Shown here: positions 1 through 50,424 of the stretch, in pieces
How positions within the stretch are numbered: the first letter of the stretch is position 1
Layout: the number at the start of each line of letters is the position of its first letter
Origin: Thermodesulfovibrionia bacterium
GTDB lineage: Bacteria > Nitrospirota > Thermodesulfovibrionia > JACRGW01
DNA: 50,424 nt
Assembly: GCA_919902995.1 (NCBI GenBank)
Contig: CAKKSD010000005.1
Coordinates: 7,796-58,219, forward strand
Direction of reading: 5' to 3'
Notes under the pieces: generated by a model
The model's database searches: none
What the model was told of the DNA's origin: nothing
What the model saw: only the letters and a program-made list of their open reading frames with translations
Made by a program: the position numbers and the translations under genes

Positions 1-327
1 CTACAGGTGCTACAGGAGGTGTCTCTGCAGGGGGCTGAGGGGCTTCTACCGGTTTCTGGGGTTCTTCCTTTGCCGCCTCTACAGGTGCTACAGGAGGTGT
101 CTCTGCAGGTGGTTGAGGGACTTCTACCAGTTTCTGAGGTTCTTCCTTAGCCACCTCTACAGGTGCTACAGGAGGTGTCTCTGCAGGGGGCTGAGGGGCT
201 TCTACCGGTTTTTGGGGTTCCTCTTTTGCCACCTCTACTGGTATTACAGGTGACTCTGCAGGTGGTTGAGGGACTTCTACCGGTTTCTGAGGTTCTTCCT
301 TCGCCACCTCTACAGGTGCGACAGAAG
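1..327 (-). repeat. Tandem 78-bp (26-codon) repeats in the pilQ linker
   Basis: The segment ACAGGTGC recurs at 3, 81 and 159 (period 78), with a diverged copy at 237 and another at 312 (period 75, one codon lost). Each unit encodes a Pro/Glu/Lys/Val-rich stretch containing APVEVAKEEPQKPVEV. The array continues past the left edge, so copy number is unknown. Periods are multiples of three, so copy changes keep the frame. Confidence 0.9.
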
Positions 328-1837
328 GTGGTTGAGGGGGATCTGCTTTTGTTTCTGTTAGTGGTGGAGTTTTTAGATTAATGATTAACTGGTTATCCAT
401 CTTGTTTATCTCGTATAAAAAAGGCTTCTCAAGATCTAATACAACCCTCACCTTTTTCTTAGGCTTCATATGCTGACCTATTCTCACACTATTTAAGGGT
501 GGATCTCCAACCTTATAGATAATCTGCTTAGACTTGTTTACTGTATCCGGTATATCTATGACCAATCGGTCATCCTTGAGCATAAATGTCTCATACCTCA
601 TCTCCCCATCTCCTGAGATGATAACGCTTAACCCCTTTTCTTTATCCACCTTTACCCCTGTTACTGCTGTAGCATTCCTTTTCTGTTCTTCTTTAGCAGT
701 AACAGAAAGAGATTCCTTTTCTATCTCTTTTTGGACTTCTACAGGTTTCTGGGGTTCCTCTTTTGCCACCTCTACAGGTGCCTCAGAAGGTGGTTGAGGG
801 GGATCTGCTTTTGTTTCTGTTAGTGGTGGAGTCTTTAGATTAACGATTAACTGGTTATCCATCTTGTTTATCTCGTATGAAAAAGGCTTTTCAAGATCTA
901 ATACAACCCTCACCTTTTTCTTGGGCTTCATATGCTGACCTATTCTCACACTATTTAAGGGTGGTTCTCCAACCTTATAGATAACCTGCTTAGACCTGTT
1001 TACTGTATCCGGTATGTCTATGACTAAACGATCAGTCATAAGTATAAATGCCTCATACCTCATCTCCCCATCTCCTGAGATGATAACGCTTAACCCCTTT
1101 TCCTTATCCACCTTTACCCCTGTTACTGCTGTAGCATTCCTTTTCTGTTCTTCTTTAACAGTAACAGAAAGAGATTCCTTTTCTATCTCCTTTGGGACTT
1201 CTACCGGTTTCTGTGGTTCTTCCTTAGCCACCTCTACAGGTGCCTCAGAAGGGGGCTGAGGGACTTCTGCCGGTTTTTGGGGTTCCTCTTTTACTACCTC
1301 TACAGATGCCTCAGAAGGTGGCTGGGAGGGCTCTATAACAAGAATTAGTTTATCTTCCTTACGAGTTTTAGCAGTCTCCATTAGTTTCTGGAACTCTTCC
1401 TTCGTTATTTCTAAAGGTATTTCTGCAGACTTTTTAGGAATATCTATAACTAACCTATTATCCTGATGGGACGGTATCACATCTACAGAGGTGGATAAAC
1501 CAATCTCTATCCTTACCATTTTAAATGGTTTATCTTGCTCTTCTGTTGATATATCGAGGACAGGGTCTTTCCCTATTGTAATTTTCCTTTTCACCGTGCC
1601 TGCCTCAGCACCTGGAAGTTCAACGATAATCCTCAGTGGATCAGAGGTTTTTAAGATGTTATAAGTAAGAGAAGAGCTTCCTTCTATCAGGATTTGGATA
1701 TTCTTCTCTTCATCTTTTACATAGATATTTTTCAGAACCGGTGTTTCTTCCTTTAAGGCAGAAACATCTCCTGAATAAAAGAAGAGACCTGATATAAAGG
1801 TTATTGTCAGAAAAAAGGATAAATGCCTTTGTCTCAT
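1..1837 (-). CDS. pilQ: Type IV pilus secretin PilQ, N-terminal part (runs off window)
   Basis: This is the outer-membrane secretin through which type IV pili pass; only the first 612 codons are here and the secretin pore domain lies beyond base 1. The ATG at 1837 overlaps the pilP stop (TAATG). Residues 1-27 form a signal peptide (hydrophobic FFLTITFISGLFF). Residues about 45-115 look like a first AMIN domain (DPLRIIVELPG). Two nearly identical AMIN-like modules follow at about 225-336 and 379-490, each with RLVIDIPD and KKKVRVVLDLEKPF. Pro/Glu-rich linkers separate the modules, and from about residue 495 to the edge the protein is a tandem linker repeat. AMIN domains bind peptidoglycan in this family. 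Identity rests on the domains plus the pilMNOP order. The multiplied AMIN modules are odd; the usual number is one or two. Confidence 0.9.
   Translation of the reverse strand, partial: MRQRHLSFFLTITFISGLFFYSGDVSALKEETPVLKNIYVKDEEKNIQILIEGSSSLTYNILKTSDPLRIIVELPGAEAGTVKRKITIGKDPVLDISTEEQDKPFKMVRIEIGLSTSVDVIPSHQDNRLVIDIPKKSAEIPLEITKEEFQKLMETAKTRKEDKLILVIEPSQPPSEASVEVVKEEPQKPAEVPQPPSEAPVEVAKEEPQKPVEVPKEIEKESLSVTVKEEQKRNATAVTGVKVDKEKGLSVIISGDGEMRYEAFILMTDRLVIDIPDTVNRSKQVIYKVGEPPLNSVRIGQHMKPKKKVRVVLDLEKPFSYEINKMDNQLIVNLKTPPLTETKADPPQPPSEAPVEVAKEEPQKPVEVQKEIEKESLSVTAKEEQKRNATAVTGVKVDKEKGLSVIISGDGEMRYETFMLKDDRLVIDIPDTVNKSKQIIYKVGDPPLNSVRIGQHMKPKKKVRVVLDLEKPFLYEINKMDNQLIINLKTPPLTETKADPPQPPSVAPVEVAKEEPQKPVEVPQPPAESPVIPVEVAKEEPQKPVEAPQPPAETPPVAPVEVAKEEPQKLVEVPQPPAETPPVAPVEAAKEEPQKPVEAPQPPAETPPVAPV
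328..1251 (-). repeat. 462-bp tandem duplication of an AMIN module in pilQ
   Basis: Bases 328-789 and 790-1251 align end to end without gaps at an offset of 462 bp (154 codons). By manual comparison about 27 positions differ, so the copies are roughly 94% identical. Each copy covers one AMIN-like module plus its Pro-rich linker. Differences cluster near 560-590 against 1022-1052, while other stretches are identical. This indicates a recent in-frame duplication, or two copies homogenised by gene conversion. Confidence 0.9.
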
Positions 1838-2367
1838 TATTGCCCTTCCTCTCCTTTATGGAGTTCTAAGGTTATTTTCCTTGTCCTAAAATCACCAACA
1901 TAGGACCTTATCTTTTCTTCTATAGTTAATATCCTCTGTGTTATTTTCTTAACAATCCCTTTATTCAGACCGACTATCATCCCTTCCTTAACAACAAAAC
2001 CCTTTCCGTCTGGGGTTTCTACCATTGCAACATATCTTTCTTTATCCCATATCACACCTGTAAATTTAAGATCAGAGGCATCTATTTTCTGAAGAGGTGG
2101 AACCTCATTTCTTGCCTTTGCCACCTTTTCTCTCTCAGCAATTATTAAGGATTTGAAAGGATCTCGCTTCCCTACTGGGTTATAAGTTAATCCTTCTTCT
2201 GGTATTTTAGGAGACTCCTGTAATACCTCAGCCTTCATATCTTCAACCTTTGAGATGGGTTTTGATATGGGTTGTTTTGTAGGAGTTTTCTTTTCCGCCT
2301 GCTTTGTGCCGCATCCTTGTACTATAAAAAATAAAACCAAAAAAATTAATATAAATTTATTGTTCAT
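1837..2367 (-). CDS. pilP: Type IV pilus assembly lipoprotein PilP
   Basis: Inner-membrane lipoprotein that links the PilMNO platform to the PilQ secretin across the periplasm. The 176-residue product starts with a lipoprotein signal; VQGC places the lipidated Cys at residue 19. A charged, Pro-rich linker follows to about residue 60. The PilP signature YNPVGKRDPF precedes the C-terminal beta domain, which contacts secretin N-domains in known systems. It sits between pilO (3-bp gap) and pilQ (1-bp overlap), the canonical order. The start ATG follows pilO directly. Confidence 0.93.
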   Translation of the reverse strand: MNNKFILIFLVLFFIVQGCGTKQAEKKTPTKQPISKPISKVEDMKAEVLQESPKIPEEGLTYNPVGKRDPFKSLIIAEREKVAKARNEVPPLQKIDASDLKFTGVIWDKERYVAMVETPDGKGFVVKEGMIVGLNKGIVKKITQRILTIEEKIRSYVGDFRTRKITLELHKGEEGQ

Positions 2368-2370
2368 TAA

Positions 2371-2985
2371 TTATTTTTTCCTGGGCTCTTCTTTCTTTTT
2401 CTTTGGTTCTTCTTCCTTCTTTACTTCTACGGAAGCGAAGGTCGTTGCGGTAAAACTTGTCTGAATTAAGGGCACTCCCCTTCCGACCTTTATATTTCCC
2501 ATTTTTATATCTGAGATATTTACTATTCTTTTTAGCTTGCTGATATAGCTGAAGAAGATACCCAGATCATGATACCCCCCTGTAACCTCAACCTTTACAG
2601 GAATCTCTTCATAGAGACCACTTGGGTTAGACTTCCTTTCACCTGGTTTCCAGTAAAGTATATCAAGACCTGAACTAGCACTTAAATCTGATACCTCCTT
2701 AAGTAATGAGGATACCTCTTTCTCTTCGGGGAGTTGTTCCTTAAGTTCCATGAGCCTTGCCTGAAGCATAAGATTCTTCTTTTTTAATTCATCTAGTCTT
2801 GTTGCCTTGATACTGTTAATATTTATATCCTCATTTATTTTCAAGATATCCCTTTCTATTCTTGCCAGCGTTTCGCTTTTTGGCGAATAAATCACCAAAT
2901 AAAATATCGGTGTTATTAATATCGGAGCAATAAAGATTAAAAGGATCTTTATAGCTGGTGGAAGGTTTTTGATATCTATTGCCAT
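2371..2985 (-). CDS. pilO: Type IV pilus inner-membrane protein PilO
   Basis: Alignment-complex component that pairs with PilN in the inner membrane. The 204-residue protein has a short cytoplasmic N-terminus, one membrane helix at about residues 13-33, a coiled coil at about 40-95 rich in Lys/Glu/Leu, and a periplasmic ferredoxin-like fold with EIPVKVEVTGGYHDLGIFF, which is typical of PilO. An unusual highly charged tail of Lys and Glu ends the protein; its DNA is a low-complexity pyrimidine tract at 2375-2425. Spacing is 3 bp to both pilN and pilP, so translation is probably coupled. Confidence 0.93.
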   Translation of the reverse strand: MAIDIKNLPPAIKILLIFIAPILITPIFYLVIYSPKSETLARIERDILKINEDININSIKATRLDELKKKNLMLQARLMELKEQLPEEKEVSSLLKEVSDLSASSGLDILYWKPGERKSNPSGLYEEIPVKVEVTGGYHDLGIFFSYISKLKRIVNISDIKMGNIKVGRGVPLIQTSFTATTFASVEVKKEEEPKKKKEEPRKK

Positions 2986-2988
2986 TTT

Positions 2989-3549
2989 TTATACCCTGAC
3001 TTTACAAATCATCCTAAATTGAAAAACAGATAATTTTTCCTGAGAAGTCTGTCTGGACTCTATCAGAAATACATCTGTAAGATACTTTGAGTCTTTGAGG
3101 TTGTTTACAAACAGGACAATGTCTGAATTCGAAAAGGCAAGCCCCTCAATATTAATAGTCCCTCCCGATTCGTTCAGAGATGAAAGCCAGACCCTTTCAG
3201 GTATTCCTGTACTTATCTCATCGAGGAGGCGGACAGGACCGCTCTGCGCCTTTCTAAGCTGCTCAATGATGTTAGTCTTTTCCTCAAAATTCTTGTTGTC
3301 CCTCTCATAGTATTCAACCTCTTTGACTTTCGCTTTAAGCTCTGATGAGGTCTTCTCTTTCGTTTTCTTCTCCGCATTTCGGATAGAGATTTTGTTCTCT
3401 ATCGAAAACCATAGAAAACCTAAAACTATTAAAGTTATAACAGAAACGACCGACATTGGAAAAGTAGGCACACTCGGTATAGTTATTTTGGGTATTATTA
3501 CCATGGCCTTTTTCTTTTTCTTTTCCGGTAAAAGGTTTATCTTTATCAT
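2989..3549 (-). CDS. pilN: Type IV pilus inner-membrane protein PilN
   Basis: Bitopic inner-membrane protein whose cytoplasmic N-terminus docks onto PilM. The N-terminal signature INLLPEKKKK (residues 4-13) is the known PilM-binding motif. A membrane helix spans about residues 31-49, followed by a coiled coil to about 100 and a periplasmic domain with LDEISTGIPERVWLSSL, typical of the PilN family. It overlaps the pilM stop by 4 bp (ATGA), so translation is likely coupled. Length (186 aa) is normal. Confidence 0.94.
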   Translation of the reverse strand: MIKINLLPEKKKKKAMVIIPKITIPSVPTFPMSVVSVITLIVLGFLWFSIENKISIRNAEKKTKEKTSSELKAKVKEVEYYERDNKNFEEKTNIIEQLRKAQSGPVRLLDEISTGIPERVWLSSLNESGGTINIEGLAFSNSDIVLFVNNLKDSKYLTDVFLIESRQTSQEKLSVFQFRMICKVRV

Positions 3550-4607
3550 TTATCCCCTACCTTCCTTATAGCCAACCCCACTGCCACTGCTGCTATAGGG
3601 GCTATATCCTGAAGGTAACCTGCATCAAAAGTTTTAGGATCTGTATAAATATTATTAAAGGGATTTGCTGTTATTACAGGGACATCTAAATTCTCTGACA
3701 GGATATTAGAAAGCATCCTCATTTTAGCACAACCTCCGCTCAGTATTACCTTTTCAACATCTTCGCCTACCGTAGTGGACTTAAAAAAATCTATAGACCT
3801 GGAGACTTCTGTGGCAAAATCCTTTGAGGTATTCTCAATAATAGAGTACACCGCATTTGAAGAAACGGCGTGTACATCTTCTCCCCTTTTTGCCTTCTCT
3901 GCATTCTCAAAACTCAGACTGAACTCTTTCTGGATTGCTTCAGTTATCTGGTTTCCACCCATAGAACTGTCCCTTGTAAACAGGGATACGCCATCTTTTA
4001 TAATATTTATATTCGTTGTATTCGCTCCTATATTTACAAGTGCGATGTTTTTCCCTAACTCTACCTCATAATTAAGTTCATACATATTCTCTATCGCAAA
4101 GGCATCCACATCCATTACTACAGGATTAAGTCCAGCCTCTTTAGCTACTATTACATAATCATTTATTTTATCCTTTTTAACAGCTACAAGTAGAACATCC
4201 ATCTGGCCGGCTCCTGTCTTTGATGGTGAAAGGATTTGAAAATCGAGTTCTACTTCTTCTATTGAAAAGGGGATATATTGCTCTGCTTCCCACCTTATAG
4301 ATTCTCTTAGCTCTTCTTCTGACATTTCCGGAATAGTTACCCTCTTAATAATGACAGAGGCATGACCGGATACAGAGATTGTTACATCTTTTGATTTAAA
4401 TTTTTGTTTTTCAAAAAGACTTCTGATCCCCTCAACTACACGACTGGCATCAATAATTAAGCCATCAACAATTATTTCAGGAGCAAGGGGTACAACCCCG
4501 AAATTCTTCAGTTGAAATCCTTTTGGTCCTTCTTTAAGTTCTACAGCTTTTATTAAACTCGATCCTATATCGAGCCCCACTATTTCTTCTTTTTTAGAAA
4601 AGAACAT
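3546..4607 (-). CDS. pilM: Type IV pilus actin-like ATPase PilM
   Basis: Cytoplasmic actin/FtsA-like protein that binds PilN and connects the pilus motor platform to the alignment complex. The 353-residue protein starts with MFFSKKEEIVGLDIGSS; GLDIGSS (11-17) is the phosphate-1 loop. NIGANTTNINI is the second phosphate loop and VILSGGCAKM the adenosine-binding segment. RWEAEQYIPFSIEEVELDF is typical of PilM. An SD (AGGAGGG) lies just upstream of the ATG. It is the first gene of pilMNOPQ in this window and probably starts the transcript. Confidence 0.95.
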   Translation of the reverse strand: MFFSKKEEIVGLDIGSSLIKAVELKEGPKGFQLKNFGVVPLAPEIIVDGLIIDASRVVEGIRSLFEKQKFKSKDVTISVSGHASVIIKRVTIPEMSEEELRESIRWEAEQYIPFSIEEVELDFQILSPSKTGAGQMDVLLVAVKKDKINDYVIVAKEAGLNPVVMDVDAFAIENMYELNYEVELGKNIALVNIGANTTNINIIKDGVSLFTRDSSMGGNQITEAIQKEFSLSFENAEKAKRGEDVHAVSSNAVYSIIENTSKDFATEVSRSIDFFKSTTVGEDVEKVILSGGCAKMRMLSNILSENLDVPVITANPFNNIYTDPKTFDAGYLQDIAPIAAVAVGLAIRKVGDK

Positions 4608-4703
4608 AACCCTCCTTTAGAGTTAAGAAATATCAGAAATCTTCCTTTTTGTCATGTAACAAATCAAATAAATTAGAAGCTTAGATATATCTATTTAAAT
4701 ATT

Positions 4704-4709
4704 ATTATA
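4704..4709 (-). promoter_or_regulatory. Candidate -10 element for pilMNOPQ
   Basis: The minus strand reads TATAAT here, in the 118-bp gap between yacG and pilM and about 100 bp upstream of the pilM start. No convincing -35 hexamer is visible at 16-18 bp spacing, so this is only a suggestion. Confidence 0.3.
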
Positions 4710-4725
4710 GCAAATATGTGATAAC

Positions 4726-4908
4726 CTATAATTTCTTCGATTTCTCTTGTTCTTCTTTCAGTTTAATCGTGGTATTACCAATAATCCTGTAGCCCTCATC
4801 AACCCATACACCTAAATCTATAAATTTACACTTTTCTGAACAGAAAGGTCTGTACTTATTCTTTCTCCAAACGATTTTTCTGTGGCAAACAGGGCATTTA
4901 ATTTTCAT
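4726..4908 (-). CDS. yacG: YacG-like zinc protein (DNA gyrase inhibitor family)
   Basis: A 60-residue protein with the YacG pattern: CPVC at residues 5-8, then RPFCSEKCKFIDLGVWVDEGYRI. Four Cys (CxxC...CxxxC) bind one zinc ion. The conserved stretch FCSErCr-iDLg-W--e-Y is clear. In E. coli YacG binds GyrB and inhibits gyrase; that function in this lineage is inferred. The start lies 10 bp after the tonB-like gene, so it is probably the last gene of the btuB-tonB-yacG group. The final 15 residues are Lys/Glu-rich, as is usual. Confidence 0.88.
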   Translation of the reverse strand: MKIKCPVCHRKIVWRKNKYRPFCSEKCKFIDLGVWVDEGYRIIGNTTIKLKEEQEKSKKL

Positions 4909-4918
4909 TATTTCAATT

Positions 4919-5569
4919 TTACTCTAATCTAAAGACGAGAGGAATCTCAATCCATCCATTAATATATGGTAGCGGAGCAGACCTTTTAATCGTCTCTACA
5001 GACACTTTGTCAAGTATCTCAAAACCTGAACTTTCAACCAGTTCTATTTCTTTTACCATACCATCCTGCATGACCCTGAACCTGAGTACTACTTTACCCT
5101 CAATCCCTTTCTTTCTGGCTAACCACGGGTATACCTTGGCATTCTCGATTGATTCTCTTATTTCCCTTATAAGGTCATTTCCATAAAAAGAGGCAGGCCC
5201 TTTCATAGCTATCTTATTCTGAACAGCCACCGGGACTCCCCGAATGATATCAATTTCATTATATGAATCTGCACTATCGGGGTTTCTTGTTGATTGTTCT
5301 GATAATTGAATTACAGGAAGGTCACTTAAATCTACTATTACTGCATTATCATAGAAACTACTGAATGTTGTGACAGGGGTTTTCACCTTCAGTTTAAAAG
5401 TTTTATTTGTAGCTTTTTTATTTTTGAATTCTGGCTCAGATATAATCTCTGCAGCGATTATCCCCCCTTTTTTAAAAGATGCGGTGGGGACATTATAGAT
5501 AATGACCCCACCTAAAAATAGAAGAATTATTATATGGAGTGTAACAGATATATATAATGCTTTATACAA
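4919..5569 (-). CDS. TonB-family energy transducer
   Basis: The protein (216 aa) has an N-terminal membrane anchor (about residues 7-27) and a C-terminal TonB domain (about 135-216: YPWLARKKGIEGKVVLRFRV, then VESSGFEILDKVSVETIKRS). TonB carries proton-motive energy from ExbB/ExbD to outer-membrane receptors. Directly downstream of btuB, it is probably dedicated to B12 uptake. The middle region lacks the long Pro-Glu/Pro-Lys spacer of classical TonB and is short for spanning the periplasm. No exbB or exbD is visible in the window. The symbol is left empty because genomes often hold several paralogues. Confidence 0.85.
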   Translation of the reverse strand: MYKALYISVTLHIIILLFLGGVIIYNVPTASFKKGGIIAAEIISEPEFKNKKATNKTFKLKVKTPVTTFSSFYDNAVIVDLSDLPVIQLSEQSTRNPDSADSYNEIDIIRGVPVAVQNKIAMKGPASFYGNDLIREIRESIENAKVYPWLARKKGIEGKVVLRFRVMQDGMVKEIELVESSGFEILDKVSVETIKRSAPLPYINGWIEIPLVFRLE

Positions 5570-5587
5570 TTCTATACATATCTACAT

Positions 5588-5640
5588 AATGACGGTGTTT
5601 TACAACTCTTTATTAGGATAATAGAGTTACTCCTGTCATT
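5588..5640. repeat. Imperfect inverted repeat between btuB and the tonB-like gene
   Basis: Arms AATGAC (5588-5593) and GTCATT (5635-5640) extend inward with partial pairing (ACAACTC against GAGTTACT). The element nearly fills the 77-bp btuB-tonB gap. It could fold in the transcript and tune the level of tonB, or be a short palindromic repeat. No T-run supports a terminator. Confidence 0.5.
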
Positions 5641-5646
5641 TTGTTA

Positions 5647-7485
5647 TCAGAAGGTTATTGAAACTCCACCATAAATTTCCCTCGGCGCCATTGGGTATCC
5701 TTTGACAGATTCATATTCCCTGTCAAGGATGTTCTTTATACCGAAGAAGGCTTCCCCTTTAACTTTAGAAGAAAGGTTTACTATTTGTGTGATCTTTCCG
5801 TCCATTACGAAATAGGCTGAGGGGTCTCCAGGGCTTATGTAATTTTTTGTATATCTGCCATCAAGAGAAAGCACTGAGCCAAATGGGAAATTTGACCTGA
5901 TCGAGGAATTAAACTGATGCCTTGGAAGGTTCGTAATCTTCTCACCAGTCCTTCTGTCTTCAGGATCAAGATAAGTATAATTTAGATCGATAGAGAAAAA
6001 CTTATGGATATCTATATCCCCCTCTATCTCTATCCCCTCAATCTTCGCCTCACCTATATTAGTGGGAACCCATTTGAAGGATGGGTCAGATTGCCAGATA
6101 ATGAGGTCTTTCACATCCCTTCTGAAGACAGTGGTCTTTGTCTTAAAGGAATCTCCAAATCTCTGATCCCATCCTGCCTCATATTCAATCGATTTCTCAG
6201 GTCTTAAATCAGGGTTGCCCTTAGAATAGGCTGTATCAGGCCAGTAGAGGTCATTAAAGGTAGGAACCCTATAGCCTCTTCCTATAGAAGCCCTGAAACT
6301 TGCATCCCTAAACTTATAGAGGGCGCTTATCTTCGGACTAAACTGATCTTCACCGGGAGAGAAAGAATCAAATCTTATACCAGGAATAACTGTCAATGGC
6401 TCAGAGGGTTTGATTTCATCCTGTAGAAAGACACCCTTTCTGGACCTGTTATGACTTCCAGTAGCCGTACTATTAACCTTTTCTTCTCCAATCTCTATAC
6501 CTCCAGTAAACAGGTTCGATGGGTTATATAAATAATTAACCTGCACCTCGCCTCCTGTGAAGATATCTTTATGCTTATCATCAGTAAAGATATCTGGATC
6601 CTTGTATATAAGTTCAAAGTAGTTTCTGTATGCCCTTGTAATTACATCTATTTTATCGCTCAGTTTTCCTTTATAGGTTATACCAATATTGATATTTTCG
6701 TCAGATTCTTCAGCTCTCAGTGAAGGATAGGTTATAGAACCCGGTACGCCTGCCTCTTTATAAAGAAAGCCTAATGAGAGTTCAAGTGTTGATTTATTGG
6801 AAAGGTCAACCACTATCTTCCCGTTCGCAGTTGTAGAATCATAGTTACTATTCGGCCTAAAACCATCCGATTTATCTTTTAAGAGAGAAACGAAGTAACC
6901 TAATGTTTTAAGCTTTCCTGAAGTTAAGAGAGAGTACTGCTGGGTATTGAATCTTCCATAAGAACTTCCAATTTTTGTATAAAGCTCTTCGGGTTTTTTT
7001 GTTATAAAATTAATTACCCCTCCCATGGCGTCTGCACCATAAAGGGCAGAGGAGGCTCCCCTCAGTATCTCAATCCTTTCTATATCATCAATGGATACAG
7101 GAAGGTTATGAAGGTCAAACTGTCCTGATCCAGGTAAATTAAGTCTTTTCCCATCAAGAAGTATAAGGACCTGTCCTGATGTCGAACCCCTTAACCCCGG
7201 AACAGCAACTGTACCCCTTTTACCATACTCAGTAACCTTCATACCAACCACCTCTTTTAATACCTCTGTCACATTAGTAGCTGTTGATTCCTTTATCTCT
7301 TTTTTTGTAATTACCGTAACCGATGAAGGCACTTCCTCCAAGGCCTCCTCTATCCTCGTAGCCGTAACCACAACCTCCCCGATCTTCACTTTCTCCTCAC
7401 CATATAAAGGAGTAACAGTTAAAATATAACAGATAACAAATAATGAAATACAAGTAATTAATTTCAACAATTGACATTTTTTCAT
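5647..7485 (-). CDS. btuB: TonB-dependent outer-membrane receptor, BtuB type (cobalamin/corrinoid)
   Basis: A 612-residue outer-membrane beta barrel with plug. A signal peptide covers about residues 1-29. The TonB box EVVVTATRIEE lies at about 37-47. The plug domain (about 50-165) has VTVITKKEI, LILLDGKRLN and ERIEILRGASSALYGADAMGGVINFITKK. The C-terminus GGVSITF ends in Phe as barrel proteins do for BAM recognition. BtuB-like length and the cobalamin riboswitch just upstream (7580-7810) make corrinoid the likely substrate; this is inference from context plus family. The SD GAGGGAG precedes the ATG. Confidence 0.88.
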   Translation of the reverse strand: MKKCQLLKLITCISLFVICYILTVTPLYGEEKVKIGEVVVTATRIEEALEEVPSSVTVITKKEIKESTATNVTEVLKEVVGMKVTEYGKRGTVAVPGLRGSTSGQVLILLDGKRLNLPGSGQFDLHNLPVSIDDIERIEILRGASSALYGADAMGGVINFITKKPEELYTKIGSSYGRFNTQQYSLLTSGKLKTLGYFVSLLKDKSDGFRPNSNYDSTTANGKIVVDLSNKSTLELSLGFLYKEAGVPGSITYPSLRAEESDENINIGITYKGKLSDKIDVITRAYRNYFELIYKDPDIFTDDKHKDIFTGGEVQVNYLYNPSNLFTGGIEIGEEKVNSTATGSHNRSRKGVFLQDEIKPSEPLTVIPGIRFDSFSPGEDQFSPKISALYKFRDASFRASIGRGYRVPTFNDLYWPDTAYSKGNPDLRPEKSIEYEAGWDQRFGDSFKTKTTVFRRDVKDLIIWQSDPSFKWVPTNIGEAKIEGIEIEGDIDIHKFFSIDLNYTYLDPEDRRTGEKITNLPRHQFNSSIRSNFPFGSVLSLDGRYTKNYISPGDPSAYFVMDGKITQIVNLSSKVKGEAFFGIKNILDREYESVKGYPMAPREIYGGVSITF

Positions 7486-7522
7486 CTTTTCTCCCTCGAG
7501 ATTTTTTTAATTTTATTCAGAG

Positions 7523-7578
7523 TCTTTAAGTCCTTATCTCTTAACTCCCAAACTCCTAACTCTGAACTCTGAACTCTT
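7523..7578. repeat. Heptad array (AACTCTG type), 8 units
   Basis: Eight consecutive 7-mers in one phase, drifting from TCTTTAA through AACTCCT to AACTCTG twice and AACTCTT. The array lies directly between the 3' side of riboswitch stem P1 (from 7580) and the btuB start, where an expression platform would normally be. Confidence 0.85.
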
Positions 7579-7579
7579 A

Positions 7580-7810
7580 TTGGCCTGGATAGGTCTTCCG
7601 GCTAAGGGCTTTTGCCTACTCGCTCACCTTCCCATCCCGATATATCGGGACAGTGGTTTTAAAGCAGTTTAAAGCTGAAGGTTAAAAGTTTTAATTCCTT
7701 AGCTCTTAACTTTTCACCGTTTACTGTCTTTATGGGCTTTCGTTCCCTTTGCGGCTGCGGGGCAGCGGGGGTCGGGTCATTTCCTCCCCTCTTCCCTGAC
7801 ATCCAGGCAA
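7580..7810 (-). promoter_or_regulatory. Cobalamin riboswitch upstream of btuB, with internal heptad insert
   Basis: On the minus strand the conserved B12 features appear in order: CCGCAGCCGCAAAGGGAACG, CACTGT, GGGATGGGAAGGTGAG, then the B12-box-like AGCCGGAAGACCTATCCAGG. Closing stem P1 pairs TTGCCTGG (7803-7810) with CCAGGCCAA (7580-7588) with one bulge. The aptamer is about 80 nt longer than the 150-nt copy at 17747-17896. The extra length is a heptad array (7664-7726) between the GAACG segment and the CACTG segment. No terminator hairpin is evident before btuB, so control may act on translation. Confidence 0.88.
7664..7726. repeat. Heptad array inside the btuB riboswitch, 9 units
   Basis: Nine degenerate 7-mers (AAAGCTG, AAGGTTA, AAAGTTT, TTAACTT, TTTACTG and others) in one phase. 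They lie between conserved riboswitch segments, in a position where the second riboswitch of the window has no such sequence. Confidence 0.7.
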
Positions 7811-7880
7811 CCGATTACCTTATTAAATTAAGTATTAATCTTGACTTTAATCTAACTGAATTTGTTCATCTCATATCACA

Positions 7881-9011
7881 TCACCTCCCAACACATAACA
7901 TTTCGATAAATCTTTTCAATATGATTTTATTTTCTCTATGAGATCTTACAGCGATCCTTATATAGGCATTATCAAGCCCCTTGAAGTTAGAGCAATCCCT
8001 CACAAGTATACCTTTCATTTTCAATCTATCGAATATCTCCTTTGAATTATCTATCTTTAATAGATAGAAATTTACTTTAGAAGGTATAAACTTTATTCCG
8101 ATATTTTTAAACCCCTTTTCAAGAATTTGCTTTTCCTCCTTTATTAATTTTAAAGTATTATTTCTATAGACCCTATCCTTAAGCGCCACCAATGCAGCCC
8201 TCTGCGCAAGACTATTTACACTCCAAGGCTCTTTATGTTTCTTTAATCCCTCAATCAGATTTAGTGGAAAGACACCATATCCGATTCTTAAACCTGCGAG
8301 GGCATAAAATTTTGTCATCGACCTCAGTACAATGAGATAGGGATTATCTCTGACAAAATTTATAACAGAACCTTCAGGTGAGAAGTCTATAAAGGCTTCA
8401 TCAACAACAAGGTAGCAATTCTGTCTCCTTGCTTCTTCTGCTATCTTTATTACATTATCTTTTCTAAGCAATAACCCTGTCGGATTATTGGGATTGCATA
8501 GAAATGCCATTTTACATTCTTTCATCGATTCTATAAATTCCTCAGGTTTTATCGTAAACCCATCCTTTTCTTTAAGCTTTAAATGTTCAATCTGTACTCT
8601 ACTTTCTAAAGTCCCTGACCCTTGCCCCTTGACCCTTGGCCCGAGGCTTATTAGAACTGCCCTTTCATATTCAGAAAATGTCGGCATCGGTATAAGCACC
8701 CTTTCTGGTTTCAGTGACCTTACTATCAGATAGATAAGTTCTGTACATCCATTCCCGCATATGATCATTTCGGGATTTATTCCGTGATACTGAGCAAGGT
8801 TTCTCCTCAATCTCCTTGCTTCCGGGTCAGGGTAGTTATAGAGATATTTAAGATGTTTTCGTATCTCTGCTTTTATCTTCTTCGATACTCCCAGTGGATT
8901 TATGGATGAGCTAAAGTCCAGTATCCTTCTTTCCTGTATCTTAAGTTCATCTGCAAGACTATAGATATCTCCACCGTGATCAAAGAGCTGAAAATTATTT
9001 CCAGATCTCAT
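7881..9011 (-). CDS. cobD: Threonine-phosphate decarboxylase / cobalamin-pathway aminotransferase
   Basis: PLP enzyme of fold type I, CobD (Salmonella) family, which makes (R)-1-amino-2-propanol phosphate for the nucleotide-loop linker. Visible motifs: FSSSINPLG near the N-terminus, NYPDPEA, CGNGCTELIYL, NPNNPTG (residues 173-179), VDEAF, and SMTKFYALAGLRIGYG, whose Lys234 should bind PLP. I chose the ATG at 9011 because it makes an ATGA overlap with the cbiB stop; an ATG eight codons upstream is possible. Residues about 122-138 (LGPRVKGQGSGTLESR) are encoded by a 7-bp repeat array and look inserted. Last gene of the cob operon. Confidence 0.88.
   Translation of the reverse strand: MRSGNNFQLFDHGGDIYSLADELKIQERRILDFSSSINPLGVSKKIKAEIRKHLKYLYNYPDPEARRLRRNLAQYHGINPEMIICGNGCTELIYLIVRSLKPERVLIPMPTFSEYERAVLISLGPRVKGQGSGTLESRVQIEHLKLKEKDGFTIKPEEFIESMKECKMAFLCNPNNPTGLLLRKDNVIKIAEEARRQNCYLVVDEAFIDFSPEGSVINFVRDNPYLIVLRSMTKFYALAGLRIGYGVFPLNLIEGLKKHKEPWSVNSLAQRAALVALKDRVYRNNTLKLIKEEKQILEKGFKNIGIKFIPSKVNFYLLKIDNSKEIFDRLKMKGILVRDCSNFKGLDNAYIRIAVRSHRENKIILKRFIEMLCVGR
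8601..8649. repeat. Heptad array (TTGACCC type) inside cobD
   Basis: Seven 7-mers in phase; the core is CTGACCC, TTGCCCC, TTGACCC, TTGGCCC. Translated in frame as cobD residues about 122-138. The same unit type occurs at 10891-10925 in cobQ. Confidence 0.85.
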
Positions 9012-10045
9012 GGCATAACCCTTATATACTGGCACATTACCGTAATAACGAGACCAAATGCAGCGGTAAGCTTTAAAATAGGGATAGCCTTTTCAGTTAA
9101 AATCAGAAAAATATTCTGCCCCTCCCCTTCCGACCTATTTATACCAATATATGGTTTGTTAATTACAATCCCTCCATAAGATAATGGTCCTCCAAGCATT
9201 ATTCCCAACGCCCCTGACATTGCAGCCTCAGGTACACCGCTATTCGGACTTGGATGTTTCTTTCCGTCACTAAGCATTATTTTCATCGAACTGTGACCGG
9301 TGGATAGTGAACGATAAACTATTGTTGATGATACAGCGATAAGAATCCCTGTAATCCTTGCAGGTAAATAATTTACTATATCATCAAGCTTCGCTGCCGC
9401 CCATCCGAAGTATCTGTATCTGTCGTTTTTATATCCTACCATTGAATCCATCGTATTTATCGCCTTATATGTCATTGCAAGGGGTAAACCCCCAATTGCA
9501 AAGTAAAATAAAGGAGCAATTATGCCGTCCGATGCATTCTCGGCAAGGCTTTCGATAGTTGCCTTAAGTATTCCTCTTTCATCGAGTTTTTCTGTATCCC
9601 GACCTACGATATGGTTTAGCCCCTTCCTTGCGTCCTCAATGTTCTTATCTCTGACATGCTTTATAACTACACATGCAGAATCGATAAGGCCTTTAGTAGC
9701 TATCGTTGTCGAAATCAGATAGACAATCACTAAAAGTGATAGAAAATTGATGAGAGATAAGGATCGAGTAAAAAGAAGTGATGAATTAAGAATGTAAAAA
9801 AGAACATATGTAAACCCGACAATTGTCACTACAAGAAAAATACCTGATAGTCTTTCTATCTTTTCTTTCTTCTGCATTTTGCTTTTTAGAAGACCTTCAA
9901 TTTTTGTGGTAAACCATCCTATACCCCTTACTGGATGTGGAAGCCAAAGAGGATCTCCTATACATAGGTCGAGCAGAAATGCGAGTATGAGTAATATGTA
10001 TGGCCTCGATAACAGTGAATAAATATCAATATTGGTTTCAAACAT
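9008..10045 (-). CDS. cbiB: Adenosylcobinamide-phosphate synthase CbiB
   Basis: Integral membrane enzyme (345 aa) that attaches aminopropanol phosphate to adenosylcobyric acid. Family features: DLCIGDPLWLPHPVRGIGWF near the N-terminus, GRDTEKLDERGILKATIES, then ENASDGIIAPLFYFAIGG, and SPNSGVPEAAMSGALGIMLGG near the C-terminus. Several hydrophobic helices span the membrane (for example about residues 13-29, 70-110, 320-340). It overlaps cobD by 4 bp, matching the reaction order, since CobD makes the aminopropanol phosphate that CbiB uses. Confidence 0.94.
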   Translation of the reverse strand: MFETNIDIYSLLSRPYILLILAFLLDLCIGDPLWLPHPVRGIGWFTTKIEGLLKSKMQKKEKIERLSGIFLVVTIVGFTYVLFYILNSSLLFTRSLSLINFLSLLVIVYLISTTIATKGLIDSACVVIKHVRDKNIEDARKGLNHIVGRDTEKLDERGILKATIESLAENASDGIIAPLFYFAIGGLPLAMTYKAINTMDSMVGYKNDRYRYFGWAAAKLDDIVNYLPARITGILIAVSSTIVYRSLSTGHSSMKIMLSDGKKHPSPNSGVPEAAMSGALGIMLGGPLSYGGIVINKPYIGINRSEGEGQNIFLILTEKAIPILKLTAAFGLVITVMCQYIRVMP

Positions 10046-10062
10046 ATTAGCTCCTTTATCAT

Positions 10063-10118
10063 TTTAAACTTAGCATTTAGCATCTCCAATTTTAAATTTA
10101 AAATGTTAAATGCTAATT
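10063..10118. repeat. Heptad array (TTTAAAT/TTAGCAT type), 8 units
   Basis: Eight 7-mers in phase (TTAGCAT twice, then CTCCAAT, TTTAAAT, TTAAAAT, GTTAAAT, GCTAATT). It fills most of the cbiB-cobQ gap and reaches into the cobQ stop codon (10117-10119). Confidence 0.75.
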
Positions 10119-11646
10119 AGCTCTTTAGAAGTTCCTCAATAAACTTCATATCTATATTTTTCCTGATAATGCCTGACCATTTATTCAGGGCATCTTCCCT
10201 TAACCTCGAATAATCCACAACTTTTCCTATTAGCCTCAAACCCTTCTTTTCTCTTATAGAATTTAAAAGTTCTCGCCTGAACAGGTCATTATCAAAGATC
10301 CCGTGGATATATGTGCCCCAGACATTCCCTTTTGAAGAACCGTCCATTATCAGTGATGAGTGACGAGTGACAAGTGACGAGTTTGATGAAATTCTTTTTA
10401 GTCTGAATAAACCAGTTTCACCTTTACTTACTCCCATGTGTATTTCATAGCCCTTTAAGGTATTTTCACTCTGAACTCTTAACTCTGAATTCTTAACTAA
10501 TGTTGCCTCCACCTGTGATGTTATCTTTGTTTTTTTGAGTGTTGTTTCTATACCGAGAAATTCAAATCCCCTTACCACTTTATGATTGCTTTCTACTCCA
10601 AATGGATCGAGTATCTTCTTGCCTATCATCTGATAACCGCCACAGACACCTATGAGTGGAATGTCTTTTTTTATGGCCCGTCTAATGCTATCTTCTATTC
10701 CGTTTTCACGGAGAAAAAGGAGGTCTTCCACTGTATTCTTTGACCCGGGGATTATGAGGAGATCTGCATTTTCAATATCCCCTTCCCTCAATGAATAGAC
10801 AAGATCAACATCAGGTTCGTATAAGAATGGGTCAAAATCTGTGAAGTTAGAAATATACCTCAGTCTAATAACTACAATCTTTATTTTTGTAACCCTTTCC
10901 CCTTTGCCCCTTGCCCCATTAATCCTTTCTATCGGAATACCGTCTTCTTCATGAAGTCCGAGGTCACCGAGATAAGGAATTACGCCTATAACAGGTATGT
11001 TTGTCTTTTCATAAATCATTTTAAGCCCTGGCATCAGGATCTCCATGTCACCCCTGAACTTATTGATAATAAATGCCTTGATATAATCGGCATCTCCATT
11101 GAGGAGTCCGACAGTACCGTAGAATGATGCGAATACACCTCCCTTATCTATATCCCCGATAAGGATCACAGGTGCACCTGTATGACGGGCTACCCTCATG
11201 TTTACAACCTCATCCTTGCAAAGGTTGATCTCTGCAGGGCTTCCAGCCCCTTCGATTATAATGAGATCATGTTTCCTTGAAAGACTTTCATATGCCTCAG
11301 TTACGGCCCTCCAAGCCTCTTTTTTAAACGAATAGTATTCTGTTGCTTTCATATTGGAATGAACCCTGCCATTCATAATCATCTGACAGCTCGATTCACC
11401 CGATGCTTTTAACAATATAGGGTTCATATCGACCGAAGGCTCGATACCTGCTGCCTCTGCCTGAAGTGCCTGTGCACGGCCTATTTCGCCACCCTCTTTT
11501 GTTATGAAAGAATTTAGGGCCATGTTCTGTGCCTTAAAAGGTGCAACATTTACACCTCTGTCCCTGAATATTCTGCACAGACCAGCAACTATGAGGCTCT
11601 TGCCGACACCAGAACCTGTCCCCTGTATCATCAATGCCTTAGACAA
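10117..11646 (-). CDS. cobQ: Cobyric acid synthase CobQ (glutamine-dependent)
   Basis: ATP-dependent amidation of four corrin side chains using glutamine. The N-terminal synthetase domain has the P-loop GTGSGVGKS (residues 9-17) and DIDKGGVFASFYGT. The C-terminal triad-type amidotransferase domain has GVCGGYQMIG with catalytic Cys335 and YIHGIFDND with the His. Start is TTG at 11646, with AGAGGG as SD. Length (509 aa) slightly exceeds the norm, and three segments are encoded by 7-bp repeats: about 242-252, 383-394 and 421-432 (NSSLVTRHSSLI). All look like surface-loop insertions. Mid-operon between cobC and cbiB. Confidence 0.94.
   Translation of the reverse strand: MSKALMIQGTGSGVGKSLIVAGLCRIFRDRGVNVAPFKAQNMALNSFITKEGGEIGRAQALQAEAAGIEPSVDMNPILLKASGESSCQMIMNGRVHSNMKATEYYSFKKEAWRAVTEAYESLSRKHDLIIIEGAGSPAEINLCKDEVVNMRVARHTGAPVILIGDIDKGGVFASFYGTVGLLNGDADYIKAFIINKFRGDMEILMPGLKMIYEKTNIPVIGVIPYLGDLGLHEEDGIPIERINGARGKGERVTKIKIVVIRLRYISNFTDFDPFLYEPDVDLVYSLREGDIENADLLIIPGSKNTVEDLLFLRENGIEDSIRRAIKKDIPLIGVCGGYQMIGKKILDPFGVESNHKVVRGFEFLGIETTLKKTKITSQVEATLVKNSELRVQSENTLKGYEIHMGVSKGETGLFRLKRISSNSSLVTRHSSLIMDGSSKGNVWGTYIHGIFDNDLFRRELLNSIREKKGLRLIGKVVDYSRLREDALNKWSGIIRKNIDMKFIEELLKS
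10352..10386. repeat. Heptad array (AGTGACG type) inside cobQ
   Basis: Five 7-mers in phase (AGTGATG, AGTGACG, AGTGACA, AGTGACG, AGTTTGA). Read in cobQ as SSLVTRH-type residues near 421-432. Same unit as at 13227-13261, 14485-14512 and 16950-16977. Confidence 0.88.
10467..10501. repeat. Heptad array (AACTCTG type) inside cobQ
   Basis: Five 7-mers in phase (CACTCTG, AACTCTT, AACTCTG, AATTCTT, AACTAAT). Translated as cobQ residues about 383-394 (LVKNSELRVQSE). Same unit as 7523-7578. Confidence 0.88.
10891..10925. repeat. Heptad array (TGCCCCT type) inside cobQ
   Basis: Five 7-mers in phase (AACCCTT, TCCCCTT, TGCCCCT, TGCCCCA, TTAATCC). Translated as cobQ residues about 242-252 (INGARGKGERV). 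Confidence 0.82.
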
Positions 11647-11661
11647 TTATCCCTCTACATC

Positions 11662-11732
11662 GTCATGCTGAATTTATTTCAGCATCTCTAAGACCCTGTC
11701 TACGACTCATAGAGAAACGAGTTCAGGGTGAC
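11662..11732. repeat. Palindromic GTCATGCTGAA...GGGTGAC element
   Basis: GTCATGCTGAATTTATTTCA pairs with itself (ATGCTGAA/TTCAGCAT), and the element ends in GAGTTCAGGGTGAC. It lies between cobC and cobQ and supplies the last nine codons of cobC (CHPELVSL and stop). A related half element is at 19916-19941. Confidence 0.7.
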
Positions 11733-12402
11733 AATAATTAATCAATCTTATAACTGGATAATTCCCATGAAATTCAATTATATTTACTGCACCGTAATCC
11801 TGTTCAATCCTGAAAATATTCTCTAATGGTATACCGAGAAACTGGCAAAGGATTATCCTGTTTACACCACCATGGGCAACGACAGCAATATTTTCTCCAT
11901 TATGCGTATCAACAACTCTATCAATCGCATTCATACATCTTTCCTTCACCTCTAATGTATTTTCTCCACCGGTAGGGCTGAATCTAAGAGGATTTCTTGC
12001 CCACGCATTAAAATCTTCCGGATATTTCTCTTTTATTTCATCGAAGCTCATCCCTTCCCACACCCCAAAGTCTCTCTCACGCAATTTATTTATTTTAACA
12101 GGACTTAATCTAAAAGGTTCTGCAATTATTTGAGCGCTCTTCACTGCCCTGCTTAAATCAGAACAGTAGACAGCATCCAATAATCCCCCCTCACCCCCCT
12201 TTAGTAAAGGGGGGATGGGAGGATTATCGTGGGATAAGAGGAAATTAGACCTGTTTCGACTTAATTCAACGATATATTTCGAAGCCTCTTCCATCTGTCT
12301 TATACCCCTTTTAGAAAGCGGTACATCAATCGTCCCCTTATACCGTTTTTCCTCTGAGCCCTCTGTCTCACCGTGCCTTATCAAATAAAGAGTCGTGCCC
12401 AT
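11707..12402 (-). CDS. cobC: Alpha-ribazole phosphatase / histidine phosphatase family
   Basis: Histidine-phosphatase fold enzyme likely removing the 5'-phosphate from alpha-ribazole phosphate or cobalamin phosphate. LIRHGETEG gives catalytic His10; YCSDLSRAVKSA, ERDFGVWEGMSF and VVAHGGVNR (His177) complete the active site. Residues about 56-74 (PPIPPLLKGGEGG core) come from a palindromic repeat inserted in frame, between the helix after KRGIRQ and the SDLSRA strand. The last residues CHPELVSL come from another repeat at 11662-11732. Starts inside cobS (22-bp overlap). Function inferred from family and operon. Confidence 0.88.
   Translation of the reverse strand: MGTTLYLIRHGETEGSEEKRYKGTIDVPLSKRGIRQMEEASKYIVELSRNRSNFLLSHDNPPIPPLLKGGEGGLLDAVYCSDLSRAVKSAQIIAEPFRLSPVKINKLRERDFGVWEGMSFDEIKEKYPEDFNAWARNPLRFSPTGGENTLEVKERCMNAIDRVVDTHNGENIAVVAHGGVNRIILCQFLGIPLENIFRIEQDYGAVNIIEFHGNYPVIRLINYCHPELVSL
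12182..12225. repeat. Palindromic AATCC/GGATT G-rich element inside cobC
   Basis: AATCCCCCC...CCCCCCTTTAGTAAAGGGGGG...GGAGGATT forms nested inverted repeats. It is read through by cobC without a stop. A shorter relative is at 19183-19218. Confidence 0.85.
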
Positions 12403-13259
12403 ATAAGTACCAGTATCAAAAAGATAGCCTCGGTAATTTCACTAATTGCTCCAAGCGTATCTCCGTTAAGTCCGCCAAATCTTTTATTGAAAATATTAAC
12501 CCAGACATGACATAAAAGATACATAACAACAGGTAATGCACCATAAAAGATGTACTGCCTTCCCGGTTTGTAATGACTGAAGAATACAGGTAGTAACATT
12601 ATCAATAGAAAAAGCATTAAGGTAGAAACAATAACTTCTTTAAGTCCAATCCTGCCTATAAATATCCTTCCGAGTCCTTCCTTCATGGATGGCCTGCCAT
12701 GAAACATCGAAATAATCATTGTCCATTTCGGCAGAACAGGCATCAATAAAAGGGATGAATTGTAAGTGAAGGATGAAAATTGAGATAGACCCTGTAAAGA
12801 AAGATATTTAATAGCCAGTACAAAAACTATCGCTAATACACCTGCAGGTCCGGTTGCGCCATCTTTCATTACAGCAAGTCTTTTCTCTCTGTCTGACTCT
12901 GTGTTCCCTTCAGATTTCACTGCAGTTGCATCGAAAGTATCTGCAAGCCCGTCGAGATGGAACCCGCCATTTGATAAGACAAGCACAAGAAGAACCATTG
13001 CCAGAACAAGGTCGTGTGGAAAAACTATACCTGCAATATAGTCTGTAGCCAGAAGCAATGTCCCCTGGATAATCCCTACCACAACAAATGCCTGCGTGCT
13101 CTTTGAAATATCCTCTTCATTAACATTCGTAGTATTTCTGACAGGTATTATCGTCAGGAACTGAATTGCAAGGAGGATCTGCGTGATGCATGATGCATGA
13201 TGAGTAATATGTATTAAGTTATTTTTCTCGTCACTCGTCACTCGTAACTCATCACTCAT
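12381..13259 (-). CDS. cobS: Adenosylcobinamide-GDP ribazoletransferase (cobalamin synthase) CobS
   Basis: Membrane enzyme joining AdoCbi-GDP and alpha-ribazole. Conserved [14 protein letters not shown], then [16 protein letters not shown] (metal-binding Asp residues), [17 protein letters not shown], and C-terminal [16 protein letters not shown]. About six membrane helices. The first 27 residues ([12 protein letters not shown]...) are encoded by a heptad array and are not family sequence; the family normally starts at the ILLAIQF segment, but no ATG, GTG or TTG is in frame there, so the repeat-encoded start at 13259 seems to be used. It overlaps the cobT stop by 8 bp and cobC by 22 bp. Confidence 0.92.
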
Positions 13260-13261
13260 TT
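13185..13261. repeat. Heptad array spanning the cobT stop and cobS start, 11 units
   Basis: Eleven 7-mers in unbroken phase. The unit changes from GATGCAT (twice), GATGAGT, AATATGT, ATTAAGT, TATTTTT to CTCGTCA (twice), CTCGTAA, CTCATCA, CTCATTT. The array supplies the cobT TGA stop and the cobS ATG start. Confidence 0.9.
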
Positions 13262-14304
13262 TTTGAAACCCCTGCCTCTCCGAATGTTGCCATCTCCTTA
13301 TATATCTTCAGCCCTGCATCTATTATCATCATCGCAAGGGCAGCCCCTGTGCCTTCGCCGAGTCTCAGGTCAAGGTCAAGGATGGGGCTCAATCCTATTT
13401 TCTCAAGCATCGCCTTATGGCCTGTTTCCTGTGACTTGTGAGAAGCAAACATGTATCCCTTTGTATTCGGCTCAATACAATAAGCTATCAGGGCCCCTGC
13501 TGTAGATATGAATCCATCAACAACAACAGGAATTCTATTTGCAGCGGCACCCAGTATCAACCCGGTAATGCCTCCTATTTCAGCACCTCCAATTTTTGAA
13601 AGTACATCTATCGGGTCTGCCGTGTCAGGTCTGTTTACCGAGATCGCATCCTCAATCACTTTAATCTTCCTTCTCAATGCATCATCACCTATGCCTGTAC
13701 CTCTTCCCGTAACTTCCTTTACAGACCTTCCTGTCAGGACCGATGCTATAGCAGATGATGGTGTTGTATTTGCAATACCCATATCTCCTGTGCCGAAGAT
13801 CTTATATCCCTTTTTTGCGTATTCCGATGCAAGCTCGATCCCTACTTGAATACATTTTTCAGCCTCCTCTCTTGTCATGGCAGGGACCTTCACGATGTTC
13901 TTTGTTCCCCTAATTACCTTTTTTGAAACAAGTCCATCTGCATTTTCAAAATCAAGATCAACACCTATATCCACCACAATAATCTCTGCTCCAGCATGCC
14001 TTGCCAGTACATTTATCCCTGCGCCACCCCTTAAGAAATTCAATACCATCTGACCAGTAACCTCTTTTGGATAGGCAGATACACCCTCTTCCGCAACACC
14101 GTGATCTCCTGCAAAAGTAAAGATGACCTTTTTATCAATATCAGGCATAGGGTTTTCTGTAATTGCCACAAGCCTCCTTGCAAATTCCTCAAGTCTTCCG
14201 AGACTCCCTTGTGGCTTTGTGAGATTGTCAAGTCTTTTCTGTGCTATTTCATAGTATTTCCCATTAACCGAAATTATTTCCTCCAAAGTATCTCTAATCT
14301 TCAC
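13252..14304 (-). CDS. cobT: Nicotinate-nucleotide:dimethylbenzimidazole phosphoribosyltransferase CobT
   Basis: Makes alpha-ribazole phosphate from DMB (or another base) and NaMN. At 350 aa it has family length. Motifs: [59 protein letters not shown], and [13 protein letters not shown] with Glu317, the same number as the catalytic Glu in the Salmonella enzyme. The last codons (SKNE) and the TGA stop fall in a heptad array. The start lies 20 bp after cobU. No DMB synthesis gene is visible here, so which lower ligand is used cannot be told. Confidence 0.95.
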
Positions 14305-14324
14305 GATGCCTCCTTATGTTTAAT

Positions 14325-14840
14325 TTACTTTATCTTCATTGGTATCCCGGCCATTACGAAATAAACTTCATTGGATATTTCCGCAATCATCTGGTTTAAA
14401 ATACCTGCCATGTCCCTGAATCTCCTGCCAAGTTCATTGTCCGGAACGATATCCATCCCTACCTCATTTGATACGACATATAGGAGTGACAAGTTATGTG
14501 CGACGAGTGACGAGATAAGATGTTTAATCTCATCTTCAATATTCAGCCCGTTGTGCATCAAATTCGATAACCATAATGTCATGCAATCAATAACGATTAC
14601 ACTGTATCTGTTTTCTATGCCCTTTATTATATTATCGATCCTTATCGGCTCTTCATATGTAACCCATTCATCATCCCTCTTCCGTTTATGTTCTTCTATT
14701 CTCTGCCTCATTTCTTCATCGAGCACTTCCGCAGTCGCTATATATGCCTTCTTTCCCGAAACCCTTGTTGCCTCCTTAAGAGCGAATGCACTCTTCCCGC
14801 TCCTTGCACCACCGAGAATAAATATTATTTTTTTGTTCAT
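14325..14840 (-). CDS. cobU: Adenosylcobinamide kinase / guanylyltransferase CobU
   Basis: Bifunctional enzyme that phosphorylates and GTP-activates adenosylcobinamide. P-loop GGARSGKS is at residues 10-17; the family segment RIEEHKRKRDDEW holds the guanylylated His51; VIDCMTLWLSNLM follows; VSNEVGMDIVPDNELGRRFRD is the diagnostic C-terminal motif. 171 aa is normal. Residues about 110-119 (SSLVAHNLSL) are encoded by a GTGACGA-type heptad array, next to the strand leading to VSNEVG, so the insert replaced a loop without loss of motifs. It overlaps btuD by 4 bp. Confidence 0.95.
   Translation of the reverse strand: MNKKIIFILGGARSGKSAFALKEATRVSGKKAYIATAEVLDEEMRQRIEEHKRKRDDEWVTYEEPIRIDNIIKGIENRYSVIVIDCMTLWLSNLMHNGLNIEDEIKHLISSLVAHNLSLLYVVSNEVGMDIVPDNELGRRFRDMAGILNQMIAEISNEVYFVMAGIPMKIK
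14485..14512. repeat. Heptad array (AGTGACG type) inside cobU
   Basis: Four 7-mers in phase (AGTGACA, AGTTATG, TGCGACG, AGTGACG), partly decayed. Encodes cobU residues about 110-119. Confidence 0.75.
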
Positions 14841-15640
14841 CGAATTACCCTGATATTTTTCTGACTGTAATTATTTATATAACTTATATAGGATTCACCG
14901 GCGTAATTCCGGTTTATCTCTATCTCAACATCAAATGCCTCTTTAAGATGTTCTTTTGTAAGTACTGTTTCCGGACCCCCTGAACCGAGAATTTTCCCGT
15001 CTTTAATCAGTATCACCTTCTCAAACTGCAAGGCCATATTTATATCATGCAGTGCCATTATTATCGAGATATCCTTCTTTTCTCTGAGGTCTCTGAGCAG
15101 CCCCAGAATCTCTATCTGATATTTTATATCCAGGTTTGCAAGGGGTTCATCGAGAAGCAGAAGTCCGGCACCTTGGAGAAGGGTCATTGCGATAAATGTC
15201 CTTCTCACCTCACCACCACTCAGATTTTTTATGTATGATTCCTCTTTCCCTTTAAGCCCGACCATCTCCAGCGATTCATCCACCTCAATCTCAGGTGCTA
15301 CATCATAGGGATAAAGCCCCATTCCCACAAGCTCCCTTACCCTGAACGGAACATTTATATCAAGTATTTGAGGAAGGTAACATAAAAGCTTAGCCCTGTC
15401 TTTATTCTTATATAAATGTAAAGGATTCCCCCAGAGGGTTATTAGACCATCAGTGGGATTCAATATCCCTCCTGCAAGTTTGAGGATGGTTGACTTCCCG
15501 GAGCCATTTGCACCAAGAAGGCCGATTATCTCACCATCTCTTACTGAGAGGTTTAGATTATTGATAAAATCTTTCCCTCTGCTATACCTAAAACCTACAT
15601 CCTTTAATTCAAGGATAGGATCTCTATATACCGAGGACAT
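14837..15640 (-). CDS. btuD: ABC transporter ATPase for corrinoid import
   Basis: FecE/BtuD-type ATPase, 267 aa. Walker A GANGSGKST at 43-51, Q-loop LPQILD near 89-94, signature LSGGE at 140-144, Walker B LLLLDEP at 160-166, and ALHDINMA with the switch His. It energises the BtuC permease in the inner membrane. The start overlaps btuC by 17 bp; an internal start closer to ILELKDVGF is possible, but the gene order btuF-btuC-btuD behind a B12 riboswitch is clear. Substrate is inferred from that context. Confidence 0.9.
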   Translation of the reverse strand: MSSVYRDPILELKDVGFRYSRGKDFINNLNLSVRDGEIIGLLGANGSGKSTILKLAGGILNPTDGLITLWGNPLHLYKNKDRAKLLCYLPQILDINVPFRVRELVGMGLYPYDVAPEIEVDESLEMVGLKGKEESYIKNLSGGEVRRTFIAMTLLQGAGLLLLDEPLANLDIKYQIEILGLLRDLREKKDISIIMALHDINMALQFEKVILIKDGKILGSGGPETVLTKEHLKEAFDVEIEINRNYAGESYISYINNYSQKNIRVIR

Positions 15641-16586
15641 CTCTCCTCCTTAAAAGATAAAGAAAATATGGCGAGCCTATGATTGCAGTTACTATCCCTG
15701 AAGGGATTTCCATCGGAGCCATGATTGATTTTCCTATCAGATCTGCGATACAGAGAAATCCACCACCACATAAAGCAGAGGCAGGAATCAGAATCCTGCT
15801 ATCTGCTCCGACAAGGAGCCTCACAATATGCGGTATAAGAAGACCAATAAATCCGATAATACCTCCCAGCGATACAGATGCTGAAGTCATGAGTGCTATT
15901 GATATAAATAAAACAAACCTTTCCTTGTAGACAGAAAAACCGAGACTGTAGGCAATCTCATCACCGAGGATCAAGGCGTTAAGGGCCTTAGCCCTCAAGA
16001 TAGAGATGATAAGCCCTGCAATGATAAATGCAAGACCATAAGGTATCAATGACCAGTCAGCAATAGAGAGGTCTCCGAATATCCAGAGTACAGCCCTTCT
16101 CAGGCCTTCATCCGTAGAGACGCTCATAATAAACATGAGGGCTGCATTGAATAAAAAACTCAGACCTATACCTGCAAGGAGGAGTCTCTCAGGCCATAGC
16201 CCTCCCCGTCTCCAGCCCAATATGCCCACAACAGTGCTCACAAAGATAGCCCCTATAAATGCCATCAGGGGTATAGTGAATTTTCCGAAAAGATATATGC
16301 CTGACATTATCCCGAGCGCCGCTGAAAGGGATGCACCGCTTGAAATTCCGAGGATATAGGGATCTGCAAGAGGATTTTTTAAAAGACCCTGAAGCAAGGC
16401 CCCTGATGCACCTAAGGCCATGCCTATAAGTATCGCAATCAGAACTCTCGGAAGTCTTATCGAAAGAATTATCTCTTTCTCCATATCGCTTAAAGCAAAG
16501 GGGGACATCGCCCTCGGCCCGATGAACAGGGATACTATAAATATCATGATGGATAGAACTGATATAATTATAATTTTCCTTTTCAC
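15624..16586 (-). CDS. btuC: FecCD-family permease for corrinoid import
   Basis: A 320-residue inner-membrane permease with about 8-10 helices. Family signatures: RLPRVLIAILIGMALGASGA, LLQGLLKNPLADPYILGISS, and near the C-terminus GIIGFIGLLIPHIVRLLVG followed by EIPSGIVTAIIGSPYFLYLL. It overlaps btuF by 4 bp (ATGA). Partner of BtuD (ATPase) and BtuF (binding protein). The same family imports siderophores and heme; B12 specificity comes from the riboswitch and cob neighbours. Confidence 0.92.
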   Translation of the reverse strand: MKRKIIIISVLSIMIFIVSLFIGPRAMSPFALSDMEKEIILSIRLPRVLIAILIGMALGASGALLQGLLKNPLADPYILGISSGASLSAALGIMSGIYLFGKFTIPLMAFIGAIFVSTVVGILGWRRGGLWPERLLLAGIGLSFLFNAALMFIMSVSTDEGLRRAVLWIFGDLSIADWSLIPYGLAFIIAGLIISILRAKALNALILGDEIAYSLGFSVYKERFVLFISIALMTSASVSLGGIIGFIGLLIPHIVRLLVGADSRILIPASALCGGGFLCIADLIGKSIMAPMEIPSGIVTAIIGSPYFLYLLRRRDVLGI

Positions 16587-17644
16587 TTCGAGACACCATT
16601 TAAATATCCGTCCATCTCCTCTATCCCCTCAACTATCCTTGGACCGAGCCTGTGGAGACGATCGCTCATATAAAAAACTGCATCCTTTTTGACTGCTGTC
16701 ACCATCGATATTTTCCTCAGAAGTCCATCAGAGACATCCTTCATGTTCATATTTCCTATCCCGATGAAGATTATATCCGGGTCTTGATAAATAATTTCTT
16801 CTATCGAATATTTCGGGTATGGCACTTTAGCCTTTGAGGCTATATTTTGAGCGCTGAGCAGTGTTACTACATCATCCATGGCAGTCCCCGGGCCTGCTAC
16901 AATCAGAGGTTCAGGCCAGATGATGAAGAGGATCCTCTTTTTGGGTGGCGAGTGACGAGTGACGAGTGACGAGTTCTTATATTTACTTGTCTCTCGTCTC
17001 TTGTCTCTGAATTTATTAATAGCTTCTTCTATCCTATTTGCAAGCTTATCCGCTCTTTCCTTTACTCCCAGTACTGACCCCATTTCCCTGATCCCCTGTG
17101 GCAGTTCTGAAAGTCGTCTCGCTCTGAATACATAGGTCTTTACATTAAGTGAACGGAGTCTATCTCCAAACTCCTTCGGGTTTCCATCCGTGGTCATAAG
17201 TACAATATCTGGTTTTAATGAAACAACTGTCTCAAGTGATGGATTCACCATTCCTCCAATTTTTGGCTTTTTCTTTGCCTCCTCAGGATAATCGCAGTAG
17301 GTAGTTACGCCTACAAGTCTGGCCTCGAGTCCAAGGGCATAGACTATCTCTGTTATGCTCGGAGCCAGGGATACAATACGCTCTGGTGGTTCACCTGCAA
17401 ATGTAAGAGGTACAAATTTAAAATTTAAAATTAAACATGCAAAAATAAAATTCAAAGTCCAGAAAATTGTCATTCCGTGCTTGACACGGAATCCAGTTCC
17501 CTTTTTATTAGTTTCCTGCTTTTGGAAAGACGGCACATGGATTCCTGCTTCCGCAGGAATGACAATGAGGGGATTTCTATACTCCTTTTTGCTATTTGTA
17601 GCATGCGGGGTTTGATTTGTAATTTTAATCTTTGCTTTTTTCAT
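16583..17644 (-). CDS. btuF: Corrinoid substrate-binding protein BtuF with repeat-derived N-terminus
   Basis: Periplasmic binding protein of the helical-backbone class. The mature family domain starts near residue 84 with RIVSLAPSITEIVYALG, then VGVTTYCDYP and PDIVLMTTDGNP. The 57 residues before Met58 are encoded by heptad and palindromic repeats (PAEAGIHVPSFQKQ is typical of the latter). A secretion-type hydrophobic run (TIFWTLNFIFACLILNF) follows Met58. Two starts are possible: ATG 17644 with SD GAGAGA, or ATG 17473, created inside the palindromic repeat, with no SD. Residues about 212-232 (SSLVTRHSPPK and before) come from another heptad array. First gene of the operon. Confidence 0.87.
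   Translation of the reverse strand: MKKAKIKITNQTPHATNSKKEYRNPLIVIPAEAGIHVPSFQKQETNKKGTGFRVKHGMTIFWTLNFIFACLILNFKFVPLTFAGEPPERIVSLAPSITEIVYALGLEARLVGVTTYCDYPEEAKKKPKIGGMVNPSLETVVSLKPDIVLMTTDGNPKEFGDRLRSLNVKTYVFRARRLSELPQGIREMGSVLGVKERADKLANRIEEAINKFRDKRRETSKYKNSSLVTRHSPPKKRILFIIWPEPLIVAGPGTAMDDVVTLLSAQNIASKAKVPYPKYSIEEIIYQDPDIIFIGIGNMNMKDVSDGLLRKISMVTAVKKDAVFYMSDRLHRLGPRIVEGIEEMDGYLNGVSK
16950..17012. repeat. Heptad array inside btuF, two unit types in one phase
   Basis: Nine 7-mers: GAGTGAC three times, GAGTTCT, TATATTT, ACTTGTC, TCTCGTC, TCTTGTC, TCTGAAT. Phase is kept across the unit change. Encodes btuF residues about 212-232. Confidence 0.9.
17411..17466. repeat. Heptad array (TTAAAAT type) encoding the btuF hydrophobic segment
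   Basis: Eight 7-mers in phase (TACAAAT, TTAAAAT twice, TAAACAT, GCAAAAA, TAAAATT, CAAAGTC, CAGAAAA). On the coding strand this AT-rich array reads as the hydrophobic run LNFIFACLILNFKF, that is, the signal-peptide core. Confidence 0.65.
17469..17563. repeat. Palindromic repeat with GTCATTCC/GGAATGAC ends, copy 1
   Basis: The left end GTCATTCCGTGCTTGACACG is itself palindromic (TTCCGTG/CACGGAA). The right end holds ATTCCTGCTTCCGCAGGAAT, then GAC. A second copy, inverted, is at 41765-41853. Non-coding MITE-like size; here it is read as btuF residues 28-58 and supplies Met58. Confidence 0.85.
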
Positions 17645-17652
17645 TTTTAATC
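17611..17652. repeat. Degenerate heptad run at the btuF 5' end
   Basis: Six AT-rich 7-mers in phase (TTTGATT, TGTAATT, TTAATCT, TTGCTTT, TTTCATT, TTTAATC), covering the upstream ATG at 17644. Low complexity makes the call weaker than for the others. Confidence 0.4.
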
Positions 17653-17660
17653 TCTCTCAA

Positions 17661-17697
17661 AAACAAAAATCCCCAGTCTTCTTCCGAATCTGGGGAT
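17661..17697 (-). terminator. Intrinsic terminator of the btuF riboswitch
   Basis: On the minus strand ATCCCCAG (17690-17697) pairs with CTGGGGAT (17669-17676) across a 13-nt loop, followed by TTTTGTTTTT. It lies between the aptamer and btuF, the position expected for B12-dependent transcription termination. A second hairpin, CCTCAC (17737-17742) with GTGAGG (17710-17715), lies between and may be part of the switching structure. Confidence 0.85.
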
Positions 17698-17746
17698 TAA
17701 TCTCTTAATCCTCACCCTCTTAGCCTCGAAGACTTCGTGAGGTTAC

Positions 17747-17896
17747 TTATCCAGACAGGTTTTCTGGCTATCGGATCTTCCTACTCCCCTCACCTTCCCA
17801 TCCTGAATAATCAGGAAAGTGGTGCTTAGGGTTTCGTACCCGAATACAGCGGCGGGTCCGCTCCCGATTTTCACGGGATTCCCTTTAACTGGATAA
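17747..17896 (-). promoter_or_regulatory. Cobalamin riboswitch upstream of btuFCD-cob
   Basis: A 150-nt aptamer. Stem P1 is a perfect 8-bp pairing of TTATCCAG (17889-17896) with CTGGATAA (17747-17754). Conserved parts on the minus strand: AAAGGGAATCCCGTGAAAAT, GGACCCGCCGCTGTA, CACCACTTTCCTG, ATGGGAAGGTGAGGGGAGTA, and the B12 box AGCCAGAAAACCTGTCTGG. With its downstream terminator it should turn off corrinoid import and assembly genes when B12 is plentiful. Confidence 0.93.
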
Positions 17897-17917
17897 TTAC
17901 TATTCGATTGTAAGTTA

Positions 17918-17946
17918 TTTTTATCACAGTATAAATTGTAAGTCAA
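17918..17946 (-). promoter_or_regulatory. Promoter for the riboswitch-btuF-cob transcript
   Basis: Minus strand TTGACT (17941-17946), 17-bp spacer, TAAAAA (17918-17923). Transcription would begin about 15 nt before the aptamer P1. Its -35 box overlaps that of the divergent hps promoter. Confidence 0.6.
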
Positions 17947-17971
17947 CATTTTTTTAATATTGTGCTAAAAT
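17943..17971 (+). promoter_or_regulatory. Promoter for hps-phi
   Basis: TCAACA (17943-17948), 17-bp spacer, TAAAAT (17966-17971) with an extended -10 TG at 17963-17964. Predicted transcription start at about 17978, only a few bases before the coding start. Confidence 0.55.
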
Positions 17972-17982
17972 ATAGTATGCCT

Positions 17983-18618
17983 ATGTTACAAATAGCCCTC
18001 GATTGTCTGAAGCTCGGAGAGGCCCTCAGGGTCTCCTCAGAGGTAGAGGAATATGCAGATATCATTGAGATCGGTACACCCCTGCTCAAATCTGAGGGGT
18101 TAAGGACTGTGGAGATCTTGAAGAAGGTCTTTATGGAGAAGATTATCTTTGCAGATATGAAGACCATGGATGTAGGTGACCTCGAAGCAAGGATGGCCTT
18201 TGATGCAGGTGCTGATATAATGAGTGTATGCTCTGTTGCACCAAGACAAACGATAAAGGCTGCAATTGACGAGGGGAAAACAAGGAATAAAAAAGTACTT
18301 GTAGACTTACTTGGAGAAAAGGACAAAATTAATTCTGCTGAGAGTATCAAGGAACTGGGGCCACAGTATTTCTGTATCCACACCGGAATCGATGAACAAA
18401 AGGCAGGAATGAATCCCTTTGAAACCATAAAAGCATTTTCTAAAAAAATCTCTGTCCCGTTTGCAGTGGCAGGCGGTATAAAACCCGAAGATATTAGTAA
18501 GATAATGCCTTTCAATCCTTCCATTATCATCGTTGGCGGTTATATCACAAAGGCTCAGTATCCGAAGGAAGCAGCGAAACTTCTTCATGCAGAAATCAAA
18601 GGATTCGAAAAGAAATAA
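17983..18618 (+). CDS. hxlA: 3-hexulose-6-phosphate synthase (HPS)
   Basis: OMP-decarboxylase-fold aldolase condensing formaldehyde with ribulose 5-phosphate, or running in reverse to make pentose phosphate. Family motifs: LQIALDCLKLGEALRV at the start, IIEIGTPLLKSEG, FADMKTMDVGDLEARMAF (DxKTMD catalytic motif), ADIMSVCS, VDLLG, and VAGGIKPEDI and IIVGGYIT for phosphate binding. I chose ATG 17983 to match the family start; ATG 17977 and GTG 17962 are in frame. No SD is visible and the predicted -10 lies 12 bp upstream, so the mRNA may be nearly leaderless. The isomerase gene follows after 2 bp. Confidence 0.9.
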   Translation: MLQIALDCLKLGEALRVSSEVEEYADIIEIGTPLLKSEGLRTVEILKKVFMEKIIFADMKTMDVGDLEARMAFDAGADIMSVCSVAPRQTIKAAIDEGKTRNKKVLVDLLGEKDKINSAESIKELGPQYFCIHTGIDEQKAGMNPFETIKAFSKKISVPFAVAGGIKPEDISKIMPFNPSIIIVGGYITKAQYPKEAAKLLHAEIKGFEKK

Positions 18619-18620
18619 TT

Positions 18621-19184
18621 ATGCATTACCCTTTTATCCTCGATAAGATCAGGGAGATAACCGAGAAGGTCTCGGATAAGGAGTTCTTCGATTTCATAGA
18701 TTTTTTGAAGAAAGCACCGAGGATCTATATCATAGGTGCAGGCAGGTCAGGACTTGTTGCAAAGGCATTCGGTATGAGGCTCGTTCATCTCAAGAAAAAG
18801 GTCTTTATAGTTGGTGAGACGATCACACCTGCCATGAGAAAATGTGATATCCTTGTTGCAGTATCCGGGTCAGGTAAAACAACTTCGGTAGTGGATGTTG
18901 CAAGGGCAACAAAGGGTTTAGGGGGTAAGATAGCAGGTATTACAAGCAACAGGGAATCAGAACTTGCCTCCCTTTCCGACCGTGTTGTTATCATTCCCTC
19001 GGAGTTCATCCCCAGGGAAGTAGCGAGTTACGACCTGAGAAATATTATGGGGATACCACTTCCTCCGATGGGGTCGTTGTTTGAGATATCGGTCCTTATT
19101 TTTTTCGAGGCCTGTGTCCTCGAGCTTATGAAACAGCTTGGAATACAGGAAGAAACAATGAAGAAGATCCACGCAAATCTTTAA
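18621..19184 (+). CDS. hxlB: 6-phospho-3-hexuloisomerase (PHI)
   Basis: SIS-domain sugar isomerase (187 aa) converting hexulose 6-phosphate to fructose 6-phosphate, partner of HPS. Visible: IYIIGAGRSGLVAKAFGMRLVHL, VGETITPA, ILVAVSGSGKTTSVV, and the PHI-type ending PPMGSLFEISVLIFFEACVLELM. It begins 2 bp after the HPS stop, so the two are cotranscribed. The TAA stop overlaps a palindromic repeat shared with the convergent downstream gene. Whether the pair fixes formaldehyde or supplies pentoses cannot be told from this window. Confidence 0.92.
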   Translation: MHYPFILDKIREITEKVSDKEFFDFIDFLKKAPRIYIIGAGRSGLVAKAFGMRLVHLKKKVFIVGETITPAMRKCDILVAVSGSGKTTSVVDVARATKGLGGKIAGITSNRESELASLSDRVVIIPSEFIPREVASYDLRNIMGIPLPPMGSLFEISVLIFFEACVLELMKQLGIQEETMKKIHANL

Positions 19185-19218
19185 TCCCCCTTTAATAAAG
19201 AGGGTTCGAGGGGGGATT
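19183..19218. repeat. Palindromic AATCCCCC...GGGGGATT element between convergent genes
   Basis: AATCCCCC (19183-19190) pairs with GGGGGATT (19211-19218). Contains the stop codons of both the PHI gene (19182-19184, partly) and the FmdE-like gene (19192-19194). May act as a two-way terminator. Related to 12182-12225. Confidence 0.8.
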
Positions 19219-19797
19219 TTCAAAACAGTGAAGACAGACTACCTTCCCCTCCTTAATCCTTGCCCTCGGCTCCATCACCTTTTCATTACATATCTCGCAT
19301 CTTACGACAGGAAATATTCTTGCCTTATCAGGTGGCTTAATCTTTACATTTTTTATAGTAAGAAGTCCTTTCTCAGGACTGTTAAGTATAACCGCTATCT
19401 TCTTGTCCTTAACCTTTCTAACCTCCCTCATAACCTGTGGAGACTTGTTTCCGGAGAGGAATTTATCCATGACGGCTTTATCCTTCACTGTCTCCTTATA
19501 AGCTTTAAAATCAATGCCTATTCTTAAGCCCTTGCCTGTTTTTCTGTTTATAAAGGTATAAACCTGCTTTCCGTAATCTCTGAAGATCAGGTTCCCCTTT
19601 CCAAAGGTAGAACCTACAAGAACCTGTATGGCATCCACCGCACATGAGTCGTTCTCAACAATAGAGACGATTTCCTCATCCTTTGCCTTTTCACCTAACT
19701 CCCTAAGTGCTGCCTTTGCCACCCTGTATCCATAGGCAACCCCGGGACAGACATGTCCATGAAATTCGGCTATCTTCTTAAAATCTTTGTTTTTCAT
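19192..19797 (-). CDS. FmdE-family protein with C-terminal zinc-finger segment
   Basis: FmdE domain (named after formylmethanofuran dehydrogenase subunit E). From the chosen start the product is 201 aa: EFHGHVCPGVAYGYRVAKAA near the N-terminus and ENDSCAVDAIQVLVGSTFGKG carry the conserved His and Cys residues. A C-terminal CEICN...CLHC segment can bind zinc like TraR/DksA fingers. The last residues (NPPSNPLY) are encoded by a palindromic repeat. I chose ATG 19797 because family similarity begins there; an in-frame ATG at 19875 would add 26 residues. Biochemical role unknown; proteins of this family are often found near molybdo- or tungsto-enzymes. Confidence 0.82.
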   Translation of the reverse strand: MKNKDFKKIAEFHGHVCPGVAYGYRVAKAALRELGEKAKDEEIVSIVENDSCAVDAIQVLVGSTFGKGNLIFRDYGKQVYTFINRKTGKGLRIGIDFKAYKETVKDKAVMDKFLSGNKSPQVMREVRKVKDKKIAVILNSPEKGLLTIKNVKIKPPDKARIFPVVRCEICNEKVMEPRARIKEGKVVCLHCFENPPSNPLY

Positions 19798-19915
19798 TGT
19801 ATTAGACAATATCATAAGAAATCTTTTAAAGTCAACGTACATTATGTCGTGAAAGCGATTCTTTTCTCTTGACATCCTGCCTTTGAAATATGTTAGATAA
19901 TTCTTAATGCATTTG

Positions 19916-19941
19916 TCACCCTGAACTTGTTTCAGAGTCTA
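19916..19941. repeat. Half copy of the GTCAYSCTGAA palindromic repeat
   Basis: GTCACCCTGAACTTGTTTCA with a short tail, related to the element at 11662-11732. It ends 8 bp before the ATG of the next gene, and no SD is visible there. Confidence 0.6.
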
Positions 19942-19949
19942 TAAAAACA

Positions 19950-20978
19950 ATGGACACCATAACTCACGGTATTGCTGGTGCAGTAATTGCGAAGGCCGGA
20001 TTCAGCAAGAGGCTTGGAAAGACAGGAACTGTTGCAGGCGTAATTTCTGCCATTTTACCAGACGCAGATATTATCTTTAGGTTTTTCGGAGATGAAGCCT
20101 TTCTTAAATATCATAGAGGTCTCGGGAACTCGTTATTCTTTATGATTCCTCTTGCTTTGTTTATTGCTTTAATTTTTAATCGCTTCTCTAAAAAGAAGGC
20201 CTTTGGGTTATTCTTCCTCCTTGCCATACTAGGGATAATGTCTCATAACTTCCTCGACCTCCAGACCTCCTTCGGCACTATGTTACTTTATCCTTTCTCT
20301 GATAGGAGGTTCTCTCTTGACCTTGTCTTTATAATAGACCTTTACTATACGGGGTTATTCATTGCAGGACTTATCATTGCGTATCTATGGAAGAAGAGGG
20401 GAGAGGCTATAAGTATCTTAACGCTTCTTACAATCATTTTATATACAGGCCTGTGTGCCTATAACCATTCAAAGGCTATCTCTCTGGCAAAGGATTTTGC
20501 ATCTAACCAGAAACTCAATGCTATCAATATCTCATCACTGCCTCAGCCACTTTCTCCTTTCCTCTGGGCTAACTATATTGATACAGAAAAAGAGATCTAT
20601 CAGGGTTTTGTCGATTTGAAGAATAAAAACCCTGAAACTATCAAACCTGATACCTATATTGGAAGATTTAAGTCGAAATTTAGATCTCCAAAAAATGTGG
20701 AATATAAGTTCTGGGTAAAGTTTCCTGATTCACCGTTCGCAGACATGGCCCTAAAGCTTGAAGGGCTGAAGTTTTTCCTCTGGTTCGCAAGGTTTCCTGT
20801 CCTAATCGAAGAAAAGGATGATGGTGATCTTCATATACTCAGATTCTTCGACCTCCAGTTTAGCGCAATGGAGGGCAGATATCCATTCTTATATGAAGTC
20901 GTATTCAACAGGCAAGGAAATGTTATTTCTCAGAAATTCATTAATGGAAGTTTCCTTCGTTTTAAAGGAAAAAGCTGA
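19950..20978 (+). CDS. Membrane-bound metal-dependent hydrolase, YdjM/DUF457-like
   Basis: The 342-residue protein starts with MDTITHGIAGAVIAKAGFS, followed by AGVISAILPDADII and KYHRGLGNSLFFM. This His/Asp pattern (THG...PDAD...HRG) defines the YdjM-type membrane hydrolase family, whose substrate is unknown. Four or five helices follow (about 60-160). A soluble C-terminal part (about 200-342) ends the protein and contains EGLKFFLWFARFPVL. It probably forms an operon with the next gene (15 bp apart). Function not assignable beyond family. Confidence 0.8.
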   Translation: MDTITHGIAGAVIAKAGFSKRLGKTGTVAGVISAILPDADIIFRFFGDEAFLKYHRGLGNSLFFMIPLALFIALIFNRFSKKKAFGLFFLLAILGIMSHNFLDLQTSFGTMLLYPFSDRRFSLDLVFIIDLYYTGLFIAGLIIAYLWKKRGEAISILTLLTIILYTGLCAYNHSKAISLAKDFASNQKLNAINISSLPQPLSPFLWANYIDTEKEIYQGFVDLKNKNPETIKPDTYIGRFKSKFRSPKNVEYKFWVKFPDSPFADMALKLEGLKFFLWFARFPVLIEEKDDGDLHILRFFDLQFSAMEGRYPFLYEVVFNRQGNVISQKFINGSFLRFKGKS

Positions 20979-20993
20979 AAAAGAGGTTACAGA

Positions 20994-21692
20994 TTGAAAA
21001 ATTATATTCTCAAGGAATACGGGTCCTGGAGTGTAATGTTAATCTCTGCCCTTACAGGTCTCTTCGTAAGCGAAGGGTCATATATTAAAGGTATCTCTGC
21101 CATTTTGGCGCTTTCACTCCTTACAAATTCAAAACAGGCCATCACTATATGGAAGCGTGAAGAACATCAGAATAAATACATTAAGGCGTTTATAATACAG
21201 GTTCTTCTTGGCTTATCTATATTAGCAGCCCTAAAAGGACTTTCGATAATAAAACTTCTTCCCTATGCATCAATACCAGTATTATATATCCTATTACTTT
21301 TTTTTGCAGGGGAACACAAGATATATACAGAGATTACAGGCTTTGCCACACTAACACTATCCTCATTAATAGCTAAATTCACCTCCACGGGGATTGTTGA
21401 TTTAACCCTCTATATTGGAGTTGCAGTATTTTTTATTGCTGGTGTTTTTAAGGTCAGGGTACAGCTTAGTAAAAGACTTATATGGAGGATATTAATGATG
21501 CTCTATATAACCCTTTCTTTATTCATTTATTTCTTATTAGAGACCTCTTCTTTTGTACTTTTACCACTCTTAGATAACGTAATCTTTTCAATAACAATGT
21601 ATAGGGTAAAATTAAAGGTCACAGGATGGATAGAAGTATCGAAGGGCATCGCCTTCTTAATTCTTATGGTGTTTTATTACAGTGCGGTGTAA
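20994..21692 (+). CDS. YwiC-like integral membrane protein
   Basis: Nearly all hydrophobic, 232 aa, with about seven helices. KEYGSWSVMLISALTG at the N-terminus and FFAGVFKVR-like segment FFIAGVFKVRVQLSKR resemble the YwiC family pattern (KqhGaWa...yVR-R). Function unknown. The start is TTG at 20994 with AGAGG about 7 bp upstream; no ATG fits the family start. The gene is convergent with htpX. Confidence 0.65.
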   Translation: MKNYILKEYGSWSVMLISALTGLFVSEGSYIKGISAILALSLLTNSKQAITIWKREEHQNKYIKAFIIQVLLGLSILAALKGLSIIKLLPYASIPVLYILLLFFAGEHKIYTEITGFATLTLSSLIAKFTSTGIVDLTLYIGVAVFFIAGVFKVRVQLSKRLIWRILMMLYITLSLFIYFLLETSSFVLLPLLDNVIFSITMYRVKLKVTGWIEVSKGIAFLILMVFYYSAV

Positions 21693-21695
21693 AAA

Positions 21696-21724
21696 AGGGG
21701 GACAAGCCTCCAGCCCACCCCCCT
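21696..21724. terminator. Possible hairpin between convergent ywiC-like gene and htpX
   Basis: AGGGGG (21696-21701) can pair with CCCCCCT (21718-21724) across a 16-nt loop, 4 bp after the upstream stop. Weak T-run on either strand; may instead be a palindromic repeat. Confidence 0.35.
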
Positions 21725-21741
21725 AATCTCATTAAACTTTT

Positions 21742-22590
21742 TTATCCCCTCACCATAGCCTCAAGTCTTGCAATCCTCTCTTCCATAGGTGGATGGGTGC
21801 TGAAGAGTGTAAAAATCCCGCGTCCAGAAAGTGGACTAACGATGAACATATGTGCTGTGGCAGGGTTTGCCTTGAGAGGAATCCTCTGTGAAGCTATATG
21901 GAGTTTCTTAAGTGCCTTCGCGAGGAAAGAGGGACTTCCTGCAATCCTTGCACCACCTTCATCTGCAGAGTATTCCCTTGACCTTGAAATAGCCATCTGT
22001 ATTAGAAGGGCAGCAATCGGCCCTACAATCATCATCGCAAGGGCAACAAGTGGATTCCCTCCTCTATCATCGTCATCACTGCTTCTTCCGCCAAAAAGCA
22101 TAGCCCAGTGTGCCATCTGGGCAAGATAGCTTATAGCGCCAGCAATAGTAGCCGCTACAGTCCCTATAAGGATATCCCTGTGCTTCACATGTGCAAGTTC
22201 ATGTCCTATGACACCTGCAAGTTCGTCCCTGCTAAGTATCTTCGTGATCCCTGTTGTTACAGCAACAGCAGCATGGCTCGGATTCCTTCCTGTTGCAAAG
22301 GCATTAGGAGAGTCGTTCTCAATGATATATACCTTTGGCATAGGAGTTGACGCCTTCTGGGCTAAAGTCCTTACTATGCTAAATAGCTCAGGGGCCTCTG
22401 CCTCATTCACCTCTTTAGCCTTATACATCCTGAGTACTATTTTGTCGCTGAACCAGTATGTGATCACATTCATTACGAGGGCAAACCCAAGTGCCATGGT
22501 CATACCTGATTTTCCACCTAAGGCTGCACCTCCCCAGACAAGGAGCAGTGTTAATGCAACCATCAAAACCATTGTCTTTAAAACATTCAT
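21742..22590 (-). CDS. htpX: Membrane zinc metalloprotease HtpX
   Basis: M48-family protease of membrane protein quality control, 282 aa. Two N-terminal helices (about 5-25 and 30-48), then the HEXXH motif as HELAH at 130-134 in [15 protein letters not shown], two further helices (about 140-190), and the third zinc-ligand region [26 protein letters not shown] is typical. The active site faces the cytoplasm in the E. coli enzyme. ATG preceded by AGGAGG. Confidence 0.96.
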
Positions 22591-22698
22591 TCCAGTAAAC
22601 CTCCTTCTAATTAAATCCTTGAATCTACCTTTTTAAGATTCAGGAAGTACTATATATTTACACATATTTTATCTTATTGTCAAGACTTCTTAATTTAT

Positions 22699-22712
22699 AT
22701 GATTTATATCAT
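22699..22712. promoter_or_regulatory. Candidate Crp/Fnr-family operator
   Basis: Perfect inverted repeat ATGAT-TTAT-ATCAT, containing the TGAT-N4-ATCA core of FNR/DNR sites. It lies in the htpX-cupin gap, centred about 58 bp before the predicted transcription start of the cupin gene. Confidence 0.4.
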
Positions 22713-22727
22713 TTCATCCTTTATCAC

Positions 22728-22756
22728 TTGTATTTATTCTAACAGTAATTTATACT
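22728..22756 (+). promoter_or_regulatory. Candidate promoter for the cupin gene
   Basis: TTGTAT (22728-22733), 17-bp spacer, TATACT (22751-22756). Start codon 28 bp further on with AGGAGA as SD. Confidence 0.45.
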
Positions 22757-22784
22757 TTAATCTAATAAAAGGAGAAACAGTCAG

Positions 22785-23084
22785 ATGAAAGATGTAGTAA
22801 ATATAAAGGAAGAGGTGAGGTTTAATCCAGACTTTATGCCCATAATCCTCTATATGTCAAAAAAGGCAAAGGTTCCTTTAATCTGTCTCGAAAATGGTCA
22901 AGAGATCCCGCCACATCCAAGTGGAATGGGCCTTTTTTACTGTATTGAAGGTGAGGGAACTTTTATAAGAGGCGATGAGGAAATAGAACTAAAGCCTGGT
23001 ATTATGATCATAGCAGAGGATGGAATTGAAAGGGGAATGAAGAGCAAGAGTAAACTTGTAGTCCTCGCAGTACATGTGGTATAA
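22785..23084 (+). CDS. Small cupin-domain protein
   Basis: A single cupin barrel, 99 aa: PPHPSGMGLFYCIEGEGTFI followed by EIELKPGIMIIAEDGIERGM. The classical metal-binding cupin motif 1 is changed; only one or two of the expected His/Glu residues are seen (HPSG, E in CIEGEG), so metal binding is uncertain. It has its own promoter and good SD (AGGAGA). The next gene follows after 36 bp. Function unknown; many such proteins are sensors or small-molecule binders. Confidence 0.75.
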   Translation: MKDVVNIKEEVRFNPDFMPIILYMSKKAKVPLICLENGQEIPPHPSGMGLFYCIEGEGTFIRGDEEIELKPGIMIIAEDGIERGMKSKSKLVVLAVHVV

Positions 23085-23120
23085 TAATTATATGTTTTAC
23101 ATTAAGGGAGGTGATTTAAA

Positions 23121-23360
23121 ATGAGTGAAAAGGTGATGGAACTCAAAGACAAGGTGCAGGATGTAATTGAGATGATAAGACCATCTCTTCAGGCTGATGG
23201 TGGAGATATCGAGCTTGTGGATGTCGTAGACAATATTGTTCAGGTAAGACTACAGGGCGCATGTGGTGTTTGCCCGAGTTCAATATATACATTGAAGCTT
23301 GGTGTAGAAAGAATGCTCACGGAAAGGATACCTGAGATAAAGGAAGTTGTAGCAGTTTAA
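23121..23360 (+). CDS. NifU C-terminal-domain Fe-S scaffold (Nfu type)
   Basis: Stand-alone Nfu domain of 79 aa. RPSLQADGGDIELVDV and GACGVCPSSIYTLKLGVERM are diagnostic; CGVC (Cys48, Cys51) binds a bridging Fe-S cluster in a homodimer for delivery to apo-proteins. Strong SD (GGGAGGTG) upstream. Followed by an intrinsic terminator. It may be cotranscribed with the cupin gene. Confidence 0.93.
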   Translation: MSEKVMELKDKVQDVIEMIRPSLQADGGDIELVDVVDNIVQVRLQGACGVCPSSIYTLKLGVERMLTERIPEIKEVVAV

Positions 23361-23396
23361 ATAACTTAAAACCTGATTGATCCAGAATCAATTTAG

Positions 23397-23428
23397 AGGG
23401 CACGGGAAAAAACCGTGCCCTTTCTATT
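23397..23428 (+). terminator. Intrinsic terminator after the Nfu gene
   Basis: AGGGCACGG (23397-23405) pairs perfectly with CCGTGCCCT (23413-23421), 7-nt A-rich loop, then TTCTATTT. Lies 36 bp after the Nfu stop, against the end of the convergent aminopeptidase gene; on the other strand the loop reads as T-rich. Confidence 0.85.
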
Positions 23429-24567
23429 TATATCAAACGCCTTCCTTTATCAAGAATTAGTTCTTCATCCCTATTCTTGTGAATCAATCTTAAAGTAGGT
23501 CTAAAAAATATGAAGTCCTGATGGAAAGGCGTCCTAACCTTTCCACCGAATGAACTGTTATCTCCAAGGGCGATATGGACTGTGCCTGAGATTTTTTCCG
23601 ATTCAATGATGTTATCAGGCCTTGTTGCTTTATCGTTCGTTCCTATCCCAAGTTCAGCGATATTTCTGAAATCATCATTCTCTTTTAGTTTCTTTTCAAT
23701 TACATCTCTGTACCTGTCCTCTCCGCTTACCACTGCAACCCTTCCCTTTTTAACAATAAGTGTAACAGGATATTCAAGTTTATGGGTTGGTGCCCATTCA
23801 ATAACAAGTCTTCCCTCTGCTGTCCCCTCTAGAGGGGCAAAATATACCTCTCCTGCTGGAAGATTGCCGAAAGAACCAGATCTTACCAATATACCTGTAT
23901 CGGCTCCTACCTTCCTCCCTTCTTTACTCAAAGATAGTCTGGTTCCATTTGGGGCAGAGAGTTCTATAAGGTCAGCCTTTCCAACCTTTTTAGCTAAATT
24001 CTTCGTCTTTCTCTCTAGAGCTTTCCAGTTAACATTCATCGATCTGAAAAACATATCTGAATCAAACAATGGCATACTTGCATATCTTGCACCTGCCCTT
24101 CTGGTTAATAAATCCCTGAATTTCGTGTGGCTTGTCGAATAATTCGAAAGTCCTATTATAACATCAACTACATCCCTCCTGTTCTTCGAAACGATATTTT
24201 CTGCCTTTTTGATCTGTTCTTTGTTCGCTCTCTTATTTAAAATGGGATCCATCAGACTTATTTTATTCATTGATTCTATAGCCTTATCCCCGAAGGCCAT
24301 TTTCCATAGCCTTTCAGGAGGTTCCGTCCCATGTGACATAAGGGCTTTATATTCCATATATAAAACTTCTTTGCAGTATCCCCTGCAAACCTTTGCAATA
24401 AGCCGTGCCAGATCTTTAGTCCGTTCCCTTCTGCTTTTGTCTTCAGGTGCTATTTTCTCCTCTGGATTTATCTTATCTGTAAAGATCAACACCCTCTCAT
24501 TTTTCTTAATTCCGAGATTAATTCTGAATAGTATCTTTATCCTCTCAATTAATCGGTCCTCAGACAT
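23428..24567 (-). CDS. M29-family metallo-aminopeptidase (thermophilic AmpS/PepS type)
   Basis: Leucyl-type aminopeptidase of the M29 family, 379 aa. Visible: LPAGEVYFAPLEGTAEGRLV with the metal-binding Glu residues, ELGIGTNDKATRP, and GTVHIALGDNSSFGGKVRT-type ending with HQDFIFFRPTL. An N-terminal helical domain (1-200) holds RRERTKDLARLIAKVCRGYC. The C-terminus is slightly degenerate but holds the zinc His/Asp segment. Cytoplasmic peptide degradation is the expected role. It stands 70 bp downstream of uxs and may share that transcript. Confidence 0.85.
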   Translation of the reverse strand: MSEDRLIERIKILFRINLGIKKNERVLIFTDKINPEEKIAPEDKSRRERTKDLARLIAKVCRGYCKEVLYMEYKALMSHGTEPPERLWKMAFGDKAIESMNKISLMDPILNKRANKEQIKKAENIVSKNRRDVVDVIIGLSNYSTSHTKFRDLLTRRAGARYASMPLFDSDMFFRSMNVNWKALERKTKNLAKKVGKADLIELSAPNGTRLSLSKEGRKVGADTGILVRSGSFGNLPAGEVYFAPLEGTAEGRLVIEWAPTHKLEYPVTLIVKKGRVAVVSGEDRYRDVIEKKLKENDDFRNIAELGIGTNDKATRPDNIIESEKISGTVHIALGDNSSFGGKVRTPFHQDFIFFRPTLRLIHKNRDEELILDKGRRLI

Positions 24568-24637
24568 TTTTCAGACACTTATCTTTCTTATATTTCTTAA
24601 AAGGAAAGTCTTATCTCTTCTGTACTAAATATTGTCT

Positions 24638-25591
24638 TTATGATTTTCTGGCTTTATTCAATTTATTCTCAAAATAAGAGAGAGTATTAAGAAGTCCCTC
24701 TGCAAGACCAATTTTAGGGCTCCATCCCAAAAGAGCAATCGCCTTAGAAATATCCGGCTGTCTTATTTTGGGATCATCCTCAGGGAGGGTTTTGAAAACT
24801 ATTTTACTTTTACTTTTTGTCGTTCTAATAATGTCCTTTGCCATTTCGAGGACTGTCTTCTCTTCAGGATTTCCAAGATTTACAGGTGCATTAACATCGG
24901 AATGAAGAAGGCGGTATATACCATCAACCATGTCATCTATATAACAAAAACTCCTTGTCTGAGTACCATCCCCGAAGACTGTTATGTCTTCTTCTTTTAA
25001 TGCCTGAACCATAAATGTAGGTATAGCCCTCCCATCATTGAGTCTCATCCTTTGTCCATAGGTATTGAATATCCTCGCAATTCTTGTTTCAACTCCATGA
25101 TAACGATTATAGGCCATCGTAAGGGCTTCAGCAAACCTCTTGGCTTCATCATAAACCCCTCTTGGACCAACAGGGTTTACATTCCCCCAATAATCTTCAC
25201 GTTGAGGATGGATCAATGGATCACCATATACTTCGGATGTTGACGCCAGGAGGAACCTTGCACCTTTAGATTTAGCTAGACCTAAGGCCTTATGAGTACC
25301 TAAAGAACCTACCTTAAGAGTCTGGATTGGAAAGGAATGATAATCCATCGGGCTTGCAGGACTGGCAAAATGAAGAATACAATCAATCTTCCCTTCTACA
25401 TATATATAATTAGTAACATCATAGTGGATAAAAGAAAACTTCTCATCTCTAATATGTGCGATATTGGCTATATCACCTGTTATGAGATTATCCATGCATA
25501 TAACCTCATAACTTTCTTGGATAAGTCTATCTGTAAGGTGAGATCCAATAAACCCTGCACCACCTGTTATCAAAACCCTTCCTTTTTTCAT
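24638..25591 (-). CDS. UDP-glucuronate decarboxylase (UDP-xylose synthase, UXS)
   Basis: Extended SDR enzyme, 317 aa. NAD-binding [10 protein letters not shown] at the N-terminus; UXS-specific [40 protein letters not shown] and [10 protein letters not shown]; active-site YDEAK; then [13 protein letters not shown]. These separate it from UDP-glucose epimerases. It converts UDP-glucuronate to UDP-xylose. The UDP-glucose dehydrogenase that makes its substrate is encoded 93 bp upstream, giving a two-step route to UDP-xylose for surface polysaccharide. Confidence 0.92.
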
Positions 25592-25684
25592 AATAGACTT
25601 CTATTAGCCAATAATTAAAATTTACTTTCCTTTGATTTAAATAATAATTTATTCACTCGAATCTTGTTGTTTATTATTCAAAGC

Positions 25685-26986
25685 TTACTCTCTGCCAACC
25701 CCTGTGTACCTAATACCTGCGGCTTTTATTTTCTTTGGGTCATAGATATTCTTCATATCTATGAGTATAGGTCTTTTCAAAAGATCTCTTATCTTATCGA
25801 TATCAAGATTTCTAAATTGATTCCACTCGGTAAGTATCACCAATGCATCAGAGTTGTTAGCTACTTCATAAGGGTCACTACAGTATTCAACATCGCTAAG
25901 GAACTTTTTTGCTTCATCCATTGCAGCAGGATCAAAGGCTCTGATCTTTGCTCCTTCTTTCTGAAGGCCTCTTATTATAGATACCGATGGTGCTTCTCTC
26001 ATATCGTCAGTATTTGGCTTAAAAGATAGGCCCAGAATCCCTACCATTTTATCTTTTAGATCTCCAATTGCCTTCTTTATTTTTTCTACCATTAGCATTC
26101 TCTGTTTTTCGTTCACCTTTATAACTGCCTTAACAATTTCAAAATCATAGGTATGTTCCTTTGCAATATTTACAATCGCTTGGGTATCTTTGGGGAAACA
26201 GGAACCTCCATATCCAGGACCAGGATGAAGGAATTTTGGTCCTATTCTTTTATCAAGCCCCATCCCCCTCGCCACCATATGGACATCTGCCCCTACCCTT
26301 TCACAGATATTCGCAATCTCATTAATAAAAGAAACCTTTGTGGCTAAGAATGCATTCGATGCATACTTTATCATCTCTGCTGTCTTTATGTCAGTGATTA
26401 CAAATGGGGTTTCAATAAGGTAAAGGGGACTGTAAAGATCTTTCATTATAGCGATTGCATGATCGCTTTCAGCACCAATAACAACTCTGTTAGGCCGCAT
26501 GAAATCTTCTATGGCTGCTCCTTCTCTCAGGAACTCCGGATTAGAAACGATATCAAAATCATTCTTTTCTTTTTGCTTCTCCCCGATGATTTTCCTTATC
26601 CTTTCTCCTGTTCCAACAGGTACTGTACTTTTGGTTATTATTATTTTATACCCATTCATATTCTCAGCTATACTTTGGGCTACTGCTTCAACGTAAGAAA
26701 GATCGGCTGAACCATCCTCTCTGGATGGGGTCCCTACAGCAATAAGTATAGCAAGGGATTTTCTCACAGCATCAGCAAGATCTGTACTAAAAGAAAGCCT
26801 TTCATCTTTAATGTTTCTCTTTACAAGTTCCTCAAGTCCTGGTTCGAATATTGGTATTCTTGCATTAGATAGGTCTTTAATCTTCTTAACATCTTTATCA
26901 ACACAAATAACCTTCAGGCCAAACTCTGCGAAGCAGGCACCAGTCACTAAACCCACATAACCTGTTCCAACAACACATATGTTCAT
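25685..26986 (-). CDS. ugd: UDP-glucose 6-dehydrogenase
   Basis: Two-fold NAD-dependent oxidation of UDP-glucose to UDP-glucuronate. GTGYVGLVTGACFAEFG at residues 7-23, VGTPSREDGSADLSYV, TKSTVPVGTGERI, SNPEFLREGAAIEDF, and catalytic Cys263 in GYGGSCFPKDT. 433 aa is normal. Provides the substrate for the UXS gene downstream. Cytoplasmic. The SD is AGGAG before the ATG at 26986. Confidence 0.96.
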   Translation of the reverse strand: MNICVVGTGYVGLVTGACFAEFGLKVICVDKDVKKIKDLSNARIPIFEPGLEELVKRNIKDERLSFSTDLADAVRKSLAILIAVGTPSREDGSADLSYVEAVAQSIAENMNGYKIIITKSTVPVGTGERIRKIIGEKQKEKNDFDIVSNPEFLREGAAIEDFMRPNRVVIGAESDHAIAIMKDLYSPLYLIETPFVITDIKTAEMIKYASNAFLATKVSFINEIANICERVGADVHMVARGMGLDKRIGPKFLHPGPGYGGSCFPKDTQAIVNIAKEHTYDFEIVKAVIKVNEKQRMLMVEKIKKAIGDLKDKMVGILGLSFKPNTDDMREAPSVSIIRGLQKEGAKIRAFDPAAMDEAKKFLSDVEYCSDPYEVANNSDALVILTEWNQFRNLDIDKIRDLLKRPILIDMKNIYDPKKIKAAGIRYTGVGRE

Positions 26987-27046
26987 TATATACTCCTTTT
27001 CGAAGGTCAGCGTTGAACTATAAATTTTTGTTCAGCCTAAACACTA

Positions 27047-27904
27047 TCATGCATTCAGGTAATCCCAGAGCCCATCCTTCCAATTCCTCATCCTATGACC
27101 TGTTAAGTGGAAATACATTTCATTGCTTAATACGGAATAGGCAGGCCTGGTTGCAGGTCTTTTTGAGTCCTTAGAGGTTATTGGTATAATATTTATATTC
27201 TCTTTCATCTTTATTTTGATAATTTCCTTTGCATAATCATACCAAGAACACTCCCCGCTATTACTACAATGGACTATGCCCTTTGCTCCTACATTTATCA
27301 AACTTTCTATCGCATCTGAAAGGTCAACTGTATATGTAGGAGATCCGACCTGATCATTAACAACCCTCAGTTCATCCTTTTCGTCAGATAGTCTCAGAAT
27401 AGTGTCTATAAAATTTTTGCCGTTTTTACCAAATAGCCATGATGTACGAACAATAAGAGTCTGGAGTCTTGGGTCTGAAGTATGTAGTTTTAAAATTTCC
27501 CTTTCGCCCTCGAGTTTGGATTGTCCGTAATTGTTGATTGAATGAGGTTCGTCGTCTTCTCTATATGGCTCTCTCCTCACTCCATCAAAAACATAATCTG
27601 TACTTATATGTATAAGCTTTGCACTTGTTTCTTTACATCCTAACGCCACATTTCTTACCCCATCCCTGTTTACTTTAAATGCCTTATATCTTTCGGTTTC
27701 GCATGCATCCACATCAGTAAAAGCAGCAGTATTTATCACAATGTCCGGAGAAATACTTTTTATCTCCCTCAACGCTCCTTCTTTATCAGTTATATCAAAA
27801 TCATCTATATCTACACCAATCACATTATTACTAATAGAAAGCCTTTTCTCCAAGTCCATTCCAAGCATTCCCCTTGCACCTGTTATAAGAATACGCATAT
27901 CCAA
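27047..27904 (-). CDS. rfbD: dTDP-4-dehydrorhamnose reductase RfbD
   Basis: Last step of dTDP-L-rhamnose synthesis, 285 aa. RILITGARGMLGMDLEKRL NAD(P)-binding start, NTAAFTDVDACETE, STDYVFDG, and active-site YGQSKLEGE. Residues about 139-150 (SDPRLQTLIVRTSW region) coincide with a short heptad array at 27456-27490; the RTSWLFG motif is kept. Gene order rfbA-rfbC-rfbB-rfbD is complete here. Confidence 0.94.
   Translation of the reverse strand: MDMRILITGARGMLGMDLEKRLSISNNVIGVDIDDFDITDKEGALREIKSISPDIVINTAAFTDVDACETERYKAFKVNRDGVRNVALGCKETSAKLIHISTDYVFDGVRREPYREDDEPHSINNYGQSKLEGEREILKLHTSDPRLQTLIVRTSWLFGKNGKNFIDTILRLSDEKDELRVVNDQVGSPTYTVDLSDAIESLINVGAKGIVHCSNSGECSWYDYAKEIIKIKMKENINIIPITSKDSKRPATRPAYSVLSNEMYFHLTGHRMRNWKDGLWDYLNA
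27456..27490. repeat. Heptad array (GGAGTCT type) inside rfbD
   Basis: Five 7-mers in phase (AGAGTCT, GGAGTCT, TGGGTCT, GAAGTAT, GTAGTTT). Same family as the array in folC (33309-33350). Confidence 0.75.
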
Positions 27905-27945
27905 ATCACAATAATCAATACCGATACAAAACGAACCGAATATTG

Positions 27946-28920
27946 TTATTGTTCACTGTATTTATTAAGAACCTTTTTGCACCAATTAATATTATCTTTA
28001 TACCAATAAATGGTCCTTTTAATAGCATTTTCAAAATCGTTAGCCGGCTCCCATCCTAATTCCTCTTTAATCTTGTTTGGGTTCAGCGCATACCGTCTGT
28101 CATGCCCAGGTCTATCTTTGACATAACTTATTAATGACTCCGGTCTTTTTAACTCTTTTAAGATCATTCTTGCTATTTCAATATTCCCCATTTCATTTCC
28201 TCCCCCTATGTTATAAATCTCACCTTCTCTTCCTTTGTGAAATACTAAATCTATTGCCGTGCAGTTGTCCTCAACATAAATCCAGTCTCTCACATTCAGA
28301 CCATCTCCGTAGAGTGGCAACTTCTCATCGGAAAAGGCCTTCATTATAAAGAGAGGTATGATTTTCTCAGGATACTGATAGGGCCCAAAATTATTAGATG
28401 ATCGTGTTATTATAACTGGAAGCCTGTATGTTTTGTGGTATGCCCTTACGAGGTGGTCGGCACCTGCCTTTGAAGCTGCATAAGGGCTATTAGGTAAAAG
28501 TAGGCTCTCTTCAGTAAAGGCACCCTTTTCGATAGAACCATAGACCTCATCTGTAGATACCTGTAGAAATCGGGGGATATTCTTCCGCCTCGATGCCTCG
28601 AGTAGGATCTGCGTTCCTAAGACATTGGTTCTTACGAATATTGAAGGATCAGTGATTGATCTATCCACATGTGTTTCAGCAGCAAAGTTTAATACACCTT
28701 CGCAACTGTCTATCAGTTCCATTACCAGGTTACAATCTGAAATATCACCCTTTATAAAAGTATAATTTGGATTTTTTGATACATCCTCAAGGCTCTCAAG
28801 ATTTCCTGCATATGTCAATGAATCCAGATTTATAATCTTATAATGGGGATATTTTTTAAGGATATATCTTATAAAGTTTGATCCAATAAATCCGCACCCA
28901 CCCGTGATCAACAGCTTCAT
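27946..28920 (-). CDS. rfbB: dTDP-glucose 4,6-dehydratase RfbB
   Basis: Extended SDR, 324 aa. GGCGFIGSNFIRYIL at the start, DSLTYAGNLESL (RmlB-specific), NFAAETHVDRSI, STDEVYG with the catalytic Asp-Glu pair, SPYAASKAGADHL with Tyr/Lys, TRSSNNFGPYQYPEKIIPLF, and NVRDWIYVEDNC. All family signatures are intact. Forms the 4-keto-6-deoxy sugar used by RfbC and RfbD. Confidence 0.97.
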   Translation of the reverse strand: MKLLITGGCGFIGSNFIRYILKKYPHYKIINLDSLTYAGNLESLEDVSKNPNYTFIKGDISDCNLVMELIDSCEGVLNFAAETHVDRSITDPSIFVRTNVLGTQILLEASRRKNIPRFLQVSTDEVYGSIEKGAFTEESLLLPNSPYAASKAGADHLVRAYHKTYRLPVIITRSSNNFGPYQYPEKIIPLFIMKAFSDEKLPLYGDGLNVRDWIYVEDNCTAIDLVFHKGREGEIYNIGGGNEMGNIEIARMILKELKRPESLISYVKDRPGHDRRYALNPNKIKEELGWEPANDFENAIKRTIYWYKDNINWCKKVLNKYSEQ

Positions 28921-28952
28921 TTTTAATTATAGAAGACCCGATCCAAAGGGCG

Positions 28953-29015
28953 GATTTCGTATTTTAGATTTTGGATTTCAAATTTGCGATCCTCAATCTT
29001 ACATCCAAAATTGAT
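28953..29015. repeat. Heptad array (GATTTCA type) between rfbC and rfbB, 9 units
   Basis: Nine 7-mers in phase (GATTTCG, TATTTTA, GATTTTG, GATTTCA, AATTTGC, GATCCTC, AATCTTA, CATCCAA, AATTGAT). It fills most of the 96-bp rfbC-rfbB gap and stops 1 bp short of the rfbC stop codon. Confidence 0.8.
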
Positions 29016-29016
29016 A

Positions 29017-29472
29017 TTATCCATCTTTTCTTTCCCATTGATATGGAATTTCATTACTGTGTGGATCGACTCTGAATTCATCAGGTTCAGTATAATCATA
29101 TGCTTCTGTTGGGCAGTTTATCACTATCGATTCAGTTTCACTTATACATTTGAACCCGTGAAATACATAGGCAGGTATCTGAATCAAAATGGGGTTATGT
29201 TCACCTATAAAGAACTCATTCAATTCCCCCTTTGTAATCGATTTTTCTCTGGAGTCATAGAGGACAAGTTTTACCATACCCTTTACACAGACAAAATTGT
29301 CCACCTGATTCTTATGATAATGCCAGCCTTTTACAACAGAGGGATAAAGCGTAGTCATATAAACCTGTCCAAACTTAATGAAGATTTCTTCGTCTGTCCT
29401 CAGTATCTCCATAAGTCTTCCCCTCTCGTCAGGAATGATTTTTAGTTTTTTCATCTTTACACCGTCTATCAT
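29017..29472 (-). CDS. rfbC: dTDP-4-dehydrorhamnose 3,5-epimerase-family protein
   Basis: RmlC-like cupin (151 aa). IIPDERGRLMEILRTDEEIF at the start and VVKGWHYHKNQVDNFVCVKG carry the conserved His residues; IPAYVFHGFKCIS follows. It is shorter than classical RmlC (about 180 aa) and lacks the usual FRGLH-Q- wording, so it could be a divergent epimerase or a related sugar isomerase. Position between rfbA and rfbB supports the 3,5-epimerase role. Start ATG 29472 with GGGGTG upstream; ATG 29454 is an alternative. Confidence 0.8.
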   Translation of the reverse strand: MIDGVKMKKLKIIPDERGRLMEILRTDEEIFIKFGQVYMTTLYPSVVKGWHYHKNQVDNFVCVKGMVKLVLYDSREKSITKGELNEFFIGEHNPILIQIPAYVFHGFKCISETESIVINCPTEAYDYTEPDEFRVDPHSNEIPYQWERKDG

Positions 29473-29473
29473 T

Positions 29474-30538
29474 CTACAGCACCCCTACCTTACTGTGATC
29501 TCCAAGCATAAATCTATACGCCTTTGGCTTCAGTGGAGATTTAGAAACCTCCACATCCTTTCCGATAAGGCTATCTTCTATTCTATGTCTAATATCTGTA
29601 ATTGAGCTACCGTCCAGTATAATGCTATGTTCCACTTCGCTTCCTTTTACTGTGACTTTGTTACCTATGGAGGTGAAGGGACCGATAAAGGAATTTATAA
29701 TCTTTGAGTTTTTCCCTATTATTACTGGTCCCCTGATTGTACTCTTAATGATTTCAGCGCCCTTTTCTATAACCACCTTCAAATCCACCCTTGACTCATC
29801 ATCCACTAAACCTTCAATCCTTGTAGCAATTGTATCAAGAACCATTTTATTTGCCTCAAGAAGATCGTCAAGCCGTCCTGTATCTTTCCACCAGCCTTTT
29901 ACCATATGGGGTTGTACATTATATCCTTTATCAATCAAATACTGGATAGCATCAGTAATCTCTAATTCGTCCCTCCATGAAGGCTTTATATTTTTTACTG
30001 CATCAAATATATAGGAATCGAACATATATACACCAACCAGGGCTAAGTCGCTCTTCGGTTTCTCCGGTTTCTCCACCAACTTAACTATCTTACCATTATG
30101 AAGTTCTGCTACTCCGAACTGACTTGGATTTGGAACCTTGGAAAGAAGGATATGACAATTAGGGGATGTCTCCATAAACTCTTTTACTAATCCCTTTATG
30201 CCTCCGAGAATAAGATTATCTCCAAGATACATTACGAATGGATCATCTTTAAGAAAATCTTCAGAGATTAAAACGGCATGAGCAAGACCGGCAGGTTTTT
30301 CCTGTTCGATATATGTTACACTTATATCCCATAAACTGCCGTTTCCTACAGCATTCATAACATCTTCCTTTGTATCCCCAACAACTATTCCTATATCTTT
30401 GATACCGGCTTCCTTTAGTGCCTCTATACAATAGAAGAGAATCGGTTTATTAGCTATAGGGATAAGTTGCTTAGCGCTCGTATATGTTATAGGTCTAAGT
30501 CGTGTCCCTTTGCCTCCGCTAAGAATCAAACCTTTCAT
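29474..30538 (-). CDS. rfbA: Glucose-1-phosphate thymidylyltransferase, long form
   Basis: Makes dTDP-glucose. The nucleotidyltransferase domain (about 1-240) begins MKGLILSGGKGTRLRPIT, with KQLIPIANKPI, YLGDNLI, EKPEKPKSDLALVGVY and VKGWWKDTGR. From about residue 245 there is a left-handed beta-helix tail (IKSTIRGPVIIGKNSKI), as in the 355-residue RmlA-long family rather than the 290-residue RfbA. It overlaps lptD by 4 bp (ATGA) and is 1 bp from rfbC. Confidence 0.93.
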   Translation of the reverse strand: MKGLILSGGKGTRLRPITYTSAKQLIPIANKPILFYCIEALKEAGIKDIGIVVGDTKEDVMNAVGNGSLWDISVTYIEQEKPAGLAHAVLISEDFLKDDPFVMYLGDNLILGGIKGLVKEFMETSPNCHILLSKVPNPSQFGVAELHNGKIVKLVEKPEKPKSDLALVGVYMFDSYIFDAVKNIKPSWRDELEITDAIQYLIDKGYNVQPHMVKGWWKDTGRLDDLLEANKMVLDTIATRIEGLVDDESRVDLKVVIEKGAEIIKSTIRGPVIIGKNSKIINSFIGPFTSIGNKVTVKGSEVEHSIILDGSSITDIRHRIEDSLIGKDVEVSKSPLKPKAYRFMLGDHSKVGVL

Positions 30539-32706
30539 ATCGCTCTCTGAGAAAACGAAGGTAGTTTCACAGTCCCCAGTCCTTTTAGATCAATAGACAT
30601 AAGGAATTGTTTCTCTTCTGGTTTATTGATAAAAATTAAAGTGAATGCCCAACATTGAGAAGTATATGTCCCTGTTATATCAGACTCCATAACCTTTTTT
30701 TGTTTGCCATCATACCATATCTTTCCAAAAAGGTCTATTGATTTAGACAACTTAAGGCTTCCTTCAGAGGTAAAAAACAAAGTCTTTTCTTTAGTCGAAG
30801 TTGACTTCGTATATGTCTCGTCAATCGATACATGCCAACGTGAATTACCCATGATTTTAATACTCGAATTGAGAGAGGTCATATAACCTACATAAGGATT
30901 ATAAGCCGAACTTAGGTTTAATGATAAAAAGTGAGGAGTTCTGAAGGTAGCCTCTGTCAATATATCGGTAAGTGGTTTTTGTTTATTTTTCAAGCTATTA
31001 AAGTCATAGTCCTGACTCAGTTTTAATGTAAAAAACTCAAAGGTTCTTTTTTTCTCACCTTCGACAAATTTTCCAATAAGACGGTTGGTTAATGAATAGG
31101 TCACCTTATTGGTTTTTTGTATGCTATCGTACTCATCAAATTTTGGTAAATTATCTTGGTTCACTTCTGGAACAAAGGCGTAGCTTAAAGAAGGTTCTAT
31201 AGCGTGTTTCATCCTGCTCATTCCACCGATTCCATCAACTTCCAATATCCTGAATATCTTTGTCCCTATCGTTGTTCCAAAATCATAAATTCCTTTATCG
31301 GTTTTTTGATCTTCAATCAAATATACCCTTTCCCTGAAGCCTGCCCTCGGAGAAAAGACAAAACCTCTTCCGAGATTCAGAGATGAAGAAATCTGGGGAT
31401 ATATGTTTAACCTCTGCCCTTCTTGCCCGACCTTCCTCCAGAAATTTACATCTGTAGATTCTAAACCAAAATAAATCGGCAACTCTCCAAATTTATAAGT
31501 CGTAATGTTATACCCAATCTCTGGAAGCCTCTGTAAGGTATCGGCATTGCTTTGAACAAGGTTTTGTTTGTACTGACCACGTACATAGAGCCTGCTCGCT
31601 GACCAATCCTGGCTCAACTCAACATTCGATTCGAGACCTCTCTGGATTCTTTCTTCGGTCATTGTACTGAATCTCTGATAATAAATCGGCTCGCTCAAAT
31701 AGATGATATTTGCCTTTCCATCAATAGTCTTAGTTATCGGATGTTTATGATTGAATTTCAGTTCCCAGAAATCTTTCTTTAATTCCTTATCTCTCACAAA
31801 ATAATTATGAATATCCCCCCTTACATTATTACTGAATATATATCTGTATTCCATCCCGGCGCCAAAACCTATTTTGCTTCTATAATCGAGATAGTAAGTT
31901 GAATCCATATTGTCTGCCATGGCCCAGTAATAGGCATTCTGCATAATATATCCTTTCTGATCGCTATAACCTATCCTGGGTAAAAGAAAGCCACTATGCC
32001 TCTCCTTTTTTATTGGTACCTTAAGGTATGGGGTATATAGGCATGGCAGACCTTTAATATAAAAAACAATATCTTTTCCGGTAATATTTTCATCAAGATG
32101 AACTTTCATATCTCTACCCCTAAACCTCCAGGGTGGGACAAGGGCATCACATGTTGTGAAAGAACCCTTTTTTATTTCGTAGATGGATTCTCCTATTTTT
32201 TCTATCTCTTCTCCCTCAATATGGTAATTATCCGGGCGGTGAAATATTCTCCCTTTGTATATAATACCCAGTTTAGTATTAAAGTTCATTTCAATCCTGT
32301 CTGTTATGAGGACACTTTCGCCGTCGTCATACCAAACATTTCCCACGGCTAATGCATCGCCGCTTATGTTATCCAGAGTAGCATAATCAGATTCTAAATG
32401 CGCCTTTTCCTGTGTTATTTTTACTGACCCCCAAGCCTCATATGTATCAGTTTCTTTTATGTATTCTATACGATCTGCTTCTATTGTTATTGGGGCTTCT
32501 TTATCCGGTTTCTTTGGGCTTTTAGGTTTCTCTTTTACTGGCAGGATAGGACTTACAGCTTCCTTTTCATCTTTTTTAGTTAAAGGTGTAGTTTCTTTTT
32601 CCTTGGATTCTATGGTAAGTCTTTCTTCCCCATAAATCAAAAAAGGAGATCCTGTAAAGAATAAAATCGTAATGCTGAGTATTACCCATTTTTTAATGCC
32701 TCTCAA
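30535..32706 (-). CDS. lptD: LPS assembly outer-membrane protein LptD
   Basis: Final LPS translocon, 723 aa. A signal peptide (about 1-27) precedes a Lys/Pro/Glu-rich linker. The OstA/LptD N-terminal beta-jellyroll runs from about 70 to 200 (ITIEADRIEYIKETDTYEAW, LESDYATLDNISGDALAVGN). The LptD barrel follows, with TTCDALVPPWRFRGRDM, PYLKVPIKKERHSGFLLPRI and repeated amphipathic strands. Only a few Cys are visible, one in each of TTCDA, LPCLY and SQCWAF. Located between folC (1-bp gap) and rfbA, next to genes for surface sugars. Confidence 0.93.
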   Translation of the reverse strand: MRGIKKWVILSITILFFTGSPFLIYGEERLTIESKEKETTPLTKKDEKEAVSPILPVKEKPKSPKKPDKEAPITIEADRIEYIKETDTYEAWGSVKITQEKAHLESDYATLDNISGDALAVGNVWYDDGESVLITDRIEMNFNTKLGIIYKGRIFHRPDNYHIEGEEIEKIGESIYEIKKGSFTTCDALVPPWRFRGRDMKVHLDENITGKDIVFYIKGLPCLYTPYLKVPIKKERHSGFLLPRIGYSDQKGYIMQNAYYWAMADNMDSTYYLDYRSKIGFGAGMEYRYIFSNNVRGDIHNYFVRDKELKKDFWELKFNHKHPITKTIDGKANIIYLSEPIYYQRFSTMTEERIQRGLESNVELSQDWSASRLYVRGQYKQNLVQSNADTLQRLPEIGYNITTYKFGELPIYFGLESTDVNFWRKVGQEGQRLNIYPQISSSLNLGRGFVFSPRAGFRERVYLIEDQKTDKGIYDFGTTIGTKIFRILEVDGIGGMSRMKHAIEPSLSYAFVPEVNQDNLPKFDEYDSIQKTNKVTYSLTNRLIGKFVEGEKKRTFEFFTLKLSQDYDFNSLKNKQKPLTDILTEATFRTPHFLSLNLSSAYNPYVGYMTSLNSSIKIMGNSRWHVSIDETYTKSTSTKEKTLFFTSEGSLKLSKSIDLFGKIWYDGKQKKVMESDITGTYTSQCWAFTLIFINKPEEKQFLMSIDLKGLGTVKLPSFSQRAI

Positions 32707-32707
32707 A

Positions 32708-34021
32708 TTATACCCTCAGTCTCTCCATACTCTTTCCAATACCTTTAATTTCTCCTACTGCATAAAGAGAGCCTGTAATACATATAAGGTCATTGCTGCA
32801 GGTCCTGCTGACAGCATAGTCAAGTGCATCAGACACCTTCCCTATAGCCTTTACCCTCTGATTATACCTCTCTGCTTCCATGGCAAGAAATGAGGTTGAT
32901 GCAGCCCTCTCATAATCTGGTGCAGTCACTATTAACTCCCAGGCAAGTGGGGCAAGGACGCTTAGAAATTTTCTTATATCCTTATCTTTCATTAATCCTA
33001 CAATTAAAAAAAGTCTGTCGTGTTCTGGGAGAAATATCTTTTCCAGTGCCTTCCTGAGGTATTGCGCGGCTCCTTCATTATGGGCACCATCGAGGAGTAT
33101 AGTAGGATTCCTGCCTATTATCTCGAGCCTTGCTTCCCATATCGTATCCCTAAGTCCTTCCCTTACAGCCTTTTCTTCCATCTTGATCTCATTGTTGATT
33201 ATCTCTGTTGTAGCAATTGACAGAGAAGCGTTCATTATCTGGTACGCACCTAACAGAGGGATTTCAAGACCTTGGTATATCTTTTTTATTCCATAATAAT
33301 CAAAAACCTGAGTTTTGAGTCTAGAGTCCTGAGTCTGGAGTCTTTCCTCTACCCTGAAATCCCTTCCGGATTTATAAAGTTTGGACCCAGTATTTTTACA
33401 TCGCTCTTCAATAATTCCGTTTACCTCAGGAAAACTATCTGCCATAACAACAGGGATACCTTTTTTTATTATTCCAGCCTTTTCTCTTGCTATCTCTGTC
33501 AGGGTCTTTCCCAGAAATTCCTGATGGTCATAACTGATATTTGTAATTATAGAAACCAGCGGTGTTATTACATTTGTAGCATCAAGCCTTCCTCCCATTC
33601 CCACTTCTACTACTGCAATATCAACATTCTCTTCAGCAAAATATTTAAATGCCATAACAGTCGTGAATTCAAAAAATGTCGGCAAAGGATGGTTGTGAGT
33701 TAATATTTTTGATTTGAGTGTCGAGGTTATATAGGCAACTCTCTCTTCAGAAATAGGAACATTATTTATTCTTATTCTTTCTGTAAAGCTTACCAGATGG
33801 GGCGAGGTATAGAGTCCAACCTTTAAGCCTGAGGACTGGAGGATAGATGCCATCATTGCAGCAGTTGACCCCTTGCCATTAGTTCCAGCTATATGAATGG
33901 ATCTAAAACGCATGTGGGGATTCCCAACGATCTCAAGCAAAGAGATGGTATTAATCAATCCTAACTTTATCCCGAATCTCTGCAAATTGTAGAGGTAATC
34001 TACAGCTTCTTTATACTCCAT
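32708..34021 (-). CDS. folC: Folylpolyglutamate / dihydrofolate synthase FolC
   Basis: Mur-ligase-type ATPase (437 aa) that adds glutamate to folates. P-loop GTNGKGST at 46-53, TSPHLVSFTERIRIN, VEVGMGGRLDATNVI, TNISYDHQEFLGKTL, and LLDGAHNEGA. Residues about 225-238 (ERLQTQDSRLKTQV) are encoded by a heptad array and sit between the two domains' strands, likely a surface loop. First gene of the folC-lptD-rfb-ugd-uxs group. Confidence 0.95.
   Translation of the reverse strand: MEYKEAVDYLYNLQRFGIKLGLINTISLLEIVGNPHMRFRSIHIAGTNGKGSTAAMMASILQSSGLKVGLYTSPHLVSFTERIRINNVPISEERVAYITSTLKSKILTHNHPLPTFFEFTTVMAFKYFAEENVDIAVVEVGMGGRLDATNVITPLVSIITNISYDHQEFLGKTLTEIAREKAGIIKKGIPVVMADSFPEVNGIIEERCKNTGSKLYKSGRDFRVEERLQTQDSRLKTQVFDYYGIKKIYQGLEIPLLGAYQIMNASLSIATTEIINNEIKMEEKAVREGLRDTIWEARLEIIGRNPTILLDGAHNEGAAQYLRKALEKIFLPEHDRLFLIVGLMKDKDIRKFLSVLAPLAWELIVTAPDYERAASTSFLAMEAERYNQRVKAIGKVSDALDYAVSRTCSNDLICITGSLYAVGEIKGIGKSMERLRV
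33309..33350. repeat. Heptad array (TGAGTCT type) inside folC
   Basis: Six 7-mers in phase (TGAGTTT, TGAGTCT, AGAGTCC, TGAGTCT, GGAGTCT, TTCCTCT). Translated in frame as folC residues about 225-238. Confidence 0.85.
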
Positions 34022-34120
34022 GGATTTTCCTGAATGAAAAAGATGAGGTTTTTTAGCATATTCAGGGTGTTATGTCAAGGATATTGACAAAAACCTCTTT
34101 TTATGGTTAACCTTTTATAC

Positions 34121-35443
34121 ATGAGGAAACTCCACTTTAAAAAGGCAATCGCAATATTAATTTCTTTCCTTGCTTTTACCGCCTCTTTAACCGCTCTATC
34201 TGCCTCTCCAATAGAGAGATCAAAGAAGACGGTGCATCTTTTTGCCATTTTAAATAAATCAATAACAGAGGTTCCACAAAAAACAAGTACCAGGTTTTCA
34301 GAAATAGAATCTGAAAAGAAGAAGAATAAGTTCATAACCGTAAGGGATCTGAGACATCATTCTACGAAGAAATATACCAGGGTTGTAGTTGACATTGATA
34401 GACCTGTTAGATATGAACACCATCGTATTAAAGAACCCGACCGGATATATTTTGATCTCATTAACAGCAAAATGGGTGAAGAACTTAAGAAGAAGATCAT
34501 TTCTATTGACGATGGTATACTAAAGGCTGTAAGGATTAGTCAGTTCTCACAGGATGTTGTACGGGTCGTTCTTGATCTTAATAGCATAGAAAGCTTTAAG
34601 TCCTTCTTAATGGAAAATCCTGATAGATTGGTAATTGATATCTCAGGCATCGCTAAACAAGAACCCCCTATTTCTAAAGAGCCGCCCTTCTACGGCGTAA
34701 AGAGGATTGTATTAGATCCAGGCCATGGGGGACATGATCCTGGTGCGATAGGTAAAAGGGGTCTTGAGGAAAAAGATGTAGTCCTTGATATATCAAAGAA
34801 ATTAAGAACCCTGATCAAAAGGGAAATGGATATCGAAGTAATTCTCACAAGAGACAGTGATATATTTATCCCCCTTCATGAAAGAACGGCTATAGCCAAT
34901 ATGAAAGAGGCCGATCTCTTTTTATCTATCCATACCAATGCAAGCCCAAACCGAAATGCCAGGGGAGTAGAAACATATCTCCTAAACTATACTACCGATG
35001 AAGAGGCAAACAGAGTAGCTGCCAGAGAGAATGCTATTTCTCTAAAAAGACAAAAGGAATTCCAGAGGGAATTCCAGGGCGATCTTGAAAAGACCTTTGG
35101 TGATCTTGAAAGGGACAACAAACGTGATGAATCCTTGAGATTCGCCCACATGGTCCAGTTCTCAATGATAGAAAAGCTGAATCAGTCTTATCATATAACA
35201 AATCTTGGAGTAAAGCAGGCTCTTTTTTATGTATTAGTAGGTGCAAAGATGCCGAGCATTCTTGCAGAGGTTTCTTTTATCAGTAATCGTGATGAAGAAA
35301 AGAGACTTGCCGATGATCTTTACCGGCAGAAAATTGCTGAGGCACTCTTGTCCGGAATAAAGAATTATCTGTCTTCTAAGAATGCGCCTTTTACAAAAAC
35401 AACATCAGGCGAAACCTTGGAAAGAAGAGATAAGACATTTTAG
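34121..35443 (+). CDS. N-acetylmuramoyl-L-alanine amidase with AMIN domain
   Basis: Secreted peptidoglycan hydrolase of the AmiA/B/C type. From ATG 34121 it has a signal peptide (MRKLHFKKAIAILISFLAFT), an AMIN domain at about 70-165 (YTRVVVDIDRPVRYEHHRI, PDRLVIDISG), and an Amidase_3 zinc domain at about 195-420. Its motifs are VLDPGHGGHDPGAIG, LEEKDVVLDIS, LFLSIHTNAS and ILAEVSFISN with the catalytic Glu. An in-frame ATG at 34103 lies too close to a TTGACA at 34084-34089 to be convincing. The AMIN domain is shared with PilQ in this window. Confidence 0.93.
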   Translation: MRKLHFKKAIAILISFLAFTASLTALSASPIERSKKTVHLFAILNKSITEVPQKTSTRFSEIESEKKKNKFITVRDLRHHSTKKYTRVVVDIDRPVRYEHHRIKEPDRIYFDLINSKMGEELKKKIISIDDGILKAVRISQFSQDVVRVVLDLNSIESFKSFLMENPDRLVIDISGIAKQEPPISKEPPFYGVKRIVLDPGHGGHDPGAIGKRGLEEKDVVLDISKKLRTLIKREMDIEVILTRDSDIFIPLHERTAIANMKEADLFLSIHTNASPNRNARGVETYLLNYTTDEEANRVAARENAISLKRQKEFQREFQGDLEKTFGDLERDNKRDESLRFAHMVQFSMIEKLNQSYHITNLGVKQALFYVLVGAKMPSILAEVSFISNRDEEKRLADDLYRQKIAEALLSGIKNYLSSKNAPFTKTTSGETLERRDKTF

Positions 35444-35490
35444 TCATTAATTCTTGTGTGCCATTTCTTATTTTATGAGGAGAATCTTAA

Positions 35491-36195
35491 TTGGATTTGA
35501 AATCCAAAATAGTTCTCGGAAACTACATACCTAAGGATTCAGTTATTCACCGCATTGATTCAAGAATAAAGTTTCTATTCCTTCTTTCCCTGTTGTTTAG
35601 TCTTAACCTCATAAATAACTTAAATATGTCCTTAATACCTCTCGGCATAACACTTATATGCCTCCAGAGAGCCCGTCTTCCCATATCCTCTATCTTTAAG
35701 ACCCTTCTACCTTTTGTATGGCTTTTCCTCCTCACAGGCCTCCTTAACCTCTTCTTCACCCCTGGAGAATTTATCTCAGGCACTAACTCTTTTGGTATAA
35801 CCCTCGAAGGAATAAGTTCAAGTTCACTATTAATTCTTAAACTTATAATTATGATACTTTTGGCTTCTCTCTTTACATTTACTACTTCTCCTAGGGAAAT
35901 TATTGTGTCTATTGGATGGTTCTTAAAACCTTTCAGAAAACTTGGATTTCCAGTACATGAATTCTCACTTATGGTCTCTCTGTCAGTGAGATTTATTCCT
36001 ATACTTTTAGAAGAGGCTGATAGAACTTTCAAGGCACTATCTTTAAAAGGAGCCTATCTTGGAAGCTATAGCAAGAGAATAAAGACCGCGGCTCTTTTCC
36101 TCTCTCCTCTTTTCACAAATACCTTCCGCAGGGCTGAAGAAATTACTACTGCCATGATATTAAAGGGGTATGAAAAATATAAAACTTACTCTTGA
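35491..36195 (+). CDS. Energy-coupling factor transporter transmembrane protein EcfT
   Basis: Membrane scaffold of an ECF vitamin or metal importer, 234 aa, about five helices. The two coupling-helix motifs are EADRTFKALSLKGAYLG and RAEEITTAMILKGY, each with the Ala-Arg/Lys-Gly-type core. Start TTG at 35491 has SD AGGAG 9 bp upstream. No EcfA ATPases or S component lie nearby, so partners must be elsewhere. The 3' end overlaps truA by 26 bp. Confidence 0.88.
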   Translation: MDLKSKIVLGNYIPKDSVIHRIDSRIKFLFLLSLLFSLNLINNLNMSLIPLGITLICLQRARLPISSIFKTLLPFVWLFLLTGLLNLFFTPGEFISGTNSFGITLEGISSSSLLILKLIIMILLASLFTFTTSPREIIVSIGWFLKPFRKLGFPVHEFSLMVSLSVRFIPILLEEADRTFKALSLKGAYLGSYSKRIKTAALFLSPLFTNTFRRAEEITTAMILKGYEKYKTYS

Positions 36196-36946
36196 ATATG
36201 ATGGGACCAATTATTCAGGGTGGCAAATCCAGAGAGGACCTCATAGGTCAATCCAGAAAATCCTCTATGACAGTATATTAAGAGTATCCAGGGAAAGAGT
36301 GACACTCATTTCCTCTGGAAGGACAGACTCCGGAGTACATGCATTAGGTCAGGTAGCAAACTTCAAGACAGAAAGTAACATGGAAGGACCAGCATGGAAA
36401 AGGGCTCTTAACTCATTGTTACCTGAAGATATAACTGTACTAAAATCTGAAGATGTAGAAACTACATTTCACTCGAGATTTGATGCTAAGAGCAAAGTTT
36501 ATTCATATGTAATTCTTAATCAGGACTACCGATCTGCCTTTCTCAGGAATTACGCATATCATATTCCATTTCCATTGGATTTAGATAGAATGAAAAGGGC
36601 CTCTTCCGCCATTTTAGGAGAGCACGATTTCTCCTCTTTTCGTGCGTCTTCCTGTAGTGCTAAAAGACCTATAAGAAGAATCATAGATGTCATAATTAGC
36701 AATGAAATAATGGCGAAGATCCCCTGGGTTTCTTATTCAACAAGAGGAAATATTATAAATATAACAATTGAGGCAACTGCTTTTCTCCATCATATGGCAA
36801 GGAATATCGTAGGAACATTAATAGAGATAGGAAGGGGCAGATTCGGCTCTGAGAAGATGGAAGAGATAATTCAGGCAAGAGACAGGGGAAAGGCTGGTCC
36901 TACAGCTCCGCCTCATGGTCTTTACTTAGTAATGGTAAAATACTAA
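36170..36946 (+). CDS. truA: tRNA pseudouridine(38-40) synthase TruA
   Basis: Modifies the anticodon arm of tRNAs. 258 aa; MKNIKLTLEYDGTNYSGWQI at the N-terminus, SSGRTDSGVHALGQVANF with catalytic Asp53, FHSRFDAKSKVYSY, HDFSSFRA, and HHMARNIVGTLIEIGRGR. The ATG lies inside ecfT, 26 bp before its stop, so translation is probably coupled to ecfT. Confidence 0.95.
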   Translation: MKNIKLTLEYDGTNYSGWQIQRGPHRSIQKILYDSILRVSRERVTLISSGRTDSGVHALGQVANFKTESNMEGPAWKRALNSLLPEDITVLKSEDVETTFHSRFDAKSKVYSYVILNQDYRSAFLRNYAYHIPFPLDLDRMKRASSAILGEHDFSSFRASSCSAKRPIRRIIDVIISNEIMAKIPWVSYSTRGNIINITIEATAFLHHMARNIVGTLIEIGRGRFGSEKMEEIIQARDRGKAGPTAPPHGLYLVMVKY

Positions 36947-36999
36947 ACTTTTTTTATTTACGGAATAACAAATCTGCTTGTTCTGCATTCTATCAAAGA

Positions 37000-38019
37000 T
37001 TATACCTTCTTTCCAACAATAACCGCCTCGTTCCCGTTGGCAAAAAGATAGACTTCTGTCTTCATACCGACCCGATGAAACTCGTCCTCTATTTCCTCAG
37101 GCCTGAGGAAATGGTTTCCCATAACATGTTCTACAAAGTTTTGAAATGCCATTCCCCGCTTCATAGGGTCACGCAGGTCAGAACGGTTATTTGGCCAGTT
37201 CGGTTCCCAGATTACTGCTGAACCGCTAGTCTTAAGGTGTTCCTTTAGAATGCGAAATACCTCCACTTTCTTATCCCACACATGATGCAAGGCACGGTTC
37301 ATAGCGATTAAATTAACAGGTTCGCTTACAGAAAAATGGTAGATATCACCTACCATAAATTTCAGTCTATCACTCAGGCCATCCCTTTGTGCAATCTCTG
37401 TAGCCTGATTAATATTTTCTTCAAAACTATCAAGGCCGAACCCTCTAAGATGAGAAAAGCGGTCTATAATCTTCCGCAGATACCATCCGTTTCCACATCC
37501 AAGATCAACAGTAATACCACCACTCTGGTCTGTCTCCTTGTAAACCGGCACATTTGGAAGTATCTGCTGTTCAAAAATGCCGCTGAACATGGCTTCAAGC
37601 ATGGGTCCAAATAAAGATAGAATACTTTTACGCTCTGCCAGCACCCTTTCCCCCGGACGCTCGCCTGTCTTCATTAATGTGGCCGCCCTTTCAGACATAT
37701 GTGCAGAAAGCACTGACTGGACAGAAAAAGGCATCGCAGTTCCGGGTATATCTGAAATAAATGCACGGCCAAGATCCGTAAGACTGAATTTCCCATCACT
37801 CTCGTACAGAAGACCGAATGCAAAAGCAGCATCACACCAGCGATCCAGATAACCACTGTCCAGGGCTGTCTTGACAGCCAGTTCATCAGGTGTTACCTTT
37901 CCCATCTCATTTAATACAGCAAAAATATTATTCGATATACCGATGAATGCTAAATTAAGCGTCACCGCTCCCTGCATCTGTGAAATTATCTGTTTACGCA
38001 ATTCCTCTGAAACACTCAT
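37000..38019 (-). CDS. SAM-dependent methyltransferase with winged-helix N-terminus
   Basis: The 339-residue protein has an N-terminal helical/winged-helix part (about 1-110) like small-molecule O-methyltransferases, then a class I Rossmann methyltransferase domain: GGITVDLGCGNGWYLRKI (SAM motif I), GFGLDSFEENI, RLKFMVGDIY, and LHHVWDK. I chose ATG 38019 because AGGAGG lies 8 bp upstream; a longer frame begins at 38058. Substrate unknown. Its bases look richer in G and C than flanking genes and it is bordered by palindromes, so it may be a later arrival (inference). Confidence 0.8.
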   Translation of the reverse strand: MSVSEELRKQIISQMQGAVTLNLAFIGISNNIFAVLNEMGKVTPDELAVKTALDSGYLDRWCDAAFAFGLLYESDGKFSLTDLGRAFISDIPGTAMPFSVQSVLSAHMSERAATLMKTGERPGERVLAERKSILSLFGPMLEAMFSGIFEQQILPNVPVYKETDQSGGITVDLGCGNGWYLRKIIDRFSHLRGFGLDSFEENINQATEIAQRDGLSDRLKFMVGDIYHFSVSEPVNLIAMNRALHHVWDKKVEVFRILKEHLKTSGSAVIWEPNWPNNRSDLRDPMKRGMAFQNFVEHVMGNHFLRPEEIEDEFHRVGMKTEVYLFANGNEAVIVGKKV

Positions 38020-38056
38020 AGATTTTTCCTCCTGTTGAAATTCACGCTCGTAGGTC

Positions 38057-38125
38057 AAGCCTTTCCACAGGATCCTGCGGACAGGCTTGCTTTATGTTAT
38101 CAGGAATGCAGGGCTGAAGCCCTGC
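38057..38125. repeat. Two palindromes between psiE and the methyltransferase gene
   Basis: AAGCCT (38057-38062) to AGGCTT (38083-38088) forms a 32-bp imperfect palindrome centred on GGATCC. GCAGGGCT (38108-38115), GA, AGCCCTGC (38118-38125) is a perfect 8-bp stem. Similar GC-rich palindromes are common dispersed elements in environmental bacterial genomes. No T-run, so not a typical terminator. Confidence 0.75.
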
Positions 38126-38159
38126 CCTACATGGTTTTGTATAGGTTTGCGTATTTAGG

Positions 38160-38603
38160 CTATTGTTCAAGTTTCTGTGCTTTAACAGATAAATAATATG
38201 AAACCATAAGAATTATGATCACAATAGCGCTTAAACCTATCTCATACAGTTTTTCAACAGGAACATATTCCAGAAAGGACGCCTGGGCCTCAATTAAAAG
38301 TATCCTCCTTACAGCAGCAATTACTCCTATAGCAAGAAACGGCCCCAATACAAACCTCTGTTTCTTCAGAAACCGAATAACAGTCCACAGGAGCTCTAGA
38401 ATAATCAATGCAAGAAGAACATCATTTACGAGATGTATCATAGAATCAAGGGATGGCTTCATTATATTACGTGTGGCATAATAAAAAATATAACTACAGG
38501 CGATTAGTAACAATAAAGCCGCCACTATATGGAAAAACATATCAATCTTTATTAACACTCTACGAAACACCTCAACCAGTTCTATTTTTTTTCTTTCTTC
38601 CAT
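38160..38603 (-). CDS. PsiE-family membrane protein
   Basis: A 147-residue protein with four helices (about 22-43, 58-80, 84-105, 118-140). Matches the phosphate-starvation-inducible PsiE family: the segments FLAIGVIAAVRRILLIEA and LEYVPVEKLYEIGLSAIVI are characteristic. Function is unknown. It overlaps the small Cys-rich gene upstream by 22 bp, so the two are cotranscribed from the promoter at 38771-38798. Confidence 0.8.
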   Translation of the reverse strand: MEERKKIELVEVFRRVLIKIDMFFHIVAALLLLIACSYIFYYATRNIMKPSLDSMIHLVNDVLLALIILELLWTVIRFLKKQRFVLGPFLAIGVIAAVRRILLIEAQASFLEYVPVEKLYEIGLSAIVIIILMVSYYLSVKAQKLEQ

Positions 38604-38758
38604 GAAAATTTCCTTTCGTTTTCAGACGATATTTCTTTAGGTTCTGGTTTACATGTAGGACAATAGGGCTTTCCAAAATCCATAAGGTATATATGTCCAC
38701 ATTCAGGACAACATGTACATTCCCCAATTTGATTCTCACATATATTACACATCTCCAT
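38582..38758 (-). CDS. Small Cys-rich zinc-ribbon-like protein
   Basis: A 58-residue protein with eight Cys in CxxC-like pairs: MCNICENQIGECTCCPECGH then YCPTCKPE. This fits two zinc knuckles or a rubredoxin-like ribbon. No family recognised. ATG 38758 is chosen because a good promoter puts the transcription start at about 38764, leaving no room for the upstream ATG at 38767; ATG 38752 is also possible. No SD is visible, so it may be leaderless. It overlaps psiE. Confidence 0.65.
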   Translation of the reverse strand: MEMCNICENQIGECTCCPECGHIYLMDFGKPYCPTCKPEPKEISSENERKFSWKKEKK

Positions 38759-38770
38759 AAAACACATTAT

Positions 38771-38798
38771 ATTATAACAGAGAACAGTATTTTTTCAA
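38771..38798 (-). promoter_or_regulatory. Promoter for the Cys-rich protein and psiE
   Basis: Minus strand TTGAAA (38793-38798), 16-bp spacer, TATAAT (38771-38776). Divergent from the yceD promoter 80 bp away. Confidence 0.65.
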
Positions 38799-38877
38799 CC
38801 TTTTTTTAAGGAAATATTTTCGAACAGGTACATTAAAATTAGGTTAATAATATAGTATCTGATATCTTTCAATTCCC

Positions 38878-38906
38878 TTGACAAGCCACAAAAGAATCTG
38901 TATAAT
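38878..38906 (+). promoter_or_regulatory. Perfect-consensus sigma70 promoter for yceD-rpmF-plsX-fabH
   Basis: TTGACA (38878-38883), exactly 17 bp, TATAAT (38901-38906). Start codon of yceD at 38935. A full consensus promoter is rare and suggests strong constitutive expression of L32 and early fatty-acid genes. Confidence 0.9.
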
Positions 38907-38934
38907 CGCTATGCCTTTAAGGAAGTTTTATTAG

Positions 38935-39441
38935 GTGTATATAAATATCAGCGATATCCCTGAAGAGGGATTAACCATACAATATGAAGAAGACCCCCTA
39001 TCCTTACAGGAAGGGATTAATATCGATGGAAAGATATCAATTTCCCTAAAAGTCTTCAGAGTAGAGGAAATAGTTTCTGTATCAGGAGAGATTAAGGTAA
39101 CCCTTGTTCTCGAATGTAGCAGGTGTCTTGTAGAATTTTCTCATCCTCTTAGTTCTTCTTTCAGAATCGATTATATGCCCCTGAAAGAAATGGGAAAGGA
39201 GAAGGAATACGAACTAAAAAGTGACGATCTCGACAAAAGTTTTTATAAGGGTGATAAAATAGATATGACTGAGCTTATAAAAGAACAAATCCTGCTATCA
39301 TTACCTATGCAACCTCTATGTTCATCTGAATGTAAAGGACTTTGTCCTGTATGTGGAACGGACTTAAACGAAGGTCATTGCACATGTGAGAGAAGGGAGA
39401 TAGATCAGAGACTTGCTATTTTAAAGAAATTTAAAGGATAA
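38935..39441 (+). CDS. yceD: YceD/DUF177 family protein
   Basis: The 168-residue protein starts with GTG after AAGGAAG. Conserved LECSRCLVEFSHPL (CxxC) in the middle and CSSECKGLCPVCGTDLNEGHC at the C-terminus, the DUF177 signature. YceD is linked to 23S rRNA accumulation in plants and E. coli and is nearly always encoded before rpmF, as here (9-bp gap). Molecular activity unresolved. Confidence 0.92.
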   Translation: MYINISDIPEEGLTIQYEEDPLSLQEGINIDGKISISLKVFRVEEIVSVSGEIKVTLVLECSRCLVEFSHPLSSSFRIDYMPLKEMGKEKEYELKSDDLDKSFYKGDKIDMTELIKEQILLSLPMQPLCSSECKGLCPVCGTDLNEGHCTCERREIDQRLAILKKFKG

Positions 39442-39450
39442 ATTTGAAAA

Positions 39451-39633
39451 ATGGGAAATCCAAAACATAAGATATCAAAATCAAGAAGAGATAAAAGAAG
39501 AACCCATAAGGTACTCTCTGCACCATTCCTGTCTCTATGCCCCCAATGCAGGGAGTACAAGTTACCACACCATGTCTGTCCCAACTGCGGTACATACAAA
39601 GGCCTCGAGATACTGACTGTAAAAGAGATTTAA
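39451..39633 (+). CDS. rpmF: 50S ribosomal protein L32
   Basis: 60 residues: [19 protein letters not shown] is the L32 N-terminus, and [20 protein letters not shown] gives the four-Cys zinc ribbon form of L32. Between yceD and plsX as in most bacteria. Confidence 0.98.
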
Positions 39634-39634
39634 A

Positions 39635-40657
39635 GTGAAGATTGCCATTGATGCCATGGGGGGAGACCATGCCCCTCTTGCAATCGTAGAAGGGGCAGTA
39701 GAAGCTGTAAGGGAACATGGCATAGAGGTTATCCTTGTTGGTGACGAGGATAGTATTTCCCGAGAGCTCTCAAAATATAATATAACCGGCCTATCCCTCA
39801 GCCTAAGACATACCTCACAGACCATAGAAATGGATGATTCCCCTTTGGCCCCCTTAAGAAAGAAAAAGGACTCTTCCATAAGGGTAGCTACAGAGATGGT
39901 TAAAAGAAGAGAGGCTTCAGCTGTTATTAGTGCAGGCCATACAGGGGCAACTATGGCAACCGCACTTTATATCCTTGGTCCTCTTCCAGGGGTAGAAAGG
40001 CCAGCAATAGCCACATTCCTTCCAACCCTCAAAGGGCTCTCTATAATGCTTGATGTAGGTGCAACGGTAGATTGCAAACCAATTCACCTTCTCCAGTTTG
40101 CACTTATGGGAGATATCTACTGTAAGGAGATTCTCAGCAAAGACGCACCTAAGGTCGGTCTACTCAGTATAGGTGAAGAGGATATCAAGGGAAATGAACT
40201 GACAAGAGAATCATTTAAACTTTTAAAAGACACCGACCTAAATTTCATAGGGAATGTAGAAGGAAAGGATGTATTCGCTGGAAAAGCAGATGTTATTGTC
40301 TGTGATGGTTTCATAGGGAATATCTCACTAAAGATAAGCGAAGGATTGGCTGACGCAATATCCAAGATGTTGAAGAGAGAGATATCAGATGCACTATCAG
40401 GTAAGGTCGGATATTTCTTGCTCAAGTCTGCCTTTAAAAATTTCAAGAAGAGAACAGACTATTCTGAGTACGGAGGTGCCCCCCTTCTGGGAGTGAACGG
40501 TATCTGCATCATAGGCCATGGAAGATCTTCCTCAAAGGCAATAAAGAATGCTATACGGGTAGCAGTAAATTTTTCTAAAAGTGGAATAAACGAGAAAATC
40601 AGTGAACGGATGGCCTTTCTCTTTCACCCCAAGAAAATAAGAAGGGTATCAAAATAG
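39635..40657 (+). CDS. plsX: Phosphate acyltransferase PlsX
   Basis: Converts acyl-ACP to acyl-phosphate for phospholipid synthesis, 340 aa. MKIAIDAMGGDHAPLAIVEGA at the start, VISAGHTGATMA, LDVGATVDCKP, LLSIGEEDIKGNEL, NFIGNVEGKDVF, CDGFIGNISLKISEG and YGGAPLLGVNG. Start is GTG at 39635, 1 bp after the rpmF stop. Standard operon position. Confidence 0.96.
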   Translation: MKIAIDAMGGDHAPLAIVEGAVEAVREHGIEVILVGDEDSISRELSKYNITGLSLSLRHTSQTIEMDDSPLAPLRKKKDSSIRVATEMVKRREASAVISAGHTGATMATALYILGPLPGVERPAIATFLPTLKGLSIMLDVGATVDCKPIHLLQFALMGDIYCKEILSKDAPKVGLLSIGEEDIKGNELTRESFKLLKDTDLNFIGNVEGKDVFAGKADVIVCDGFIGNISLKISEGLADAISKMLKREISDALSGKVGYFLLKSAFKNFKKRTDYSEYGGAPLLGVNGICIIGHGRSSSKAIKNAIRVAVNFSKSGINEKISERMAFLFHPKKIRRVSK

Positions 40658-40660
40658 TAC

Positions 40661-41641
40661 ATGAGGAAAACAAGAATAATCGGTACAGGATCCTACGTCC
40701 CGAAAATGGTCCTCACAAACTTCGACCTTGAGAATATGGTAGATACTTCTGATGAATGGATTATAGAGAGGACAGGAATAAGGGAAAGGCGTATTGCGGG
40801 TAAGGACGAGGCTTCCTCGGACCTTGCCTATGAGGCATCACTGAGGGCACTGAAAGCGTCAGGCGTTAAAGCAAAGGACATCGACCTCATTATCCTCGCA
40901 ACTACAACACCCGACATGGCCTTCCCTTCTACTGCCTGTATTCTCCAGGATAGGCTCAATGCTCGTAAGGCGGTTGCCTTTGATATCTCTGCAGCCTGTT
41001 CAGGTTTTATCTATGCCCTTTCGATTGCGGATCAGTTCATTAAAGAGGGGACATATAAATTTGTCCTTGTTGTAGGTTCTGAAGTCCTATCAAGAATAAC
41101 TGACTGGAGCGATAGAACTACTTGTGTCCTCTTCGGTGACGGCGCAGGTGCAGCGGTACTACAGTCTTCAACAAACAGACATGGAATAATATCCATCCAC
41201 CTCCATTCTGATGGTGCCTTGAAAGACCTTCTTTTTATACCAGGAGGTGGATCGAGAAACCCTGCCTCAAAGAAAACCATCGAGAAGGGACTTCATTATA
41301 TAAAAATGAAAGGTAATGAGACCTTTAAAATTGCTGTTAGAAACCTTGAAGAAGCTGCGCTCGAAGCCACAAAATCTAATAACATTAACGCCTCTGATAT
41401 AGACCTTTTCATTCCGCATCAGGCAAACCTCAGGATCATACAGGCAATTGCAAAGAGACTCGATCTTTCTATGGATAAGGTTTTTGTAAATATAGACAGA
41501 TATGGAAATACTTCTGCTGCCTCTATCCCAATTGCCCTTGATGAAGCAGTGAGTGAAGGAAGACTTAAAGAGGGCGATTTAATACTGATGGAGGCCTTTG
41601 GTGGTGGTCTCACCTGGGCATCGGCACTTGTAAGATGGTGA
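40661..41641 (+). CDS. fabH: 3-oxoacyl-ACP synthase III (FabH)
   Basis: First condensation of fatty-acid synthesis, 326 aa. Catalytic Cys113 in DISAACSGFIYAL; IPHQANLRI holds the His and DRYGNTSAASIPIAL the Asn of the triad. N-terminus GTGSYVPKMVLTNFDLE is typical. 3 bp after plsX. After it the usual fab order is interrupted by a 235-bp repeat-rich gap and an acyl-CoA dehydrogenase/ETF module. Confidence 0.96.
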   Translation: MRKTRIIGTGSYVPKMVLTNFDLENMVDTSDEWIIERTGIRERRIAGKDEASSDLAYEASLRALKASGVKAKDIDLIILATTTPDMAFPSTACILQDRLNARKAVAFDISAACSGFIYALSIADQFIKEGTYKFVLVVGSEVLSRITDWSDRTTCVLFGDGAGAAVLQSSTNRHGIISIHLHSDGALKDLLFIPGGGSRNPASKKTIEKGLHYIKMKGNETFKIAVRNLEEAALEATKSNNINASDIDLFIPHQANLRIIQAIAKRLDLSMDKVFVNIDRYGNTSAASIPIALDEAVSEGRLKEGDLILMEAFGGGLTWASALVRW

Positions 41642-41649
41642 CTTACTAA

Positions 41650-41684
41650 AATTTAAAATTCAAATATCAAAACTCAATATTGTT
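41650..41684. repeat. Heptad array (AATTCAA type) after fabH
   Basis: Five AT-rich 7-mers in phase (AATTTAA, AATTCAA, ATATCAA, AACTCAA, TATTGTT), beginning 9 bp after the fabH stop. The rest of the 235-bp gap holds the palindromic element at 41765-41853. Confidence 0.6.
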
Positions 41685-41764
41685 GTATAATATTTTAACC
41701 TACTTGATGATTTTCTGTAGCTTGCTATAGGATTTCCTTATGTGCCAGAAAAAAGAGCTTATCC

Positions 41765-41853
41765 GTCATTCCCGCGGAAGCGGGAATCCAGAAGTCTTGC
41801 GAAGGCAAGGAGCTATTAATAAATTCTGGATTCCGTGTCAAGCACGGAATGAC
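41765..41853. repeat. Palindromic repeat with GTCATTCC/GGAATGAC ends, copy 2 (inverted)
   Basis: Left end GTCATTCCCGCGGAAGCGGG, right end ATTCCGTGTCAAGCACGGAA then TGAC. The right end matches the left end of copy 1 (17469-17563) in reverse, so the copies are inverted to each other. Lies 23 bp before the acyl-CoA dehydrogenase start. Confidence 0.85.
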
Positions 41854-41876
41854 GAAAAAAGACGACAGGAGGTTTT

Positions 41877-43034
41877 ATGGATTACTTTTTAACAGATGCT
41901 CAGAAGGCAATCCGCGACATCACAAGAAAGATTGCAATAGAAAAGGTAGTTCCTGCGAGGGCTGAACTTGATGAAAAAGAAGAATTCCCCCATGAAATCA
42001 TGAAATTCCTTGCCCAGGCAGATTTATTTGGACTCTATATCCCTGAGGAGTATGGTGGTTTTGGTGGAGGAAGTACCGAGCTTGTCCTTGCAGTGGAGGA
42101 ATTAAGTGCTGCCTGTCTCGGTGTCTCTACTACTTTTGCAGCAAATGCCTTAGCCGCCTATCCTATCCTCCTCTTCGGCAGTGAAGAACAGAAGAAAAGG
42201 TATTTATCTTATATATCGTCAGGAAAGAAGTTGGCAGCATTTGGTCTTACCGAGCCAGGTGCTGGTAGTGATGCAGCAGCCATTCAGACCACAGCTAAAA
42301 AAGAGGGAGAAAACTATATCCTTAATGGCACTAAACAATGGATCACAAATGGCGGTGAAGCAGATATCTATACCATTATAGCAATAACCGATAAAACCAA
42401 AGGGAGCCGTGGTGCTTCAGCTTTCATAGTTGAGAAAGGAACTCCGGGATTCGGCTTCGGTAAGAAAGAGAAAAAAATGGGGATTAGGGCATCTTCTACA
42501 AGGGAACTAGTCTTCGAGAACTGCCCTGTCTCTAAGGAAAACCTTCTCTCTAAAGAAGGAATGGGTTTCATAATAGCTATGAGGACACTCGATATTTCGA
42601 GGGTTGGTATAGGTGCACAAGGTATCGGACTTGCCCAGGGTGCACTGGATGAGGCAGTAAAATATGCAAGGCAGAGGTACCAGTTCGGCAAGCCTATAAT
42701 ATCCTTCCAGGCAATCCAGCATATGTTAGCAGATATGGCTATAATGACTGAGGCAGCTAGAGCGCTCGTATATTCTACTGCACGTCTCATAGACAGTGGC
42801 ACAAAGGAATATTCAAAGGAGTCTGCAATGACTAAGGTGTTTGCTTCAGATGTTGCGATGAAAGTCACAACAGATGCAGTCCAGATCTTTGGCGGTTACG
42901 GATATATGCGGGAATATCCTGCCGAAAAGATGATGAGGGATGCAAAGATCCTTCAGATCTATGAAGGTACAAATCAGATACAGAGAAATATCATCGGTCA
43001 GGCTCTCATTAAAGAGGCAGCAGGTAAGAAATAA
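41877..43034 (+). CDS. Acyl-CoA dehydrogenase
   Basis: FAD enzyme oxidising an acyl-CoA, 385 aa. AFGLTEPGAGSDAAAIQTTA and WITNGGEAD in the middle domain, DISRVGIGAQGIGLAQGALDEA, YGYMREYPAEKMMRDAKI and IYEGTNQIQRNIIGQAL with the catalytic Glu in YEGT, as in short-chain (butyryl-type) dehydrogenases. SD AGGAGG before ATG. EtfB/EtfA follow and should take its electrons. Substrate chain length cannot be set from sequence. Confidence 0.94.
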   Translation: MDYFLTDAQKAIRDITRKIAIEKVVPARAELDEKEEFPHEIMKFLAQADLFGLYIPEEYGGFGGGSTELVLAVEELSAACLGVSTTFAANALAAYPILLFGSEEQKKRYLSYISSGKKLAAFGLTEPGAGSDAAAIQTTAKKEGENYILNGTKQWITNGGEADIYTIIAITDKTKGSRGASAFIVEKGTPGFGFGKKEKKMGIRASSTRELVFENCPVSKENLLSKEGMGFIIAMRTLDISRVGIGAQGIGLAQGALDEAVKYARQRYQFGKPIISFQAIQHMLADMAIMTEAARALVYSTARLIDSGTKEYSKESAMTKVFASDVAMKVTTDAVQIFGGYGYMREYPAEKMMRDAKILQIYEGTNQIQRNIIGQALIKEAAGKK

Positions 43035-43037
43035 TGT

Positions 43038-43128
43038 AGATCCAAGATGCATGATCCAAGATACATGATATAAAAGAGGTATTAACATCATGCATCGTGA
43101 ATCTTGCATCATGAATCCTGAAGTATGA
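43038..43128. repeat. Heptad array filling the acd-etfB gap, 13 units
   Basis: Thirteen 7-mers in unbroken phase from AGATCCA, AGATGCA, TGATCCA through AAAGAGG, TATTAAC to ATCATGC, ATCGTGA, ATCTTGC, ATCATGA, ATCCTGA, AGTATGA. Halves resemble reverse complements of each other (ATGATCC / GGATCAT-like). The etfB ATG (43125) is in the last unit. Confidence 0.9.
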
Positions 43129-43913
43129 ATATCATCGTCTGCATAAAGCAGGTACCAGACACATCTGAGGTAAAGATCAATCCTGAGACGAATACCCTTG
43201 TCAGGGAAGGAGTGTCTTCTATTATCAACCCCTTCGATATGTTTGCTATAGAAGAGGGGCTAAGGATAAAGGAAAGAACAGGAGGGGGAAAAGTAACTGC
43301 CATTTCAATGGGGCCTCCACAAGCTATGGAGGCGCTCAGAGAGGCATTTTCTCTGGGGGTAGACGAGGTATTCCTTATCTCTGACAGGGCCTTTGCAGGT
43401 TCAGATACTTTAGCAACTTCATATATATTATCAAAGGCAGTAGAAAAAATAGGCTACTATGACATCATACTCTGTGGCAAACAGGCTATTGATGGTGATA
43501 CAGCACAGGTAGGACCTGAGATGGCTGAACACCTCGGCATACCCTTTGTTACCTATGTGAAAAAGATCGATGAAATAAAGGATGATCGTATCAGGGTGCA
43601 TAGAATGATGGATGAAGGCTATGAGGTTGTTGAGACTAAGCCTCCTGTCCTCTTCACTGTTGTTAAGGAAATTAATGAACCAAGACCTCCATCCCTTAAA
43701 AGAAAGATTGCCGCAAAAAACCTACAGGTGTCTGTATGGACAACTAATGATCTTAATGTTGATGAAGAAAGGATCGGTCTCAGGGGTTCGCCTACGCAGG
43801 TATTAAAGACCTTCCCCCCTGAAACAAAAGGAGAAAGGGAAATCCTTCAGGGTAATCTGGAAGAACAGGTAGATAAACTCGTTTCAGAACTTAAAGAGTT
43901 GGGTATAGTATGA
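43125..43913 (+). CDS. etfB: Electron transfer flavoprotein beta subunit
   Basis: 262 aa; MNIIVCIKQVPDTSEVKINP is the EtfB start, NPFDMFAIEEGLRIKE, LCGKQAIDGDTAQVGPEMAEHLG (AMP/FAD-binding signature) and LKRKIAAKNLQV. Pairs with EtfA, whose start overlaps its stop by 4 bp. No SD: the 25 bases upstream are repeat array, so initiation may depend on the array or be weak. Confidence 0.95.
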   Translation: MNIIVCIKQVPDTSEVKINPETNTLVREGVSSIINPFDMFAIEEGLRIKERTGGGKVTAISMGPPQAMEALREAFSLGVDEVFLISDRAFAGSDTLATSYILSKAVEKIGYYDIILCGKQAIDGDTAQVGPEMAEHLGIPFVTYVKKIDEIKDDRIRVHRMMDEGYEVVETKPPVLFTVVKEINEPRPPSLKRKIAAKNLQVSVWTTNDLNVDEERIGLRGSPTQVLKTFPPETKGEREILQGNLEEQVDKLVSELKELGIV

Positions 43914-45100
43914 TCAGGGTTAAAAGAGAAATCTGTACAGGCTGTGAGATATGTATCAGCAGCTGTCCCTATGCTGCTATAGAGATGATTGAGGATAAGG
44001 CGATTATTACAGAAATGTGCAATCTTTGCAAGGCCTGCCTGTCCTCCTGCCCTGAGGGGGCAATTGAAGAAATAGTTGAAAATTCCGAGTTCCGAGTTCC
44101 GAGTTCCGAGTTAACTCAATATAAGGGGGTCTGGGTATTTGCAGAACAAAGGAGAGGAAAACTCCACGACGTCTCATTAGAACTCTTAGGAGAAGGTAGG
44201 CGACTTGCTGATACCCTTTCAACAGAACTAGCAGCCGTTATCATAGGAAGTAAAATAGAGAAAGAGGCAGACATCCTTATAACCTACGGTGCAGATAAGG
44301 TCTTTATTGCTGATGACCCTTTTCTTTCTGATTTTCATGATGATTCCTATGGCCATATACTTGCCGGACTTATTGAAAAAGAGAAACCAGAAATACTACT
44401 TTCAGGAGCCACATCTATTGGTAGGTCATTTATACCAAAGGTAGCAGCGAGATTGAGGACAGGTCTTACGGCAGATTGTACAAGCCTAGACCTAAATGGA
44501 AGAACCCTTCTACAGAAAAGGCCTGCCTTTGGAGGAAACATTATGGCTGTTATAATATGCCCGAATAGAAGGCCACAGATGGCGACAGTAAGGCCTAAGG
44601 TATTCAAGAAGCCAATCCCGAAAAGTGGTAGAAAGGGTAAAATCGTAAAAGTTCCTGTCACGGAAGATATCCCTTTAAGGACAAAAACTCTTGAATTTGT
44701 AAAAGACCTTACAAGCATAGTAAATATCTCTGATGCAGATATAATAATCGCTGGTGGAAGGGGTCTTGGCGAAGCAAAGAATTTCAGATTGCTGGAAGAA
44801 CTCGCAGATGTTTTTGGAGGGGCTATAGGTGCATCAAGAGCCGCCGTAGATGCAGGATGGATTCCCTATGCACATCAGATTGGACAGACAGGAAGGACTG
44901 TCTCGCCGAGACTTTATATAGCCTGTGGCATTTCAGGTGCAGTCCAACATCTTGTAGGAATGCAATCTTCTGATATAATTATAGCTATAAACAAAGACCC
45001 AGGTGCACCTATATTTAATGTGGCTACTTATGGAGTTGTTGGAGATCTTTTTGAAGTAATACCTCCACTTACTAAAAAGATAAAGGAGTTTAGAAGTTGA
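43910..45100 (+). CDS. etfA: Electron transfer flavoprotein alpha subunit with N-terminal 2[4Fe-4S] ferredoxin
   Basis: 396 aa. An N-terminal ferredoxin domain (1-55) has CTGCEICISSCPYAAI and CNLCKACLSSCPEGAI, two complete cluster motifs. The EtfA domain follows (from about 70: GVWVFAEQRRGKLHDVSLEL), with FAD-binding GGRGLGEAKNFRLLEELA, GASRAAVDAGWIPYAHQIGQ and CGISGAVQHLVGM. The ferredoxin type is known from anaerobes in which ETF connects to Fe-S electron carriers. Residues about 58-69 (NSEFRVPSSELT) joining the two domains are encoded by a heptad array. Confidence 0.95.
   Translation: MIRVKREICTGCEICISSCPYAAIEMIEDKAIITEMCNLCKACLSSCPEGAIEEIVENSEFRVPSSELTQYKGVWVFAEQRRGKLHDVSLELLGEGRRLADTLSTELAAVIIGSKIEKEADILITYGADKVFIADDPFLSDFHDDSYGHILAGLIEKEKPEILLSGATSIGRSFIPKVAARLRTGLTADCTSLDLNGRTLLQKRPAFGGNIMAVIICPNRRPQMATVRPKVFKKPIPKSGRKGKIVKVPVTEDIPLRTKTLEFVKDLTSIVNISDADIIIAGGRGLGEAKNFRLLEELADVFGGAIGASRAAVDAGWIPYAHQIGQTGRTVSPRLYIACGISGAVQHLVGMQSSDIIIAINKDPGAPIFNVATYGVVGDLFEVIPPLTKKIKEFRS
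44081..44115. repeat. Heptad array (AGTTCCG type) inside etfA
   Basis: Five 7-mers in phase: AATTCCG, AGTTCCG three times, AGTTAAC. The most regular coding array of the window; encodes the linker between the ferredoxin and ETF domains. Confidence 0.92.
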
Positions 45101-46029
45101 AAATTGCTTTTATCTTTCCAGGACAGGGTTCACAATATGTGGGTATGGGAAAGGATCTACATGAAAACTTTCCTGAAGTAAGAGACCTTTATGTAAAGGC
45201 AAATGAAGTTCTAGGGTATGATCTTAAAACATTATGTTTTTATGGCCCAGAGGAAAAATTAAACCTTACAGAATATACACAGCCCTCGGTTTTCGTTACA
45301 GATATAGCCGCTCTAAAGGTCGTCGAAGGGACTGGGATAAGGCCATCTGTAGTAGCAGGCCATAGCCTGGGTGAATATTCTGCACTTGTAGCTTCGGGGG
45401 GCATAGATTTCAGTGATGCCCTCAGATTGGTAGTTAAAAGGGGGTTTTTTATGCAGGAAGCGATACCAGAAGGAAAAGGCATGATGGCCGCAATCCTTGG
45501 CCTTGAAACAACTATTGTTGAGAGCATATGCAAAAATGCCTCAACCTTTGGCACAGTTACACCTGCTAATTATAACTGTCCTGGCCAAGTTGTTATAGCA
45601 GGAGAAAAGTTAGCGGTTCAAGAGGCATCAAGATTAGCCAAGGAAAATGGCGCAAAGAGGGTCATTCCGTTACAGGTAAGCGTCCCTTCTCATTCCCCAT
45701 TAATGGTTTATGCAGGGGCTAGGTTAGAAGAAGAGATGGACGGATTAGAAATAAATAGTCTTAATATCCCTTTAGTTAACAACGCAGATGCCAGATTTTT
45801 AACTTCTTCTGAGGATATAAAATTATCTTTAATAAGACAACTAAGCGAACCAGTCCGATGGGAATCATCTATAAGGAAAATCATAGAGTCAGGGATAAAT
45901 ATCTTCATAGAGATCGGACCAGGAAAGGTCCTCTCCGGTCTTCTAAGAAAGATAGATAATAGACTAAAGATTTTTAATGTGGAAGATAAAAAGAGTCTTG
46001 AATACTTAATGGAGGCGTTATGGAATTAG
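45097..46029 (+). CDS. fabD: Malonyl-CoA:ACP transacylase FabD
   Basis: 310 aa. FPGQGSQYVGMGKDL at the N-terminus, catalytic Ser90 in GHSLGEYSALVASG, VSVPSHSPLM with the His. Start TTG at 45097 overlaps the etfA stop (TTGA), with AAGGAG upstream. It resumes the fab cluster after the acd-etf insertion. Confidence 0.96.
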   Translation: MKIAFIFPGQGSQYVGMGKDLHENFPEVRDLYVKANEVLGYDLKTLCFYGPEEKLNLTEYTQPSVFVTDIAALKVVEGTGIRPSVVAGHSLGEYSALVASGGIDFSDALRLVVKRGFFMQEAIPEGKGMMAAILGLETTIVESICKNASTFGTVTPANYNCPGQVVIAGEKLAVQEASRLAKENGAKRVIPLQVSVPSHSPLMVYAGARLEEEMDGLEINSLNIPLVNNADARFLTSSEDIKLSLIRQLSEPVRWESSIRKIIESGINIFIEIGPGKVLSGLLRKIDNRLKIFNVEDKKSLEYLMEALWN

Positions 46030-46760
46030 AAGGTCATATAGCCCTTGTAACAGGTGGCGGACAGGGGATAGGAAAGGCTATATCTTTAACCCTTGCAAAA
46101 TATGGCGCTGATATGATACTCTTTGAGCTTAATTCAGAGAAAGCCGAAGAAGTATCTAAGGATATCTATAGTCTTGGCAGAAAAGCCCTATCTGTTAAGG
46201 TCGACGTTTCTAAGACAGAAGAGGTTGAAGATGGCTTTCGTAAGGCTATCGAGAGCTTCGGCAGGATAGATATCTTAGTCAACAATGCTGGTATAACAAA
46301 GGATGCCCTTATTGTACGAATGAAGGACGAAGACTGGGATAAGGTTATCGAAGTAAATCTGAAAGGTGCATTTTTATGTACAAGGTCTGCTGTAAAGACT
46401 ATGTCTAAACAGAGATATGGTAGAATAATAAATATATCTTCTGTAGTCGCCTTTATGGGTAATCCCGGACAGGTTAATTATGTTGCATCCAAGGCAGGTA
46501 TCGTTGGATTAACAAAAACTGTAGCAAAGGAATATGCAGCAAGGGGGATCACCGTTAATGCTATAGCCCCTGGGTTTATCCAGACATCTATGACCGATGC
46601 ACTTCCTGAACAGGTAAAGGATGTTATGCTTAAAGAGATCCCTCTCGGGAAATTTGGTAGCCCTGATGATGTGGCCAATGTAGTGAGATTTCTTGCATTA
46701 AAGGATTCGGGATATATAACAGGACAGGTTATACATGTAAACGGAGGGATGTATATGTAG
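46020..46760 (+). CDS. fabG: 3-oxoacyl-ACP reductase FabG
   Basis: SDR reductase of 246 aa. TGGGQGIGKAISLTL NADP-binding start, NNAGITKDALIVRMKDEDWD, ISSVVAFMGNPGQVNYVASK with the YxxxK pair, TVNAIAPGFIQTSMTDALPE and GYITGQVIHVNGGMYM. Overlaps fabD by 10 bp. Confidence 0.97.
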   Translation: MELEGHIALVTGGGQGIGKAISLTLAKYGADMILFELNSEKAEEVSKDIYSLGRKALSVKVDVSKTEEVEDGFRKAIESFGRIDILVNNAGITKDALIVRMKDEDWDKVIEVNLKGAFLCTRSAVKTMSKQRYGRIINISSVVAFMGNPGQVNYVASKAGIVGLTKTVAKEYAARGITVNAIAPGFIQTSMTDALPEQVKDVMLKEIPLGKFGSPDDVANVVRFLALKDSGYITGQVIHVNGGMYM

Positions 46761-46762
46761 AT

Positions 46763-46839
46763 GTAAGCTTAGAGTTAAGAGTTAGGAATGCATCGTTTAA
46801 CTTTTAATTTTCGACTTTCAACCTGTAACTTTTATTCTG
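46763..46839. repeat. Heptad array between fabG and acpP, 11 units
   Basis: Eleven 7-mers in phase: GTAAGCT, TAGAGTT, AAGAGTT, AGGAATG, CATCGTT, TAACTTT, TAATTTT, CGACTTT, CAACCTG, TAACTTT, TATTCTG. It ends 2 bp before the acpP SD (GGAGGTG) and fills the gap. Confidence 0.85.
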
Positions 46840-46854
46840 GGAGGTGATTGAAAT

Positions 46855-47100
46855 ATGGCAGTAGAAGAGAAGTCAATCGAACAAAGAGTAAGAAAGATAA
46901 TCTCGGAACAATTAGGAATTGATGAAGATGAGGTTACCCCAGAGGCATCATTTATAGATGATTTAGGGGCAGATTCTTTAGATACCGTTGAACTCGTCAT
47001 GGCTTTTGAGGAGGAGTTTCATATCGAGATTCCTGATGAAGATGCAGAAAAGATCGCAAAGGTCCAAGACGCTATTAATTATATTAAAGAAAAGATTTAA
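46855..47100 (+). CDS. acpP: Acyl carrier protein
   Basis: 81 aa, acidic; phosphopantetheine site Ser41 in [28 protein letters not shown] before ATG. Followed by a terminator-like hairpin before fabF. Confidence 0.98.
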
Positions 47101-47126
47101 ATTTATTTTATTTCACTATTAATCTG

Positions 47127-47170
47127 ATCACCCTCGATATTCATGCCTAAAGGTGTTGAGGGTGATTTTT
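47127..47170 (+). promoter_or_regulatory. Hairpin with T-run overlapping the fabF ribosome-binding site
   Basis: ATCACCCTC (47127-47135) pairs perfectly with GAGGGTGAT (47158-47166) over a 22-nt loop and is followed by TTTTTA. It looks like an intrinsic terminator after acpP, yet the 3' arm GAGGGTG is the only SD for fabF, whose ATG is at 47176. It may lower fabF relative to acpP by termination, by hiding the SD, or both. Confidence 0.8.
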
Positions 47171-47175
47171 AAAAA

Positions 47176-48429
47176 ATGGAGTCAATTCCTAAAAGAAGGG
47201 TTGTTATTACAGGCTTGGGTCTTGTTACGCCCCTTGGAATCGGTGTAGAGAAAAGCTGGGATGCCCTCTGTAATGGAGACTCTGGTGTTTCAAAAATAAC
47301 CCTTTTTGACCCAAAAGACTTACCTGCCCAGATAGCTGCTGAAATTAAGGGTTTTAATCCCTCTGATTGGATCGAACATAAAGAGATAAAAAAGATGGAC
47401 CGGTTCACCCATTTAGCCATTGCAGCAAGTCAGATAGCTATGGATGATTCAGGAGTCAAAATCAGCGAGGAGAATGCAGAAAGAATAGGCGTAATCGTTG
47501 GGTCTGGAATGGGCGGAATGGCAGCCATTGAGTATTATCATACTATTCTCACGGAAAAAGGTCCAAAAAGAATTTCTCCATTCTTTATTCCTATGACAAT
47601 AATAAACCTTGCCTCTGGTCAGATATCTATAAGGTTTGGTGCAAAGGGACCAAACTCTGCACCAGTTACTGCTTGTGCTGCAGGAACTCATGCCATAGGC
47701 GAGTCGTTCAGGATAATCCAGAGGGGAGACGCTGATATCATGATAACCGGGGGGACTGAAGCAGTCATTACACCACTGGCTATTGGAGGTTTCTGTTCAA
47801 TGAAGGCTCTATCCACCCGCAATCATGACCCGAAAAGAGCAAGCCGTCCATTTGATAAAGATAGGGATGGATTTGTCATGGGTGAAGGTGCAGGAATCAT
47901 CGTCCTTGAATCTCTCGAATCTGCACTCAGCAGAAGTGCACGGATATATGCAGAGGTAATTGGATTCGGTATGAGCGGAGACGCATACCATATATCATCC
48001 CCCTCACCTAATGGTGAAGGTGCCGCGAGGTGTATGGCTATTGCATTAAAGGATAGTGGCATAGATCCTTCAGAGATTAATTATATAAATGCCCATGGCA
48101 CATCAACAAAATATGGCGATGAACTCGAGACAAAGGCAATAAAGACTGTCTTTGGCGAACATGCCTATAGACTCAAGGTAAGTTCCACAAAATCTATGAC
48201 AGGTCATCTACTTGGTGCCGCTGGTGGTGTTGAAGCAGTTATCACTGCACTCGCAATAAAGACAGGAATTATCCCACCAACAATAAATCTCGATAACCCT
48301 GATCCAGAATGTGATATCGATTATGTCCCCAATAAAGCCGTAAAGACAAATCCAAAAGTTGCCATGTCTAATTCCTTTGGCTTTGGAGGTACAAATGCCT
48401 GCCTTATCTTAAGGCGTTATGAAGGTTAA
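47176..48429 (+). CDS. fabF: 3-oxoacyl-ACP synthase II (FabF)
   Basis: Elongating condensing enzyme, 417 aa. [20 protein letters not shown] at the N-terminus, catalytic Cys167 in [32 protein letters not shown] and [20 protein letters not shown] with the two His residues, and [13 protein letters not shown]. Its SD is inside the upstream hairpin. Overlaps rnc by 11 bp. Confidence 0.97.
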
Positions 48430-49201
48430 TTTGACTAAAGACTCGATGTTAAAATCTGAAGCTGGAGATTCCGGACAAGATTCAGGAAAGAATTCTTATA
48501 TACCCCCTGAAATAGAAAGAAAAATCCATTATATCTTTCATAAAAAAAATCTCCTCATCGAATCTTTAACACATAAGTCTTACTCAAATGAGCAAAAACT
48601 ACTATATAGCAATGAACGTCTTGAATTCCTCGGAGATGCAGTCCTTAACATGATTATCAGCGATTATCTTATAAAGAGATTTCCAGACTATCCAGAAGGA
48701 GATCTGAGCAAACTTAGAGCAATGATAGTTAATGAAAATGCGCTAGCAAGAATTGCAGAGAGGATAGGACTCGGTAAGGATCTCCTTCTCGGAAAAGGTG
48801 AAGAAATGACAGGAGGGAGAGAAAAGCCTTCCCTTCTTTCAGATGCTTTCGAGGCATTGATTGCTGCCATCTATCTCGATGGTGGCATTAACGAGGCTTT
48901 ATCTTTTGTAAATAAATATTTTGATGAAGAGATTATGATGTCCGTTTCAAAGAGTATTTCCTATGATTTCAAGACAGACCTTCAGGAATACTGTCAGGGA
49001 AAGTTCGGAATACTGCCTAAATACAATGTTGCCAGGGAATCAGGCCCTGACCATAAAAAGATCTTCGAGGTAAGGCTCTTCATAAAGGATGTCCATTACG
49101 GAACAGGAATAGGTAAAACAAAAAAGGAGGCTGAACAGAAAGCTGCAAGGGAATCACTTGAAAGATTAAAAAGAGAAGAAAGTAACTCAATGCAAAATTA
49201 A
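48419..49201 (+). CDS. rnc: Ribonuclease III
   Basis: Double-stranded RNA endonuclease, 260 aa. The RNase III signature [20 protein letters not shown] (residues 65-84, with catalytic Glu69 and Asp73) and [15 protein letters not shown], then a dsRBD at about 185-255 ([15 protein letters not shown] ... [18 protein letters not shown]). The first 28 residues before the family start are extra, polar and probably disordered. The fabF-rnc arrangement is common. The last codons overlap a heptad array. Confidence 0.96.
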
Positions 49202-49249
49202 CAATTAGCATTTTAAATTTTCAATGCTAAATGATAACTTTAAAATGAC
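49187..49249. repeat. Heptad array joining rnc and purM, 9 units
   Basis: Nine AT-rich 7-mers in phase (TCAATGC, AAAATTA, ACAATTA, GCATTTT, AAATTTT, CAATGCT, AAATGAT, AACTTTA, AAATGAC). It contains the rnc stop and both candidate purM start codons (49224 and 49245). Confidence 0.75.
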
Positions 49250-50282
49250 GATAAAAGGTATTACCTATAAAGAAGCAGGCGTAGACATTTATCGAGGCAA
49301 TGAATTCGTGAAGAGAATAAAACCTCTTGTAATGAGTACCCTGAGGCCTGAGGCTATTGGAGGAATTGGTGGATTCGGAGGTCTATTCAGGATTAATCTT
49401 AAAAAATATAAAGATCCTGTTCTTGTATCAAGCACCGATGGGGTTGGGACAAAACTGAAAATAGCCTTCATGATGGACAGACACGACACAGTAGGAATTG
49501 ACCTTGTTGCGATGGGTGTTAACGATATCCTTGTTCATGGTGCGGAGCCTCTTTTCTTTTTGGATTACCTCTCTACAGGAAAGCTCCGGACTGAGAAGGC
49601 GATTGAAATAATAAAAGGTATTGTAAAGGGATGCAAAGATGCAGGATGCACCCTCCTTGGAGGAGAGACTGCCGAGATGCCGAATTTCTATAGAAATGGT
49701 GAGTATGACCTTGCAGGTTTTGCAGTTGGCATCGTAGAGAAGAAAAAGATTATTGATGGTTCGAATATAAGACAGGGTGATCTCCTAATTGGTCTCGCAT
49801 CAAGCGGGCTCCATAGCAATGGATATTCACTTGTAAGGAAGGTTCTTCTTGAAAAAATGAATTATACAGTTACCGATAGAATAAAAGGACTCAAAAGACC
49901 TTTGGGTGAGGAACTCCTCACCCCTACAAGAATCTATGTAAAAACGGTTCTTAAACTTTTACAGGAGTTTAATATCAAAGGCATGGCCCATATAACAGGA
50001 GGGGGCATAACAGAAAACCTTCCGAGGGTTCTTCCGAATGGGCTTTCAGCTTTAATAAAGAAAGGCAGTTGGAGAATTCATCCTATATTCAATATAATCC
50101 AGGAAAAGGGAAATATCTCAGAACCTGAGATGTACAGGACATTCAATATGGGAATTGGCTTCATCCTCGTCGTATCGGAAAAAGAGGTAGATTCTACGCT
50201 CTTAAAACTTAAACGGTTCGGTGAGAAGGCTTATATTATAGGGAAAATAGAGAAGGGGAAGAGAGAGGTCAGGTATATATAG
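49245..50282 (+). CDS. purM: Phosphoribosylformylglycinamidine cyclo-ligase PurM
   Basis: Makes AIR in purine synthesis. 345 aa from ATG 49245: MTIKGITYKEAGVDIYRGNE is the family start; an in-frame ATG at 49224 would add seven residues that come from a repeat array. LVSSTDGVGTKLKIAF, GIDLVAMGVNDILVHGAEPL, LLGGETAEMPNFY, GLASSGLHSNGYSLVRK and HITGGGITENLPRVLP are all intact. No good SD before either start. Confidence 0.96.
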   Translation: MTIKGITYKEAGVDIYRGNEFVKRIKPLVMSTLRPEAIGGIGGFGGLFRINLKKYKDPVLVSSTDGVGTKLKIAFMMDRHDTVGIDLVAMGVNDILVHGAEPLFFLDYLSTGKLRTEKAIEIIKGIVKGCKDAGCTLLGGETAEMPNFYRNGEYDLAGFAVGIVEKKKIIDGSNIRQGDLLIGLASSGLHSNGYSLVRKVLLEKMNYTVTDRIKGLKRPLGEELLTPTRIYVKTVLKLLQEFNIKGMAHITGGGITENLPRVLPNGLSALIKKGSWRIHPIFNIIQEKGNISEPEMYRTFNMGIGFILVVSEKEVDSTLLKLKRFGEKAYIIGKIEKGKREVRYI

Positions 50283-50296
50283 CGAATTCACCTTAA

Positions 50297-50424
50297 CTAT
50301 CTCGGTCTTGCCGGCGCCGCAGTAACCTTTCGTCCTCCGATCATACTCTTTTGCAGGGCATCAATAACTCTTTCTGCAGAATCCCTCGGCACTTCAACAA
50401 AGGTAAACTTTTCCAGTATTCTGA
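50297..50424 (-). CDS. DEAD-box RNA helicase, C-terminal end (partial)
   Basis: The last 41 codons of a gene entering from the right. The peptide reads ILEKFTFVEVPRDSAERVID, ending in MIGGRKVTAAPARPR, which is the C-terminal RNA-binding domain (DbpA/CsdA type: FVEVP...AxxVIxAL...GRKV). Convergent with purM, 14 bp between the stops. The helicase core lies outside, so the call is based on this domain only. Confidence 0.75.
   Translation of the reverse strand, partial: RILEKFTFVEVPRDSAERVIDALQKSMIGGRKVTAAPARPR

Follow-up and report, generated by a model that had tools for sequence, protein, structure and literature searches.

Short tandem arrays with a unit of seven nucleotides were dispersed through the window, a 50,424-nt stretch of the genome of a Thermodesulfovibrionia bacterium, and the property common to these arrays was the period and not the unit, as the initial annotation had held. 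Tracts with at least 17 of 21 matches at lag 7 numbered 11 in the window, versus 0.05 expected from Markov-2 controls, and all other lags gave 0 to 1 tracts each, the harmonic lag 14 excepted. Genome statistics came from a 446-kb sample, drawn as stretches, in which strict tracts at lags 7, 14, and 21 numbered 27, 15, and 5, respectively; the remaining lags within 2 to 40 had 0 to 4 strict tracts each, and an order-3 Markov control had none at lag 7. The excess at lag 7 over controls that the annotation anticipated was thus present, and the exclusivity of the period was also seen in viral contigs. Of the 20 places originally listed, 17 stood above chance, their expected counts per 50 kb of Markov-3 sequence being ≤0.3 (≤0.1 for 14 places), and three lay within chance, with expected counts of ~1 (17611), ~7 (7664), and ~33 (14485). 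The second of these corresponds to the arms of a riboswitch insert (~7661-7726), which were within chance as direct heptads. The copy number was 3 to 6 per array and not the 4 to 13 claimed, with a peak at 4 in this genome and at 5 in relatives, and a typical array had 4 to 5 units in ~35 bp. That the period is always seven was true of this genome and not of sister lineages, which also carried period-8 arrays; the tally was 418 arrays of period 7, 64 of period 8, a few of period 9, and none of period 10. The arrays were distributed patchily across the class Thermodesulfovibrionia (Nitrospirota). No heptamer repeats of Nitrospirota were found in a limited body of literature, and the spread of heptad arrays through protein-coding genes of the class seems to be undescribed.

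Heptad arrays and associated elements in the window
Feature	Position	Strand	Context
Array GAGTTCA/GAGTTAG/GAGTTTG	7548..7581	-	Between cobalamin riboswitch and TonB-receptor gene
Cobalamin riboswitch (RF00174)	7571..7821	-	81-nt peripheral insert with degenerate heptad-like inverted arms
Heptad array, translated	8613..8647	-	CobD-type aminotransferase, CDS 7881-9035
Inverted heptad pair TTAGCAT / ATGCTAA	10060..10120	.	Fills CobB-CbiB intercistronic spacer; RNA fold z -5.4
Array GTCACTC	10347..10383	-	In frame in CobB (CDS 10117-11646), variable loop preceding DGS
Array GAGTTCA	10465..10496	-	In frame in CobB, variable loop preceding GYEIHMG
Array GGGGCAA	10892..10920	-	In frame in CobB, CbiA-GATase_3 interdomain linker
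Inverted array pair GATGCAT / GAGTGAC	13178..13260	.	cobT-cobS junction; read as CobS N-terminus; arms 13178-13208 and 13223-13260; fold z only -1.5
Inverted array pair, centre TATATTT	16942..17010	.	In frame in BtuF-like gene, CDS 16583-17644; arms 16942-16977 and 16985-17010; RNA fold z -5.0
ATTTTAA-type array	17410..17439	-	Near N-terminus of BtuF-like ORF
Short array GAGTCTN, 3 copies	27456..27477	-	RmlD-family gene
Array GAGTCTN	33308..33344	-	Mur-ligase-like gene, CDS 32708-34021
AT-rich array	41647..41671	+	Begins 5 bp past stop of CDS 40661-41641
Inverted pair GATCCAA/GATGCAT and ATCATGC/ATCATGA	43038..43122	.	Fills spacer between CDS 41877-43034 and CDS 43125-43913; arms 43038-43070 and 43086-43122; RNA fold z -2.7
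Near-perfect array GAGTTCC x4.3	44079..44115	+	In frame, Fer4-ETF interdomain linker, CDS 43910-45100
Short GAGTTAA array, then TAACTTT heptads	46766..46830	.	Inverted pair directly after CDS 46020-46760; fold z only -0.7

The arrays lay in intercistronic spacers, in the peripheral insert of the riboswitch, and in linkers, loops, and N-termini of proteins. ORFs contained 65% of the array bases, versus 89% of the sequence as a whole, so that spacers were enriched and coding arrays were still the majority; in-frame arrays are translated into repeated heptapeptides, e.g., (SLVTRHS)n. Next to the array at 7548..7581, the downstream ACTCTGAA is able to pair with TTCAGAGT. A clear heptad array was present in the insert of the L112 cobalamin riboswitch, the insert in the window being degenerate, and most arrays lay elsewhere. 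Arrays were dense in a tailed phage, and the phage contig L181 had the composite (TGTGAAA)n-(TTTTCCC)n repeated at two gene boundaries.

The repertoire across genomes comprised 466 arrays and 162 canonical units, the commonest units occurring 18 to 23 times each, with no common consensus across arrays. The existence of many units agreed with the different unit groups of the initial annotation; the units were not unrelated, however, since TCA/TGA was common to most, being present in 62% of period-7 units versus 26% expected (pooled data). Units elsewhere in the same genome were only slightly more alike than units between genomes.

Comparison with close relatives revealed fast turnover among sister genomes. 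Orthologs had different units at the same protein sites, with the period kept or sometimes changed to 8, and many orthologs carried arrays at the site equivalent to the CobD array. Since the same sites differed in unit and, in relatives, also in period, a single decayed ancestral repeat is not tenable. The CobB linker was of near-constant length with the array present or absent. In CobD, L075 and L082 differed by +21 bp (three units), in frame, as slippage predicts. In addition, one 35-bp array kept its length while adjacent units differed, ending in two copies of GTTAAAA in L075 and L079, two copies of ATTCAAA in L082, and GTTCAAA/GTTCAGA in L132. Some sister genomes differed by an entire array, period included (8 versus 7). 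Around two arrays in CobB, L090 resembled L106 or L103 more than it did its sister L098, a mosaic, and some of the differences in unit between sisters resemble allele exchange through recombination more than units generated anew.

A large minority of the arrays occur as inverted pairs able to form hairpins, and their arms co-vary. An inverted partner within ≤120 bp and with a score of ≥12 was found at 89 of 926 array flanks versus 10 of 926 flanks of other arrays, and the same test with partners in direct orientation gave 27. The non-redundant inverted pairs numbered 54, the paired heptad hairpin being a subset of the arrays; the arms were a few to ~100 bp apart and the stems were imperfect. 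Arms exchanged between orthologs paired worse in CobD (P = 0.001) and CobB (P = 0.0055), and the arm-swap test over five site pairs combined gave P < 0.0005, with three of the five not significant individually. Orthologs often had no array, or had an unrelated palindrome, at the equivalent site. This inverted pairing was absent from the earlier reading.

Among described systems, the heptanucleotide repeats of cyanobacteria come closest, the hairpin of Nostoc trnL P6b in particular. The view that the cyanobacterial unit is fixed proved wrong: Calothrix has three heptanucleotide families (PMC4692102), and P6b, in the group I intron of the Nostoc tRNA-Leu(UAA) gene, swaps between two heptad classes, TDNGATT (I) and NNTGAGT (II), at one locus, with structure and period kept, 7- and 14-nt indels, and recombination suspected (PMC4476775). 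The likeness to P6b includes 7-nt repeats on both stem arms (complementary heptads being found here in a subset), TGAGT within the class II unit as within several arrays here, and a change of unit class at one locus with the period kept, although the period here sometimes became 8. The P6b repeats occupy one cyanobacterial intron locus, whereas the present arrays occur genome-wide in another phylum, often in protein-coding genes, and with many more units. In most genomes, heptamers are reported to outnumber every other category of such repeat (PMC4679880, PMC4692102). Like the cyanobacterial STRRs, the arrays here consist of degenerate tandem 7-nt units in several families per genome and are dispersed; STRRs have been described as mainly intergenic, whereas most array bases here lie in ORFs, and new elements here are the linker arrays translated in frame at shared sites, the co-variation of inverted arms, and the TCA bias. 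The TAACTGA arrays of Beggiatoaceae, whose unit contains TGA, and the GGGAATC arrays of Xanthomonas, some of which form inverted repeats, are also dispersed short heptamer arrays, but each of these genomes has one dominant unit and the genome described here has many. REP/RAYT systems carry a GTAG or CGTC tag (PMC3733652); no RAYT gene here was flanked by arrays. REPs and the palindromic elements of Rickettsia are small hairpin-forming repeats, the latter occurring also in frame within ORFs; in the orthologs examined here, palindromes were found at an identical protein site. The arrays, likewise in frame, differ in having no common or fixed consensus and an internal 7-bp period.

The arrays are probably, by a modest balance of the evidence, STRR-like sequences that evolve by slippage with unit homogenization, copying from arm to arm, and allele exchange by recombination. 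Slippage of the strands and copying from one unit to another would, inside an array, alter the copy number and homogenize the units, so that the sequence would drift and the period would be retained. Hairpin-templated copying between arms would maintain their complementarity, and homologous recombination would swap whole arrays with their flanks between lineages. In genes, only frame-keeping changes (e.g., ±3 units) would persist, and arrays would survive in unconstrained sequence, namely spacers, peripheral riboswitch stems, linkers, loops, and N-termini. That these processes actually operate we infer. Slippage, among the generating mechanisms initially suggested, agreed with the +21-bp change; templating by a reverse transcriptase was not supported. 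Plain slippage predicts counts that fall with copy number, but the observed counts peaked at 4 to 5 and dropped sharply after 6, a peak to which coding length limits may contribute. The whole-array differences between sisters argue against gradual homogenization, the suggestion of recombination comes from the mosaic pattern in one gene only, and the TCA bias is not accounted for by slippage and copying.

A possible but fairly unlikely alternative is a dispersing element family, in which ready-made arrays or pairs from a class-wide repertoire would be copied to new places, also via phages, by a transposition-like route or ectopic recombination and not generated in place. The limited unit repertoire that genomes share, the composite at two gene boundaries of the phage, and the TATATTTACTTG centre that the inverted pair at 16942..17010 and a non-orthologous one on contig C30 of this genome have in common favor such dispersal, as do, modestly, the last-unit endings ..CTG and ..CGG that recur at different sites; against it, neither a target-site duplication nor a clean empty site was found when looked for, the CobB linker was about equally long with or without arrays, and within-genome units were hardly more alike than between-genome units. 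A RAYT/Y1 gene was present in 9 of 9 array-rich genomes versus 5 of 12 others (P = 0.007, uncorrected for phylogeny), but weak heptad tracts near the 18 Y1_Tnp loci numbered just two and the genes were not flanked by arrays, so a transposase source was not adopted. Nor does a mismatch repair defect account for the arrays, since MutS (MutS_I) was present in 40 of 41 relatives.

More doubtful is an active copying process with a 7- to 8-nt step and a TCA/TGA preference, which would write mirrored heptad arrays into any replicated DNA, phage included, in this class and others, and be tolerated by cells that lack the hairpin nuclease SbcCD; among genomes with SbcD above the model cutoff, (GTCACTC)3 was present in 0 of 18, versus 50 of all 231 genomes (P = 0.01 by genome and 0.06 by genus, uncorrected for phylogeny). 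We consider it improbable that selection on an RNA function, with arm pairing in mRNA stabilizing or regulating transcripts, keeps the arms complementary while the units drift. The arm co-variation, the folds at z of ~-5, the spacers at 10060 and 43038 wholly filled by arrays, the extended riboswitch domain, and the P6b precedent are consistent with that function, but many arrays are single, some pairs fold little or no better than shuffled sequences (13174, z -1.5; 46760, z -0.7; the CobB pair, z +0.4), and the equivalent sites of orthologs often have no array, or an unrelated palindrome instead. A templating activity with a 7-nt step, as the initial annotation had entertained, is very improbable in the form of a dedicated enzyme (reverse transcriptase, DGR-like, or telomerase-like) that writes the arrays. 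The exclusive period and the short, defined array length would suit it, but RVT_1 had no match in this genome (assembly 94% complete) or in five array-bearing relatives (G001, G002, G003, G020, and G028), which largely sets aside diversity-generating retroelements and other reverse transcriptase systems; in addition, an RNA template was not found, and the units vary by site.

To our knowledge, bacterial heptanucleotide repeats have been noted without an established cause. The class provides hundreds of orthologous sites, in genes, spacers, a riboswitch, and phages, which differ in unit and occasionally have period 8 and can be compared on a tree, making the question of "why seven" testable; an earlier published idea, as cited in passages of PMC4679880 and PMC4692102, is that 7 nt reflects polymerase contact. 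Repeat DNA here furnishes linkers of ordinary enzymes (CobB and ETF), and array turnover changes the protein sequence in linkers while linker length stays. The centre CAAGTAAATATAA was rejected as a family signature, having only two exact places and a control pattern equally frequent at 3 mismatches. The array ends appeared polar by eye, and counts gave only a moderate excess of G.

Tandem tracts in the window fell nearly all at lag 7, together with its harmonic at lag 14. The initial annotation had called for a comparison of lag 7 with a composition control, and in 446 kb of the source genome (the window plus a sample of stretches from a 2.01-Mb draft of 69 contigs, 94% complete), 27 strict tracts were found at lag 7 and none in the order-3 Markov control. 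Other lags in the same 446 kb yielded 15 (lag 14), 5 (lag 21), and 0 to 4 (all remaining lags) strict tracts. In the relatives, which with few exceptions are drafts or metagenome assemblies, 80 named loci (1.27 Mb) contained 242 strict tracts at lag 7 and 56 at lag 8, with few at other lags except multiples of 7 and 8; these loci are nearly all from Thermodesulfovibrionia and every one surrounds cobT, so array densities away from the cobT locus may differ. The lag counts therefore give a period of 7 in the source genome and a mixture, mostly 7 and less often 8, in the relatives, and the period described as always seven holds for the former only. Among the 20 places initially annotated as arrays, 17 were above chance (expected, at most 0.3 per window), 14 of them at 0.1 or less, and those at 17611, 7664, and 14485 were not; copies numbered 3 to 6 per array rather than 4 to 13. 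The units, which had been assigned to different groups, are diverse in appearance but not random: in the 269 strict period-7 arrays, TCA or TGA occurred in 62% of consensus units (167 versus 69 expected from shuffled units), and GTGA/TCAC was five-fold above expectation. In total, 162 canonical units covered 466 arrays, and a few units were very common.

Open reading frames, constituting 89% of the source genome sequence, held 65% of the array bases. Genic arrays were in frame and occupied linkers, loops, and N termini; with gene starts uncurated, a few of the N-terminal arrays may be spacers. These sites included the segment between the CbiA and GATase_3 domains of CobB, two further CobB loops, and the stretch joining the Fer4 domain to the ETF domain in an ETF-alpha-like protein. 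One array lay directly downstream of riboswitch 1, whose insert has degenerate heptad-like arms, and a cobalamin riboswitch in the relative L112 carried a clear heptad array inside an insert.

Features of the window (positions in nt; z values refer to RNA folding)
Feature	Position	Strand	Remark
Long tandem repeat	1-1324		units of 78 bp and 462 bp (TRF)
Cobalamin riboswitch 1	7571-7821	minus	weak score, 34.9 bits; 81-nt insert
Intergenic gap wholly filled by arrays	10060-10120		strong fold, z about -5
Folded stretch	13174-13264		fold weak or equal to shuffles, z -1.5
Folded stretch	16938-17014		strong fold, z about -5
Array site in BtuF-like gene	16942-17010
Cobalamin riboswitch 2	17737-17907	minus
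Folded stretch	43030-43126		moderate fold, z -2.7
Intergenic gap wholly filled by arrays	43038-43122
Folded stretch	46760-46830		fold weak or equal to shuffles, z -0.7

The same protein sites carried arrays in orthologs; their units differed and their phase was preserved. The CobB linker measured 93 to 120 nt with flanks (162 in one taxon) and was about equally long in taxa with and without arrays; its arrays are therefore not simple insertions, and in some taxa small unrelated palindromes stood in their place. Unrelated small palindromes (CCCCCC..GGGGGG, GGGGCGTATTGCAATACGCCCC, and CTCAGGCGACTCGCTGAG) were also present at the BtuF site in four orthologs (L094, L097, L108, and L116), a position that has accepted small in-frame repeats more than once. 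Across nine genome pairs with 79 to 91% identity over aligned stretches, some genomes being in two pairs, 24 array sites had the same unit and length, 6 had a changed unit, 6 had period 8 in the partner, 15 were degenerate, 20 were in one genome only, and 1 had changed length. In CobD, L082 exceeded L075 by three units (+21 bp, in frame), and in one 35-bp array compared in four genomes the last two units changed in concert at constant length. In L075, L082, L090, L103, L131, and others, sites that were taken by period-7 arrays in sister genomes held arrays of period 8, for example (CACCCATT)5 and (AACAGTTT)5. Two CobB arrays differed in unit and period between L090 and its sister L098, and around them L090 resembled L106 or L103 more than L098, which suggests allele exchange by recombination in this one gene.

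Many heptad arrays consisted of two arrays in opposite orientation. When each array was compared with its own 120-bp flanks (inverted-complement match score of at least 12), 89 of 926 flanks had a match, versus 10 of 926 with the flanks of another array; direct-orientation matches in own flanks numbered 27 of 926. A nonredundant list contained 54 inverted pairs, whose arms could pair as hairpins. Swapping arms between same-site orthologs gave poorer matches (CobD, p 0.001; CobB C-site, p 0.0055; five site pairs combined, p <0.0005, with three of the five nonsignificant singly).

A templating activity was one of the generators suggested initially; templating by a reverse transcriptase found no support, as no such gene was detected at the search threshold in the 94% complete assembly. 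Y1/RAYT transposases are encoded, yet their genes had no flanking heptad arrays, and they were rejected as the source. MutS is present. SbcD exceeded the model cut-off in only 18 of 231 Thermodesulfovibrionia genomes, and (GTCACTC)3 occurred in 0 of these 18 (p 0.01 by genome and 0.06 by genus, statistics that ignore phylogeny); a link between SbcD absence and these arrays is a lead, not a result. Surveys of bacterial genomes report that in most of them heptanucleotides outnumber every other class of such repeats (PMC4679880, PMC4692102); one cause that has been put forward is the contact length of the polymerase. The best-supported account is one of arrays like the STRRs of filamentous cyanobacteria, in which, judging from the patterns, slippage would act within arrays, units would be homogenized within an array, one arm would be copied to the other, and array alleles would be exchanged. 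The nearest known parallel comes from the Nostoc trnL intron, in whose P6b stem the heptads of the two arms pair with each other and one unit class can replace another at a single locus (PMC4476775). The arrays here work alike; what they add is a spread over the whole genome, sites within coding sequence, the TCA bias, a minority with period 8, and occurrence in phages. The literature searched yielded no account of such arrays from Nitrospirota.

(TTCACTG)3 was present in 23 of 246 Nitrospirota genomes and (GTCACTC)3 in 50 of 231 Thermodesulfovibrionia genomes, figures for single units that understate the total spread. IMG/VR contigs retrieved by (TTCACTG)3 bore additional period-7 arrays, and 39 of 74 viral units contained TCA or TGA (17 expected; the retrieving unit left out). 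One of these contigs, IMGVR_UViG_3300031867_000530 (GC 0.61), comes from a tailed phage and has portal, terminase, and tail-sheath genes; in 14 kb, 19 strict arrays were counted (positions 1385-11806), mostly between genes or at gene boundaries, and one composite array was repeated at two places.

The left half of the window is a cobalamin locus encoding a TonB receptor, a CobD-type aminotransferase, CbiB, CobB, CobS, CobT, and the BtuF-like protein; the closest named homologs of CobT were in “Nitrospirae” and “Thermodesulfovibrionales” metagenome assemblies, which places the host among the uncultured Thermodesulfovibrionia (Nitrospirota). The long tandem repeat at the start of the window is probably coding, on the minus strand, and is unrelated to the heptads.

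Follow-up and report, generated by a model that had tools for sequence, protein, structure and literature searches.

Heptanucleotide repeat arrays recur at three tolerant loops of CobQ in Nitrospirota

The window, the whole stretch of 50,424 nt from a Thermodesulfovibrionia bacterium that was analysed here, contains a cobalamin cluster in which cobQ is surrounded by cobD, cbiB, cobC, cobS, cobT, and a btuF-like gene. By family profile match, the cobQ product is the equivalog of NCBIfam cobQ/PRK00784. The gene and its three period-7 arrays are as follows.

10117-11646, minus strand: cobQ, adenosylcobyric acid synthase, 509 aa (open reading frame [ORF]; NCBIfam NF001989 and TIGR00313 over cutoff)
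10893-10917, minus strand: site 1 array, unit GGGGCAA, 7/8-nt mixture (CDS nt 729-754; residues 244-252)
10468-10498 (end at 10496 or 10498), minus strand: site 2 array, unit GAGTTAA/GAGTTCA (CDS nt 1150-1179; residues 384-393)
10349-10382, minus strand: site 3 array, unit GTCACTC, peptide SSLVTRH (CDS nt 1264-1298; residues 422-433)

On the coding strand, the arrays read GGGGCAAGGGGCAAAGGGGAAAGGG (site 1), TTAAGAATTCAGAGTTAAGAGTTCAGAGT (site 2), and ACTCGTCACTTGTCACTCGTCACTCATCACTGAT (site 3). Site 1 is the weakest of the three, being short and imperfect, with 7- and 8-nt steps mixed. Since selection on the protein would give a period of 21 nt, a period of 7 nt places the arrays at the DNA level. 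As proposed in a first-pass annotation of this DNA, all three arrays are in frame and lie between conserved motifs; the catalytic Cys (residue 334 in this CobQ) and the HGIF motif, both invariant or nearly so, are intact. For comparison, CobQs were aligned from three sets: 30 from genomes of the class, a further 20 that the same search had yielded, and 80 belonging to named genomes. Those records of the named collection that are related to the source genome are Nitrospirota/Thermodesulfovibrionales metagenome assemblies. The residues found at the three sites were sought in the homologues from distant taxa and are not shared there, in agreement with the annotation. The arrays are DNA-level repeats and are neither ordinary protein sequence nor private to the source genome.

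A total of 51 period-7 arrays was counted in 58 CobQs from the phylum, and 49 of them were located at sites 1-3, which make up 12% of the protein (binomial 3e-42, shared descent ignored). Arrays of period 8 and 9 at these sites numbered 11 and 7, respectively. Distinct units amounted to 12 of 18 at site 1, 15 of 26 at site 2, and 7 of 10 at site 3. When the sites were excluded from the CobQ tree, changes of state numbered at least 17, 16, and 9 at sites 1, 2, and 3, which leaves a large number of independent events despite shared descent. Units observed in relatives include AAATTTC, AAAATTC, AGGGGTC, ACGGTTC, AACGTTC, ACTCGTC, AGCGTTC, and ACAGAGC at site 1; AAGAGTT, AGGGATC, AGCCATC, ATGGCTC with AGCTATG, and AAGATGG at site 2; and ACTCGTC, ACGCATC, and ACGCTTC at site 3. 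This presence of different heptad arrays at the same three loops across the class had been overlooked in the first-pass annotation. The CobQ of G023, encoded on a contig of 362 kb, carries arrays at all three sites, and even outside the phylum, in the Omnitrophota CobQ L120, site 1 contains a heptad, GAATGCA, of different sequence. Many relatives have a CobQ without arrays.

Tolerance of the protein at these positions was assessed from 72 CobQs of other phyla, in which sites 1-3 are the most variable and gap-rich stretches (entropy 2.2-2.9 vs. 1.5 elsewhere; gaps 6-42% vs. 0.5%). An AlphaFold2 model of CobQ had a mean pLDDT of 84.7, with values below 50 in segments 139-146, 234-250, and 420-429. 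The second of these segments overlaps site 1, a predicted linker between two domains, and the third overlaps site 3; site 2 is predicted to form the turn between two long strands (365-382 and 396-408). All three sites are thus modelled as loops, sites 1 and 3 being disordered in the prediction. A sequence search for a solved relative of CobQ found none. The median length of the site 3 loop is 17 residues with an array and 9.5 without, and the difference of approximately 7 aa corresponds to three heptads. At site 1, the loop has 20 residues compared with 15 in other phyla, while site 2 is about equal in length to that of other CobQs (20 vs. 18-19 residues) and is not lengthened.

The annotation had described three separate insertions in one gene, a description clearly borne out at site 3 only. 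There, the G020 gene is shorter than this cobQ by exactly 21 nt, or three units, a clean indel at the DNA level. The site 2 unit is common to the nearest relatives G001, G002, and G020, with similar units further out; this array is old and adds no length, which does not support an insertion event in this gene. Site 1, with its mixed period of 7 and 8, is no clean heptad insertion. At the same site, the arrays are of period 8 in the closest relatives, G001 and G002, and of period 9 in L015 and L016; array-making is therefore centered on 7 nt, but not strictly bound to it.

Replacement of arrays was followed in pairs of intact genes. Between L007 and L016 (85% nucleotide identity over cobQ), the flanks of site 1 are shared and enclose AAATTTC units in the former and a 9-nt array in the latter, while site 2 contains a GAGTTCA array and an inverted pair, respectively. 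The site 1 arrays of L015 and L019 (83% identity) differ likewise, and within one family the site 1 loop is occupied by AAATTTC, by ACGGTTC, by a 9-nt array, or by a decayed array. These intact pairs show the same site 1 swap as G028 and G052, a pair that was not relied on alone because the G052 gene could be either a pseudogene or the result of misassembly. The latter gene (L161, G052:C28) is broken by a deletion of approximately 46 nt just downstream of site 1, which shifts the frame and is followed by a TAG codon; array length as the cause of this frameshift was rejected, the deletion being responsible. Array turnover is not uniformly fast since, in two 20-kb pieces (40 kb) compared with the sister species G028, three of four arrays lie inside aligned blocks and one lies in a gap.

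Coding arrays begin in every codon phase (34/26/32 for 92 arrays), which bears out the suggestion that heptads can be inserted in any phase. Of the coding arrays, 15 of 92 had a stop codon on the sense strand; of the intergenic ones that lie between genes of the same orientation, 23 of 34 did (Fisher 8e-8). The expected difference in orientation is thus found, but it is partly circular and gives an upper estimate of the filter, as genes were simple ORF calls and an ORF has no in-frame stop. An inverted partner (≤2 mismatches) was present within 60 nt of 54 of 193 arrays, about a quarter, and inverted pairs with matching units (≤1 mismatch) were more frequent than by permutation (16 vs. 5.3, p ≤ 0.002). 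Site 2 of the CobQ genes L014, L015, L016, L019, and L017 consists of an in-frame inverted pair with heptad arms, which folds as DNA with z = -3.5 in L019 and z = -4.8 in L017. When the three arrays of the present cobQ were tested for folding, none folded. In G032 (C11:11590-13121), at least seven AAGATTC/TTGAATC arrays of alternating orientation are found within 1.5 kb.

Across the window, 13 period-7 arrays were detected (score ≥ 10) vs. 0.1 per first-order shuffle, and the other periods among 4-13 and 15 gave 0-3 arrays each. Besides those in cobQ, the following were recorded.

7551-7577, no strand assigned: AACTCTG array, intergenic, unit as in cobQ site 2
8619-8642, minus strand: GCAAGGG array in cobD, unit similar to cobQ site 1
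10056-10116, no strand assigned: AT-rich heptads with inverted arms, intergenic, in the cobQ/cbiB gap (array 10088-10116; DNA fold z = -2.3)
13180-13259, no strand assigned: two arrays, TGCATGA and CTCGTCA, at the cobT-cobS junction
16945-17008, minus strand: in-frame GTCACTC-like arrays forming an inverted pair within the btuF-like gene (DNA fold z = -2.4, weaker than in L019 and L017)
44083-44112, plus strand: in-frame TTCCGAG array, 4.3 copies, within an electron-transfer flavoprotein alpha-like gene

The arrays at the cobT-cobS junction are probably spacer, because the cobS family match starts at ORF residue 26-30. Several units recur within 7 kb of the window: AACTCTG at 7551 and 10468, GTCACTC at 10352, 13227, and 16945, and CCCTTGC at 8619 and 10893. 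Local copying between arrays was considered as a general rule and rejected; pooled pairs seemed enriched, but beyond 60 nt the enrichment was gone without two dense clusters of one genome. Positions 1-1324 contain long repeats in tandem (66, 78, and 462 bp), which seem to encode a repetitive protein rich in Pro/Glu and truncated at the edge of the window.

Genomes were read as samples, and arrays were scored with +1 for a match and -1.5 or -2 for a mismatch, using thresholds that vary from one count to another. In 421 kb sampled from the source genome, 37 period-7 arrays were counted vs. 0-9 for non-multiple periods. Period 7 reached 66-114 per Mb in heptad-rich genomes vs. 0-36 per Mb for the non-multiple periods, two more such genomes having 104-114 per Mb; in the relatives G017 and G031, it was absent or at background, not above other periods. 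A scan for TCANNNN arrays (the control effectively being ACTNNNN) gave 0 to >400 matches per genome in 61 genomes, with contrasts inside families f4 (1 vs. 433), f5, and f6 (4 vs. 272). The number of CobQ arrays tracks the heptad load of the genome (Spearman rho 0.78, n = 48, relatedness ignored), with a total of two CobQ arrays in 21 low-load genomes and of 40 in 22 high-load genomes. In five heptad-rich genomes, arrays occurred at 0.064 per kb of coding sequence and at 1.15 per kb of CobQ, an enrichment of approximately 18-fold over the coding background of the same genomes (Poisson 3e-9, relatedness ignored). About half of the arrays are intragenic, and the source-genome genes containing them include mutS, alaS, valS (two arrays), ileS, and gatA. 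Loss of mismatch repair was ruled out as a cause, MutS being found in 60 of 61 genomes. The MutS_I match exceeds the DNA required by its profile positions by 39 nt in G002 (C132:454-828) and by 12 nt in G045 (C6:144258-144602), and MutS loops may hold inserts too. Identical or one-off units made up 10.9% of comparisons within a genome, 6.4% between genomes, and 2.5% for letter-shuffled units; because units recur above the letter-shuffled level, some copying or sequence preference among them is likely.

We consider it probable that a lineage-specific process acting on DNA makes arrays of approximately 7 nt, that selection filters them, and that tolerant loops are refilled. The comparisons themselves show arrays with a preferred step of approximately 7 nt and many unit sequences, present in certain lineages only, which recur at the same sites, turn over there, and persist in coding sequence subject to frame, stop codons, and tolerance of the protein. 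As the most likely source of the arrays, we infer errors of replication or repair, through slippage or hairpin-assisted template switching. Its step would be approximately 7 nt, with nearly any unit sequence and sometimes with two inverted arms forming heptad hairpins. Arrays would arise genome-wide, in some lineages only; in genes, selection would retain those that are stop-free and amount to net multiples of 3, where the protein tolerates change. The three CobQ loops would thereby be filled repeatedly by unrelated arrays that later decay or are replaced, the peptides themselves being presumably neutral. Against this reading, slippage cannot convert a unit into an unrelated one, so that replacement needs a deletion and a new array, and a loop caught between these two steps was not seen among the CobQs compared. 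The recurrence of units above the shuffled level and the periods of 8 and 9 at the same sites were also counted against it.

A dedicated mode of spreading, in which tiny mobile or template-copied arrays, or heptad hairpins that give rise to single arrays, are placed by repair copying from other arrays or by an enzyme such as a REP-associated Y1 transposase, is a possible but doubtful alternative. It would account for the inverted partners of about a quarter of the arrays, for the excess of matching inverted pairs, for the in-frame hairpin elements at site 2 of L019 and L017, and for the recurrence of units within genomes. Yet no fixed sequence, boundary, or target duplication accompanies the arrays, the units of arrays 0.5-7 kb apart are no more alike than by permutation once the two dense clusters are left out, and the three arrays of this cobQ do not fold. 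Copy number of Y1_Tnp correlates with heptad load (rho 0.57; family means 0.49), a correlation that is only a lead, as phylogeny and the overall mobile load are confounders; Y1_Tnp genes are present in several genomes with zero heptads, and G000 has one Y1_Tnp copy. It is judged improbable that variable arrays of approximately 7 nt are written into chromosomes, and continually replaced, by a system dedicated to this task and specific to the lineage, either an enzyme or a tiny mobile hairpin; if true, the tolerant loops of essential proteins would be a moving record of its activity. Selection of the repeats in CobQ as functional peptide modules, such as an interaction tag or a flexible linker of fixed length, is highly unlikely. 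The site 1 linker is indeed kept at 18-23 residues in array-bearing genes, but peptides that occupy one site bear no resemblance to each other in sequence or charge (SRFTVHGSR, NFKFQISN, SGVRGQGSG, SSLVTRY), many relatives do without them, and selection on peptides cannot see a DNA period of 7. That the arrays are low complexity by chance, plain protein sequence, or an artefact of metagenome assembly is scarcely credible: the site 1 array is short and imperfect and many of the genomes are metagenome assemblies, but shuffles, period specificity, and homologues speak against it, as does the presence of comparable arrays at these sites in dozens of assemblies made independently, some of them on contigs above 300 kb such as that of G023.

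By the accounts in PMC4679880 and PMC4692102, heptads are the commonest unit among the long simple sequence repeats of Mrazek et al. 2007, with a patchy phylogeny for which polymerase slippage was proposed. The present arrays resemble these in their head-to-tail 7-nt units beyond chance, with period 7 above neighboring periods, and in their sporadic distribution among related lineages (0 to >400 matches per genome); they differ in the very many units per genome, many inside housekeeping coding sequence, and in the repeated replacement at the same protein sites. The TAACTGA heptamers of Beggiatoaceae and Cyanobacteria (MacGregor 2015; PMC4679880) occur in ORFs only in the stop-free orientation, mostly at the protein periphery, and the frame and stop logic of heptads was described earlier for them. 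Their unit is fixed, its position is mostly immediately upstream of start codons, and recurrent internal sites were not described (PMC4679880). Heptads in ORFs in a stop-free orientation are common to both cases, whereas dozens of units are found here, with about half of the arrays inside genes. In the Nostoc tRNA-Leu intron, the P6b stem is a hairpin with arms of degenerate heptads, with repeated independent shifts between two repeat classes (PMC3488679, PMC4476775). One tolerant site is likewise held by alternative repeat classes in CobQ, but in protein-coding loops and with many classes instead of two in a non-coding RNA loop; a heptad stem-loop of the P6b type is absent from the arrays of this cobQ and present at site 2 of L019 and L017. 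Intragenic REP and RPE palindromes are short in-frame repeats in housekeeping and repair genes, as are the present arrays, and two Xanthomonas species have different REPs at approximately one and the same position in recB (PMC3733652). REPs combine fixed GTAG or CGTC tags with palindromes (PMC3733652); unlike REP, REPIN, and RPE elements, the cobQ arrays are neither palindromic nor fixed in sequence.

Although heptads have ranked since 2007 as the commonest long microsatellite of bacteria, their cause is not agreed on. A comparative assay is provided by CobQ, with one gene, three sites rewritten by unrelated heptads, dozens of genomes, and a sharp on/off contrast between close families, which makes the cause of heptads testable through genome comparison. 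Heptads supply new peptide to housekeeping proteins (MutS, tRNA synthetases, CobQ), and such loops should not be taken for adaptive inserts.

Two further elements were encountered among the relatives. At L262:3253-3325, a dispersed palindromic element starting with GTCATTCC...GGAATCC was found, which has many matches in the sister genome G028 and is unrelated to the heptads. The site 1 loop of the L025 CobQ reads EGTPCHGEPVEP, which we take to resemble another dispersed REP-like element, translated in frame.
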